NCBI GenBank assembly: GCA_009746045.1
Contig: RPFO01000111.1
Span: 75,001-139,000 of the forward strand
Length of the DNA: 64,000 bases
Direction: 5' to 3'
Source of the DNA: Mesostigma viride
Lineage: Eukaryota > Streptophyta > Mesostigmatophyceae > Mesostigmatales > Mesostigmataceae
Under the pieces are notes generated by a model, which saw only the letters and a list, made by a program, of their open reading frames with translations, was not told where the DNA came from and did not search any database. Shown here piece after piece: positions 1 through 64,000 of the stretch. Every line of letters begins with the position of its first letter. Positions within the stretch are counted from its first letter, which is position 1. Both the position numbers and the translations under genes were made by a program.

Positions 1-1564
1 GCCCACGCAGAGCGATGCCAACCCCCCCAAGCCGCTCACCCCCGAATACCTGGCCCGCTGGGCGGACGCATCTGCGCTTGTGGATGACGTGGTGCTCCCT
101 GGTGACGGATGGCTGCACCAAGTCCTCAAGGGCCAAACGCTGCGCATTGTCGACATGGATGGCAACCAGGCGGCCGACACGTTGCTGTACAACGCGCACG
201 ACCCGGCGGAGCGGTACGATGCCAACCTGACGCTGCGGCGGCAGGGCAACCTGTACCTGACCAAGGGCAGCGTGCTGCTCTCGCAGGAAGGGAACGTGCT
301 GGCCACCGTGGTGGATGACAATTGCGGCCGCCACGACACCATCGGCGGCGCGTGCTCGTGCGAGAGCAACCAGGTGCGCTACGACCTGCGCAAGCGACAC
401 ATGCACGCGTGCCGGCAGACGTTTGTGCTGCAGCTGGTGAAGGCGGCTGGCGCGATGGCCCTCAAGGGCCAGCCGCCGCTGGGCAAGCGCGACGTGGCGC
501 ACAACATCAACTTCTTCATGAATGGTGCGTGCGAGAGTCTTGGAACGCAACAACCCTTGAATGGGACAGGGATAGCAAAGCATCGAGCGACAGTCGGTAG
601 TGTTCTGCTGGCTAGAAGATGCAGTGGTGACTTGGCACACCCCTACAGCAGCATGGCCCCCAAAGGGTACCAGGGACACGGGCATGCCGTGACTGTGTGC
701 ATGGCAGCAGACGCCTGCCAAGCTTGTAGCACACCAGCTGAACGGTAGCACCGCTAGCCATGCCGTGCGTTAAAAACGTGCATGAGTTGCGCTATCCGTG
801 TCATGCGCTACCCACGTGCATGAGCTGCGCTGGCCGTGTCGTGCGCTAGCCATGTGCATGAGCTGCGCTGGCCGTGTCGTGCGCTAGCCATGTGCACGAG
901 CCGCGCCGGCCGTGTAGTACGCTAACCACGTGCATGAGCTGCGCTAGCCTTGTCGTGGGCTAACTTTCGCCCAGGCATGTGCTTAGTTCAGGTGGTCATA
1001 ATCTGTCTCATGTTAATTCCCATCTGCACCGTTCATTCCTGTTATTGTCAGCTTGCCATGGCTTACCCTCTACGGCTTCGCACGGCAAGCGCCCAAGCAC
1101 TGTAGTGACCAGTATAGTGACCAATTGGTCGAGTACAGCATACTACGGCTTCGCACGGCAACCGCCCAAGCACTGTAGTGACCAGTATAGTGACCAATTG
1201 GTCGAGTACAGCATACTACGGCTGCGCAAGGCAACCCCTTTAGGATTGGATTAGGAAAATGTTTCTTTGCTTTCACCCACCCTCCCATGCATGCTTGGCT
1301 GGCCCTTGCCCTTGCCCTTGCCCTTGCCCTTGCCCTTGCCTGCATGCATGCATCCCCTCTCGGCCCTTATCAGTCCCAGTGACCAAGGCGGGCGGCCTCA
1401 AGTTTGACGACGGCCTGAGCGCCCCCGGCCGCTACGTGGAGCTGCGTGCGGAGATGGACGTGCTGGTGCTTGTGTCCAACTGCCCGCAGCTCAACAACCC
1501 GTGCAACGGATGGAACCCGACGCCCCTGCGCATGCAGGTGCGCCCTGCGGCCAAGACCACGTGA
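1..1564 (+). CDS. Urea-carboxylase-associated protein, UAAP2/CgdB-like (DUF1989), 5'-partial
   Basis: Exon A is 1-524, read in frame from base 2 and open past the left edge, so the N-terminus is missing. Exon B is 1374-1564. The intron (525-1373) has a GTGCGT donor and a CAG acceptor; the split codon (g|tc) gives a continuous protein through [12 protein letters not shown]. Recognisable family blocks are [65 protein letters not shown] and [10 protein letters not shown]. In bacteria UAAP1 and UAAP2 form carboxyguanidine deiminase (CgdAB), converting carboxyguanidine to allophanate and ammonia. That role here is inferred from family membership plus the carboxylase and allophanate hydrolase genes about 38 kb away. 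Translation stops at 1564, just after CAG|GTGCGC (donor-like, 1535), so the true C-terminus could lie in a further exon. AATAAA occurs at 1668. Confidence 0.88.
778..967. repeat. 38-bp tandem repeat, 5 copies, inside the UAAP2 intron
   Basis: The anchor GTGCATGAG (GTGCACGAG in the fourth copy) recurs at 778, 816, 854, 892 and 930, a strict 38-bp period. Copies differ by a few substitutions. No coding role. Confidence 0.9.
1071..1232. repeat. 73-bp tandem duplication (two copies plus a partial) in the UAAP2 intron
   Basis: TACGGCT starts at 1071, 1144 and 1217. The first two units are almost identical and the third is cut short. A CCCTTG hexamer run (about 1303-1340) follows and may serve as the pyrimidine tract before the acceptor at 1373. 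Confidence 0.9.
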
Positions 1565-2308
1565 TGACGTGGCGCACAGGCGCATGGGCTTTGGTTGCCA
1601 TGTGGTGGCACATAGGGGGGCCAGGCTTGGTGGAATGAAGGTGAAAGAATAACCAGCTTTTGCGACTAATAAATGGACAGCGTCCATGTGGGCATTGATG
1701 GGTGGCAGTGATGGCTGTCCTATCGGTGTTGATAAAGACCTTGTCATGATGGTAACAAGTGAGGCAGCCAATGCTGGACATGGCAGGGGGAGTCCCTCAT
1801 ACCACATAGACCAGTACCAAGTAGGGTGGTTGTGCCGCGTTTCCCAATGGGTGCTCACAAGATCGTGCATGAAGGTGCCCCCACAATTACCGACTAGCAT
1901 GTATAGCAATTTGATGAAAGGGTTTTATAGGCACATGCCATTCGCTGGCGCGCTGCCCTTGACCCGGAGCATCTAATGGTTGTTAACGCAATCCATGGGG
2001 TCATTCCTGATCGGTTACCTGGGGTGAAAGGACCCTTGGTAAAACAATTTTGCATAGTATAGGGATTGGCCAGTATCCACGTGTGGTATCAACTTTCAAT
2101 AAGGCTGTCATGCCAAATGTGTGAGCCAATTTTTTGCTACCATAAGTCCAGGAATAGTCGTCTCATAAGAAATAAGTTCGCAACTTGCTACCACCATTTT
2201 TTAACCGACTACCACACTCGCCGAGTTCAAAGTTCAGAGTTCAATTCGCTTCCAGTTGTTGAACGCGACCGAAGTTAGCTACTTCTAATCCGCACCGTCT
2301 TCTTGAGG
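1565..2308. other. 3' flank of the UAAP2 gene, no gene seen
   Basis: Moderately AT-rich sequence with AATAAA at 1668-1673. The open frames here are short and match nothing I recognise. It ends where a LINE ORF1 fragment begins. Confidence 0.5.
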
Positions 2309-2860
2309 CATTTAAGCACGCCATTTTTGCCCCCATGTTACTCACTTGTGAGCTGCGCGGATGCCGGCTGTCCGCCTCCCCCGCGCGCGGGGGAAGGCTG
2401 GCTCGGCACCAGTGCTCCTCACCTTTAAGTACATGGCGGACAAGCTGGCGTTCCTTAAATGCCGCAAGAAGCGCTCTCGGAGACTCGCTTCACGCTGGAC
2501 GACGACTTGACCCTGGCCCAGCAACAGCGGCGACGCGAGCTATGGCCGACCTACCTTCAGCTCCGGCAGAGCGCAAGGGGGAATTAGCCGGGATACTGGA
2601 GGGGGGCGGTCATCCACGTTGACCACAAGCCCTGGCAGGCCCCTCCTGCCACCTCAGACTAGGGAATATATACCAGTAGTGTAGATTAGTCAGGCTTAGC
2701 CTAGCATGTGGCCCACGCGCATGTGCGCCCATAATGGCCCCCATGGACGATGCCTTCAGAATTTAGCCACGCCATGCCTATAATGGGACCCCCATGGATG
2801 TTGCATTAAGAATTTAGCCATGCTATGCCTATGCAGAGAGATGCTCTCTGTCGAGAAGCC
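2309..2860 (+). mobile_element. 5'-truncated LINE ORF1 fragment (ORF1-only family)
   Basis: Encodes, with frameshifts, the C-terminal ORF1 domain also found at 10.8-11.2, 32.7-33.0 and 60.5-60.9 kb: RLPRARGKAG, LTFKYMADKLAFLKCRKK, then a TLDDxLTLAQQQRRRELW-like block. The DNA is nearly identical to 10797-11330, and both copies start at the same point (TTAAGCACGCC). No ORF2 follows; the copy runs directly into a TTAA-rich tail. Confidence 0.75.
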
Positions 2861-2901
2861 ATTAATTAATTAATTAATTAATTAATTAATTAATGGCTTC
2901 T
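2854..2901. repeat. Perfect 48-bp palindrome of AATT repeats with GC-containing ends
   Basis: AGAAGCC at 2854-2860, 34 bases of ATTA repeats, then GGCTTCT at 2895-2901. The whole segment equals its own reverse complement. Further partial copies of AATGGCTT/TTATTAATTAAT follow to about 2990. Confidence 0.9.
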
Positions 2902-2984
2902 TAATTAATGGCTTATTAATTAATAGATTCTTTAATTAATGGCTTATTAATTAATTAATTAATAATCCATTAATTAATTAATTA

Positions 2985-3110
2985 GACTCGTGCTCCCGTT
3001 GGGGAGTCACGGAGCATCAACCCCGATGGATGGATTAATTAATTAATTAATTAATTAGACTCGTGCTCCCGTTGGGGAGTCACGGAGCATTAACCCCGAT
3101 GGATGGATGG
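2985..3110 (-). repeat. Duplicated LINE 3' terminus: hairpin plus TTAA tail, twice
   Basis: Two consecutive copies of the LINE A/B terminus, read on the minus strand as GTGACTCCCCAACGGGAGCA followed by CGAGTCTAATTAATT. LINE B has the same end once, in plus orientation, at 19165-19217. The doubled end could come from slippage or a second truncated insertion into the same tail. Confidence 0.8.
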
Positions 3111-3125
3111 ATGGGTGCACACATT

Positions 3126-3346
3126 AAATTAAATTAAATTAAATTATAACATGCCTCCGTGGGGAGGTCATGTAGCACATATTTCATGATGGATGGGGTG
3201 GAGGAAGCCGCGTGATCGAACTATCCTAACTCTATCTAGAAAATCCTAACTGCACTACTCATCAAAACGTCTCCTCCGCTTGGGGGGAGGTGGCTTGCCC
3301 ACAGGGTCGGGCGTGTGCGCCTTGACAATCTCCTTCCACCGCGTCT
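3126..3346 (-). mobile_element. Nested 5'-truncated LINE 3' end with 10-bp target-site duplication
   Basis: Matches the 3' terminus of LINE C/E: a stretch encoding KPPPPK, an ATGATGGATGGGG block, a CCTCC..GGAGG hairpin and a TTTAA tail. It is flanked by direct repeats TGCACACATT at 3116-3125 and 3347-3356. Beyond them the LINE A 3' UTR continues as in LINE B (GATTAGACCGGTAGGA, then CCATCCATCC). This is a clear post-LINE-A insertion. Confidence 0.88.
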
Positions 3347-3460
3347 TGCACACATTCCTACCGGTCTAATCTATCTACATTGGCTACATACTAGACATCT
3401 ATCTAACAACATTCTACCTACAACATCTATCTAGGCAGCCGCACGCTGCCCTAGGGGGAG

Positions 3461-6400
3461 CTATCTAGCGTGCCTCCCGCGGGATTGCACACGCGGGCGC
3501 TTCCCCACTGGGGGGGGCTCGTTGTCCTCTATGACCTGGGCCCACTTGGCCTTGTCCATCATCTTCTTCCAAATCACGGAGAGGCCTAGGCCCCCCATGT
3601 CCTCTACTAGCTGTTCCTTGAAGGTGCGGGCCTTGCGGCGTCTAACATCACTGGGCCCAGCCCACGTCAGGAGGTGCCGGCCAGGCTGGGCTGGTCGCAG
3701 TCCTGCGGGGGGGCCACGTGAGGTGTCTACCTGGTTGGTGCGAGCTAGGTGCCCTACTAGCTGCAGGCGGCGTTGCTTAATTGTGCTGGTGATATAGGGC
3801 ATACCCTGGTACAGGTCCTCATTGCGGACATGAGCAGCATATCCTACTCTGAAAATGGAACGCAGCATGCTGGTGACCGCGCCGTCCAGCTTGCGGGCCA
3901 GGTCGGCGGTGAGGGTCCACGTCTCGGCGCCATACGTGAGAACAGGAAGGACGAGGACCTTGAACAGGTCCTGTTTCTCGATCTTGCCCAGGGGCTTGCG
4001 CCACAGGGCCCGGTACTGGCGTAAAGCGTGCCAGGCGAGGGAGATGCGGTGGTCCACATCAACCTCGCAGCTAGGGAGCAGGCTGCCCAGCAGCTTAACG
4101 CGGTCCCGATACAGGACTCGAGAGCCGTCTAGGAGATAGAGGGGCGGCGCTGGGTTGGTGAGCCCAACCGCCAGGGCCTCTGTCTTCTTGCTGACCTCAA
4201 GCCCCACTGCACGGGCCTCGAGAGCCAGGCAGTCAAGCCATGTCTGCACGTGCTCAGTGCCCTCGAAGAGGGTGGTGTCGTCTGCGTAAATGATGTCTGC
4301 TAGCCGAATCTCCGTGTCCGCACCGCCATGCCAGAATTTGTTAGCAACCTGCACTCCTGGTTCCCTGCCCACGATGCGGGCAAATCGCTTGCGCGCCTGA
4401 ATCATTACGTATTCGACAACAATAATGAACAGGTAGGGCGACAGCACGCAGCCCTGCCACACACCCTTCTGTAAAGGGCATGGGGGCGTGGTCCCGTAAG
4501 AAGTGCGCACCGAAGTGGTGGACCCTTCATACAGGTTGCGGATGACAGCAATCAGGGGGCGGGGGATCCGGAACAACTCGAGGATGTCCCAAAGCGCAGG
4601 CCAGAAAACCGAATCGAAGGCTTTGATGAAGTCCACCAGCACAAGGTGCAAAGGGGACGAAGGGTAGCGAAGAGCGCCTGTACTGTGTTGCGACCTGAAC
4701 GGAAGCCGTGCTGAGTCTCGCTGAGGTGACCGTCCAGGGCCGTGCGCAGGCGGTTCAGGATGAGCCGCATAAGAAGCTTGAGGGGGGCACTTTGAATGCA
4801 CACCCCTCTGTAGTTGCCGGGGTCGGCAGGCGACCCCTTGTTCTTGTACAGCATCGTGCGAAAACTGTGTTGCCAGGCCGCTGGAGGTGGTTGCGACGAC
4901 AGCAGAAGGTGGTTGCAGATGTCCCGGAAGAGCAGCATAACACCTGTGTCCTCGAATTCGGCTGCAAGTTTTACAACTGCGGCCGGAATCTCGTCAGAGC
5001 CGGTGGCTGCGTCATAACGCAGGCGCTGGACCGCCTCCGTGACCTCGCGAGAGGTGAAAGGAGGCATGTCAGACGGGTCGCCAAGTGGGCCGACCAGCGG
5101 GGGGACTAGGTAGTCCGCCGCTGACCTAGGCGGGGCCGGGGGCCCTGCGGGGCCGGCCAGGGCGGCCGGGCGGGCGGCGGCGGCTGGGAGCAGGGGTGGG
5201 GGCGGCGCAGCTGTCCCCACGACCTCGGCCGTGGCCGTGGCCCAGGTACGAAGCCGCTTGGCTGGGGCGCCGGGGACGTCGTGGCGGTGGGGCCGGCCGA
5301 GGCCGTCCGGGTGCCCGAGGCGCTTGTACCAGAACCAGGCCCCCTTGCCGTCGTGCTTCTGCTGGCAGCTGCGCAGGTCCTTGACCATCTGCTGAGCATC
5401 TGCCTTCTCAGCCTGCTCGTAGGCGGCCCTCAGAGCTGCTTGCAGCCCAGGTTTGGCGATCGGATCTCTGTTGCGGCGGAGCATCTGCCTGGCGGCGACC
5501 ACTGTCGGTGCGTGACGGTGGACAGCAAGCTGCCGACGCGGAGGCAAGGTGGGGAGGGTGCGGGCAGCCAGGCGATACTTGGCGGCGACACCACGGAGGA
5601 TCACTGAAATATCCCCCGGCGGCGGAATGGCGTGTAACTGCTGTCGGCTGCCCCCGGCGTCGAATACGGCCAGGAAATCATCCCTGTGCGACATAGCGGC
5701 CTGCTCTTCTGCTGACATCTTGTCGGCATCCTTCAGCACAATCCGGAGCACTTTCAGATCTGGCTGAGGTGCCAGCTGTCGCGACGGTTTCACCCCAGGA
5801 AACCGCAATCTGATGCGAGCGAGCACGAGACGATGATCAGATTCCACCGTGCTGACAGAATCTTGCAGGACGCGAGCATCGACAACTGAGGGGCGCTGAG
5901 CCCGACGTACGCAGACATAATCAAGGCACACCACCCGATCCGACGGCCCAAAAAAGGTGGCCAGCTGCTCAGCGGGGCGTGCGAAAGAAGCATTGCATGC
6001 AACCAGCGCAGATTCTGCCAGCAGATTCGCAAATAAAGGCGTGTTACCGTTGGCTGTCGTGTTGGTTGGGGAATACTGAGCGCCCCCAGTGCCAACTGGC
6101 AGCGTGGCGTTGGCGTCGAGCAGCATAACCAGGAAGTGCCGAGCTGGATGTTGGCCTCCTCCTCCTTGAGGGCGTCGAAGAAGGCCTCACGTTCCGCCTG
6201 AGCTCGACCCGCATGTGGTGCATATCCCACGATAACGGTTAGCGTGTGGTGTGAATGGCCCTCAGTGGCCGAAAAAGTGGCCACTAGCACACGCGGGGAC
6301 CGCAGCACGATGGACTGGAGCTGCTCTGATGCTGCCGGCGAGCACAAGAGGCCCACACCACCTTGGCCCGGCGCGTCGCCGCCACCATAGTGGAACCGCC

Positions 6401-6962
6401 AGCCTGCCCGCAGGTCGTCGACCAGCAGACCGTTGACCGCGTGCTGAGGGTCAACGGTGCGTCGGTGCTCCTGGACTCCAAGAACAGCGATCTTGTTGTC
6501 GGCGCACAGGGCGATCAGCTCGTCGACGCGTTGGCGTGCTGGGGTGCCGCCGCTCGTAGAAGGATCTGCAGGGAGGGTGCGCACGTTAAAACTTGCAATG
6601 CCAAGAATGGGCCGTTGCCCTATTAGCGGGGGGGTGGGGGTGGGGGTGGGGGTGGAGAAGGGTAGTGCTGGAGGTGGGGGTGGGGGTGGGGGGGGGGGGG
6701 GGGGGGGGGGGGGATTGGGGTTAATGCTTGTCAACGCATGGAGGCTTTCTTTCAGGACGGATATGCGTCGTCTCCGTCCTGGCTGGGGTCGCCGGCGTGT
6801 CGACTGGGCCTCATCCCGCTCAAGGCGGGCTAGGAGGCGTGTGAGGCTGGTAAATTGGCGGGAAGGTTGACCGTGGCGTGCCTGGCGACCTTGCATCCTG
6901 ATCATGCTCGCACGGTGCGACATGAGGATGGAAAGGGGCTTGTTTATAAAGGCTATGCCCAA
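3461..6962 (-). pseudogene. LINE A ORF2: AP endonuclease plus reverse transcriptase, frameshifted
   Basis: The N-terminal segment (6962-5790) has a poly-proline linker from the G-run at about 6676-6712, then endonuclease motifs SFNVRTL and VLGVQEHRR. Frame changes near 6130 to the segment 6126-4552, which has MLLDANATLPVG, SDHRLV, RYDAATGSDEIPAAVV, KNKGSPADPGNYRGV and QHGFRSGRNTV. Frame changes again near 4650 to 4801-3461, with VDFIKAFDSVFW, GVWQGCVLSPYLF, IIYADDTTLF, a thumb region (LTYGAETWTL) and a C-terminal tail with RRLQLVGHLART. Both breaks lie in otherwise well-conserved stretches, so they look like simple indels. The product would perform target-primed reverse transcription. The intact LINE B remnants align with the middle of this ORF. 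Confidence 0.85.
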
Positions 6963-6997
6963 AGCCTATTGTACCGCGAGGCCGCGAGGGTGTGCCC

Positions 6998-8260
6998 TTA
7001 CCGGGCGGCATCCATACCCGGGACGTGCGTACACGATGATGACGCAGCTGGGGCGGGCCTGGTACGGCCCGACTTGTGCCGCTTGTTAGGAGCCTGCGCC
7101 TCCGTGCGCTGGCCGTTGATGAATAGCACAGGGGTGTCGTGGACGAGGCGGACGTAGACCTTCTGGCGGTCGTGCCTGGCCTTGATCGCCACGTCGCTGC
7201 CCAGCAGACCATTCTTGATGACGAGCTGGGCCGGTGAGAGGAGGTCGTCGAGGCTCGGCGCGTTCTCCCGCCTAGGAGCTTGCGGGCCTGGAGGACCTTC
7301 ACCTTGCTGGCCACATTCGCAAAGGTTACCCGGATGGGGCCAGGCTGGCCCGCCATCCAGGCTGCCGACTCAATGCGGATGCGTTCGTTGCCCAGTTGCA
7401 GCCGGCCCACGATGAGGCTGTGGTACAGGCGTTGCGCTAGCATCAGGTCCGTTTCAGGCTGCTGCGCGACCTGAAAATACCGGACCACTATACTGCGTGA
7501 GCGCAGGTCCTCCTCGACAGCAGTCTTGTGGGCTGCAGCCCCCCTGCGTGCTGCATCTTCCATCAGGTTGGCAATGTCCGTCTGTTTTACCACGTTAGCA
7601 TAGCTGGTGGGTGCGGGGGCGGCTTGCTGGGGAGGTGTGGCCAGGGCGGCCTTGACCTCGGCAATGCTGGATTGGAGCGCAGCAGTGTCTTTACGGAGAG
7701 CGGTGGACAAGGTGCCGAGTTGGGCAGCCATGTCTGCGACTTTCTTATTGAGCTTGTGCAGGTCTGAGCACTTCCGGGGAAGCGTCAGGGGTGTTGGCGG
7801 TGCCGTGGTCGGCGTCCTCGAAAGCGGCAAAGAGTGCCCGGAGGCAGGGGGCCTGCGCGTGGCTCAGGAAAACAGAAAGTCGAAGCTCTGGCTCGTCCAT
7901 GACGGCAAGCTCGTCCACGGAAATGGTCTCGCCAAGCGTGCTAGAAAAATAGATCGGAGTTTTGTTGTCGTTCATGAGGTGCAGGATAGCCCGCGCCTCC
8001 ACGGCGGTAAGCGAAAAGAACCGGTGCTCGGCAACAACCTTGCCAGGCAGGAAGTCCGCTGGGTCAAACTCAGCGTCGGCGATGGCGTCGTCGTCGTCGT
8101 CGTCAAGGGGGTCGGTCTCACGGGAAACCTCGCTGGAAGAAGGAGCCGCAGGCGGAGGGATCTGGCTGTCCATCTCGTCGACGGGGCAGGGGCAATGCCG
8201 CTTAGACGAAACGTTAATGGCGGCATCAGCAGACGATGGCTGGGTCGCAATGGTGTCCAC
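6998..8260 (-). pseudogene. LINE A ORF1 (RNA-binding/coiled-coil protein), frameshifted
   Basis: Starts at an ATG at 8260 (MDTIATQPSS). The acidic N-terminus contains FFSLTAVEARAILHLM, matching the equivalent region of LINE D (EFFTMPVADVLQILK). After a frameshift near 7770 come a coiled-coil stretch (LNKKVADMAAQLGTLSTALR), SYANVVKQ, and a block with RSIVVRYFQ and GRLQLGNERIRIES. A second shift near 7265 leads to the C-terminus (AIKARHDRQKVYVRLVHDT) and a stop at 6998. This layout is typical of LINE ORF1 nucleic-acid chaperones. Confidence 0.75.
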
Positions 8261-8449
8261 AGCGTCGACTAGCTAGTTGCGTGATGGTATGAGGCGCTGA
8301 ATCCCCCCCATCGGCGGGGGAGTGGGAGGCGGCTGAAGGTGAATCCTCCATGGCTACTTTCCGGAAAATACGATCCCTGCCTGCGCTGCGTTTTATGATA
8401 TTGCGCTAAATCTTGGGCGATGGCGGCTGAAAATTATATCATCGTGTTC

Positions 8450-8590
8450 GTCATCAAAAGACGCTTCTACTGCAATTTACCCGACCAAATTTCATGCCCG
8501 GATGTAAAAGTTATGAGCATTCTCGGCATCCATAGCTCGCCACACCGTAAAGGAACCGTTAGGATGTATGATAGGCCATCAATGGCCAAG
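8450..8590 (-). other. Conserved LINE 5' UTR motif block
   Basis: Read on the minus strand it contains GAGCTATGGATGCCGAGAAT, then GCTCATAACTTTT, GGGCATGAAATTTGGTCGGG and TCTTTTGATGAC. The same blocks occur at the 5' end of LINE D (31541-31640 +), inverted at 31342-31442, and in divergent form at the 5' end of LINE F (62230-62310 -). Confidence 0.7.
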
Positions 8591-9243
8591 AGAGGTTGAC
8601 GTCTCACCTGGCTTCTGGGGGAAGCGACGTAGCACCACTCGGCACTCGCGGCGAGCGCGGTCGGTGACCTCCCGTTAATTGCTGGGCCTGGCGGTGGTCC
8701 TCCATGCAGCTCCTGGAGCTTCGTGGCGATGGCGTCGGTGGTGGAGGCGGTCGCTGACCGCAGCAGGTCCGCGTAGGAGAGCGGCGGGAGGTCACCAGCA
8801 TCCTGCCGGGGTGGCTGGGATGCAATGGTGGCCGTCTGCTCCGCTATCTTGGGGACCTGTGTGGCCAGGGCCTCGGTGTGGGCGGTGATGGCCTCAAGCT
8901 TCTTCATGAGCACGCCACACTTGCCCTCCACCTGGTTAAGGCGAGAGACAAGTGCAGCATGCGTTTCCGAAGCCTGCGTCGCGGTGTGTAGCGCCGTGAA
9001 CTGGGGTTGTAGCTTGTGGACGACCCGGGTTTCCACATTGGAGACCCGGGCCTCGACCGTGTTGAGCGTGGTGTTCAGCGATGTCAGCTTCTCGGCCAGC
9101 GGCCAGGTCACGTGCTCCTCCATCACTGCGCGGATGTCATCCTTGCTGAGGGAGGGAGACGATGGGGCTGCCGGCTGTGCGGGGGCGGGGGCGCTGAGCG
9201 CTCTGTTGAGGTCGCCGAGGCTGCGCTTGTAGTGGCTGGTCAA
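8591..9243 (-). mobile_element. ORF1 fragment of the LINE D family
   Basis: The minus-strand frame starting at 9243 (MTSHYKRSLGDLNRA) encodes an alanine/proline-rich start, a long coiled coil (heptads around LNTTLNTVEARVSNVETRV) and LSYADLLRSATASTTDAIA. Its 3' part (8596-8760) is nearly identical in DNA to 32490-32640 of LINE D, including the LRRFPQKPGETS stretch in the other frame. It is abruptly joined to the LINE A 5' UTR at about 8590. It appears to have cut off the 5' part of the transposase-like gene that begins at 9244. Confidence 0.7.
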
Positions 9244-9995
9244 GATAAACAGGCGTTGGCGTGGTTCTTCATAAGTGTAGAGCCAGGACGTGTCGCGGTA
9301 GTCGATAGCCGCCCCGGCTCATCCAACCTCAATGAGTTCCACCACTCACAGCAGGTGGGCTTCGTGCCTGGGGGGAAGGGGGGGTTCGCGGGGCAGCGAT
9401 GGCCGTACGCGACGGCGATGGGCATCCTGAAGGCCCAAAAGGGGGAGGACTTCTGGATGCCCTTAGCTCCCAAGCTGGGCATCACAGTCACCCCAGCAGT
9501 CATAGCCCAGCTGGACTCGCTGCGGTTGGAGCGTGCACGCCAGAAGGCACTGAAGCAGGACCCCGGCTGGAAGCGGGCTAAGAAGAAGAAGGAGGTACTT
9601 CGGAAGAGGAAGCACTGGAAGGAGGACAAGGAGAACAAGGGGGCCACATACGGCCGGGGATGTGGGTATGAGGAGGGGGGGGGGCAGGGGGGTGCCAAGC
9701 AACCAGACAGGAAGGGCCGAAGGGGAAGGGGCCAGCAAGGGTGGAGAAGGGGGATGATGGGGATGACAGCAGCAGCAGCGGCACCAGCACGGGCAGCGGC
9801 ATTGGCGCTGCTAGGTGCATTAGATGCTTGGGGCGCGAGGACAAGAATCACAACCCCTTCCTGCTGTGTGAGGCAGGTGCAGGCCGGGAAGAGCATGGGG
9901 CGCACATGCTCTGCCTGGGCCTCACGCTGAAGACCATCCCGAAGGGAGCATGGTTCTGCCCCAACTGCATGGGGAACGAGTCAGATGAGGGCTGA
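9244..9995 (+). pseudogene. Transposase-like C-terminus with PHD finger, 5'-truncated
   Basis: The first frame (9244 to about 9690) encodes NLNEFHHSQQVGFVPGGKGG, ATAMGILKAQKG, LGITVTPAVIAQLDSLRLER, and a lysine-rich helix ending ATYGRGCGYEEG. This resembles the C-terminal end of a family of eukaryotic DDE-type transposases (helix, basic tract, YGxG end); that match is from memory and weak. A second frame (open from 9672, stop 9995) encodes an acidic/serine linker and a PHD-type zinc finger: CIRC, FLLCE, HMLCL, then WFCPNC, eight Cys/His in the usual spacing. The two frames meet in a G-run (9672-9694), so either a 1-base indel or a short intron joins them. The 5' end is lost at the LINE fragment boundary. 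Confidence 0.45.
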
Positions 9996-10789
9996 ACGAG
10001 GCCTATTTGTGTTATTAAAACTGCATGACAATGCTTTCATGGTTTGGCCATGATATAACTTTATGGGACATGCTTGGTTGGGGTATCTGCCTGTGTCACC
10101 TCTCTTGCCATGTTGTACCAGGCATGAGGTTGGCAGCTGTGACCATGCTGTTTTATGACCAAACCAGCTCAGAATGACCTGGGATTTTGTGGCAAGCTTT
10201 TTAATATCATAAATGAATTAATTTGACTTGGTTTGGCCCAGTTGGTGGTGGGCTAGGGTGTAATAGGTCTGTTGTTTGTGCTCATAAGCGGGATTTTCTG
10301 TCATTTTTTTTTTGCATGTTTACACCCATCAACATGAGTAAACGTGCTCAGAATGAGCTCAAACTTTGTGAGAGTGAAATTCCCACCCTAGGCCTAGTAT
10401 AAATGTCATCACTTGAATTTTTACATGTGTCTACTATTTGATTTATTTTTTTAGGACAAAAACAATACGTGTTTTGGGCTAAACCCCATCAAATAGTCTA
10501 AACGTGCTTATTTTGTGGTCCTGAGTAGCCAGATTTATTTGCAAGGGTGGGGATTTTAGGAAAATATGTGGTTTGGTCACTTTTGGTTTGCCCATTCTCC
10601 TAGGAAAAATCGGCCAAAAATAGCGTCTTTTTCTATTTTTAGCTCATAACTGGGTCATGCTGGGGGGTAGTACCACCCCAAAGTGGCTGGAATTTTTTTT
10701 TTTTCACATATTTACGGTTCCCAAGCATAACTGGATTTTTATCCCATGCACAGGTCTGTTTTCCAGAAAAGTGCCCTTTCAATGTGTCC
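9996..10789. other. AT-rich intergenic stretch, no gene seen
   Basis: AT-rich with short T-runs (10303, 10445, 10686). AACGTGCT occurs twice (10335, 10500) in a loosely repeated context. Nothing coding recognised. It could be the 3' UTR or flank of the PHD-finger remnant. Confidence 0.4.
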
Positions 10790-11577
10790 CATCCCCTTAA
10801 GCACGCCATTTTTGCCCCCATGCAACTCCTTGGTGAGCTGCGCGGGCTGTCGGCTGTCCGCCTCCCCCGCGCGCGGGGGAAGGCTGGCCCGGCACCAGTG
10901 CTCCTCACCTTTAAGTACATGGCGGACAAGCTGGCGTTCCTTAAATGCCGCAAGAAGCGCTCTCGGAGACTCGCTTCACGCTGGACGACGAGTTGACCCT
11001 GGCCCAGCAACAGCGGCGACGCGAGCTATGGCCGACCTACCTTCAGCTCCGGCAGAGCGCAAGGGGGAAGCCGGGATACTGGAGGGGGGCGGTCATCCAC
11101 GTTGACCACTTAAGCCCTGGCAGCCCCCTCCTGCCACCTCAGACAAGGGAATACATACCAGTAGTGTAGATTAGTCAGGCATAGCCTAGCATGTGCGCCC
11201 ATAATGGCCCCCATGGATGTTGCCTTCATGGAATTTAGCCAAGCCATGCCTATAATGGGACCCCCATGGATGTTGCATTAAGAATTTAGCCATGCTATGC
11301 CTATATGCAGAGAGATGCTCTCTGCCGAGAAGCCATGCCCTAGCTCTTGTATAGCCATGATGATCTTCCCCCACATGACATGCTCCCCCTTAGCTGGGCA
11401 TAGCGTGATAGATCATGAGGGTGCAGGTGCCCTGGTGCACCTAGAGCAAGTGTTGTTTACATTCCCACCCTTGCAGGAAGTATAGCCTAGAATGTATTAT
11501 AGGCCATATGCCCCTTCTCAGGGATATGTGCTACAGATACTCCCAACGGAGTTATGTTTCTAATTATAATTAATTAA
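10790..11577 (+). mobile_element. 5'-truncated ORF1-only LINE with intact 3' end
   Basis: ORF1 C-terminal domain in two frames (KHAIFAPMQLLGELRGLSAV, VLLTFKYMADKLAFLKCRKK, then SETRFTLDDELTLAQQQRR and GKPGYWRGAVIHVDH). About 400 bases of 3' UTR follow, then the hairpin ACTCCCAACGGAGTTATG at about 11536 and a TAATTATAATTAATTAA tail. No endonuclease or reverse transcriptase lies between the ORF1 end and the tail. Confidence 0.75.
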
Positions 11578-11665
11578 TCCATTCCATCCCTGATGATCCC
11601 CTCCCACTGAGGACTAGCTTATCTCACGTGCATGACGCAGTCACGTGTCTATTAATTAATTGAGG
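11578..11665 (+). repeat. Second 3'-tail family fragment
   Basis: CCCTCCCACTGAGGACT, then CACGTG, GACGCAGTCACGTGTC and a TATTAATTAATT tail. A second copy is at about 38198-38262 with the same order. It looks like a very short 5'-truncated retroelement end. The next 160 bases (to 11834) match nothing I recognise. Confidence 0.55.
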
Positions 11666-11942
11666 CAGATGGTACGCAATTGGATATAGAATCATGGCAA
11701 GTAGTGATGAAGGAGACCACCCCTAAGTCTGTGGGGGCTACGCGTGTGACCGTGTATGGCATTCATAGCGATTCGGGCCGTGGTGCCCACAACCCTGTAA
11801 CTAGGACCTAGATAGCTTACAGTATACTGAAAAAGGGGGCCTGGTTCTGGTACAAGCGCCTCTGGCACCCGGACGGCCTCGGCCGGCCCCACCGCCACGA
11901 CGTCCCCGGCGCCCCAGCCAAGCGGCTTCGTACCTGGGCCAC

Positions 11943-12446
11943 TGTTGTGATATTGCAGATCTCGCAGTCACTACTTGAATTGGTACGGAATTTGGTACGC
12001 CGATATTTGGGCTATTGCGTGTCTGAACGTTGTCGGAATTTCAGGGGTGCGCAATCTGACTTTACTTCTTGCGTTTGTCAATATTGTCCGTTGGCTAGGG
12101 CTTATGTGGTCGAATCTCGGTGATGCTATTTTCGGTGGTGACGGCTTATGCGTTTGTGGTCCTGTAACGGTTGTGACTGCATGTTGGTTGGTTGGTACTC
12201 GGCCGGTGGTTTAATGTTTTGTGGGCGGCGCTGAATGGATCAGTGTAGCGCCGCAGGTCCTGTCACTACTGCTTGGCGTGCTAGGATGACAAAAGCCGAC
12301 AAAAGTGGTGCGAACGTAACATTGACGGTATTCCACTGTTAATGGCGTACGTGAGCTACAAAGAGGTCGGGGGCTTGTGCTGAGCGCGTCAGATTATTGA
12401 ATTTTCCGTCAAGAAATTTTCTATTCAATATCCATTTAATACAACA
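11943..12446 (+). repeat. 5' LTR
   Basis: 504 bp, TG...CA ends, with the same sequence as 18024-18523 except for four extra bases near 12180. It should contain the promoter and the R/U5 region; I cannot place the transcription start. The bases just inside (TGTACTAGAAGTGGG) would be the primer-binding site, but I do not recognise the tRNA. Confidence 0.95.
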
Positions 12447-12485
12447 TGTACTAGAAGTGGGTCGTTGCTTGCAATCTGGTGGAAA

Positions 12486-13706
12486 ATGGAGAATGCTGGG
12501 GAGAAACGGAAACGGGAACATGAAGAGGGATTATCTATCAAAAGAGAAAAGGATTTAATTGAACTGTGCAAGCTGCGTGTCGGCAGTATTCCCAGCGACG
12601 CATCCTTCAAGATAGTAGAGGACTACCTGGAACGTTTTGAAGCGTTTGTTAAGGAGCGTGGTGGTATGGTCAAGGACATTTATGGGCTTTTCAGAGACGC
12701 CGGCATGTTCCACGGCTCCAATGATATCCTGGTAAACTGCCTGCGCACATGCCGCGACGAAAAGGTAAAACCTGAGGCCATCGCAGGTAGGTTGAGGAAG
12801 GTGCTTCTGGAGTCTATCTCCTCTGCCAAGGCCAGGCATGTGGCCATCTACAGGTGGGTGCCACAGCGGCCTTACACCCTAGATCTGCAAGCTTTGCGTA
12901 ATGCCCGGAATGAGAGTGAGAAAGCGGGGGTAAAGGTGCAGGAGATGGCCGTGATCGACCACTATGTGCGCAATGCTAAGGGTCTAGATCTGCAGAACAC
13001 CATGTCCGCCTTGCAAAGAGAGAAAGCAGAAGAGAATCTGAACAGCGCAATTGAGGTCATATCTAGGATCGTGGAGGCGGAGGAGAGGGATATGATAGCC
13101 CAGCTGCGTGCACAGGGCAAATTGTCTGCAGATGGATTGCTCTTGCCTGCCACACCTGCCCCGGCCCCCAACTCCATCCCCTTGCAGCCCACAAGTGCCA
13201 CACTGCAGGATACTGGCAGGATTGCCGTGGTGCAGACCGGGGCAGCTGGAAGCAACAGTGCAGCCAGCGCCGGGGATACAGGCGGAGCAGCTGGGGCGGA
13301 CCGGCAGCGGGGTGGTCAACCCAAGCGGGGTGGCAAGGCTGGTGCAGCGTCAGGGAGGCGCGGCATGGGAGGTCCACCTGCAAGGTGGCAGAGTAAGTTC
13401 CCACAGAGGCACCGCGGTAACAATGCACCACAGCAGCAGCAGCAGGTGCAGCAATCACAGCAACAGCAGCCGCTAGGTGCAGCACGGCAGCAGCGACCGC
13501 CTAGCTTGTGCTTTGTTTGTGGTCGTGAGGGCCATCAGGCTGCACAGTGCTACAACCGTCACAAGAACAGTCTGCCTGCACAGCAGCCACCGCGCAGCAG
13601 TAGCAATACACGCGGGCCTGCTCTTTGCCACCGCTGCAATCAGCCCGGTCACTTCGCCCGGGATGTTCATCTCTGCCCGGCAGCCCAGGGCGGGCGCCGG
13701 CAGTGA
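12486..13706 (+). CDS. gag: Copia gag, nucleocapsid with two zinc knuckles
   Basis: The first in-frame ATG is at 12486 (MENAGEKRKREHEEG), giving about 406 residues. The N-terminal half is charged and helical (SFKIVEDYLERFEAFVKERGG), consistent with a capsid-forming region. The middle is Pro/Ala/Gly/Gln-rich. Near the C-terminus are a CCHC knuckle (CFVCGREGHQAAQC) and a second, atypical one (CHRCNQPGHFARDVHLC). The frame ends in TGA at 13704, followed directly by CTAG. The same reading frame then stays open for over 1.8 kb, which suggests that pol is made by stop-codon readthrough. The product would package the element's RNA. Confidence 0.85.
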   Translation: MENAGEKRKREHEEGLSIKREKDLIELCKLRVGSIPSDASFKIVEDYLERFEAFVKERGGMVKDIYGLFRDAGMFHGSNDILVNCLRTCRDEKVKPEAIAGRLRKVLLESISSAKARHVAIYRWVPQRPYTLDLQALRNARNESEKAGVKVQEMAVIDHYVRNAKGLDLQNTMSALQREKAEENLNSAIEVISRIVEAEERDMIAQLRAQGKLSADGLLLPATPAPAPNSIPLQPTSATLQDTGRIAVVQTGAAGSNSAASAGDTGGAAGADRQRGGQPKRGGKAGAASGRRGMGGPPARWQSKFPQRHRGNNAPQQQQQVQQSQQQQPLGAARQQRPPSLCFVCGREGHQAAQCYNRHKNSLPAQQPPRSSSNTRGPALCHRCNQPGHFARDVHLCPAAQGGRRQ

Positions 13707-15548
13707 CTAGTAGGGCAGGGCGGGCTGGATGGTAGTGAGGAAGGGAATTTGCGGGCTGGTGCGGAAGGGGAGGCCAGTCCGACCCACCAGGTGTTCTCAC
13801 CCCACCTGGGTGCCCAGGTAGCAGCGATGGTTGGTACCGCTGGTGAGGTGGGGGACTCCTCTGGGCACGGGGTAGTAGCGGAAGGGGAAGCAGCTACACC
13901 TCTGGGGACGGGGACAACGGGGGTTGGAGGTAGCCTGGCAGGCGTACACGCTGCCGGGGGCGGGCTCCCTATAGTGGGCAATTCCTCAACACACCCAGCT
14001 TTGGCAAAAGGCTCGCCATGCAGTGACGTGTCTGGTCCTGGTGAGGTGCTTAGTGTGTGGGAGATCGGTGTACGGCTGCATAGGCGGCTAGGTCATGGTC
14101 ATGCGTCAGAACAGTGGGCATCTGCGTTAGGGTTTCCGGAGCTGGTGGCAGCCTGTAAGGAGGTATGGCAGCGATGTGGCCACTGTCAGCGCAATGCACC
14201 CAAGCCGCGTAGGTTCCATGCACGCACACCCGAGTTGGAGAGAGGCCGTATACAGTGCGATGTGCTGACCTATGACAAGAAGCAGTATGTGCTGGGGGTA
14301 GCAAGGTTCTCTAGGATGAAGGTGATAGAGCCGTTGAACCGCATGTTCAAAGAGGACCTGGCGGCTGCCCTGCTGCAGGTTAAGTCAAGGTTTGCTGTAG
14401 TATCGGCGATAGAGTGCGACCAACAGTTTGAGTGTTGTAGGGGAGTGGCTGGCTTGGAGCAGATAGAAATAGCTGGCGCAGCTGACCATGAGCATCAGGG
14501 GCTGGTGGAGCGGCACATCCAGACCTCAAAGTATGTCATGTTAGCGCTAGGGCAGATGAACTCCAAGTCATATCGCGAGCAGGCTTTCTGGTGTAGGAAG
14601 GTAGAGGATCACCTGAATAATCGTGTGCTGTGCAGGGTAGAAGGGGAGGACGGTATCGTAGCGGTGACCCCTCGTGGACTTGAAATGGCTCTGCTGCCAG
14701 CTGAGGTGGTGGAGGCCTACAGGGACCATCTGTGTGACCGTTACCTGCGTATGGCACAGCTTGATCTGCGCAGAGGACTAGTGTACTTGCCAGTGGAGGG
14801 AGCGAGGGTGTGGGCCTATAGGGAAGGGCCTATGGGCCATCGTGGCCAGTGGGAGGGCCCTGGCGTGGTCACGGAGGTAGATCCGGATCACATGCTGGCC
14901 GAGGTAGCGCTTGAGGAGCGCACTCGAGTCCGGCTTCTGGCCTGGAAGCATCTCCGCCCCTACTATGATGGGCTGGGGCCGCCAGACCCGCCCATTGATG
15001 ATGAGTCAGAGGACTCCAGTGCGCAGACTGGAGGGGAGGTGGGGGATCCTGGAGGGGCGGTAGAGGGGCTGAGGGAGAAGGAAGGGCCTGATCAGCTGGC
15101 TTCCTCCTCTCTTCTGCCGAGCGCTGGGTTGCCGGCGCTCGACGGCAGTCCAGCCAGTGGTGGGCACGGCGGGTTGGGGGTTGCCCCACCTGCAGGGGGC
15201 CGAGACGAGCAGAGCGCGGCGATGTTGGCCCGCATCATCGAGCGGCTGCAGCGGGGCCGACAACGTGTTGCGACGAGGGAGCAAGGACTGTCGGTGCCCA
15301 GCGAGCCACGGACCGGTGTGGCAGTGATGCCGACCGCAGGTGGAGAGTCACGGGCCGGCGGTGCTGGCGCGCCGACCGCAGGTGATGGCCAGCAGGGTGG
15401 TGACTTTGGGGCAGCAGCAAGTATGAGCTATGCAGCGCCGGGTGGGGCGAGCCTGAGGGAAGCGGCAATGCTGCCGAGGAGATTGGTAAGGCGGGTAAGA
15501 ATAGGGCTTCTGTGTCCAAGCTGGTCGATTGGGGCCAGAGCGCTCTAG
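13707..15548 (+). CDS. Copia integrase frame (in frame with gag past a UGA)
   Basis: Open without a stop from the codon after the gag TGA to 15548. The first ~110 residues are Gly/Ala-rich and contain no D-S/T-G protease motif. Then comes an integrase: zinc-binding H-x4-H (LHRRLGHGH) with CGHC, core aspartates in RIQCDVLTYD and AIECDQQFE, and glutamate in HQGLVERHIQ. The C-terminal part (VWAYREGPMGHRGQWEGPG) resembles the DNA-binding SH3-like domain, followed by a low-complexity tail. It would insert element cDNA into the genome. No convincing independent start near 13749 suits normal initiation, so readthrough expression is likely. Confidence 0.82.
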   Translation, partial: LVGQGGLDGSEEGNLRAGAEGEASPTHQVFSPHLGAQVAAMVGTAGEVGDSSGHGVVAEGEAATPLGTGTTGVGGSLAGVHAAGGGLPIVGNSSTHPALAKGSPCSDVSGPGEVLSVWEIGVRLHRRLGHGHASEQWASALGFPELVAACKEVWQRCGHCQRNAPKPRRFHARTPELERGRIQCDVLTYDKKQYVLGVARFSRMKVIEPLNRMFKEDLAAALLQVKSRFAVVSAIECDQQFECCRGVAGLEQIEIAGAADHEHQGLVERHIQTSKYVMLALGQMNSKSYREQAFWCRKVEDHLNNRVLCRVEGEDGIVAVTPRGLEMALLPAEVVEAYRDHLCDRYLRMAQLDLRRGLVYLPVEGARVWAYREGPMGHRGQWEGPGVVTEVDPDHMLAEVALEERTRVRLLAWKHLRPYYDGLGPPDPPIDDESEDSSAQTGGEVGDPGGAVEGLREKEGPDQLASSSLLPSAGLPALDGSPASGGHGGLGVAPPAGGRDEQSAAMLARIIERLQRGRQRVATREQGLSVPSEPRTGVAVMPTAGGESRAGGAGAPTAGDGQQGGDFGAAASMSYAAPGGASLREAAMLPRRLVRRVRIGLLCPSWSIGARAL

Positions 15549-17608
15549 CTGGTTGTAGGCTGGAGGTGGATACGGATGCTGCTGTGTGTCTGCTGGGTGA
15601 GGGTGTGGCTCGTCATTTCCCCATGCGTGATTCCAAGTGGCAGTTTGTACAGGACTTTTCGGGTGTGGTCAAGGTGCGAGTCATTGGAGAGGTCATGTTG
15701 ACTATTCTGGGACGCGAGACGCCGTTCTGTGTAGTGCAGGGATACGATGGTCCTGCTATATTGGGGTTACCATTCCTCAATCATCCCGATGTGCAGATAC
15801 AGAGCACTCGTCTGACTAGAGTGGGGCATGGGTCGATTGAGCTCGAGGGCTACAAGTCAATTCAGCCACTTAGTCGCATCTGCACCACAGTAGCCAGGTT
15901 GGCAGCCTTGTCTGGCACTGAGGGGGTGGCGTGGGGACCAGATCTCCCGCCGGCTGTAGACTTGGTGCTACCGGCATTGTTGCACCCCTCTAGCATAGGC
16001 ATCACCAAGAGAGATATCGCAGCCCACTCGCCTATAGACTGGGATGAACTGGTCAGGCAGATGTCCACGCCCAGTGGGTTTTCGTCATGGTGGTGTGCTT
16101 TCCGTAGGGCCGTGGAGGAGTGGCAGGGCTACGGTGTGTATGAGCCACTGGACGAGGTACCTGAGGGGGCAAGGGTGCTGCCCCTCAAGATGGTGCTGTC
16201 GCATAAGGTGAAGGGGGGTGTGGAAATTTGCTATGTCAGGCCTGTGTCACAAGAGTTCTCGGGCACGAGTGAGCTTGCGAGGGAGGAACTGTACACGCCT
16301 GGTCTTGCTTGGGATAGCTTCCGGGTACTTAGTATGATCCTCTTAGGTTTCCTGGATGAGGGCAGGGACTATGCTTGTGGCTCGGTTGATATCAAGCGGG
16401 CGTTCCCCAACTCGAGTGAGGAGGTGTTTGATGAGGTACGGGGTGAGACATCGCCACTGGTGGTGGTGGCTCCGCCTTTCTGGCGGGAAGTGGTGATGGC
16501 CAGGTTTATGGGGCTACGCAAGGCAATAGAGGGTCTCCAGAGCGCGTCGATAGTGTGGCGGACTACGCTGGTACGCAAGCTCAACGAGATAGCCTCCTTT
16601 GAGGTGTCCCCATTTGATCCATCGCTGTTTGTCACTCACACACCCTCTGGACCTATGTTTGTTCAGCTCCATGGGGATGACCTGCGTGTGATTGCGCCTC
16701 GTGCTGACCTACATCAGTTCTATGCGGCGGTTGCGGAGCGGTTCCCAGTGGGTGAGTTACAGCTGTTGGAGCCAGGTAAGCCACGAGTGTTCTGCGGTGT
16801 CCTGCAAACCATGAGTGTGGTGCAGGGCAAGTATCAGTTGCACCTGAGTATGCCCAGTGAGTATTGCGAGAAGCTGGTGATGGGAGTGGATGAGTGGTGT
16901 GACAAGGGATTGTGGAGCCGGTTGCGTGGCAAGCTTGGTTGGATGGCGACGGTGTGCGCGCCTGACCTACTTGTGCTCAGCAGGACTGTAGATGAGGTGC
17001 TTGCTCCCATCCCTCCCTCAGTGGTGAAGCAGTATGTCCGCTCGAGCCCTGGTGTTGTGTTGTCCGGGCTGAGCTTATCCCGACCAGTTACTCTGCACTG
17101 TTTCGCCGACACCTCTGGTGAGGGTCGGGAGGTCACCCGGGTACGAGCACGCATGGGTGGTCTGTCTGTCTTGGCTAACTCTGATGGCAATGCATCCTTG
17201 TGTGCGTGGTACTCTCGCTTGTGCCGGAGGGTGGCTGCTGGCTCGGATACTAACGAGTGTCGTGGTGTATGCGAATGTATCAAGAATTCGATGTATCTCG
17301 AACAGTTTCTGCGCTGGTTGGGTGGGCGGTTGAGTGTGCATTTGGTGCTGACCACCACTGTTCACACCGACAGCCAGCCGTTGGTGAGTTTCATTCTGAA
17401 CGCGCTGTCCCGGACGCGCGATCTTGACTTCCTTCTTTTGAAGGAGTTATCTTACGCTGTGAGCGTGCTCCACATGCCTGGGAAGCTCAACCCCGCTGAC
17501 GCTGTGACCAAGCTGTTCTCGGCGGCCCGTGAGCAGTACGGGATTCTGCGGATGGTCATGGCTGGTGCCCTGGGCGACTTGCGGGGACTGCTGAGTGGCA
17601 CATTGTGA
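15404..17608 (+). CDS. Copia protease - reverse transcriptase - RNase H frame
   Basis: Open from 15404; it overlaps the integrase frame by 145 bases, shifted -1, and lacks an early ATG, so a frameshift (or splicing) is needed for expression. A retropepsin-like protease comes first: VDTDAAVCLL (D-T-D-A in place of D-S/T-G-A) and AILGLPFL. Reverse transcriptase follows: VDIKRAFPNS, the catalytic LHGDDLRV (HGDD where copia usually has YVDD) and the Y/W-rich fingers region. RNase H has CFADTSGEG, TNECRGVCEC, HTDSQPLV and PGKLNPADAVTKL; the last is a copia hallmark. Protease lying after integrase is unusual. No inactivating breaks seen. Confidence 0.85.
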   Translation, partial: LWGSSKYELCSAGWGEPEGSGNAAEEIGKAGKNRASVSKLVDWGQSALAGCRLEVDTDAAVCLLGEGVARHFPMRDSKWQFVQDFSGVVKVRVIGEVMLTILGRETPFCVVQGYDGPAILGLPFLNHPDVQIQSTRLTRVGHGSIELEGYKSIQPLSRICTTVARLAALSGTEGVAWGPDLPPAVDLVLPALLHPSSIGITKRDIAAHSPIDWDELVRQMSTPSGFSSWWCAFRRAVEEWQGYGVYEPLDEVPEGARVLPLKMVLSHKVKGGVEICYVRPVSQEFSGTSELAREELYTPGLAWDSFRVLSMILLGFLDEGRDYACGSVDIKRAFPNSSEEVFDEVRGETSPLVVVAPPFWREVVMARFMGLRKAIEGLQSASIVWRTTLVRKLNEIASFEVSPFDPSLFVTHTPSGPMFVQLHGDDLRVIAPRADLHQFYAAVAERFPVGELQLLEPGKPRVFCGVLQTMSVVQGKYQLHLSMPSEYCEKLVMGVDEWCDKGLWSRLRGKLGWMATVCAPDLLVLSRTVDEVLAPIPPSVVKQYVRSSPGVVLSGLSLSRPVTLHCFADTSGEGREVTRVRARMGGLSVLANSDGNASLCAWYSRLCRRVAAGSDTNECRGVCECIKNSMYLEQFLRWLGGRLSVHLVLTTTVHTDSQPLVSFILNALSRTRDLDFLLLKELSYAVSVLHMPGKLNPADAVTKLFSAAREQYGILRMVMAGALGDLRGLLSGTL

Positions 17609-18023
17609 CCTTGTGGCAAAATCTTTCCAGCAGTTGACCTTTGGACCTATCTGTTTGGTGGGCTGGGTATGATCCCTTAACGAGCCCTTTAACTGAAAAG
17701 GGGGACCCGGTACGGTTGGGTTAACTTGGTGGGGCTGTGTCCTTGGTGGGTGTGCGGTTTTGATGATATGTGTGGATGTGCCGTGACTCAAGGGCGATCG
17801 TAATGATCAGTCTTGTGTTCTAGCTTGCTCACAGGACTTACGGCAGACACTGACAGCTCAACCAGGGCATGAATGGGCGCCAATTAAGGAAGGGGTAGAG
17901 ACTCCTCTAGTACATAATGCTCTGGATGATGTTGTGCAGTATGGGGAGTGTTTGCTGGTAGCTCTTGAGTGAGAATATATGGTGTTGATGGATGGGTGAC
18001 TGCTCGAAAAGAAAATGGGCTGG
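17609..18023 (+). other. Copia 3' untranslated region with polypurine tract
   Basis: About 415 bases between the pol stop and the 3' LTR. The last stretch (AAAAGAAAATGGG, about 18007-18019) is purine-rich and adjacent to the LTR, fitting the plus-strand primer. No other feature seen. Confidence 0.6.
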
Positions 18024-18523
18024 TGTTGTGATATTGCAGATCTCGCAGTCACTACTTGAATTGGTACGGAATTTGGTACGCCGATATTTGGGCTATTGCG
18101 TGTCTGAACGTTGTCGGAATTTCAGGGGTGCGCAATCTGACTTTACTTCTTGCGTTTGTCAATATTGTCCGTTGGCTAGGGCTTATGTGGTCGAATCTCG
18201 GTGATGCTATTTTCGGTGGTGACGGCTTATGCGTTTGTGGTCCTGTAACGGTTGTGACTGTTGGTTGGTTGGTACTCGGCCGGTGGTTTAATGTTTTGTG
18301 GGCGGCGCTGAATGGATCAGTGTAGCGCCGCAGGTCCTGTCACTACTGCTTGGCGTGCTAGGATGACAAAAGCCGACAAAAGTGGTGCGAACGTAACATT
18401 GACGGTATTCCACTGTTAATGGCGTACGTGAGCTACAAAGAGGTCGGGGGCTTGTGCTGAGCGCGTCAGATTATTGAATTTTCCGTCAAGAAATTTTCTA
18501 TTCAATATCCATTTAATACAACA
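18024..18523 (+). repeat. 3' LTR
   Basis: 500 bp, TGTTGTG...ACAACA, identical by eye to the 5' LTR apart from a 4-base gap. Followed by target duplication GCCAC and the resumed LINE B sequence. Confidence 0.95.
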
Positions 18524-19228
18524 GCCACGGCCACGGCCAAGGTCGTGGGGACAGCTGCGCCGCCCCCGCCCCTGCTCCCAGCCGCCGCCGCCCGCCCGGC
18601 CGCCCTGGCCGGCCCCGCTGGGCCCCCGGCCCCGCCTAGGTCAGCGGCGGACTACCTAGTCCCCCCGCTGCATGGTCGGCCCACTTGGCGACCCGTCTGA
18701 CATGCCTCCTTTCACCTATCGCGAGGTCACGGAGGCGGTCCAGCGCCTGCGTTATGACGCAGCCACCGGCTCCGACGAGATTCCTGCCGCAAGTTGTAAA
18801 ACTTGCAGCCGAATTCGAGGACACAGGTGTTATGCTGCTCTTCCGGGACATCTGAAACCGCCTTCTGCTGTTGTCGCAACCACCTCCAGCGGCCTGGCAA
18901 CACAGTTTTCGCACGATGCTGTACAAGAAAAGATGATGGACAAGGCCAAGTGGGCCCAGGTCATAGAGGACAACGAGCCCCCCCCAGTGGGGAACCGCCC
19001 GCGTGTGCAAACCCATGGGAGGCACGCCAGACAGCTCCCCTAGGGCAGCGTGCAGCTGTCTAGATAGATGTTGTAATATGCTGTTAGATAGATGTTGTAG
19101 GTAGCTGATGTAGATAGATTAGACCGGTAGGACTGTTTGCACCCATCCATCCATCCATCGGGGTTAATGCTCCGTGACTCCCCAACGGGAGCACGAGTCT
19201 AATTAATTAATTAATTAATACTGAAAAA

Positions 19229-19544
19229 TCGAACTCCTCACCCATACTCCAACAGCGCCTGTGCCTCACCATATCCCAGCAATGACCTTCCCTTTGTTCC
19301 ATTTTTGTTTTTGTTATTATTATTATTACTCTTTACTTTGTCTTTATTTATTATTGTTCGTATTATTACCATTTACATTTTCTTTTCTTTTTCTTTTTTC
19401 TTTTTCCCTTTGTAATGTATACTCCTTATTTGTTCTTTCAAAAGCCCCTTCGTGTATGTGTGTATGCGTTCCCTCCTTTCCTTCTTAGTTTTGGTTGTTT
19501 GTGTTGGTATAGTGGTGGTGGTGGTGTGTGTGTGTATTAAAATT
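19229..19544. other. Intergenic, T-rich, no gene seen
   Basis: Contains TTATTATTATTACT and TTTTCTTTTTC runs and a GTGGTGGTGG/GTGTGTG run near 19515. No coding support. Lies between the LINE B target duplication and the LINE C tail. Confidence 0.5.
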
Positions 19545-19679
19545 AAATTAAATTATAACATGCCTCCATGGGGAGGTCATGTAGCACATATTCCATGATG
19601 GATGGGGTGCATGGAGGAAGCCGCGTGATCGAACTATCCTAACTCTAAGCTATCTAGAAAATCCTAACTACACTACTCA

Positions 19680-21240
19680 TCAAAACGCCTCCTCCGCTTG
19701 GGGGGAGGTGGCTTGCCCACAGGGTGTGTGCGCCTTAACAATCTTCTTCCACCGCGTCTTGTCCTGCATGGCAGTCCAAAGACGGGAGAGAGAGTGGATG
19801 CGGTGCTCAAACTGGGCTGGGACCACTATACATAGGTCGTCCAGCAACATCTGGATGTAGGTCGTGACAGGTTTCCCTACCCTTTTGGGAATGCCCTCGG
19901 GGCCAGGCCAGGTCAGAATGTGTCGCCCTGGCTGGCCAAGCCGCTGGGGGCCGGCCAGGCCAAGGGCGGTGTCGACCTGGCTGGTGCGAGCAAGGTGTCC
20001 TACAAATGCTATCCTACGCTGCCTAATCTCGTCCGAGATACGAGGCATGCCATGCATGATACAAAGATTCTGATGACGGACGCTCGGAAAAACCTACGTT
20101 AATAAGGACCTGTAGGAGCATCCTGTAAACCGTGCCGTCTAGCCTATAGCTGCCAGTTTGGGTGGGATGGTCCACGCCTCGGCGCCATACGTGAGCACCG
20201 TGAGGACGAGGACCTTGAAGAGCATGTGCTTGCGGTGCTCGCCCAGGCCCTTCGAGCGCCAGTAGGGTTTGAGCGAACGGAGCTTGGCCCAGGCAAGGCC
20301 AATGCGGGTGTCCACGTCGTCGTCGGTGTCAGGAAGCCAGCTCCCTAACAGTTTGAAGCGGTCGCGGAACGGGACCGTCGTCCCGTTGAGCAGGCGCGGC
20401 AGCGGCGGTGGGTTGGAGGCCCCAATCACCAATGATCGCCTCAGTCAGTTTGACACTAATCTCCAACCCCACCGCCCTCGCCTCCAGGCCCAGACAGTCC
20501 AGCCAGGTCTGAATGTGCTCGGGGCTCTCGATGAGGGTGGTGTCATCCGCATAAATCAGGTCAGCAAGGCGGTAACCAGGTCTAACCCCGCCGTGCTCTT
20601 TCACGTTAAGGATGTCCAAGCCTGGCTCGAACCCCTTAAGAGCAGTAAAGCGCGCACGTGCCCGGCGCATGACGTGATCCACGACAATAATGAACAGGTA
20701 TGGGGACAAGACACAACCTTGCCACACCCCGTGGTGAAGGGGGAATGGTGGGGTGGTGCCTTCCGCAGTCCGCACTACTGCCTGTGAGCCCTCATACAGT
20801 CGGCGAATGGCAGCAATAAACGCAGGTGGTACCCGATCCAGAGCTAGGATGGCCCAAAGAGCCTCCCAGAGAACCGTGTCAAAGGCCTAGCCCACCCCCA
20901 CCGTGAGGTGGTGTTTAGACCGCCCCTCGACGGACGTGAAATGTGCTACCATAAGGCGTGGGGTTAGAAACTTAAGCGTACTGAGGCTAGCAACTGCCAA
21001 CGGCGAACGCAAAAGACCAACACCACCTTGGCCTGGCGTCCCACTTCCATGCAGCGAAGTAGAAACGCCAACCGCCTGCAAGGCGGTTAGTGCTCACCGT
21101 GCCAAATGTATGGCACCTGGCGACGGTGCTCCTGCACGCCTAGAATAGATACACGATGGGCAATGCAAAATGCGACAAGCTCCTCTACCCGGCAGCTATG
21201 GTCGTCATCTGCTAGCAATGTGCGGGTGTTGAATTAAAGT
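19680..21240 (-). pseudogene. LINE C ORF2, endonuclease fused to RT by deletion, frameshifted
   Basis: Minus-strand segments: endonuclease fragment (GSGTPGQGGVGLL, KHHLTVGVG) up to about 20890; then directly a reverse transcriptase fragment starting at the AFDTVLW region; then GVWQGCVLSPYLFIIVV, LIYADDTTLIES, LTYGAEAWTIPP; and the C-terminal RRIAFVGHLARTSQVDTA to the stop at 19680. About 1.5 kb present in LINE E (SDHRLV through the RT fingers) is missing at the 20885-20890 junction. Several frameshifts (about 20140, 20430) are also present. Non-functional. Confidence 0.8.
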
Positions 21241-21699
21241 GGCAAGGGCCAAGGATGCCTGCTGGCCCACCAGGGGAGAACGACGATGGATGATGGGGGT
21301 GGATGCGGCGGGGGGTGGAGGTGGGGGAGGAACGGAGGGGGGAGGGGAAGCGGGGGAAATAGTGCTTTTCATCGCATTTATTTTGTCCTGCAAGCGTAGG
21401 ATGCGAGCCTGCCGCTTGCTCGGGGTATTCGGGGTTGGGGCTGATTGCACAACGCCGAGGCGTAGGTAATCTAGCAAACGTTGGGTTTTACGAATCTGAC
21501 AGTTGACAGATGAGGTTGTGGCCCGAGATACCGGCACCACCATGGCTTTCACCCGACCGTCGGTTAGGTCGAGGCATGGTAGTGGAACGGGACTGTTTAG
21601 AGGCTGTCTCCGAAGCCTGTTATAGCCGCGAGCCGACGAGGAAGGTTGTCTATACCTACGGACACCACCGGAGGCAGCACCTTTCCTGCTAGACACCTC

Positions 21700-22890
21700 A
21701 CGAGACTCCTCTAGCTCCGGGGGTGTTAATCTGAACACCTTTAAGCTGCTTCCCATCAAAGAATGCTGCGAAGGAGCCATCCTGAAGCAGACGCAGCTTA
21801 ATGCGCTTACCCGGGGTCTCGAACTGCTTGGTCTCCTGGACGATGGTGCTGTTCCACACCGCGCTCCTCGCCTTCAGTTGAGCCGGCGTGTAGTCCTCGT
21901 CGAGGCTGAAGTCACCGCGCTGGAGCGCAGACGACGTGCTCCCAGCACGAGGCGTTTGTCGTGCATGGAGGCCATGGTGACGACGACCAGGCCCAGAGGG
22001 CCTGGCAGCCGAATGGCACGTTCAATGGCAACACGGTTCTGGAGCTGCAGCTTCCCCAGAAACGCTGGGCCTCGCAGCTCCTCGGCAAGTGAGTGTGCTG
22101 TCTCATGTGCCTCGCCTTTCGGGAAGCTTTTGTTGATTACCATATTGCGTTGGCGTTGCTGCACTGCACTCTGGGTGACCGCAGCGGTAGTTGCAGACTT
22201 GGCCGCCTGTTGAACGATGGTGGTCAGCTGCTTGCCGGTGACATCGGCAAACGTGGTAGTTTTGGCAGGGCCTGCCATGGCCTTCTTCAGCTCCAGCATC
22301 GTCTCCTTCAGGACCGTAATGTCGCCCTGCACGGTCGTAAAAGACTGTGCGAGGTCCTGCAGCACGGTAGTATCGGTCGCGGGGGCTGGCCTGGCGATGG
22401 ACGTCGCCGGCAGCTCGACAAGTTCAGGGCAGCACGAAAAAAGACAGGCAAGCCGACGCGCTGACGCGTATCCCAACCAGACCAGTCATCCGAAGGAGCG
22501 TCCATAACCTGGCCGGTGTAAGGGTCACTGGCGAATCGGGGCGTGGTTGTTGTCGCGGAGCTTCAGCACGCTGGTTACGGCGGCGTCGTTGTAGTCGAGT
22601 AAAGTAGCGATTTCCGCCAGGCTCAAACGCTGGCCTGGCGTGTAGAATGATGAGGGAATGGAGTCCGGCAAGGAGGTTTCAACCGCTATCGGAGTGGCTT
22701 CCGAAGTCGCTGCCGACGTCTTGGTTCGCTTGTTAGCGGCGTTTTTGGCGACTTGAATGTCGTGGGCGTTTTTGTTTGCAGCAATCTGGGCATCAATAGT
22801 TTCGGCGCAGCAAGAGCTGAGGACGATGCGGGGACCTCCATGGCTACTAGGCGGGCACCTAGACGATGGCAGGGGGCGCAGGCGCACTGA
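21700..22890 (-). pseudogene. LINE C ORF1, frameshifted
   Basis: N-terminal part (22887-22525): KRTKTSAATSEATPIAVETS and LSLAEIATLLDYNDAAVTSV. Middle (22476-21874): LFSCCPELVELPA, helical segment VLQDLAQSFTTVQGDITVLK, TTFADVTGKQLTTIV, and ELRGPAFLGKLQLQNRVAIE. The C-terminal region runs into RVKAMVVPVSRATTSSVNC. Order and motifs match the LINE E remnant at 33.4-34.1 kb. Frame breaks near 22500 and 21880. Confidence 0.7.
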
Positions 22891-23084
22891 TCACGTGCGT
22901 GGTGCCGCCATAACGTGCAGAAAAATAGCGATATCTGCTGGGCAGGCCGCTGGCAATAACTTGCGAAATCCGCGGCGATGGCTGCCAAAAATTAGATCAG
23001 CGTGTTTGTCCCTACCAGCCATTAAGAATGTACTCCAGCACGCAAAATGTACTTCGTACCGAAGTTTGTCTTTTTATGCTGAAA

Positions 23085-23870
23085 ATTGTCATGCATGATG
23101 TTTGCAACCAAAATAGACCTCGTACAAAGTTTGGTATCGATCGGACGTCATCTGGGTGACATTTGCTAGCAATAAAGGTACATTTTTGTCATTTTAAATT
23201 AAATTAAATAGTAATAAATAGGAAACAGTACTAAATCACGTCAAACCATCATGGATATTTGCAAGCAACCTAATTACCACTAGAATAGACCATGCACAAA
23301 GTTTGGGGTCAATCTGAACTCAAAATAGTGACGTTTGCTAGCATAAATACTGCATTTTTTGCCATTTTCAAGCATTTTGCTCAGTGTAAGCTACTAAACA
23401 ATATCAAACTACGTCAGAAAGCTATGAAATATTGGAAGCAACCTAAACACCACTAGAATAGACAATGGGCCAAGTTTGGGCTCAGCTTGATGTCAAAATA
23501 GTGACGTTTGCTAGCATAAATGGTGCATTTTTTGCCATTTTCAAGCATTTTGCTCAGTGTAAGCTACTACACAATATCAAACTATGTCAGAAAGCTATGA
23601 AATGTTGGAAGCAACCTAAACACCACTAGATTAGACCATGGGCCAAGTTTGGGCCCAGTTTGATCTCAAAATAGTGACGTTTGCTAGCATAAATGGTGCA
23701 ATTTTTGCCTTTTTCAAGCATTTTGGTAAGTATAGTTGCCTCAAACTATGTCAGAAAACTGTGAATTGTTGTAAATAACCTGTTTGCCACTACATTAGAC
23801 CATCCTCAACTTGTAAGGTCAGGCATAGGTAAAGGTAGTGACATTTGCTAGCACTATATATGAGCAGATT
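23085..23870. repeat. 173-bp AT-rich satellite, about 4.5 copies
   Basis: CACTAGA anchors at 23278, 23451 and 23624 give a 173-bp period; a diverged copy lies upstream near 23105 and another downstream near 23788. Each unit carries TAGTGACGTTTGCTAGCATA and CATTTTTTGCCATTTTCAAG. The copies are substitution-diverged, so the array is not new. Confidence 0.85.
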
Positions 23871-24295
23871 ATGCCTCTTTTCGCATATACACATTAAAAA
23901 TAACAAGACAATATTAAATCATGGCCTTAATACAAGGTGTGCAAATGCAAATCACACCAGATCGGATGACCAATGATGGGTGGCTGCATGCCAACACATC
24001 TACCAGGCTGCAGGGTGAGAGGCCACATCGCTACAAGACAGGAATCCTCGCAATTGCACACCGCTAGTACACTGCATACCCCAAGAGGATTTGGCTACAA
24101 GCCATAAAAGTTTGGCCATGCTAACACATTCTTCATCCAAGCAAAATGCAGCCTCTCCAAACTCAACTCATTGATTTAACTAGGCCAGGCGTGCATGCTC
24201 TACTTGCCGATAACCATGAGTAAACTTGTGTACCACTTCATTCCATGCGCCGGTAGATGGCACCGTCTCATCTACCAGTCATCCCCGGCTCCCAT
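23871..24295. other. Intergenic, no gene seen
   Basis: AT-rich, then mixed composition. No recognisable coding or structural feature. Confidence 0.4.
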
Positions 24296-24450
24296 TCCGC
24301 ATCCTCCTCTCCCTCTCCCTCTCCCTCTTCCTCCTCCCCCTCCCCCTCCCATTCTCCCTCCCCTCTCCCTCCCCCTCTCCCCCTCCTCCCCTCCTCCTCC
24401 CCCTCTTTCTCCCCCTCTTCTCTCCCTCTTCCTCCTCCTCCCCGCCTTCA
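24296..24450. repeat. CCTCCC/CCCTCT polypyrimidine tract
   Basis: About 155 bases of almost pure C/T on the plus strand just beyond the end of the minus-strand gene at 24496. Its long frames in all phases (Pro/Ser/Leu or Gly/Arg/Glu) reflect composition only. Confidence 0.9.
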
Positions 24451-24495
24451 CTGTCACTGTGCACAGCAGGGACGGCATCGTCTATGTGGGTGCCA

Positions 24496-26151
24496 TCACC
24501 TGCGTTCACGGTGCCAGCCTAGCTCCTGTGGAAAGAAGCGAGCGCGGCCAAATGCCTCGACTGGGTGTGGGCAGCCGCACACGAACTGCGTCACCTCCGC
24601 CAGGGCATGATAGTCCTGCCCATCAGCCCACATCGCCTTGATGAGCAGGTGACCTCCCCTTTCCTGAACCTTAGTGACCCAGCCATGGAAGCGCTCCCTC
24701 TTCCTCGCTATCCCCGGAAACAGGGCACACAGGCGCATCCCGATAAGCGCACGTGCTCCATGCTCGGCAAAGTAGGCATTGCAGTCATCCTTTGCTGCTG
24801 CCCTGGCGGCGGTGGCAGTCTTGTAATGCTCAAAGTCAATCTGCGGGTGCTCTTTCAACGCCGCCACCGTGGCAGCTGACAGTTTGCCGGTACTGATCAG
24901 CTCAGGCTGGTGCACCTCTGCCGTACCGCCCACTGTCCAGTGCTGCAGGTGTACATCAGAAATGGGGACCGTCATCCCTGCGCTGCCGCCACCTAATGTC
25001 ACTCTAGAAAACTGGCCCGTCCACGACGGTGCGTAGTAAGGAGAGGCGACAATGCTGTCACGCTCCGTGCGATCGCCTTCCAGATCAAGGACCTTCACCA
25101 GCATGTGTGGTGCCCACGGCATTCCCTGCCCGCAGGTGACGGCTGGCCGCTTAACAACGAGTAGGTCGCTGCGTCGTATGAGGCTTCCATTCACCTTGAA
25201 GGTGTGCCTGCCGGAAATCAGTGTGCGCAAAGCGGGCGTTGCCGTTGATGTGCTCCCTCGCGCAGCGGGCGCACATGCGCGGTTGATCTGCGCTTGAATC
25301 TCGCGGGCAGGGCAAGCGACGTGTGAGATTACTTGTTTTATGGGCAGCCTCAGTGCTCGTGTTGCCCGCGCAACCGACTGGTCGCCTGCAGATCGCAGCG
25401 GTAAGGGTACCGCCTTGTTCGCTTGCAGTTCACGCTTCTCTTTGAGCTTTTGCTCCATGATGTCGAACAGATTCTCGTTGTTGGCACGCACATCCTCCAC
25501 GGACTTTGGCACCTGCTCAATCCATCCGTCCAGCAACTGCTGCTTCTCAGCGGCGACGATGTCAGGAAAAAGGCTGTGAAGGCTAGCGCAGGTACATCTC
25601 CTGGCACCGCCCTCGTCCCATTCAAAAAGCGGCACTAGACCAGGACTTCCTTTGGGGGCCTTGCCACGCTCTATGAGGAGGCACCCATAGACAGGATCTC
25701 CCTGCGGGGTGTACCCAATGGGCGTGACCCCGTCACAAGCCTCGCCATTAGGCCCTGTGGGCTGCCACTTGTTCACCGGTGCATTTACCAACGTCTCCGA
25801 TGCGGCTAGGCGCCAGCGGACATACACGGTCATATCCGGGCCCCAAAACACTTCGAGATCGAACACCTTCGAAGAGCGGTGCCTCTCCCTCTCGGCTTCG
25901 GTTGCTGGCTCATCATCCAAGTCGGCGGTGGCGCCCGCGCCCGCACCCGCGCCGGCGCCTGCGCCCCCACCCCCGCCCGCGCCCGCGCGCGCGCCTTGGG
26001 TGGCGCCCGCGCCCGCACCCGCGCCGGCGCCTGCGCCCCCGCCCCCGCCCCGCCCGGGCCCGCGCCCGCGCCCGCGTCTTGGGTGGCGCCCGCGCCCGCA
26101 CCCGCGCCTTCTCCCCCGCCCCCGCCCCCGCCCGCGCCCCGCCCGCGCCAT
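24496..26151 (-). CDS. Hypothetical RG/GA-rich protein with a Tudor-like C-terminal segment
   Basis: Unrecognised 551-residue frame. Residues about 1-78 are Arg/Gly then Gly/Ala repeats from the GC-rich tract at 25920-26140. The rest has normal composition: KVFDLEVFWGPDMTVYVRWR (about 94-113), a Cys/His-containing stretch (GARRCTCASLHSLFPD), a helical KLKEKRELQANKA, HMLVKVLDLEGDR, and RERFHGWVTKVQERGGHLLI followed by WADGQDYHALAEV. The last block has the F-x-G-x-V...DG...L pattern of Tudor/SGF29-like modules; this is a weak resemblance. An upstream frame from 26249 (MSQRGRKGASTADGRWVKSM) could be the true start if the GC repeat hides an indel or short intron. Lack of stops outside the repeat argues for a real or recently real gene. 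Confidence 0.5.
   Translation of the reverse strand: MARAGRGRGRGRGRRRGCGRGRHPRRGRGRGPGRGGGGGAGAGAGAGAGATQGARAGAGGGGGAGAGAGAGAGATADLDDEPATEAERERHRSSKVFDLEVFWGPDMTVYVRWRLAASETLVNAPVNKWQPTGPNGEACDGVTPIGYTPQGDPVYGCLLIERGKAPKGSPGLVPLFEWDEGGARRCTCASLHSLFPDIVAAEKQQLLDGWIEQVPKSVEDVRANNENLFDIMEQKLKEKRELQANKAVPLPLRSAGDQSVARATRALRLPIKQVISHVACPAREIQAQINRACAPAARGSTSTATPALRTLISGRHTFKVNGSLIRRSDLLVVKRPAVTCGQGMPWAPHMLVKVLDLEGDRTERDSIVASPYYAPSWTGQFSRVTLGGGSAGMTVPISDVHLQHWTVGGTAEVHQPELISTGKLSAATVAALKEHPQIDFEHYKTATAARAAAKDDCNAYFAEHGARALIGMRLCALFPGIARKRERFHGWVTKVQERGGHLLIKAMWADGQDYHALAEVTQFVCGCPHPVEAFGRARFFPQELGWHRERR
25920..26140. repeat. GC-rich CGCCCG/CCCGCG degenerate repeat
   Basis: Near-pure G/C with GCGCCCGCGCCCGCACCCGC occurring twice (about 25934 and about 26006) within a roughly 72-bp duplicated segment. 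It codes for Gly-Ala/Arg-Gly in the minus-strand gene and is a likely place for assembly or slippage errors. Confidence 0.8.
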
Positions 26152-26525
26152 GGGTGTGGCCCGCGGCTGGCTTCTTCGGAAATGCGTCCATCGATTTCAC
26201 CCACCGGCCGTCAGCGGTGGATGCACCCTTTCGGCCACGTTGTGACATCAAGCGCGGCGTCCCCAATAGAACAGTCATGCAATATGAATAATCATTAGTA
26301 TCAACGATGCGTTCATGCAGGCGTGAACTGTGAAATACAACAAGCATGCAACAACGACTCCAGCACACTTAGTAAATACTGCTCATAATATCTGTGGCAC
26401 ATGCAACATGGTTAAAACACACATGGATGACCTGTATGGCTGCACATGAACTGTCCACCTAGAGAAGACTAGAAATTCAGCATGATATCAAGAGCCATCC
26501 ACACAAATATATGTCTTACCGCAGC

Positions 26526-27183
26526 TTAGGGCTTCTTCGGGTTGAGTTGGCGAATCGAGCTTGTTGAGCCCTGCTCGAAGTAATGCTCAAATGCGATGCC
26601 CAGGCCCGCCAGCACATCATCAAATGTGATTAGTTTCACAGGTGGTCCGAAGAGTTCCAAACGTGGTTGCTAATTTTCAGGCAGTGCCTGAAGGCCGCCT
26701 CGAAAGTGAAACGCGAAAGTGAAAAGGGGTCACAAACCCTATGTTCATATCCTTGACTCCCCCGTCGAGAACGAACCGAAAACCAGCGCCATGAACGAAC
26801 TTGTGACGAGTAGATGACGACATCGTGGTTATGGCGTCGTACCCCCCCTGGTGCAGCTGCTGCTTTATCGCCGCCTTCCTGTCCTCTTGCTTCCGCCCGG
26901 GCGAAAACCAGGCGCTTCGCAATGCCTGGAGATGTGATATTCTAATGGGCTTCATGCACTCGTGGCCGCACTTACAGTCGAACGTCTCGTCGGTCACTAG
27001 GCTGCCGGCATGGGTGCTGCCGCTTAGCACTATGGCTGCGAACTTGCGCTTCCCATGGTGTCCCATCACCATGATAGCGAAAGCCAGGAAGCAGATAGCC
27101 ACGATTATGTCCCAGCAAAGCCATAGCACACCTTCCGTTTCGACCGCCATGTCGGCCACTAGTCCGGATAGCTCAATGTGCAC
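26526..27183 (-). pseudogene. Transposase-like N-terminal gene fragment with possible second exon
   Basis: The main frame (27183-26677, 168 residues) starts MHIELSGLVADMAVETEGVL and has a hydrophobic segment (about 25-40, IIVAICFLAFAIMVMG), then C-x-C-x3-C (FDCKCGHEC, residues 70-76) and SHLQALRSAWFSPGRKQEDR. This arrangement resembles the start of some eukaryotic transposon proteins (short Cys motif followed by an R-x2-F helix); that is a tentative reading. A second stop-free segment (26669-26526) follows an AATTAG acceptor and encodes LELFGPPVKLITFDDVLAGL and ends NPKKP-stop. It may be the last exon. The first 25 codons and the upstream region are duplicated in inverted orientation at 27429-27724. 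Confidence 0.35.
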
Positions 27184-27724
27184 CTGACCTTGACACTAAT
27201 CGCACAAACAGCCACAATTTTGCAAGCAAGAAGACATGGCTACCTCGGCATTTCATGAAATGTACTTCGTGAAATGCATTTCGTGAAATGTACTAAGGAA
27301 CGTGATTGGCCGGCGTTCGCTCGCCAAATCTCGCAAAATGTACTAAGGCACGTGATTGGTCCCGCAAAATGTACTAAGGAACGTGATTGGCCGGCGAAGA
27401 TTCTGTAGGGAATTTTAATTGCAGCAAACAGAATCTTCGCCGGCCAATCACGTTCCTTAGTACATTTTGCGGGACCAATCACGTGCCTTAGTACATTTTG
27501 CGAGATTTGGCGAGCGAACGCCGGCCAATCACGTTCCTTAGTACATTTCACGAAATGCATTTCACGAAGTACATTTCATGAAATGCCGAGGTAGCCATGT
27601 CTTCTTGCTTGCAAAATTGTGGCTGTTTGTGCGATTAGTGTCAAGGTCAGGTGCACATTGAGCTATCCGGACTAGTGGCCGACATGGCGGTCGAAACGGA
27701 AGGTGTGCTATGGCTTTGCTGGGA
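27110..27724. repeat. Perfect 296-bp inverted repeat with 23-bp spacer
   Basis: Left arm 27110-27405 and right arm 27429-27724 are reverse complements; I compared the full arms by eye and saw no mismatch. The spacer is 27406-27428. Each arm holds the first 25 codons and the 5' flank of the minus-strand gene above, plus internal repeats of AAATGTACTAAGGAACGTGA. The arms could form a long hairpin in RNA or a cruciform in DNA. Confidence 0.93.
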
Positions 27725-28330
27725 TGATTATCATCGTAGTACATCATATGTATTACAGTACATTTCACGAAGTACATTTCATGGAGGCAGAGGGAAAGTT
27801 CCTGTTCATGGTGAGTCGGGGTTAGCAATCACGGCAATGTCGATACATGTACTTGCAGTATATACAAATGCCATAATGTCCTTAGATGCAGCATGAATGT
27901 CTATTGTTCGGATTTCTTTTATCACGATGCTTAGGATGCCTTCCGACAGAAATCTGCTGCGCTACAGGTCGGGAATACCTGAACTTGATATGCGTGGCCA
28001 GTGGCCATGGCAGCCGGGGTCGGTAAGAATTAACTTCGATAGCCATGAATAATGCGGAAAGTGAACGTTGTCCACCCGCTGCACAGGGAAAATGGCTGCA
28101 CAGGAACGGCCTGACGTGATACTGTCGCAAAGCAGTTCTCATAAGCCGACAATTACACATTCGACTTATGATCGATAATCGGCGCAGGCCTTCGACATTC
28201 AAGCGCGCATCGAAACGTCGTGAGGATTTCGGACATTTAGATGAAGTTGGATTGTTTTCGGCCCTCGTATTTGCCATGATCTTGGCCATCCAATCTTTTT
28301 GCTTCGTGCACAGTTTGCGTTTGCAGTTAA
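27725..28330. other. Intergenic, no gene seen
   Basis: Contains another GTACATTTCACGAAGTACAT copy at about 27758, related to the inverted-repeat arms. No coding feature recognised. Confidence 0.4.
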
Positions 28331-28346
28331 GCGTAGGTACATGACA

Positions 28347-28440
28347 AGCTTGCGTTTGCGTTTGCGTTTGCGTTTGCCTTTGCCTTTGCCTTTGCGTATA
28401 CATTTGCATGTGCGCTTGCGTTGCCGTTTGCTTATGCGTC
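28347..28440. repeat. TTTGCG/TTTGCC hexamer repeat
   Basis: About 15 degenerate hexamers (GCGTTT then GCCTTT). The surrounding 28441-28900 is AT-rich and gene-free, ending with TTATTATTATT runs. Confidence 0.85.
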
Positions 28441-28915
28441 CCAATGTATGTCTGGCTTTGGGCAATTCTATTTCCTTGTCGTTGGGATATGAGTGGGTGC
28501 TGGCGGTGGTGTTACTGTCGGCAGGTAGAGTGGCAGTGGCTTCAACTTCTGTTGCTTTTTCATTGCATTTGCATTTTCATTGGGTCTCTGTAGTTAACAA
28601 CTGCTTTAAATATCTTTGTTAATAGCCGGCTTCAGCTGTAATTTCGATTGCATGTTGCTTTTGAATTGCATTCGCACTGGGCACATGCAGTGGGCATTAG
28701 GCATTGGTAGTGCAATTACACATGCAGTCACACTTGCAATTGCAATGAAGTTGAAATTGAAGCTGCAGCTAAAATTTGCTACGTGCCTACTGGTACAGTC
28801 GCATGTGCAGTCAACTTTGTGCTTGTTTATTATTATTATTTCTTCTTCTTATAATTTCTTATTATTATTATAATTTCTTCTTGCTTTTCGTAATGTGTGG
28901 TGGTTAGAATGGTGA

Positions 28916-29070
28916 TGGCAGGGGCAGGAGCAGGGGCAGGGGCAGGGGCAGGGGCAGGGGCAGGGGCAGGGGCAGGGGCAGGGGCAGGGGCAGGGGCAGG
29001 GGCAGGGGCAGGGGCAGGGGCAGGGGCAGGGGCAGGGGCAGGGGTAGGGGCAGGGGCAGGGGCAGGGGCA
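28916..29070. repeat. (GGGGCA)n hexamer array
   Basis: About 25 copies of GGGGCA with one GGGGTA variant. Every unit supplies a G4 run, so the plus strand has quadruplex potential. Frames through it (Gly-Ala, Ala-Pro) are artefacts. Confidence 0.95.
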
Positions 29071-29340
29071 ATCATGAGTTGCTTTCGGCCTGGCATGTGC
29101 ACCAGAACTGGCATATGTGCTCGCAATGCAGCTTGCTACTCTTGTTCCTTTTGTTTGCCTTTTCTTTTGTTTGGGAACTGTTCGTGCAGGGGGGTGGGAT
29201 GAGGCCGCGAGTCTCTGGGCAGGGGCATTGACGTGGGTAGGTGTGTGTCTGGGCTAAGTCTGCAATTGTCGCTGCTGTGCTGTACTTCTGGCTGTGGCTT
29301 ACGGTGCATTTGTGGCTTGGAGTAGGGGTGAGGCTAGGGT

Positions 29341-30096
29341 GGGCGCAGGCGCGGGCGTGGGCGTGGGCGTGGGCGTGAGCGTGGGCATGGGCGCGGGCGT
29401 GGGCGTGGGCGTGGGCGTGGGCGTGGGCGTGGGCGTGGGCGTGGGCGTGGGCGTGGGCGTGGGCGTGGGCGTGGGCGTGGGCGTGGGCGTGGGCGTGGGC
29501 GTGGGCGTGGGCGTGGGCGTGGGCGTGGCGTGGGCGTGGGCGTGGGCGTGGGCGTGGGCGTGGGCGTGGGCGTGGGCGTGGGCGTGGGCGTGGGCGTGGG
29601 CGTGGGTGTGGGCGTGGGCGTGGGCGTGGGTGTGGGCGTGGGCGTGGGCGTGGGCGTGGGCGTGGGCGTGGGTGTGGGCGTGGGCGTGGGCGTGGGCGTG
29701 GGCGTGGGCGTGGGCGTGGGCGTGGGCGTGGGCGTGGGCGTGGGCGTGGGCGTGGGCGTGGGCGTGGGCGTGGGCGTGGGCGTGGGCGTGGGCGTGGGCG
29801 TGGGCGTGGGCGTGGGCGTGGGCGTGGGCGTGGGCATGGGCGTGGGCGTGGGCGTGGGCGTGGGCGTGCGCGTGCGCGTGGGCGTGGGCGTGGGAGTGGG
29901 CGTTGGAGTGGGCGTGGGCGTGGGCGTGGGCGTGGGCGTGGGCGTGGGCGTGGGCGTGGGCGTGGGCGTGGGCGTGGGCGTGGGCGTGGGCGTGGGCGTG
30001 GGCGTGGGCGTGGGCGTGGGCGTGGGCGTGGGCGTGGGCGTGGGCGTGGGCGTGGGCGTGGGCGTGGGCGTGGGCGTGGGCGTGGGCGTTGGCGTG
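29341..30096. repeat. (GGGCGT)n array, about 750 bp
   Basis: About 125 hexamers with scattered variants (GGGTGT, GGGCAT, GCGCGT, GGAGTG). A one-unit defect near 29527 (GTGGCGTGG) switches frame, so long Gly-Val and Ala-Trp frames appear; these are not genes. Confidence 0.95.
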
Positions 30097-30194
30097 GGTA
30101 GGTGTGTGTCTCAGCTACGTCTGCTATTGTTGCAGCTGCGCTCTACTTCTGGCTGTGGCTTTGGGTATAATTGTGGCTTGGAGTAGGGGTGAGG

Positions 30195-30545
30195 CTAGGG
30201 TGGGCGTGGCGGGGCGTGGGCGTGGGCGTGGGCGTGGGCGTGGGCGTGGGCGTGGGCGTGGGCGTGGGCGTGGGCGTGGGCGTGGGCGTGGGCGTGGGCG
30301 TGGGCGTGGGCGTGGGCGTGGGCGTGGGCGTGGGCGTGGGCGTGGGCGTGGGCGTGGGCGTGGGCGTGGGCGTGGGCGTGGGCGTGGGCGTGGGTGAGAA
30401 TGGGCGGGTGCGGGGGCAGGGGCATGGGCATGGGCGGGGGCGGGCGGGGGGGGGGGCGGGGGCGGGGCGGGGCGGGGGCGGGGCGGGGCGGGGCGGGGGC
30501 GGGGCGGGGCGGGGGCGGGGGCGGGGGCGGGGCGGGCGGGGCGGG
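30195..30545. repeat. Second (GGGCGT)n array followed by GGGGC-rich run
   Basis: About 33 hexamers (30197-30394), then irregular GGGGCGGGGC to 30545. The 29.22-29.35 kb flank (GTGTGTGTCT ... GGAGTAGGGGTGAGGCTAGG) recurs at 30.10-30.20 kb, so the array and about 120 bp of flank were duplicated as a block. A G-run is at about 30646-30655. Confidence 0.92.
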
Positions 30546-31340
30546 CGGGCGTGTGCATGGGCGTTGGGGGGTCAGGGGGGCTGGGGTTGGGTTTGGGTGG
30601 GTGGGTCATTGGTGCAATGTTTGGAGTTGGGGCTTGTGTGTGTGTGGGGGGGGGGGCATGGGGATTGCCATGCGCGTGCACGTGGGCGTCCGCGTGATCC
30701 TCTGTTCGTGTACATGTTCATGCATGTGCCATGACGGCACAATGCATGTCAGATTCGTGACTTTATCGTGTGTTCCCTAGTTGCAAGTATTACTGCTAAA
30801 ATTCATTGCAGCATTCCATTCCTTGCATAATGCTTGATTGCTTGCATCAGTTCATTCTATACTTCGATCATGACCTGAAGTGCTTAAGTATTACCAGACT
30901 CTCGCGCAGTTTCAGAATGTCCAATTTTTAGCACACATGCATGTTTGCACACCAAAGCCCGCATTCCCATGTTGATAAGGCTAAGTAAAACATTTTTTTT
31001 TTGTGCGGTGATCCACGAAATGCAGCTGTGAATGGCTCTAGGAGGTTACCAATGGTGGCCAGACCTGTTATTGAGCATTGGGAGACGTTACAGGGGCATC
31101 AATCGCAGTTACATTTAGTTCAGATGTAGTTCAATTTAGTACATTATAGTATAAATGTAGTAGAAAATAGTACAACCTAGTATATTGTAGCATATACTAG
31201 TTCAACTACCTCCAGATGAGATCCAGGGGCTATGGGGACACTTTTTATGCAAAACCGAACTTGAAACAAGCAAAAAACAAGAAACTTGGAAAAACTCAAA
31301 ATGTACTTGTGCTGGAGTACATTCTTAACGGCTGGCAGGG
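30546..31340. other. Intergenic, no gene seen
   Basis: G-rich then AT-rich. TAGTA-type short repeats at 31120-31200. No coding feature recognised. Confidence 0.4.
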
Positions 31341-31341
31341 T

Positions 31342-31640
31342 GTCATCAAAAAGCGAGTCTGTTGCAATTTACCCGACCAAATTTCATGCCCGGAATCAAA
31401 AGTTATGAGCATTCTCGGCATCCATAGCTCGGCAAGACCGCCATCCTATACTCGACGTTGCTTGCATGTCAGCCATAGCAGGTTGCAGTTGTGCAGTATT
31501 TAGGTGCTGTATACGTAGCTCGAAAATTTGGCGCGAAAATATGCCGAGCTATGGCTGCCGAGAATGCTCATAACTTTCGACTCAGGCCATGAAATTTAGT
31601 CGGGTTTGTTGCATTCGACTCGTCTTTTGACGACGAACAT
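31342..31640. repeat. Imperfect inverted repeat formed by two head-to-head LINE 5' ends
   Basis: Left arm about 31342-31442 and right arm about 31541-31640 match in inverse orientation with about 80-85% identity by eye; the shared core is AAAGTTATGAGCATTCTCGG and its complement. The right arm is the 5' UTR of LINE D. The spacer contains an 80-bp block also present at 63541-63620. Confidence 0.75.
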
Positions 31641-33415
31641 GCTGGTATAATTTCCGGCAGCTATTGTCCCCGATTTCGTACGTTCTCGACCTCGGCCTGC
31701 CCAGCAGATATCGCTATTTTCGACTCGATATGGCGGCATTCTCTTCGTGAATATAGCACGCCTGCGCCCCCCGCCCAGCATTCGACATCTTCCCCGTAGC
31801 TATGGAGACCGCTACGACACCTGCCGCCCGAGAAACCCGCTCGCTGGAAGACGTTCTTGCCGCAGCCAGCCCCCTCGTCGGCACCGCTCCCGCTGCTCCC
31901 AAGAAGCCGCGTACCACGGAAATCACTTCCATGGCCGCCGAGGCTACCCCCACGCCTGAAACCCCACCGCCCTCACCGTCTGATTTAACCAAATATACAA
32001 GCCTCGGAACTCGCCTGCAACCGGCCGACATTGCGGAATTTTTCACCATGCCGGTCGCCGACGTGCTGCAAATCCTCAAATCTCAATACGCCGCCGACGA
32101 CATCATTCGCCACCCCAGCACCGGCGCAGCTGCGGATGACCCCTCCGCGGAGTGGAAGCACTGGGGCGACGATCAGCTACGCACCTCCTGCCTCTTTACA
32201 TGCTGCCCTGAACTCTGCAAACCGCTGGCGACCATCGCGGCCGCATCCGACACCTCGGACGATGCCGACACCCCTGCCGGCGCAGCCGACTCCACTGAGC
32301 TGCAGGCGCTCACCTCTGAGCTCAAGTCTGTGCAAGGTGCGCTCAAGTCTTTGGCTGCTAACTCTGCTGTCACCCAAGCCACATTGCTGGAATTAAAGGC
32401 GGCCATGGCCACCTCCCCCCCCAAGCGGGTCACGTTCGCGGATGCGGCGGGGAAGAACCTGGATGCCATAGTCGCCCACGGTCAGCGACTGCCTCCACCA
32501 CCGACGCCATCGCCACAAAGCTCCAGGCTGGAGGACCACCGCCAGGCCCAGCAACGGGAGGTCACCGACCGCGCTCGCCGCGAGTGCCGAGTGGTGCTAC
32601 GTCGCTTCCCCCAGAAGCCAGGTGAGACGTCAACCTCTCTTGCTGCATGACGAGCTCAAGAACCAGCTTCTTACCCTCATGGGCCTGGTAGGTGAGGTAT
32701 AGAACTGCGTGGGTGCCACCGCCTTCCCCACTCACGGGACAAGGCGGCTGGCACCAGTCCTGCTCACCTTCCCCTCCCCTGAGGATAAGCAGCGGTTCCT
32801 CTCTCGTCGCAAGCGGTTGCACGACCTCACCTGGACGCTGGATGACGACCTCACCCCCGCTCAGCAACAGCAGCGACGCGACCTGTGGCCGGAATACCTC
32901 CGCCATAAGCAGGACCCCCAGAAGCCCAAGGTGTACTGGAGGGGCGGGGACCTGATGATCAACCACAAGATGTGGACGCCCCCAGCGGGCTAGAATAGCA
33001 ATAGCCCTAGCTTGTAACCATTGGCGTCACTGCCGCTAAGGCAGCCATGCCTAGAATGTTGCCTAGCTGTGCCAACACACCTAGTCACGTGCCGCCAACG
33101 CACGGTACACAACCAGCCATAGCCTTAGCCTAGTCCTAGTACAGCCATGCTACGCCCTGGCTATGTTCAGATTACTTGCCCACGCTCCTTGCTATGATAT
33201 GCTCACATGGGTCTTATTGCACCCACAGACTGCCGGATCGTTAGCGTGTCCGTTTAGCTAGCGCGCCGGCCGAATGCAGCTGGGGCATGCCTTCTTTGGC
33301 ATGAAGGAGACTGGGGGTCTCTGCCCTTTCTCCTGTAGTGCACACACAGGGATTAAAAGCACTTCGGTGCTCCGTAACTCCCCAACGGGAGCACGAGTTT
33401 AATTAATTCATTAAT
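31541..33415 (+). mobile_element. LINE D: ORF1-only retrotransposon, complete ends
   Basis: It has a 5' UTR with the conserved motif block, ORF1 (31802 to about 32993, frameshifted between 32500 and 32700), about 370 bases of 3' UTR, and the 3' hairpin CTCCGTAACTCCCCAACGGG (about 33371) followed by TTAATTAATTCATTAATAG. There is no endonuclease or reverse transcriptase between ORF1 and the tail. It therefore resembles half-LINE (HAL1-like) elements that depend on another LINE's enzyme. Confidence 0.75.
31802..32993 (+). pseudogene. LINE D ORF1
   Basis: The ATG at 31802 (METATTPAARETRS) opens a 282-residue frame: Ala/Pro/Thr-rich start, IAEFFTMPVADVLQILKSQY, LFTCCPELCKPLAT, helix LQALTSELKSVQGALKSLAA, and PPKRVTFADAAGKNLDAI. 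The C-terminal domain continues in another frame (32709-32993): RLAPVLLTFPSPEDKQRFLS, TWTLDDDLTPAQQQQRRDLW, YWRGGDLMINHKMW. The intervening DNA still matches 8596-8760. Its likely role is RNA binding for retrotransposition. Confidence 0.7.
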
Positions 33416-36400
33416 AGTCGCCCAGGCGGCTAAGTCGGCTGCCACCGCAGTCGCGTCACAGAATGTGGCTCAGCTCCGCCAACGCAATATCATTCTCAAG
33501 GATTTTGAGAAGGGCAAGCATGACACCGCACACGCACTTACCGAGGCCTTGCGGGTGACTCGCGTTCTTGGGGGTGCTGCAGCTGCGGGATCACGTGACC
33601 ATTGAAAGGGCCATTCGCCTGCCATGGGCCCAGCTGGCCTGGTTTTGGTCACCATGGCCAACGTGAACGACCAGAAACGGGTCATGGGCGCCCGTCGCCT
33701 GCTCAAGGGCAGCCCCATCAGCATGGACGAGGACTACACCCCTGCACAGCTGGCGGCAAGGAGCAAGCTCTGGATCCAGAGCTTGCTGATTCGAATCACG
33801 CGAAGGTCGTGGCCATCCAGGAGGGGTACGTACCGGGGGGGAAGCGTGTGCAGATGCGTTTGAAGTCGGATGGTCGCTGGGTTGCCTCCTTTGACGGTGT
33901 TGAGATTAACACCACGGGTGCAGAGTCTCGTAGTGAGTCTCGTGGTGAGAAGCGTGCTGCCCCTCAGTGGTGGTTACCAGTAGGTAGACAAACCCACTCG
34001 TCGGCTCGCGGCTAACAGGCTTCGGGGACAGCCTCTAATTAAACAGTCCCGTTCCACTCCCATGCCTCGACCTCACCGTCGGGTGAAAGCCATGGTGGTG
34101 CCGGTATTTCGGGCTACAACCTCATCTGTCAACTGTCAGATTCGTAAAACCCAACGTTTGCTAGATTACCTACGCCTCGGCCGGCGTTGTGCAATCAGCC
34201 CCAACCCCGAATACCCCGAGCAAGCGGCAGGCTCGCATCCTACGCTTGCAGGACAAAATAAATGCGATGAAAAGCACTATTTCCCCCGCTTCCATTCCCC
34301 CCTCCGTTCCACCCCCACCTCCATTCCCCGCCGCATCCACGGCCCCCATCCATCGCCGTTCTCCCCTGGTGGGCCAGCAGGCATCCTTGGCCCTCGCGAC
34401 TTTTAACACACGTACATTGCTAGCAGATGACGACCATAGCTACCGGGTAGAGGAGCTAGTCGCATTTTGCATTGCCCATCGTGTATCTATTCTCGGTGTG
34501 CAGGAGCACCGTCGCCAGGTGCCATTTGGCACGGTGAGCACTAACCGCCTTGCAGGCGGTTGGCGTTTCTACTTCGCTGGAAGTGGGACGCCAGGCCAAG
34601 GTGGTGTTGGTCTTTTGTGTTCGCCGTTGGCAGTTGCTAGCCTCAGTACGCTAAAGTTTCTAACACCACGCCTCATGGTATAGCACATTTCACCTCCGTC
34701 GAGGGGCGGTCTAAACACCACCTCACGGTAGGGGTGGGCTATGCACCCCATAGTGGTCTACCTGAGTCGGAACGCAAGGAGTTCTTCGAGTCCTTGCATA
34801 GCCTTGAGGGGGTCACTCCGGCCCGCCACTTTTTGGTTATGCTGCTCGACGCCAATGCCACGCTCCCCGTGGGCACTGCTGGCAGTCGCTTTGCGCCTGC
34901 TGACACTACTGCTATAACAACAACACTCCCCTGTTTTCTGCCTTTTTGCGGGATAGCGGGATGGTTGCTGTCAACTGCCACTTCCAACGTCCCTCACAGG
35001 ACTTGGTCACTTTTCGTGGCCCTAACGGCCGTCAGGCCTGTCTGGACTACGTGGTGGTACGGCAGCCCAGGTGCACCTCGGTTCTGGACACCCGAGTGTT
35101 TGACACGCCCACGGTGTGCTCTGACCACCGGTTGGTGCGCGCGACCATTCGGCTCCGGTTCCACGTCCCCGCGCTCCGCGCCCCAGTGGTCCGCCCTGAC
35201 TGGTCTGCTCTACGCCCGGTCCGGGGAGATCCTGAGGACTGGACGGACGCCGAGCACGAGCGGAACCGGTGCCGACGGGAGTACCTGTCGGCCATGGACG
35301 CCCGGGCGGATGTCGACGAGCTGGACAAGGGCGCCCCCAACGCCGCCATTTTTGTGGGCTTTGCGGCCCGTGCCCCGTTGCTGGCGGCCCGGCACCTGCC
35401 GGTCATGCCCCGCCGCCGCCCCGGCCCGCTCTACCGCCAGGACCCCAAGGTCTTGGCCGGCCGCCCGGCACCGCCTCGATCAAGCGTAACCGGGACCCGC
35501 TGCAGAAACCAGTGCTCAAGGCCGCCCTCGTGGAGGCCTACGAGCAGTGACGCTCAGGACGCGGAGGCGGCCCAGTGCATCGCGGATGCCAAGGCCTGCC
35601 AGGCTCGCAACCAGGGCAAGGACATGTGGTACCACCTCGACCGGCTCGGCGGCCGGCGGCAGCGCACCCCGCGGTGGAGCACACGGGGGACGGCACGGCG
35701 CCGGTCAGCCTTGACCGCTGGTTGGCCCACAATGTTTCCTTGACCGGTGGGGCTCGCGCCCCCCCCCCGCCGCTTCACCCCGAGACGGCCGCCCGCCTCG
35801 GGGTTGCCGGACCCCCGCCGCCGCCAGCGCCCCCCTCCTCGGCCGCGGACTACCAAGTCCCCGCCTTGCAGGAGGGCTGCCTTGCCACTGACGACGTCGT
35901 CCCCCCCTTCACTTTGAAGGAACTGGACGGCGCCCTTGCTCGCCTACGGTACGATGCGGCGGTCGGTGCCGACCACCTTTCTGCTGAGCTGCTGAAGACC
36001 CCTGATCCGGCGGTTAATTAGGGATCTTCTGCTGGCGTTCTGCAACCGTGTTCTGCTTTCTGACCGAGCCTCCGCCTGCTGAGTGGCAGACGGCCATCCG
36101 CGTCATGCTGTACAAGAAGGGCTCTGCTGCTGACCCCGGTCAACTACAGGGGTGTCTGCCTCCAGAGCGCCGCGCTGAAGGTCTTCATGCGCATGATGCT
36201 GCACAGGCTCCGCGCCGCGCTGGACCCACACCTGGGTGAGTCTCAGATGGGTTTCCGTCGTGGTCGTAACACTGTCATGGCTGTGTTTGTCGCGTGCCGG
36301 TTGATGGAGGAGGTGCGTCGCCTTCCCCCTGACAGTTTGCCGCTGGTCTTCATTTTTGTTGACTATATCAAGGCCTTTGACACGGTCCTCTGGGAGGCTC

Positions 36401-37680
36401 TTTGGGCCATCCTAGCTCTGGATCGAGTGCCACCTGCGTTTATTGCTGCCATTCGCCGACTGTATGAGGGCTCACAGGCAGTAGTGCGGACTGCGGAAGG
36501 CACCACCCTGGGCACCATTCCCCCTTCACCACGGGGTGTGGCAAGGTTGTGTCTTGTCCCCATACCTGTTCATTATTGTCGTGGATCACGTCATGCGCCG
36601 GGCACGTGCGCGCTTTACTGCTCTTAAGGGGTTCGAGCCAGGCTTGGACATCCTTAACGTGAAAGAGCACGGCGGGGTTCAGTAAAGGTCAGTTAGACCT
36701 GGTTACCGCCTTGCCGACCTGATTTATGCGGATGACACCACCCTCATCGAGAGCCCCGAGCACATTCAGACCTGGCTGGACTGTCTGGGCCTGGAGGCGA
36801 GGGCGGTGGGGTTGGAGATTAGTGTCAAAACTGAGGCGATGGTGATTGGGGCCTCCAGTACACCACCGCTGCCGCGCCTGCTCGACGGGACGGAGGTTCC
36901 GTTCCGCGACCGCTTCAAGCTGTTGGGGAGCTGGCTTCCTGACACTGCCGACGATGTGGACACCCGCATCGGCCTTGCCTGGGCCAAGCTCCGTTCGCTC
37001 AAGACCTACTGGCGCTCGAAGGGCCTGGGCAAGCACCGCAAGCGCATGCTCTTCAAGGTCCTCGTCCTCACGGTGCTCACGTATGGCGCCGAGGCGTGGA
37101 CACTCCCACCCAAACTGGCAGCTAGGCTAGACGGTACGGTTTACAGGATGCTCCGACAGGGTTTTCCGAGCGTCCGTCATCAGAGTCTTTGTATCATGGC
37201 ATGCCTCGTATTTCGGACGAGATTAGGCAGCGTAGGATAGCATTTGTAGGACACCTTGCTCGCACCAGCCAGGTCGACACCGCCCTTGGTCTGGCCGGCC
37301 CCCAACGGCTTGGCCAGCCAGGGCGCCACATTCTGACCTGGCCTGGCCCCGAGGACATTCCCAAAAGGGTAGGGAAACCTGTCACGAACTACATCCAGAT
37401 GTTGCTGGACGACCTAGTGGTCCCAGCCCAGTTTGAGCACCGCATCCACTCTCTCGCGGTGGAAGAAGATTGTCAAGGCGCACACGCCCGACCCTGTGGG
37501 CAAGCCACCTCCCCCCAAGCGGAGGAGGCGTTTTGATGAGTAGTGCAGTTAGGATTTTCTAGATAGAGTTAGGATAGTTCGATCACGCGGCTTCCTCCAC
37601 CCCATCCATCATGAAATATGTGCTACATGACCTCCCCACGGAGGCATGTTATAATTTAATTTAATTTAATTTAATTTAAT
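33416..37680 (+). mobile_element. LINE E: 5'-truncated non-LTR retrotransposon, decayed
   Basis: Starts inside ORF1 directly after the tail of LINE D. ORF1 remnant to about 34040 (NIILKDFEKGKHDTAHALTE, GPAGLVLVTMANVNDQKRVM). ORF2 follows from about 34190 to 37536, then a 3' UTR with ATGGATGGGG-type blocks in antisense relation to LINE C, the hairpin CCTCCCCACGGAGG and a TTTAA tail at about 37650-37678. Same family as LINE C. Confidence 0.85.
34189..37536 (+). pseudogene. LINE E ORF2: endonuclease and reverse transcriptase, multiply frameshifted
   Basis: Endonuclease: LATFNTRTL, ILGVQEHRR, GSGTPGQGGVGLL, VGYAPHSG, VMLLDANATLPVG, SDHRLVRATIRL. Reverse transcriptase: LRYDAAVGADHLSAELL, GFRRGRNTV, FVDYIKAFDTVLW, LSPYLFI-type stretch (frameshifted near 36550), LIYADDTTLIES. 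Then KLLGSWLPDTADDVDTRI, LTYGAEAWTLPPKLAA, RRIAFVGHLARTSQVDTA, ending ..AEEAF-stop. Breaks occur near 34683, 34940, 35540, 36020, 36140, 36540, 36680 and 37180. Non-functional copy. Confidence 0.85.
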
Positions 37681-37945
37681 CCACTCTCTCTCCCGTCTTT
37701 GGACTGCCATGCAGGACAAGACGCGGTGGAAGAGGATTGTCAAGGCGCACACGCCCGACCCTGTGGGCAAGCCCCCTCCCCCCAAGCGGAGGCGGCGTTT
37801 TGATGAGTAGTGTAGTTAGGATTTTCTAGACTAGATAGCTTAGAGTTAGGGTAGTTCGATTACGCGGCTTCCTCCACCCCATCCATCATGGAATATGTGC
37901 TACATGATCTCCCAACGGAGGCATGTTATAGTTTAATTTAATTTT
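37681..37945 (+). mobile_element. 5'-truncated LINE 3' end, tandem to LINE E
   Basis: Begins CCACTCTCTCTCCCGTCTTT, equivalent to about 37446 of LINE E, and repeats the terminal coding piece (PPPPKRR), 3' UTR, a variant hairpin (CTCCCAACGGAGG) and a TTTAATTTAATTTTAATA tail. Confidence 0.8.
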
Positions 37946-38495
37946 AATAGCTCGGCACACCGTAAACCGTATTGGTAAAAAGAGTGTATTCATTTGTGTG
38001 TGTGTATGCATGTGTGTTTTCCCTATCAACCTTTCTTGTTACCCTCTGTCTCCCTCCATGCAGGTCTACCTAGACATTGCCACGCGGCTCCCGCGGCCTT
38101 CGCGTCTTTCCTCTCAGACAACTACCCTAGTCCTTCCACGGCGTTGGATCGCCATGCGTCCAGGCATAGTTGTCTCACTTCATAATCCATCCCATCCCAT
38201 GTTCCCCTCCCGCTGAGGACTTCGATCACGTGACGCAGTCGCGTGTCTATTAATTAGTTAATTAATATCTCCGTGGGGAGTGCATGTATAACACAGTGGG
38301 CAAGGCCCCCCCCCCCCCCTAGGAGGAAGGGGCGCTTTGCTGAGTGGAGTAGTTAGGATTTTCTAGATTAGCTTAGAGTAAGCTTAGTTAGGTTTCGCGG
38401 CTTCGCTCACCTCCATCCATCAAGCATGCAAGGGATATGTACGCGCGACATGATCTCCCCACGGAGCCATGTTATACTTTAGTTTAATTTAATAT
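37946..38495. repeat. Cluster of further LINE tail fragments
   Basis: 37947 on: TAGCTCGGCACACCGTAAA as near 8536. 38198-38262: second tail family (GCTGAGGACT ... TATTAATTAGTTAATTAA). 38263-38280: inverted CTCCGTGGGGAG hairpin. 38296-38495: another copy of the LINE E terminus ending CTCCCCACGGAGCCATG and a TTTAATTTAATA tail. 38496-38912 has no gene and is presumably the 3' flank of the allophanate hydrolase gene. Confidence 0.65.
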
Positions 38496-38912
38496 CCCTG
38501 ACAAGAGGCATATGGTTTTTAATACATTCTGAGCTGCAACCTGCAGGTGGGGGAATGTAAAATGCCACCTACTCTGGGTGCACAAGGTGACCATGGCCAT
38601 TAATGCATGTATACACTTCTGAAAACCGCTAACTAGAAAGCCAAAAAAGCCAAACACTAGTACCGCCTATATTCTATTATCAGTTATTTACGCAAACATA
38701 AGCTGGCCTCACATACCGGCATACACGAAGGGACAAAGGCACAATGAGCGTGCATCCCCTTTTCACCATGGTAGTCCACCGGTGTCCATTAGCTACAGTA
38801 TGACACTGGCTACTCCATACACTGCTGTTGTTTCAAAATTGCAGCATGTGCCTCTGCGCACCTGCTGGTTACGCCACCTTCATTCTTTCTTGGTAACCAT
38901 GCCTGTCATTAT

Positions 38913-40364
38913 TTACACGCCGGCAGCCCGCCGTGGCAGTGGCTTCCCTGCCACAAAACAGCTGGCCACCGAGCACACGTTCTTGTCGTGGAACGCAGGG
39001 GCCACCAGGGTGATGCCAAATGGCAGCGGCTTGTCATCCTTGGTCTTTCCCGCAGGCACGGCGATGCCACACAGGTCCATCAAGTTCATGTAGTTGGTGT
39101 AGTAGCCCAGGTTGGTGTTCAGGCCCCCGTCCTTGTCATCGCTGGTCGCCACCTGCTCCACCGTGTAGATCGTGCCAGCTGTTGGCGTCATCATCACGTC
39201 CACCTCGTCCAGGATCTGTTCTGCGATTCGCCGGTTGGCCTTAAGCTTGTAATAGGCCCTGAACGCGGCGACTGCCTTGAGGTCCACCGCACCGGCTAGG
39301 ATGCGCCGCGTGATGGGCCACATGTGCTCGCGCTGATCCTGGAAGAAGGTCTCCAGGGCCGCCAGGCGTTCCGCCACCCATGGTCCCTGGTAGAGCAGCG
39401 CGGCAGTCTCCCTGAACACGCTGTAGTCGATCTCGACGCACGTGGCGCCCAGGGAGGCCATGCGCTGGACGGCGTCCTGGAACAGGGAGCTGTACTGCGC
39501 GTTGCCGAAGAACTCGAGCTGGTCGGCGCGGGGGATGCCGACCCGCAGGGCACCCTCTCTCCGGGGGAACGGATCACGGGGTATGACGTGGCGAGAAAAC
39601 GGGTCATCCTTGTCGTACCCGGTGGCAACTTCAAGGACAAACGCCGCGTCTTCCACGGAATTCGCGAAAATGGACACGCAGTCAAGGGAACGACAGGCTG
39701 GGACAACGCCGCTTGTGGACAGTCTGCCGCACGTTGGCTTTATCCCGACAATGCCGGTGAAGGCAGCGGGGACGCGGCCGGAGCCTGCCGTGTCCGTCCC
39801 AAGCGAGAAAACGACATAGTTCAGAGCCACGCTCAGCGCCGATCCAGAGCTGGACCCCCCGCATATATACCTCTCATCGTGTGGGTTCTTACAAGGCCCG
39901 TACGGCGATCTGACCCCAACGAGACCCGTGGCGAACTGATCCAAGTTGGTTTTCCCAATCATGATCCCGCCTGCGTTTAGGAGGCGTGCCACCACATGGG
40001 CGTGCTTCCCGGCTTTGTATGCAAACTGAGGGCACGCTGCAGTTGTTTCTATATCACCCACGTCAATATTATCTTTTACTGCAAAGGGTATTCCACACAA
40101 AGGCAGCGATGAGCGCTCCACGGCGCTTAAAGCGTCCAACTCCTGGGCGCGCTGCAGGAGCTGGGGCAAAGCCACTCGGCTGATCCATATGGGATTGGCA
40201 GCGTTATCGTGCTCGCTGATACGAGCATCTAATGCCTTAATAAAATCAGTGATGCAGCCTAATGCGATGATGTCCCCCGCCACAGCTTCCATGGTCAGCA
40301 CGGTAGCCATGGCGGGCATGCGCAGAGGAGGATCAAGTGCTCGGATTGTCACCTCCGCCATCAT
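38913..40364 (-). CDS. DUR2: Allophanate hydrolase, amidase domain only
   Basis: Single-exon 483-residue protein of the amidase-signature family. It would hydrolyse allophanate to ammonia and carbon dioxide, the last step after urea or guanidine carboxylation. The Ser-cisSer-Lys triad is intact: Lys97 (FAVKDNIDV), Ser171 (first Ser of GGSSSGSA) and Ser195 (DTAGSGRVP). Other family blocks are NPIWISRV, KTNLDQFATGLVGVRSPYG, NYMNLMDLCGIAVPAG and LPFGITLVAPAFHD. Start chosen at 40364; an adjacent Met is at 40361 and another downstream at residue 16. Typical allophanate hydrolases continue for about 130 more residues with a separate C-terminal domain; here translation stops 27 residues after FGITLVAPAF, and I see no coding sequence for that domain downstream. 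It is divergent from the carboxylase with about 470 bp between starts. Confidence 0.93.
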   Translation of the reverse strand: MMAEVTIRALDPPLRMPAMATVLTMEAVAGDIIALGCITDFIKALDARISEHDNAANPIWISRVALPQLLQRAQELDALSAVERSSLPLCGIPFAVKDNIDVGDIETTAACPQFAYKAGKHAHVVARLLNAGGIMIGKTNLDQFATGLVGVRSPYGPCKNPHDERYICGGSSSGSALSVALNYVVFSLGTDTAGSGRVPAAFTGIVGIKPTCGRLSTSGVVPACRSLDCVSIFANSVEDAAFVLEVATGYDKDDPFSRHVIPRDPFPRREGALRVGIPRADQLEFFGNAQYSSLFQDAVQRMASLGATCVEIDYSVFRETAALLYQGPWVAERLAALETFFQDQREHMWPITRRILAGAVDLKAVAAFRAYYKLKANRRIAEQILDEVDVMMTPTAGTIYTVEQVATSDDKDGGLNTNLGYYTNYMNLMDLCGIAVPAGKTKDDKPLPFGITLVAPAFHDKNVCSVASCFVAGKPLPRRAAGV

Positions 40365-40831
40365 GCCCCGCTACGTGGCGTTTGCTGACCCCCTCGCGGG
40401 CGAGCACGAGCTCTCACGCGGCTGTTCAGCCACCAAGCGGCAATTGGCACTTCCAACGGAGATCCTCCGCAGAGCAAACCTTGTAAGATAACATGGGTTG
40501 TTGTTGTTGTTGCCCACGTCGCACATGGGCAGAGATTTGGAAACGGCCGAGGGTGAATTTCCGCATTGACAAATCATCATTGTTCGGATATTGCTGAACC
40601 TCCCAAGTATCGTACATGTCTGGCCACAAAATTGCCGTTACCGTATGGCGTTCTTGGCTGATTCTCGGCGGAGGTAGCGCGCGGACTCTGGTCGTGGGCC
40701 CTACTGGCAAGGACTTGGGAACGCGACCGGGTGCTCACAAAACCGTCGCATTGTGATAAAGGCTAAATGGCTTCGTGGTTCGGACAATAGATAGTCGTGC
40801 GTGGCCCAAGTGGTGCTCGTCAAGGGCGAAA
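40365..40831. promoter_or_regulatory. Divergent promoter region between allophanate hydrolase and carboxylase
   Basis: 467 bp between the two predicted start codons, so both genes probably share it, which would suit co-regulation by nitrogen status. A GTTGTTGTTGTTG run lies at 40498. I could not identify a convincing TATA box or factor site. Confidence 0.5.
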
Positions 40832-43800
40832 ATGGAGGGGAAACTATTTAAAAAGGTTATTATTCCTATTTGTGTAGGCCGCATTTTACTTTATCCGTAA
40901 TTGCAAACACTTCTTTTCGAGGCACGGTATTACGAGGTCCTCAGACATTCTTGGTCAGCTGATCTCTCGCCACCGTCTGAAATTTGCGTTGCCGCACCTA
41001 TCTTCCTCAAATGTGCAGGTGCTGGTGGCAAACCGAGGCGAGATTGCCTGTCGAATCATCCGCACTCTTTCCAAGCTCGGCATCTCCTCGGTTGCTGTCT
41101 ACTCCGATGCCGACAGGGGCGCAGCGCACGTCTCCATGGCCACGGAATCCGTGTACATTGGCAACTCACCGGCAGAATCCAGTTATTTGAAAGTGGACGC
41201 GATCATAAATGCTGCACTCCAAACTGGTGCGCAGGCAATCCACCCAGGCTACGGGTTTCTAAGCGAAAATGCAGCGTTGGCAGAGACTTGCGAGGCGAAT
41301 GGGATTAAGTTTATCGGGCCGACGCCACATCAGGTACGCGCCTTTTCGACCCCGTGCCCGCACGGATGCCATGCCAGCGCACCACAGGAGCGATAGCGTA
41401 CCAATTTAGGTATACTATCTAAGTATATTACGGCTTTGGCCAGCAGATGTCGTCAGAACGCCACGTCAGCCTGCTCTTCTTCTGAACTGTGAGGTTTAAC
41501 GCCTGTTCGGGCCATGTGCAATGTCGGACCCGCAGATCCGCGAATTTGGCCTGAAACATACCGCCCGAGCGCTGGCGAAGCGCATGAAGGTGCCCATGCT
41601 CCCTGGCACAGAGCTGCTGGAGACGAAGGAAGAGGCCGTCGAGGCGGCCGCCAGCATAGGGTACCCTGTCATCCTCAAGGCCACGGCCGGGGGTGGAGGC
41701 ATCGGGATGAGGGTCTGCCATGATGCGGCCGAGCTTACGGAAGGGTTCGAGGTATGCCGCTGATGCCACACCTCGCTACACGATCATACCACGCCATGCC
41801 ACGCCATGCCACGCCATGCCATGCCACGCCACGCCACGCAACGCAACGCAACGCAACGCAACGCAACGCAACGCAACGCAACGCAACGCAACGCAACGCA
41901 ACGCAACGCCACGCTACGCTACGCCACGCCACGCCACGCCACGCCACGCCACGCCACGCCACGCCACGCCACGCCACGCCACGCCACGCCACGCCACGCC
42001 ACGCCACGCCACGCCACGCCACGCCACGCCACGCAACGCAACGCAACGCAACGCAACGCAACGCAACGCCGCGCCACGCCACGCCACGCCACGCCACGCC
42101 ATGCCACGCCACGCCACGCCGCGCTGCGGCTGTGCCGTGCACTGCAGTGCAGTGCATGGTAGACGCATGCCCAGGCGGGGGGGCACCACCGCAATAGACG
42201 CATGCCCAGATGGTGGGCCACCACCGCAACAGACGCATGCCCAGGCGGGGGGCCACCACCGCAACAGACGCATGCCCAGGCAGGGGGCCACCATCGCAAC
42301 AGACGCATGCCCAGGCAGGGGGCCACCATCGCAACAGACGCATGCCCAGGCGGGGGGCCACCACCGCAACAGACGCATGCCCAGGCGGGGGGCCACCACC
42401 GCAATAGACGCATGCCCAGACGGGGGGCCACCACCGCAACAGACGCATGCCCAGGCGGGGGGCCACCACCGCAACAGACGCATGCCCATGCATCACCTAC
42501 GAGGAACGCTACTTGCGCAGGCAACGCCAACCTATTGGTGTGCAGGCCCTGCTGCGCCTGGCCCTTCCCTTCCCTTCCCTTGACGGCTCTGCCCCCCCCA
42601 TGCGTGCGGCGAGCGCCCAACATCCCTCGGGTGGTCCCGCAGTACTGCCGCCCTCAGTACTGCCGCGTCGCTTCTCCCCCAGCCCTTGCGGCCGCGTCGC
42701 TGCTCCCCCACCCCTTGGGGCCGCGTCGCTGCTCCCCCACCCCTTGCGGCCACACCACGCGCCTTGCCCCCCTTCGCTGCTATACCGTGCGGGGTCCTTT
42801 GCCCAAGCACGTGCTTGTTTCAACCTCCGCCGTTGGTTCCATTTTTGTCCTGCCCCCTCTTCACCCCCCTGTGAGAAATGGTGGTGTCCATCCCTGCTCG
42901 CTGCGTGGAGATGCCTGTCCCAACCCCTCCCGAGGCCCGCTTAAGTCGACGCGTCTGTTTCCTTGACCGCTCACCGTGCAGTGCCGTTGTCCCATTTATC
43001 CCCCCCCCTTCCCTCCCCCCCTCCCCCCCTCCCCCTCCCCACTCCTCCTGCCCCGCTCCTCACGCACGCAGGTGGTGAAGCACCTCTCGGCTACCAACTT
43101 TGCGACGGTGGGCGTTTACCTGGAGAAGTACGTGGCGCGCGCGCGGCACGTGGAGGTGCAGATATTTGGCGACGGGAAGGAGGTCGTTTGCCTGGGTGAG
43201 GAGGCACGCTAAACGCCTGCCTGATTGAGGACACATGCAGGCACAGACAGAGGGCGGGCTGTGAGGTGATTGCAGGGTGGGAATAGGCATAGGCGTGGGT
43301 GTGGGTGTGGGTGTGGGTGTGGGTGTGGGTGTGGGTGTGGGTGTGGGTGTGGGTGTGGGTGTGGGTGTGGGTGTGGGTGTGGGTGTGGGTGTGGGTGTGG
43401 GTGTGGGTGTGGGTGTGGGTGTGGGTGTGGGTGTGGGTGTGGGTGTGGGTGTGGGTGTGGGTGTGGGTGTGGGTGTGGGTGTGGGTGTGGGTGTGGGTGT
43501 GGGTGTGGGTGTGGGCGTGGGCAATCTTGGGTGAAGGTTCTCATCTGTTCCCACAAGTGAGACAATGCTAGACAAGTGCCGCAAGGTGAAGCCTATCACT
43601 GGTATTGGTTTTGGTGTTGGTATCATGTCGAACCTGCGCCCAGCAAGCGTTTGACTACTGTGATGGCTTTTCATCGTGGGATTTTGTTTCTTCTGTGTGC
43701 TGCTTTGTGCCAGCCGCAATCCTCATGCTTGCGTGTGGCACACTTGCTACATGCTGCTGCTCCCCAGCTGGCAAAGAGTTGGTGTAAGAGATCCTATTGG

Positions 43801-46800
43801 TTCGCGCCTATGCTGCATAGGGTTGCCCACTGATGGTCCTCACCCCTCCCCCTGGAGCTGGTGCCTGTATGGTAGTTGTACGGTGGATGTCTCCCCTAAA
43901 GCACCGTACTCAAATGCCCCACATGTACTGGCTACTAGAGCAACTACATGGCTACCATGGCTTACATGCCCTGTACTGGCCCCAATTCGCATGCCTCATA
44001 CTACATGCCCGATGGCGTGGACCGCGAATCCAACGGCACCACTGGAAACAGCTCTAGCTTTGCAATCCCAAAAGTGGCCCATGTCTGTGCCGTGGTTACT
44101 TGCGCTGCGCCCCTCCATGCTCTAACCTCGCCCTGGCACGCTCCAACCTGCCCCCGACGCCTCCGCCCCCCCTCCAGGTGACCGTGACTGCTCTTCACAG
44201 CGCCGTAACCAAAAGGTGGTGGAGGAGGCGCCGGCCCCCCGCATCTCCGAGGCCACGCGCACGCAGCTGTTCCAGGCGGCACGCGCGATGGGGATGGCGA
44301 CGGAGCCGCCGTACTGCAGCGCGGGCACGGTGGAGTTTGTGTACGACGAGGACGCGGATGAGTTCCACTTCTTGGAGGTCAACACGCGGCTGCAGGTGGG
44401 TGGGACAGGGGAAACGGAATGGGGTGGGATAGGGGGAACGGAATGGGGTGGGGTAGGTGCAGCAGTAGGGGGTTGGGTGCGGGAGTGCGGGCAGAAGGGT
44501 GGGTGTGGTGGGTGCACAAGGGGGGTTGATGCGGGTGGCTTGGCGGGCAAGCAGGTGCACGCCTTGCCGATGGCAGGAGGCTGGGTTTTTGTGTGTTGAT
44601 ATTAGGTGAGACACCCAAGTATGGGGCCAGGGGGGGGGGGGAGGGAGAGAGAGAGAGAGAGGGGGGGGGGGGGGGGGGAGGTCAGGCTGGCGGTCAGGTG
44701 GGCAGAATGGATTATTGTTTGATGACCAGGCTTGGAATGGTTATCTTAGTCCGGTTTGTAGTCAAAATACTTGTCACACGGAGCGGATGGGCAGGTGGAT
44801 TGTTGTAGGTGTGCTGGCGTGCTGTACCTGTGGCCCCAGTCGCACAGACGGGGTGATGCCATGCCTGAAGGTAGCACCGGCGCATGTGGTAAGGCACGTC
44901 ATGTCACTTGCCGGGCGTGTGCGCGGCCACCCTGCCTGCCGTGTGCTCGGGGTTTTGTGACCTAACCAGTGGCAGACATGTGGCACATCACAACATATAC
45001 CTCCACTCACAGCATCCACTCACAGCAGCCGGCGCCCGCTCACAGTGCGCTCTCCGTTGTGATAGACTTCGCCACACGAACCCTCACGGTTTGTGATAGA
45101 CTTTGCCACACGAGCCTTCATGGTCTTACACGGCATGGTTGATCGGTCTATTCGCCCCCTCTCAACTGGCATATTCCAAAACAGCCTTATATGAAGATGT
45201 TCCTTTTGGAATCTCCTCTTCTCTCCGCCTCTGAAAGCCACCCTCGCAACCGTTCGCTCACCCTGCTTTCCTGTCCGACTTGGTAGTATCCGCCTGCCCA
45301 CTCTCCTTGCGGATACCAATCGTAATGTGTGCTGGCGTGCAGGTTGAGCACGGCGTGACGGAGCTGTTGACGGGCATCGACATCGTTGAGTGGATGGTGC
45401 GCGGCGCGGCAGGCGACCTGCCCCCCCTGCACACGCTCCCTGTGCGCAGCGAGGGCCACGCGATCCAGGCACGCATCTACGCGGAAGACCCTGCGAAGAA
45501 CTTCCAGCCGTCGTCGGGCGAGCTGTCCCACGTGGCCTTCCCGACCGCACCGGAAGTGCGCGTGGACAGCTGGATTGAGTCCGGTACGGAGGTCAGCCCC
45601 TACTACGACCCGCTGCTGGCCAAGGTGATGGTCAAGGCGGACAGCAGGGATGCGGCGGTGGCGGCGCTGGTGCGCGCGTTGTCGGATGTCAGCATCCAGG
45701 GCATCGAGTGCAATGTCGAGTACCTCAAGCACGTGGTCACTTGTGCTGATTTCGTCACGGGGCGCGTGTCCACGCGCATGCTCAACGAGCTGGTGTACCT
45801 ACCGGCCACGATCAACGTGGTGGCGGCGGGCAGTTTTACAACAGTGCAGGACTACCCCGGCCGGCTGGGGTATTGGGACATCGGCGTGCCCCCCAGTGGC
45901 CCCATGGACCACCTGGCGTTCCGGCTGGGCAACCGCTGCCTGGGCAACGAGGAGGGCGCGCCTGGTTTGGAGATGACCATGCAGGTGAGCGGGGCGACGG
46001 GGGTGCAGAAGCTGGGTGTAGGACTGGCCAAGTGCGGCCAAATCTGTGCTGCATTTGTCGAAAATAAAGCTGCTGACAGTGGGAAAGATGGGATCGTCGA
46101 CCGTCTGCCAAAGAGGGCTTGACGAGGGAATGTTGTGTGCATCGCAGTTGGCATGGAAGTGCACATGTGCAGAAAGCACTAGGTGGCAGCAGCAGGGGGT
46201 AGACAGGCGATCGGGGGTGGGCGGACGAGATACTTGGCTGCTGAGTGGGGCTCAAGCCTGTTGTTGTCAAGGGCAGGGAAACGCACTTGCATCCTGCTGG
46301 TGTTCGAGCCATGCCATTCATGGGCCAGAAACAACCTCCTCCGTTGACCGTGCATCCATCCCTTGCAGTGCTTGTCTCATCGGTGCACACCCTCTGGGAC
46401 CCGACGGTCTGAATGCGCAGCTCCTTGCTCAAGGGGCAATCCAGGCGCTCCGCGAGCCTCTCCAGTGTGCTCTATTGTTGTGCAGTCCGCGGTATCAGGG
46501 ACTCAGGGCATGTGATGGCCTTTACATGCTGCAAGGGGCAATGTCGCCAACTCTTATGCCCCTATCTGGTGGTTGCACCCATCTTTCATCATTGAAATCT
46601 CCCTCTTTGCAGGGCCCCACGCTGCGCTTTAACCTCCCTGCCACGATCTGCCTGGCCGGCGCCGTTGCCCCCGCCAAGCTGGGCCCACACGGGGGCCCCC
46701 AACGCGAAGTTGCCACGTACACGCCCACAGCGGTGGCCGCGGGCGAGACGCTGACCATCGGCCGCGTGCCTGGCCCTGGCATCCGCGCGTACCTGCTGTT

Positions 46801-49800
46801 TGGTGGTGGTGGCCTGGACGTGCCATCGTACTACGGCAGCAAGTCCACGTTCACACTGGGCAAGTTTGGGGGCCACGCGGGGCGCACGCTGCTGCCAGGG
46901 GACGTGCTGCGGCTGGAGGCGGGCAAGAAGGGGAACCCCGCTCTGTCGGGGGCGGTGGGGGTCGCGGGGGCGGCGCGGGTAGTCAGCGGGGGCCTGCCGC
47001 TGGGCACGCGGCTAGATGAGCGGCTGATCCCTCAGCTCACCACGAGCTGGGAGGTGGGCGTGCTGCCGGGCCCTCACTGCGCGCCGGACTTCTTCCTGCC
47101 GGAGGATATTGAGATGCTTCACAACACCGAGTGGAAGACGCACTACAACAGGTAGGTGGTTGGAGCACTACAGCAGGTGGGTGGGTGGAGCACTACAGCA
47201 GGTGGGTGGTTGGAGCACTACAGCAGGTGGGTGGTTGGAGCACTACACCAGGTGGGTGGTTGGAGCACTACAGCAGGTGGGTGGTTGGAGCACTACAGCA
47301 GGTGGGTGGTTGGAGCACTACAGCAGGCGGGTGGTTGGAGCACTACAGCAGGTGGGTGGTTGGAGCACTACAGCAGGCGGGTGGTTGGAGCACTACAGCA
47401 GGTGGGTGGTTGGAGCACTACAGCAGGTGGGTGGTTGGAGCACTACAGCAGGCGGGTGGTTGGAGCACTACAGCAGGCGGGTGGTTGGAGCACTACAGCA
47501 GGTGGGTGGGTGGAGCACTACAGCAGGCGGGTGGGTGGAGCACTACAGCAGGTGGGTGGGTGGAGCACTACAGCAGGCGGGTGGTTGGAGCACTACAGCA
47601 GGTGGGTGGTTGGAGCACTACAGCAGGCGGGTGGTTGGAGCACTACAGCAGGTGGGTGGTTGGAGCACTACAGCAGGTGGGTGGTTGGAGCACTACAGCA
47701 GGTGGGTGGTTGGAGCACTACAGCAGGTGGGTGGTTGGAGCACTACAGCAGGTGGGTGGTTGGAGCACTACAGCAGGTGGGTGGTTGGAGCACTACAGCA
47801 GGTGGGTGGGTGGAGCACTACAGCAGGCGGGTGGTTGGAGCACTACAACAGGTGGGTGGTTGGAGCACTACAGCAGGTGGGTGGTTGGAGCACTACAGCA
47901 GGTGGGTGGTTGGAGCACTACAGCAGGTGGGTGGTTGGAGCACTACAGCAGGTGGGTGGTTGGAGCACTACAGCAGATGGGTGGTTGGAGCACTACAGCA
48001 GGTGGGTGGTTGGAGCACTACAGCAGGTGGGTGGGTGGAGCACTACAGCAGGTGGGTGGTTGGAGCACTACAGCAGGTGGGTGGTTGGAGCACTACACCA
48101 GGTGGATGGTTGGAGCACTACAGCAGGTGGGTGGTTGGAGCACTACAGCAGGTGGGTGGTTGGAGCACTACAGCAGGTGGGTGGTTGGTGGGTGGTTGGA
48201 GCACTACACCAGGTGGGTGGTTGGAGCACTACAGCAGGTGGGTGGTTGGAGCACTACAGCAGGTGGGTGGTTGGAGCACTACAGCAGGCGGGTGGTTGGA
48301 GCACTACAGCAGGTGGGTGGTTGGAGCACTACAGCAGGCGGGTGGGTGGAGCACTACAGCAGGCGGGTGGGTGGAGCACTACAGCAGGCGGGTGGTTGGA
48401 GCACTACAGCAGGTGGGTGGTTGGAGCACTACAGCAGGTGGGTGGGTGGAGCACTACAGCAGGTGGGTGGGTGGAGCACTACAGCAGGCGGGTGGGTGGA
48501 GCACTACAGCAGGTGGGTGGTTGGAGCACTACAGCAGGTGGGTGGTTGGAGCACTACAGCAGGCGGGTGGTTGGAGCACTACAGCAGGTGGGTGGTTGGA
48601 GCACTACAGCAGGCGGGTGGTTGGAGCACTACAGCAGGTGGGTGGTTGGAGCACTACAGCAGGCGGGTGGTTGGAGCACTACAGCAGGTGGGTGGTTGGA
48701 GCACTACAGCAGGCGGGTGGTTGGAGCACTACAGCAGGTGGGTGGGTGGAGCACTACAGCAGGCGGGTGGTTGGAGCACTACAGCAGGCGGGTGGTTGGA
48801 GCACTACAGCAGGTGGGTGGTTGGAGCACTACAGCAGGTGGGTGGGTGGAGCACTACAGCAGGTGGGTGGTTGGAGCACTACAGCAGGTGGGTGGGTGGA
48901 GCACTACAGCAGGCGGGTGGGTGGATGGGTGGGTGGTACGTTCCCTTCACCATCGGTGTGTGCGATCAGCAGGAACACACATGCATACAGCACCTTAGCA
49001 TAACAGGTTGAGGCAGTGACCAGGTCTGCTGGGGTCTTAACAGGTGGTACCTTTTTGGCAAGGATTATGTGGGTTTGTTTTGGTAGGTACTTGTGGGTAG
49101 TTATCCTGGGATCACGCCGTTTGCGCTACAAGCAACCATGGGTGATGTCGCCACAGGCGCAGCAGGGGCAGGGGCCAAGGGCAGCGTTGCCAGTGCCGAG
49201 ATGAAGCATGGTCTTTGCACAACTGCTGCGGGTCACTATACTAGCTGCTGCCCTAGCGGGTCGCTATACTAGCTGCTGCCCTCGCTAGGTATTGGGACTG
49301 GAGCTGGTCTCGCCCACCCATGGCGTAGAGAAGGGGACCTTGGGTCAGCACCACATTGAGTTTGAGTGTGCAATTTTTCTGTACGGTTATTGGCATGCCT
49401 GCCTGCCCACACCACTGGCACACCTCGCTCTTACCGCTTGCCTTGCCCCTAATGCGGCCCTTGCCCCCCCCCTCCCCCCGCCCTCCTTTGACCAGCGCGC
49501 GTACCGGCGTGCGGCTCATCGGCCCCAAGCCCAAGTGGGCGCGCCCCAGCGGCGGCGAGGCCGGCCTGCACCCCTCCAACACTCACGACGTCGCGTACGC
49601 GATTGGGTCCGTCTGCTTCACGGGGGACATGCCCATCTTTTTGGGCCACGATGGGCCCAGTTTGGGAGGCTTTGCGTGCCCCTGCGTGATCGCCAAGGCC
49701 GAGATGTGGAAGCTGGGACAGCTGGCGCCCAACGACACGGTCAAGCTCGTGCCCATGGCGCACGGGGCCGCGAATGCGCTGGAGAAGAGGCAGGAGGCCG

Positions 49801-52800
49801 CGCTTGCGTCGCTGCAGGTGGGTGGGCGAGCATACATGTGGGGCTGCAGGTGGGTGGATGGGGCTGCAGGTGGGTGGTATCATGAGCCCCGGTGGCATCG
49901 CTGCGGATGGGTGGACCAGTGAAGGGTTGGTGGCAGTGCGGCGGGTGGGTGGCGGAGCTATCGGTAGGTGGAGGTGTGTCGGTGGGAGCGCGACTGGTGG
50001 GCGGCCTGCTGCTGGTGGGCGGCCTCGTTGGGTGGGGCTGGCGTGACAGAAGGGGGTCGATCTCTACAGCTGGCGCGTTCATTATCAAACAACATGTTAG
50101 TTGCTGCACACGTCACCGACCTACCCGCTCACGTACATGGACACCTCCCCCCCCCCCTATCCTGCAGGTGCCTGAGGTGGAGGATCTTGGCGAGGGCATC
50201 ACCGCCAGCACACACGCGTCCACCTCATGGCCACTGGCATCAATCACCGCCGTGGGAGGCGACCACCTCAACCCAGTGCTGGGGGCGGTGGAGGCGGATG
50301 CGAGCAAGGGCAGCCCCGGCGCGCTGTATCGCCGCGCGGGGGACAAGAATATCCTCGTCGAGTACGGACCGAACGTGCTGGACGTGGACCTGCGCTTCCG
50401 CGTGCACGCGCTCATGGCGGCGATCAAGGCCAACGAGCCGCCGGGCATCATCGACATGACACCGGGCATTCGATCTGTCATGGTGTGTGGGCGGGGGAAC
50501 GGGACGCGCCTTCGCTTGCCCTGCTATCATTCCTTGTCGTGCTCAAAGCGTGCGTTCAAGTAGAAGATGGTCAGACATGTCCCAAGGAGAGCGATCAAGA
50601 ATAGGATAAGGTATTTACACCTAATAGGTAAATATATATGTATACTATAAGGGGGGTATTTTACATAAATCTGATAGAGCGTGTTGGTGCATGGTCGGGA
50701 TTCGGAGCGCATGCAAGGCGTACGCGCTACAATCACTCATGGCATGTGGAGTGGGTGAAGGGGATGTACTGGAGGAAAAGGGGGGTTCGGCGGTTTGCTG
50801 CACTCAGCTGCTGTGCTGGGAGGGCAATCGACAACAGCACGCTCATACGACAACAGCACGCTCATATGCACAGGGGTGCCAACCTGCATGTATCTGTCTG
50901 TATGCGCTACGTAGCAAGGGAACGAGGAGTATTCTGTATGCGCTACGTAGCAAGGGAACGAGGAGTATTCTGTATGCGCTACGTAGCAAGGGAACGAGGA
51001 GTGTTCTGTATGCGCTACGTAGCAAGGGAACGAGGAGTATTCTGTATGCGCTACGTAGCAAGGGAACGAGGAGTATTCTGTATGCGCTACGTAGCAAGGG
51101 AACGAGGAGTATTCTGTATGCGCTACGTAGCAAGGGAACGAGGAGTGTTCTGTCTGCGCTACGTAGCAAGGGAACGAGGAGTATTCTGTATGCGCTACGT
51201 AGCAAGGGAACGAGGAGTGTTCTGTATGCGCTACGCAGCAAGGGAACGAGGAGTATTCTGTCTGCGCTACGTAGCAAGGGAACGAGGAGTATTCTGTATG
51301 CGCTACGTAGCAAGGGAACGAGGAGTATTCTGTATGCGCTACGTAGCAAGGGAACGAGGAGTATTCTGTATGCGCTACGTAGCAAGGGAACGAGGAGTAT
51401 TCTGTATGCGCTGCGTAGCAAGGGAACGAGGAGTATTCTGTCTGCGCTACGTAGCAAGGGAACGAGGAGTATTCTGTATGCGCTACGTAGCAAGGGAACG
51501 AGGAGTGTTCTGTATGCGCTACGTAGCAAGGGAACGAGGAGTGTTCTGTATGCGCTACGTAGCAAGGGAACGAGGAGTGTTCTGTATGCACTACGTAGCA
51601 AGGGAACGAGGAGTGTTCTGTATGCGCTACGTAGCAAGGGAACGAGGAGTGTTCTGTATGCGCTACGTAGCAAGGGAACGAGGAGTGTTCTGTATGCGCT
51701 ACGTAGCAAGGGAACGAGGAGTGTTCTGTATGCACTACGTAGCAAGGGAACGAGGAGTGTTCTGTATGCGCTACGTAGCAAGGGAACGAGGAGTGTTCTG
51801 TATGCGCTACGTAGCAAGGGAACGAGGAGTGTTCTGTATGCGCTACGTAGCAAGGGAACGAGGAGTATTCTGTATGCGCTACGTAGCAAGGGAACGAGGA
51901 GTGTTCTGTATGCGCTACGCAGCAAGGGAACGAGGAGTATTCTGTCTGCGCTACGTAGCAAGGGAACGAGGAGTATTCTGTCTGCGCTACGTAGCAAGGG
52001 AACGAGGAGTATTCTGTATGCGCTGCGTAGCAAGGGAACGAGGAGTGTTCTGTCTGCGCTACGTAGCAAGGGAACGAGGAGTATTCTGTATGCGCTACGT
52101 AGCAAGGGAACGAGGAGTGTTCTGTATGCACTACGTAGCAAGGGAACGAGGAGTATTCTGTATGCGCTACGTAGCAAGGGAACGAGGAGTATTCTGTATG
52201 CGCTACGTAGCAAGGGAACGAGGAGTATTCTGTCTGCGCTACGTAGCAAGGGAACGAGGAGTGTTCTGTATGCGCTACGTAGCAAGGGAACGAGGAGTAT
52301 TCTGTATGCGCTACGTAGCAAGGGAACGAGGAGTGTTCTGTATGCGCTACGTAGCAAGGGAACGAGGAGTGTTCTGTATGCGCTACGTAGCAAGGGAACG
52401 AGGAGTATTCTGTATGCGCTACGTAGCAAGGGAACGAGGAGTATTCTGTATGCGCTACGTAGCAAGGGAACGAGGAGTATTCTGTATGCGCTACGTAGCA
52501 AGGGAACGAGGAGTGTTCTGTATGCGCTACGTAGCAAGGGAACGAGGAGTGTTCTGTATGCGCTACGTAGCAAGGGAACGAGGAGTGTTCTGTATGCGCT
52601 ACGTAGCAAGGGAACGAGGAGTATTCTGTATGCACTACGTAGCAAGGGAACGAGGAGTATTCTGTATGCGCTACGTAGCAAGGGAACGAGGAGTATTCTG
52701 TATGCGCTACGTAGCAAGGGAACGAGGAGTGTTCTGTATGCGCTACGTAGCAAGGGAACGAGGAGTGTTCTGTATGCGCTACGTAGCAAGGGAACGAGGA

Positions 52801-55800
52801 GTGTTCTGTATGCGCTACGTAGCAAGGGAACGAGGAGTATTCTGTCTGCGCTACGTAGCAAGGGAACGAGGAGTATTCTGTCTGCGCTACGTAGCAAGGG
52901 AACGAGGAGTATTCTGTATGCGCTACGTAGCAAGGGAACGAGGAGTATTCTGTCTGCGCTACGTAGCAAGGGAACGAGGAGTATTCTGTATGCGCTACGT
53001 AGCAAGGGAACGAGGAGTATTCTGTATGCGCTACGTAGCAAGGGAACGAGGAGTATTCTGTCTGCGCTACGTAGCAAGGGAACGAGGAGTATTCTGTATG
53101 CGCTACGTAGCAAGGGAACGAGGAGTGTTCTGTATGCACTACGTAGCAAGGGAACGAGGAGTATTCTGTATGCGCTGCGTAGCAAGGGAACGAGGAGTAT
53201 TCTGTATGCGCTACGTAGCAAGGGAACGAGGAGTATTCTGTATGCGCTACGTAGCAAGGGAACGAGGAGTATTCTGTATGCGCTACGTAGCAAGGGAACG
53301 AGGAGTGTTCTGTATGCGCTACGTAGCAAGGGAACGAGGAGTATTCTGTATGCACTACGTAGCAAGGGAACGAGGAGTATTCTATATGCGCTACGTAGCA
53401 AGGGAACGAGGAGTATTGTATATGCGCTACGTAGCAAGGGAACGAGGAGTATTCTGTATGCGCTACGTAGCAAGGGAACGAGGAGTATTCTGTATGCGCT
53501 ACGTAGCAAGGGAACGAGGAGTATTCTATATGCGCTGCGTAGCAAGGGAACGAGGAGTATTCTGTATGCGCTACGTAGCAAGGGAACGAGGAGTATTCTG
53601 TATGCGCTACGTAGCAAGGGAACGAGGAGTATTCTGTATGCGCTACGTAGCAAGGGAACGAGGAGTATTCTGTATGCGCTACGTAGCAAGGGAACGAGGA
53701 GTGTTCTGTATGCGCTACGTAGCAAGGGAACGAGGAGTGTTCTGTATGCGCTACGTAGCAAGGGAACGAGGAGTATTCTGTATGCGCTACGTAGCAAGGG
53801 AACGAGGAGTATTCTGTATGCGCTACGTAGCAAGGGAACGAGGAGTATTCTGTATGCGCTACGTAGCAAGGGAACGAGGAGTATTCTGTATGCGCTACGT
53901 AGCAAGGGAACGAGGAGTGTTCTGTATGCGCTACGTAGCAAGGGAACGAGGAGTATTCTGTATGCGCTACGTAGCAAGGGAACGAGGAGTGTTCTGTATG
54001 CGCTACGTAGCAAGGGAACGAGGAGTGTTCTGTATGCGCTACGTAGCAAGGGAACGAGGAGTGTTCTGTATGCGCTACGTAGCAAGGGAACGAGGAGTAT
54101 TCTGTATGCACTACGTAGCAAGGGAACGAGGAGTATTCTGTATGCGCTACGTAGCAAGGGAACGAGGAGTATTCTGTATGCGCTACGTAGCAAGGGAACG
54201 AGGAGTATTCTGTATGCGCTACGTAGCAAGGGAACGAGGAGTATTCTGTATGCACTACGTAGCAAGGGAACGAGGAGTATTCTGTATGCGCTACGTAGCA
54301 AGGGAACGAGGAGTATTCTGTATGCGCTACGTAGCAAGGGAACGAGGAGTGTTCTGTATGCGCTACGTAGCAAGGGAACGAGGAGTGTTCTGTATGCGCT
54401 ACGTAGCAAGGGAACGAGGAGTGTTCTGTATGCGCTACGTAGCAAGGGAACGAGGAGTGTTCTGTATGCGCTACGTAGCAAGGGAACGAGGAGTATTCTG
54501 TATGCGCTACGTAGCAAGGGAACGAGGAGTATTCTGTATGCGCTACGTAGCAAGGGAACGAGGAGTGTTCTGTATGCGCTACGTAGCAAGGGAACGAGGA
54601 GTGTTCTGTATGCGCTACGTAGCAAGGGAACGAGGAGTATTCTGTATGCGCTACGTAGCAAGGGAACGAGGAGTGTTCTGTATGCGCTACGTAGCAAGGG
54701 AACGAGGAGTGTTCTGTATGCGCTACGTAGCAAGGGAACGAGGAGTGTTCTGTATGCGCTACGTAGCAAGGGAACGAGGAGTATTCTGTATGCGCTACGT
54801 AGCAAGGGAACGAGGAGTGTTCTGTCTGCGCTACGTAGCAAGGGAACGAGGAGTATTCTGTATGCGCTACGTAGCAAGGGAACGAGGAGTATTCTGTATG
54901 CGCTACGTAGCAAGGGAACGAGGAGTATTCTGTATGCGCTACGTAGCAAGGGAACGAGGAGTATTCTGTATGCGCTACGTAGCAAGGGAACGAGGAGTAT
55001 TCTGTATGCGCTGCGTAGCAAGGGAACGAGGAGTGTTCTGTATGCGCTACGTAGCAAGGGAACGAGGAGTGTTCTGTATGCGCTACGTAGCAAGGGAACG
55101 AGGAGTGTTCTGTATGCGCTACGTAGCAAGGGAACGAGGAGTGTTCTGTATGCGCTGCGTAGCAAGGGAACGAGGAGTGTTCTGTATGCGCTACGTAGCA
55201 AGGGAACGAGGAGTGTTCTGTATGCGCTACGTAGCAAGGGAACGAGGAGTATTCTGTATGCGCTACGTAGCAAGGGAACGAGGAGTATTCTGTATGCGCT
55301 ACGTAGCAAGGGAACGAGGAGTGTTCTGTATGCGCTACGTAGCAAGGGAACGAGGAGTATTCTGTATGCGCTACGTAGCAAGGGAACGAGGAGTGTTCTG
55401 TATGCGCTACGTAGCAAGGGAACGAGGAGTGTTCTGTATGCGCTACGTAGCAAGGGAACGAGGAGTGTTCTGTATGCGCTACGTAGCAAGGGAACGAGGA
55501 GTATTCTGTATGCGCTACGTAGCAAGGGAACGAGGAGTATTCTGTATGCGCTACGTAGCAAGGGAACGAGGAGTATTCTGTATGCGCTACGTAGCAAGGG
55601 AACGAGGAGTATTCTGTATGCGCTACGTAGCAAGGGAACGAGGAGTGTTCTGTATGCGCTGCGTAGCAAGGGAACGAGGAGTGTTCTGTATGCGCTGCGT
55701 AGCAAGGGAACGAGGAGTATTCTGTATGCGCTGCGTAGCAAGGGAACGAGGAGTATTCTGTATGCGCTACGTAGCAAGGGAACGAGGAGTATTCTGTATG

Positions 55801-58559
55801 CGCTACGTAGCAAGGGAACGAGGAGTATTCTGTATGCGCTACGTAGCAAGGGAACGAGGAGTGTTCTGTATGCGCTACGTAGCAAGGGAACGAGGAGTGT
55901 TCTGTATGCGCTACGTAGCAAGGGAACGAGGAGTGTTCTGTATGCGCTACGTAGCAAGGGAACGAGGAGTATTCTGTATGCGCTACGTAGCAAGGGAACG
56001 AGGAGTATTCTGTATGCGCTGCGTAGCAAGGGAACGAGGAGTGTTCGCTGGAAGGTGCCTGGCAGCCCAGGCGCGTGCATGTGAATGGAAATGCCCGACC
56101 AGGCCATCAAACTTAATTTTGCCGATTCTCTAGTAGAGTAGGTCAGCCATTTGGAACCAGCGCACATGTCTGCCGTGTAGCTGACCTCTCGTGGTAATGC
56201 ATGGGGAGCAAGTGCTGACCTGGCCTCTCGGCCTCTTGCCTATGTGTCTGTGTGCCACTCACCGTAAATCACCTGCTTGCTGGCACCGGTATGACGCAAA
56301 ACGCCGCCTCAACACCCCCAGATCCACTACGACTGCCGCGTGACCCCCGTGGGCACCCTGCTGTCCCACCTGGCAGCCGTGGAGGCCACCCTGCCGCCGG
56401 TGGACGACATGGAGGTTCCCCAGCGCATCGTGCGGCTCCCCATCAGCTGGAACGACCCCGCGGTCCAGCTCTGCATCTCCAAGTACATGCAGAGTGTGCG
56501 CGACGACGCGCCCTGGTGCCCCTCCAACATCGAGTTCATCCGGCGCATCAACGGGCTGGACTCCATCGAGCGCGTGCGTGAGATCTTCTTCGCCGCGCGG
56601 TGGCTGGTCATGGGGCTGGGCGATGTCTACCTGGGCGCCCCCCTTGCGGTCGCATTGGACCCGCGCCACCGGCTGGTGACCACCAAGTACAACCCAGTCC
56701 GCACGTGGACCCCTGACAACGTGGTGGGCATCGGCGGCTGCTACCTGTGCATCTATGGGATGGAGGGGCCTGGGGGGTACCAGCTGGTGGGGCGCACGGT
56801 GCCGGTGTGGAGCCGGTACCGTTCGACCGGCGACTTTGCGCCAGGCAAGCCGTGGCTGCTGCGCTTCTTCGACGTGCTCGAGTTCTACGAGGTAAGGCCG
56901 ATAGAGGATGGAGGTCTACGAGGTACAGACGGTAGAGGATGGAGTTCTACGAGGTGAGGCCGATAGAGGATGGGCGAGATACGGCCGATAGAGGACGGAG
57001 TTCTACGATATACAGCCGGTATAGGATGGAGTTCTACGAGGTACAGCCGGTAGAGGATGGAGTTCCGCGAGGTACGGCAGGCAGAAGATAGCCTGGTGAA
57101 ATACGCGCTACAGTGCCTGCGCTGTACTTATTGCGTGCGCTATAGGGCTCGAGTATTGCAAGGTTTGCTGAGAATCGCTTAGTACAAAATGCGCTACGGC
57201 ATTCGCACTATACCTGTTGTGTTCACTATTATACTCGACTCCTACAAGGTATGTGTCGAGGGCGAGTAGTGTCCACGCTAGTTGGGGATAGACCTGTTGG
57301 GTGCGCTGTGTTGGGTGCGCTTTGGTCCCTGGGCTCCGGTACACGCACTATCATGTTTGTGTGTGTGGAGGGTGGGGGGGCTGGTGTGTGTGTGGGGGGG
57401 GGGGGGGGGGGATGCAAAGGCAGGGGGCCTTCATAAGAAAAGCACGTAGGGCCCCCTTAGCAACCTAACGGTCTTAACTTTGATACGCGTGTGTGTCTGT
57501 TCGAGCTCAAAGAGGGGGGAGTCCTCGCGAATAAAAGAGAGGGCGATAGCTGCATGAACTGGAGGGGGCGGCTGGCAGCGACAAAATTACTATTGGGACA
57601 AGAACGGCACTAATGGGACAAGAATGGGTGGCTCGCAGGCGCATGATTCTCTGAAAACAGCTTTGCACCCTCCCTCCCTCCCTCCCTCCCTCCCTCCCTC
57701 CCTCCCTCCCTCCCTCCCTCCCTCCCTCCCTCCCTCCCTCCCTCCCTCCTCCCTCCCTCCCTCCTCCCTCCCTCCTCCCTCCCTCCCTCCCTCCCTCCTC
57801 CCTCCCTCCCTCCCTCCCTCCCTCCCTCCTCCCTCCCTCCCTCCCTCCCTCCTCCCTCCCTCCCTCCCTCCCTCGGGCGCATAACATGGCCTCACCGCGT
57901 TTTATTCACCCATCACTCATCCACCCCCTGCCACCATCACGCCTTTCCCCCCTTGCCCCCATTGCCCCCCTTACCCCCCTTGCCCCCCTTGCCCCCCTTT
58001 CCCCCCTTTCCCCCCTTTCCCCCCTTGCCCCCCTTTGCCCCCCTTTCCCCGCCTCCATCAGGTGACCCACGAGGAGCTGATGACGTTTCGCAGCGGAGTC
58101 GCCAATGGCACCATCAAGCTGGACGTGAAGGAGACGACATTCAAGCTCAAGGACTACCACGCGTTCCTGGCGAGCATCAAGGAGGAGTCAGCCGCGTTCC
58201 GCTCCAAGCGCGAGATAGCCTTCAACGAGGAGCGCGAGCGGTGGGTGGCCAGCGGCGAGTTTGCCGCGGTGGAGGAGATGGCGGATGCGGCGGCAGGTGG
58301 CAAGGCACCCAGCACGGAGGTGGACGTCCCTGAGGGTGGCGCGCTGGTGGCCTCGCCCATGGTGGCCAATGTGTGGAAGGTGGACGTGACGGTGGGCCAG
58401 GTGGTGGAGGAGGGCAGCTCGCTGGTAGTGCTGGAGGCGATGAAGATGGAGACAAGCATCCCTGCGACCATGTCGGGCGTGGTGGTCAAGGTGCTCTGTG
58501 CGGCGGGCAGCATGGTGCAGCAAGGCACACCACTCGTAGTGCTGGGCCCAGCCCAGTGA
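40832..58559 (+). CDS. DUR1: Urea carboxylase / guanidine carboxylase (biotin-dependent), 11 exons
   Basis: Exons: 40832-40855, 41019-41333, 41536-41751, 43072-43195, 44178-44395, 45343-45984, 46613-47151, 49496-49817, 50168-50482, 56322-56891, 58062-58559. All ten introns are GT-AG, phases agree, and the sum is 1,260 codons plus stop, close to the usual ~1,200. Biotin carboxylase (about 1-450): [16 protein letters not shown]-grasp loop AGGGGIGM (164-171), [14 protein letters not shown] (293-306). KipA-like carboxyltransferase part from about 455 ([20 protein letters not shown]). KipI-like part from about 840 ([44 protein letters not shown]). Biotinyl Lys1223 in EAMKME. It ATP-dependently carboxylates urea to allophanate, or guanidine to carboxyguanidine; motifs I can read do not separate these. 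Exon 1 (MEGKLFKK) is the least certain: it has a weak donor but gives the expected [11 protein letters not shown]. Introns are repeat-filled. Confidence 0.93.
41791..42125. repeat. ACGCC/ACGCA pentamer array in carboxylase intron 3
   Basis: About 67 pentamers: ATGCC/ACGCC, then ACGCA, ACGCT, ACGCC, ACGCA, ACGCC blocks, in homogeneous sub-runs. It starts 40 bases after the donor at 41752. Because 5 is not a multiple of 3, stop-free frames appear on both strands; none is a gene. Confidence 0.95.
42161..42490. repeat. 35-bp minisatellite, 9 copies plus partial, in carboxylase intron 3
   Basis: AGACGCATGC recurs every 35 bases from 42161 to 42476. Units carry GCATGC and GGGGGGCCACCA with one- or two-base variants. 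The rest of the intron (42491-43071) is C-rich and ends in a long pyrimidine tract before the acceptor at 43071. Confidence 0.95.
43291..43520. repeat. (GTGGGT)n array in carboxylase intron 4
   Basis: About 38 hexamers starting about 95 bases after the donor (43196). Each unit resembles the GTGGGT form of a 5' splice site used by introns 5 and 8 of the same gene. Intron 4 otherwise shows nothing. Confidence 0.95.
44396..45342 (+). other. Carboxylase intron 5 with G-rich repeats
   Basis: Begins GTGGGTGGG. Contains a duplicated GGAATGGGGTGGG block (about 44417 and 44441), a GA/G-rich run (44627-44682), and a 40-bp duplication around 45060-45120 (GACTT-GCCACACGA-CC motif twice). No exon-like sequence. 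Confidence 0.8.
47140..48930 (+). repeat. 25-bp minisatellite, about 71 copies, spanning the exon 7 / intron 7 junction
   Basis: The unit reads GCACTACAGCAG then GTGGGTGGTTGGA. The first unit is the real exon end (GCACTACAACAG) and donor (GTAGGTGGTTGGA), so the array is made of copies of the 5' splice junction. Variants are GCGGG for GTGGG and GGTGG for GGTTGG; one partial unit lies at about 48180-48197. The unit contains no stop in any plus frame, which produces three overlapping 615-629-codon frames. The acceptor is at 49495. 48931-49495 has a small duplicated CTATACTAGCTGCTGCCCT. Confidence 0.96.
49808..49882 (+). repeat. Triplicated 5' splice junction at the start of carboxylase intron 8
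   Basis: GCTGCAG|GTGGGTGG is the true exon 8/intron 8 junction (49811-49825). The same 15 bases recur at about 49844 and 49864. The intron runs to 50167. Confidence 0.9.
50901..56046. repeat. 36-bp minisatellite, about 143 copies, in carboxylase intron 9
   Basis: The unit begins TATGCGCTACGTAGC and continues AAGGGAACGAGGAGTATTCTG, perfectly in register over 5.1 kb. Frequent variants are ATTC/GTTC, TATG/TCTG, CTACGT/CTGCGT/CTACGC and GCG/GCA. Since 36 is a multiple of 3 and the unit lacks stops in four frames, frames of 1,172-1,831 codons arise on both strands; they are not proteins. Variant order suggests block duplications within the array. Confidence 0.97.
56880..57085 (+). repeat. About 31-bp degenerate repeat seeded by the exon 10 / intron 10 junction
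   Basis: GAGTTCTACGAG|GTAAGG (exon end at 56891) is followed by copies GGTCTACGAG|GTACAG, AGTTCTACGAG|GTGAGG, AGTTCTACGATATACAG, AGTTCTACGAG|GTACAG and AGTTCCGCGAG|GTACGG, each joined by TAGAGGATGG. So 5-6 imperfect copies of the donor lie within 200 bases. Confidence 0.93.
57400..58055. repeat. Simple repeats of carboxylase intron 10: G-run, (CCCT)n and CCCCCTT runs
   Basis: A G-run at 57396-57410, (CCCT)n with CTC interruptions at about 57669-57873, and CCCCCTT repeats at about 57946-58050. The last two form a very long pyrimidine tract before the acceptor at 58061. Confidence 0.92.
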
Positions 58560-60065
58560 GGGCGGCGAAGCGGTTCGCGTCAAGTGGGAAAGTAATATAT
58601 ATGAACAAGCTCACTTCCCACGAATGCTCACGCGAGTATACTGTACTATTCCTGGACGTGTGTATACAAGGCGATGTAGGGTGTCCGATCCAACAATAAA
58701 GCACTTTCGTGCGAAAATGTACTACTATAACAAGATTATTAGGCCAGACATCGTGCATGCACAGGCCAGCAGCTGTGGGATAGATATCGGCACCTGCTCC
58801 CAGATGCATGTGGGGACTGGGCAGTCACTTATACAACTAAATTTAAATGTTTGATGGAACATTTTTAGTGTTGCCATATGAACTAGCCACGCTCTATGGC
58901 ATGTTAACATTTCAGTCTGGCTGGCGGGAGGAGCTCGGTGTTATGCTGGCTGCTAGGTTGGGCAGGTTTGCACCAACTGCTAAACATGTTAGGCTGAGTG
59001 CCAATGCTGAATAAACTAGCTAGGCAGTTATGGCTGCCCCAAGTAAAGTGTTTTTCCTGTGAAAAGGCTCGATAACCATTGCATGCAGCTGTTGAGAAAA
59101 CTATTCCTGCATATACTCCAAACAAATACGTGTACTGGGATTGCTTTGACGAACAGTAAACTCCCCGACTTGGCATGAGTGCAAATTTGTGCGTTAAATA
59201 AGTCAATTTGAATACTACGTACCAGAGGACAAACCTTTCTGTTTTGCACTGATGTGGGACGTGCATGCAATTTTGCACCAGATGTCTCATCAACTGATTA
59301 TTATGCATGCAAAGTCGATCCTTTGGACATGACATTGGAACGCCATATGCGCGTCCAGGAATAGTTGTGCAGCAATGAATAGCGAGACAATGTACTATTC
59401 CTGGACGCATGTATACATGTACCTGTGATGAGTTAATTAATTTACATGTGGACTACGTCACGTGGGACTCACCTGTGATGTGAATATACAACAGTTGTCT
59501 CACGTAAAATCATATACTACTACATCAACGAGCTAGACAACCAGCGCAGGCCATCATATACATACACATGCAGTCGGGGTAAACTTGGCTCTTTTTGTCG
59601 AATTGTCAACTTGTCGGAGGGCGGGGGCCGAGATTAATTAAGAGGTACCTTCAAATTAAATGAGAGGCTCCCTCTATCGAGATATAGTTTTGGAGGCGAG
59701 TTTCTATTGGCGTAAATTTGTAATATAACTAATATTGTACGACAACATGTCAAGGGTGACGGAAAGTACTGAAGTAGCAGAAGTGTCGCGGAGACGTTTC
59801 TAGATCGATTGCGCATTCGACGGTTAAAAGGCAGAAAAGCGGTTGACTGGTAGTACTGTACGACGGTGTTGTCCAGACGAACTTTCGATCCGGTCAGCGA
59901 TGCGGACTTTGCATCTCATGTTGTACATGGAAAAGAGCCCTTGTGTCGCGCTGTGCTGTGGCTAACTTATTCTCCGCCGTCGGATTGCATGTCGTCGATG
60001 AGAGTTGATGCTCGTCGATGCTCGTCGATGCTCGAGTCCATGAACCCAACGCAAGCCGGCCATGC
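58560..60065. other. 3' flank of the carboxylase gene, no gene seen
   Basis: AATAAA at 58695-58700 is a plausible polyadenylation signal. GTACTATTCCTGGACG occurs at 58643 and 59392, with the inverted GCGTCCAGGAATAGTTGT at 59351; a related GCGTCCAGGCATAGTTGT is at about 38156. Otherwise AT-rich with no coding support. Confidence 0.5.
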
Positions 60066-62320
60066 ATTGAATTGAATTGAATTGGAACTGACATAACTCC
60101 GTTGGGAGTATATGTACATAGCACATATCCCTGAGAATGGGTATATGGCTTTTAATACACTCTGGGCTACTTCGGCCTGCAAGGGTAGGGTGTAAACTAC
60201 ACCTGCTCTGGGTGCACAAAAGTGCACCTGCACACCACTATGTATTCAGGCACCTACCTAAAGGCGCGCCGACAGCTAGAGGGGGGAAGACCATCATGGC
60301 TATACCAAGGCTAGCTAGGGCATCGCTTCTCAGCAGAGAGTAGCTCCCTGCATGGGCACAGCATGTAATGAAAATAAAGCTAGGCATCATCTGGTGGGTG
60401 GCACATCATAGGCACACATGTACATGACTCAAATAATGCTAAGGCATCAGCTGGTACAGGGCCTGTAGTAGGCGTACATGCACAAGGCCACGGCTAGGCC
60501 TGACTATTCTACACTACTACTGCTGTATTCCCCTAAGCTGGGGCGTCTGGAGGTGCGCCGGGGCCGCTGGGGTCGTTTGCCAGGGCTTGTGGCCGACGTA
60601 GATGGTCGCCCCCTTCCTGTACACCGGCTTCCCCGCCGCGGCCTGCCAGAGCTGGAGGTAGGTCTGCCATTGCTCCCGTCGCCGTTGTTGCTGCGCCAGG
60701 GTCAAGTCGTCGTCTAAGGTGAAGGGAGTCTTCTCGAGCCGCTTGCGGCGTCTGAGAAACGAAATCGTGTCGGCGGGGTTCTCAAAGATGAGAAGAAGCG
60801 GGGGCGCCCCTGCCTTACCCCGCGAGCGGGGAAGGCGGTGGGCGGCCAGCTTCATCTCACGAAGGAGACCCATGCGACCAAGGATTCTGCTCTCAAACGC
60901 CTGTGCAAGCTTCTCGGAATTCTCACCTTCCACCATATATGTCGAAGTTCTTGACGATGGCGTTTAGGCTGCGCTTGGCGAGCTCGGCCTCCTCGCGGAG
61001 GTCGAGCGTAAGTAAGTATTTGCGTGTCATGCGCATAGGCATGCCACGGAGTACTAAGCTAATCTCATTACAAAAAAAAATTACACAAAAGTTTAAACAA
61101 ATATCGTCTGCATCATTCCCCAACCATTAAGCACTAGAGGGGGATGTAATCCTCATCCGAGCTGTCCTCTACTGAGGTCGAGCGTCTGCCGCTGGAGCTG
61201 TGCTGCGACGCGGAGATGGTGGAGGTGGTGTGTTGCTTGAGCATGTCCGCCCAGGTCTGCATGGGTGGGAGGAGCAGATCACCAGCCAGGCCAGCGGGGG
61301 ATGGCTTGGCAGCAATGTCCTTGAACACCGCGCCTGGGCGGTGATGCCTGCGGTGTTTTGCAGGCACTCGATGGCGATGGCGGAGTCCTGGAGGCGCTTG
61401 TCGATGTCACGAAGCTGGGCGGTGATGGAGGCGGTGGAGGCGGTGAAGGCGGTGGAGGCGGTGGGGGGGGGGAGGGGCGAGGAGGATGCGGTTTTGGTGG
61501 GGATGGTGCGGAGCTCAGCAGCCAGCGTGCGTCCCACATGCAGCTGCCACTGACATAGTGCAGCGATGAGAGTCACGTGCTGCACAGAGATGGCTTAATT
61601 CAAGATTGAAGGTGGAGGAGGAATCAAGGTGGATTCGGTCAAGGGGGAGGGGACCCAGAGGTCGTCGACAGAGCGCCGCTTAAGGATGGAAAAGAGGGCG
61701 GCGAGCTGAAGGCGCCGGCGGGAACGTGCAGCCAGGCAGGTGGTCGATCAGGTTCGCGGCCATCAACTCCGTTGCGGCAATACCGGCCGTCAAGGCCGTT
61801 GCGGAGGCGATGATGGGCGCTGCATGAGCTATAGGCGCTGGCACAGGTCAAGGAGGGAGGCGTAAGACCCATAAAACACGAGCTCCAGTATCTGGATGGA
61901 TGGCATGTCGAAATAGCCGGGTCTGTCGACGTCAAGGGTGGAAAATAACCTGTCGACGTCAAAGTCGCGCTCAGACCAGCTAGGTGCGCCTGGGCTACTG
62001 CGCTTGGGCTCAGGCGATGCAAAGGCAAGCCCGGAAGGGGCCTGGGCGACCACCAGTGCACGACTAGTGTCACCGCTGCCTTCCGGATCGACCTGAGGGC
62101 GAAGCTGCAGCCGGATTTTCCGGAGCTGCAGACGTATTTTCAGGGCTTAGCGCAGCCGCCAGGCTGCAAGGCGTAGATGAGTGTTTGCTCATCATATATT
62201 GCGTAATAGCTTCAGGAAATTGTGTCAGCACGTGCGTCTTAGAAAGACGAAGCGATTGTGATATTCACAGCCGAATTTGGGGCCCAAACGTGAAAGTTAT
62301 GAGCTCCGCCGTCAACCATG
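60066..62320 (-). mobile_element. LINE F: ORF1-only retrotransposon
   Basis: On the minus strand: 5' UTR motif (about 62310-62230: GAGCTCATAACTTTC, CCCCAAATTCGG, TCGTCTTTC), ORF1 pieces (62073-60517), 3' UTR, hairpin ATACTCCCAACGGAGTTATG (about 60114-60095) and a (AATTC)n tail at 60085-60066. No ORF2 lies between the ORF1 end (60517) and the tail. The same plan as LINE D, but with different tail and diverged sequence. Confidence 0.72.
60517..62073 (-). pseudogene. LINE F ORF1, frameshifted
   Basis: N-terminal part (62053-61829): DRPGYFDMPSIQILELVFYG, the counterpart of FFSLTAVEARAILHL in LINE A. Middle (61585-61169): helix AQLRDIDKRLQDSAIAIECL. Then EEAELAKRSLNAIVKNFDIY (61123-60923) and the C-terminal domain (60936-60517): GRMGLLREMKLAAHRLPRSR, PPLLLIFENPADTISFLRRR, TPFTLDDDLTLAQQQRRREQ, YRKGATIYVGHKPW. 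At least three frame changes. Likely RNA-binding chaperone remnant. Confidence 0.7.
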
Positions 62321-64000
62321 GCTACCTCGTGGCTCGTGGCTGTATCCAGGACATGTCTGAATTGTCAAACGCAAGCCATGTACCAAAAGAAGTAGAATTA
62401 AAATGGTGCGGCGGCCAAGGAGTGCGGGTTCGGCAAGTTACAGAACTTGTAGTAGCCTGGCGTGACCGCGGCAAAGCAGTCCGTAGGTAGTCCATCGGCG
62501 TGTTAATTAAGTGACAATCTTGACAATTTGGTGACAACCTAGTCGGATCAAAATTGGCTCACAATCATGAAAGAAATTCGATCATGCATGATGTAATTAG
62601 GATAATTTAGCTGTCCCACGTAACTTACTGGACCTATGGGCCCTGTGCTGGCCACTTTAACCCGTGTTTTTTTAATTAGAACGCGATATATCGCGTTGTA
62701 AGCTTTTTTTAGAATGCGTATAGCACCTAAGGAAATTTTTTTTTCATGGTCATGTATATACTTTCCTGAAAGCCCATGAATCAAAGGATTTTTTGAGCTA
62801 CTCAGACCTACAACATGCTGATTCATTAGAGAGGTACACTGGTTTGAATACAGGGGGGTCTGACCATGACCGCGATTTCTTGACCCTAGGTCACAAGTCA
62901 TGTGCTTATTCACAAATGGTTCATGAAAAAAATCTGGCTTCTTGCACGAGCTATGGGCAACATATGCAGGCTCTGTGAAACAAAACTCAGGCCCATTGGG
63001 CCACTGGAGCTATTTTTCATTAGCATCACAATTACAACGCAGTACAACGCAGTGGGAAAAATGAGAGCCCTTCACAACATGACGCAACGACATGAGCCCC
63101 ATAAACGGGGCCATAGTGAGCTTGGAGGGTCAAAACGTTGAAAATAGGTGTTGTATAAGTTATACAGCATCAAACATGCATCAAACATCATGACTGGATG
63201 ACCTAATATGACTGAATCAGGCAGCCATAGCCAAAGCATCATCCACTCTCACAACGTGTTGAGCACATGCCTCGTGGGAACGGAGGTGCTGGGTTTTCAT
63301 TCCATAACGCGTGCAATACTGAAAGAAAGAGGCACGTGTAATGCAAGGCTTGGATAGGTTGAGTGATCCATGAGCTTACATGCAGGCAAAGATGACGCTG
63401 GAATGCATGCTAGCAAATGGTGGCAAGATGCTAACAACACATGATTATACACCATGATTATGGGCACCTAGCTGGTCTTCTTGCACAATCAACGCAGTAT
63501 AAACCATCAACATCCAATCCTCACGATATATGCACGGCTTGACGACGTATACAGCACCTAAATACTGCACAACTGCAACCTGCTATGGCTGACATGCAAG
63601 CAACGTCGAGTAGGATGGCGGTCTTAGAGAGGCTGGGCAGAGGTCGGTAGAAATAAGTGGAAAACTGGCAGAAACTAGGTAGAAACACGATATACTTACG
63701 CCTGCAAGCACTATTGAGCCGGTGGCAGAGGCCATTTCCAGGAAAATACAGCATCCCGTAGCAATAGCCACGGTCACGCCTTCCGCTATTTGCAGGCACC
63801 ATCATGCCCGGCGCTACCCAATAAAAGTCTGCACAATTCTCGGTTTAGCCGAGAGTCCGGACGTTCGGAATGAATAAACATGTGTTAAGAAGTCGAAACA
63901 CCATGGAAATACCAAGCATGGTGCCGCAGCAGACCCGAGTCTTGACGTAATAATATGTATGCCGGTTTCCAGGGTTTCCGCATGAAAGTTGGGTGAGAAA
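62321..64000. other. Intergenic, no gene seen
   Basis: AT-rich with no convincing coding frame. 63541-63620 is an inverted copy (one 2-base indel) of 31438-31515, bounded by GTATACGT/ACGTATAC, so it belongs to a dispersed repeat. The window ends in unremarkable sequence. Confidence 0.4.

Follow-up and report, generated by a model that had tools for sequence, protein, structure and literature searches.

A gene set most likely for a bacterial-type guanidine-assimilation pathway in the streptophyte alga Mesostigma viride

The stretch of DNA analysed here, which we call the window, comprises 64,000 nt (positions 75001-139000 of contig C2222) of the 440-Mb assembly of Mesostigma viride, a single-celled alga of the land-plant lineage that NCBI places in the Streptophyta. 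Three genes form the cluster: the 3′ part of a gene in which CgdA (UAAP1) is fused to CgdB (UAAP2), on the forward strand; an allophanate hydrolase gene, on the minus strand; and a carboxylase gene, on the forward strand. The hydrolase and carboxylase genes are a divergent, head-to-head pair whose start codons are about 470 bp apart. An earlier reading of the window, made from its letters alone (the sequence-only reading), had claimed a UAAP2/CgdB gene, an allophanate hydrolase and a urea/guanidine-type carboxylase within 60 kb of a eukaryotic genome. All three are present, with profile scores far above chance, and the family assignments are borne out by matches over cut-off to TIGR03424, TIGR02713 and TIGR02712, respectively; introns, retroelements and the name of the organism bear out a eukaryotic locus. 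The identities of the genes, and the fusion of CgdA with CgdB, are near certain.

The fusion gene is open at the left edge of the window. One exon, at 2-524 on the forward strand, encodes residues ~260-433 of a 496-aa protein, and a GT-AG intron separates it from the last exon, at 1374-1564, whose stop codon is at 1562-1564. This fragment alone scores 305.7 bits against TIGR03424, the UAAP2 model (cut-off 284.7). A protein search for longer forms gave P0241, of 496 aa, which is identical across the entire window part, ends in the same residues and was treated by the search as encoded by the window itself. The UAAP2/CgdB half of P0241 (residues 284-489) matches TIGR03424 with 470.5 bits, and its UAAP1/CgdA half matches TIGR03425 with 477.2 bits (cut-off 205.95; best stretch, residues 15-244). 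CgdA and CgdB are, on these predicted sequences, one polypeptide in Mesostigma. The UAAP1/CgdA partner that the sequence-only reading expected to the left of the window or elsewhere does exist: it makes up the N-terminal half of the protein that also contains UAAP2. It is known from the protein record of P0241; to the left of the window, C2222:70001-75000 is exactly 5,000 N, the last of which abuts window position 1. The CgdA half of the gene would lie in that stretch. A separate UAAP1 gene had also been considered; a genome-wide search with PF09347, to which stretches of N are closed, matched the two UAAP2 exons in the window and nothing else, and the idea was dropped because the UAAP1 domain turned up inside P0241.

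The CgdA half keeps all 14 positions with a conservation of 95% or more among 76 other rows (the fused row P0256, being too short, was left out), and the CgdB half keeps 45 of 45 such positions among 94 other rows, which argues against decay of the fusion gene. A structure model of the fusion protein has a pLDDT of 80.7 and a pTM of 0.83 and says nothing about its substrate; its five best matches among solved structures are DUF1989 chains, each covering about half of the model.

Further CgdA–CgdB fusions, with the same domain order of UAAP1 followed by UAAP2, are present in public sets, most of them unnamed (among others, P0242-P0248). None was seen in 80 named bacterial loci, where the 58 CgdA and 60 CgdB ORFs, spread over 59 loci, are all separate by our criterion. 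In the trees, the Mesostigma halves group with unfused proteins and not with the other public fusions: the CgdA half is paired with a proteobacterial protein that is unfused (support 97/90), and the CgdB half groups with unfused proteins (support 99 in a quick tree). Since both halves stand beside unfused proteins and apart from the other fusions, the simplest reading of the trees is that the fusion in Mesostigma would have arisen independently. A second fused protein from a eukaryote protein set, P0246 (s1_g911.t1), has a CgdB half that lies on a short branch of 0.17 with bacterial rows around it (0.57 for its CgdA half); given the short branch of that CgdB half, P0246 may be a contamination or a recent transfer.

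The allophanate hydrolase gene is a single exon at 38913-40364 on the minus strand. It matches TIGR02713 with 557.9 bits (cut-off 511.05) over profile positions 2-416 of 563, that is, over the amidase part only, and no C-terminal domain was seen by eye in the minus-strand frames of 36300-39100. Two bacterial relatives in the same tree group are also short (463-464 aa). In a tree of 63 bacterial rows and the alga, the hydrolase belongs to a group of six rows whose other members are L005, L006, L007, L008 and L010, all of them from loci with Cgd genes and a carboxylase with Asp at the specificity site discussed below (support 94, unstarred). A separate group (support 96) holds 14 hydrolases from loci whose carboxylase has Asn at that site and one from an Asp locus.

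The carboxylase gene extends from 40832 to 58559 on the forward strand in 11 exons, with GT-AG borders that were picked by eye and by reading frame. A first coding exon of eight codons (MEGKLFKK, 40832-40855) was matched to the public protein P0121. It is followed by exon 1, where the biotin carboxylase domain begins (41019-41333), exons 2 (41536-41751), 3 (43072-43195), 4 (44178-44395), 5 (45343-45984) and 6 (46613-47151), exon 7 with the substrate-discriminating site (49496-49817), exon 8 (50168-50482), exon 9 with the conserved Asp equivalent to Asp1584 of Kluyveromyces lactis (56322-56891), and exon 10 with the biotinyl domain (EAMKM) and the stop codon (58062-58559). A single open frame runs across the exons; two stops inside the genome profile matches fall beyond the donors of exons 2 and 6. 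The product matches TIGR02712, which covers the urea carboxylase family in the wide sense, with 1701 bits over the full-length model (cut-off 1303.85). The spliced carboxylase is 100% identical over 1,252 residues to P0121, a protein of 1,260 residues from the public set Mesvir1, which is a Mesostigma viride gene set as read from its name. As to a second carboxylase, profile positions 450-1048, the carboxyltransferase part, match only C2222 among the 28 of 38 first-look candidates that were scored; the remaining matches of the carboxylase profile in the genome are biotin-carboxylase or biotinyl domains.

Two introns of this gene hold large repeat arrays. A 25-bp minisatellite of about 71 copies occupies intron 6 (TRF, 47140-48925, forward strand); the array begins within the final bases of exon 6, and its unit looks like the splice donor region at the exon 6/intron 6 border, with 48 exact CAGGTGGGTGG in 1,786 bp. 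The sequence of the public protein agrees with splicing from the first donor at exon 6, ahead of the donor-like copies. Intron 7 has two additional donor-like copies, at 49844 and 49864. The 36-bp minisatellite of intron 8 (50897-56046, forward strand; 143 copies, 97% matches) is open for about 1,800 codons in several frames, but it is intronic and not a gene.

Retroelements lie between the fusion gene and the hydrolase gene. By Pfam, there are the remains of a non-LTR retroelement at 3461-7863 on the minus strand (RVT_1, with an endonuclease match just under cut-off), a Copia-like element at 12384-17608 on the forward strand (zinc knuckle and RVT_2), and a second reverse-transcriptase element at 34904-36627 on the forward strand (RVT_1 match at 36064-36624), whose ORF from 34904 has no Pfam match and resembles the ORF of the first element by eye only. 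The Pfam scan covered 20 other ORFs, 17 between the CgdB and hydrolase genes and three to the right of the carboxylase. Five, all between CgdB and the hydrolase, have a retroelement domain (three RVT_1, one of them under cut-off, one RVT_2 and one zinc knuckle); two more have matches under cut-off, to an endonuclease and to a zinc-finger PR-domain; and 13 of the 20 gave no Pfam match. A short or intron-rich gene may lie between or beside the genes of the cluster. Rfam gave no riboswitch match in the 64-kb window; a guanidine riboswitch is not expected in a nuclear genome.

With retroelements and large minisatellites filling the locus, and with listed relatives that are bacterial where they are named, one could suppose that the cluster is a bacterial contamination or a transferred fragment in decay. 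This is very improbable: two of the three genes have GT-AG introns, the carboxylase exons make one open frame, the contig is 905 kb long, the protein is present in the public Mesostigma set, and the conserved residues are intact in both Cgd halves. Contamination in particular was rejected on the introns, the length of the contig and the match to the public protein.

According to Palatinszky et al. (PMC11410670), a guanidine carboxylase needs Asp at the positions equivalent to both 1584 and 1330 of the K. lactis enzyme, and urea carboxylases have Asn at the latter, the specificity site, according to a review (PMC12186494). Our sample for this rule consisted of 80 bacterial loci, the best of 582 confirmed, with up to 8 kb of flank for each. 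Cgd neighbours are found within about 8 kb in 58 of the 62 Asp-type loci, as against 1 of the 18 Asn-type loci, and all four Asp loci that lack them are shorter than 12 kb and cut by a contig end. Guanidine-I riboswitches were matched by Rfam in five of seven Asp loci vs. one of seven Asn loci, these 14 of the 80 loci having been picked by hand. The rule, of which Schneider 2020 and Sinn 2021 are said to be the sources, predicts Cgd neighbours well in these bacteria, with L014 and L056 as exceptions. L014, from a Hyphomicrobium MAG, is the sole Asn-type carboxylase of the 18 with CgdA and CgdB as neighbours. L056, from the Moraxellaceae, is an Asn-type locus with guanidine-I and guanidine-II riboswitch matches in the same 19.6 kb. 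Two Asn-type rows from the Actinomycetota, L075 and L076, are nested among Asp-type rows.

The sequence-only reading had proposed a look at the active site, and the outcome is divided. The equivalent of Asp1584 is kept in the alga's carboxylase. At the equivalent of K. lactis Asn1330, which is Asp in guanidine carboxylases, both the guanidine-type Asp and the urea-type Asn are absent; the codon there is TGC (49614-49616, forward strand), which encodes Cys733 of P0121. A Cys at this site occurs in none of the 80 bacterial loci and in none of the 119 listed closest relatives (the best 120 of 7,999 scored). A change from Asp (GAC) or Asn (AAC) to this Cys codon takes two base changes, so a single sequencing error is an unlikely source of it; the public protein P0121 has the same Cys, its assembly not being necessarily independent. 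Because of this Cys, the predicted enzyme meets neither strict class: by the letter of the rule, it is neither a guanidine nor a urea carboxylase.

Among 34 diagnostic positions, the alga's carboxylase matches the Asp type at 25 and the Asn type at four, and five match neither. The listed closest relatives are Asp-type in 118 of 119 cases and Asn-type in one (best 120 of 7,999 scored). In a tree of 107 rows, it joins seven Asp-type proteins (support 81, unstarred). A grouping of the alga with nine of the 15 rows of the main Asn clade was rejected (p-AU 0.012) in a test on 41 of the 107 rows, for a group named after the larger tree had been seen and among rows that include no chlorophyte or fungal stand-alone carboxylases. 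Asn is also found outside the main Asn clade, in L014, L075, L076 and P0189, which suggests that the residue at 1330 has changed more than once. By descent, the carboxylase would belong on the guanidine side, its finer place in the tree being weakly supported (81). The earlier claim of a guanidine-type carboxylase is therefore upheld in one respect and not in the other: like the hydrolase, the enzyme groups with Cgd-containing loci and away from the main urea-type clade, but the Asp1330 rule goes against the claim, the residue being Cys. A plain urea-type carboxylase was rejected, as the site is not Asn and the grouping with main-clade Asn rows failed in a tree that holds no chlorophyte sequence. 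A bacterial guanidine-pathway origin of the gene set is likely. In their trees, the three genes do not share a sister group, so that a single donor operon is not demonstrated.

What, then, of urea? Two models of urease alpha (TIGR01792, and PF00449 with E values up to 1) gave no match in the genome. Searches of this type did find every one of the ten larger carboxylase exons, the shortest of about 41 codons, but would pass over a urease that is encoded by smaller exons or falls in an assembly gap; the controls of the urease searches were bacterial and archaeal, none of them from a genome rich in introns. As no urease was found, the carboxylase may be needed for urea, and may be the alga's only route for it. 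This weakens the earlier argument, by which the breakdown of urea could not account for the cluster. In four green algae, a carboxylase and an amidase occur without urease, and the two genes are near each other in three of them (PMC3073912). That gene order and that missing urease would fit an ordinary urea carboxylase/allophanate hydrolase pair, as in Chlamydomonas and Chlorella, with CgdAB nearby by chance. We consider this improbable. A eukaryote source or name appears for none of the 119 listed closest carboxylases (many of them nameless; best 120 of 7,999), nearly all of which are of the Asp type; the alga's own residue is not Asn; and the rejected grouping with main-clade Asn rows, from a tree without chlorophyte sequences, also speaks against it. 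Moreover, the conserved CgdAB would have no known use, for we know of no place for a carboxyguanidine deiminase in urea breakdown.

More serious, given that no urease and only one carboxylase were found, is a pathway for two substrates. The Cys enzyme would take both urea and guanidine; allophanate derived from urea would pass directly to the hydrolase, and carboxyguanidine would reach it by way of the fused deiminase. One gene bearing a carboxyltransferase part in the genome (28 of 38 candidates scored), no match to urease alpha with two models from a kind of search that does recover the carboxylase exons, a specificity site of neither type, and a well-conserved deiminase are all as this arrangement would have them. 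We nevertheless rate it unlikely, as we know of no measured example of a Cys at this carboxylase site, and the search would have overlooked a urease gene that falls in a gap or has very small exons.

We favour, as somewhat better than an even prospect, a bacterial-type guanidine carboxylase pathway that would have been gained by gene transfer in the Mesostigma lineage and then made eukaryotic. The remodelling would comprise the introns, the absence of a riboswitch, the head-to-head gene pair and the fusion of CgdA to CgdB. In the proposed route, the biotin carboxylase would add CO2 to guanidine at the expense of ATP. The fused CgdA–CgdB would then turn the unstable carboxyguanidine into allophanate with the release of one ammonia, as its family and its conserved residues suggest, and the amidase-type allophanate hydrolase would, by its family, convert allophanate to two ammonia and CO2. 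On balance, one guanidine would yield three ammonia. The role of the pathway could be nitrogen supply, or the disposal of guanidine made by plants and algae themselves. Since a conserved deiminase has no place that we know of in urea breakdown, a role in guanidine use is the best-supported reading. That guanidine is the physiological substrate we regard as probable, and no higher, because of the Cys at the specificity site; the carboxylase may also take urea. It is tempting to go further and to propose that the carboxylase here belongs to a third class, the Cys type, which takes urea as well as guanidine and works together with a self-made CgdA–CgdB fusion; a single transferred pathway would then replace urease and recycle the guanidine of the plant lineage. 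This we offer as a doubtful but conceivable extension.

Plant and algal homoarginine-6-hydroxylases release guanidine, and plants have been judged not to recover guanidine nitrogen efficiently (PMC11018352). The pathways for guanidine degradation in the literature consulted are described from bacteria, and among the literature matches listed, no title or abstract opening speaks of an alga that degrades guanidine; the 20 listed of 463 matches on related subjects include none that contains Mesostigma. The locus most likely encodes a pathway by which an alga assimilates guanidine as bacteria do. With a complete set of these genes in a streptophyte alga, guanidine would count among the metabolites usable by a eukaryote, and the Mesostigma carboxylase offers a natural Cys variant for testing the choice between guanidine and urea in these carboxylases.

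To our knowledge, yeast has no Cgd partner. The urea amidolyase of K. lactis (PDB 3va7/5i8i) has in common with the Mesostigma carboxylase the order of the carboxylase domains and Asp1584; it has Asn1330 where Mesostigma has Cys, and its carboxylase is fused to the hydrolase, whereas the two are separate in Mesostigma. The DUR1/DUR2 genes of Chlamydomonas, Volvox and Chlorella are closer in this respect, being, like those of Mesostigma, separate carboxylase and amidase genes close together in genomes where no urease was found. In the available portion of the paper on them, however, CgdAB is not mentioned (PMC3073912), and Mesostigma has it. With the bacterial guanidine pathway (Gca, CgdA, CgdB and AtzF), Mesostigma shares all four protein families, and in the trees its carboxylase and hydrolase fall with their counterparts from loci that contain Cgd genes. 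It differs from that pathway in that its genes are eukaryotic, split by introns and without a riboswitch match in the window, in that CgdA is fused to CgdB, and in that Cys stands in place of Asp at the specificity site.
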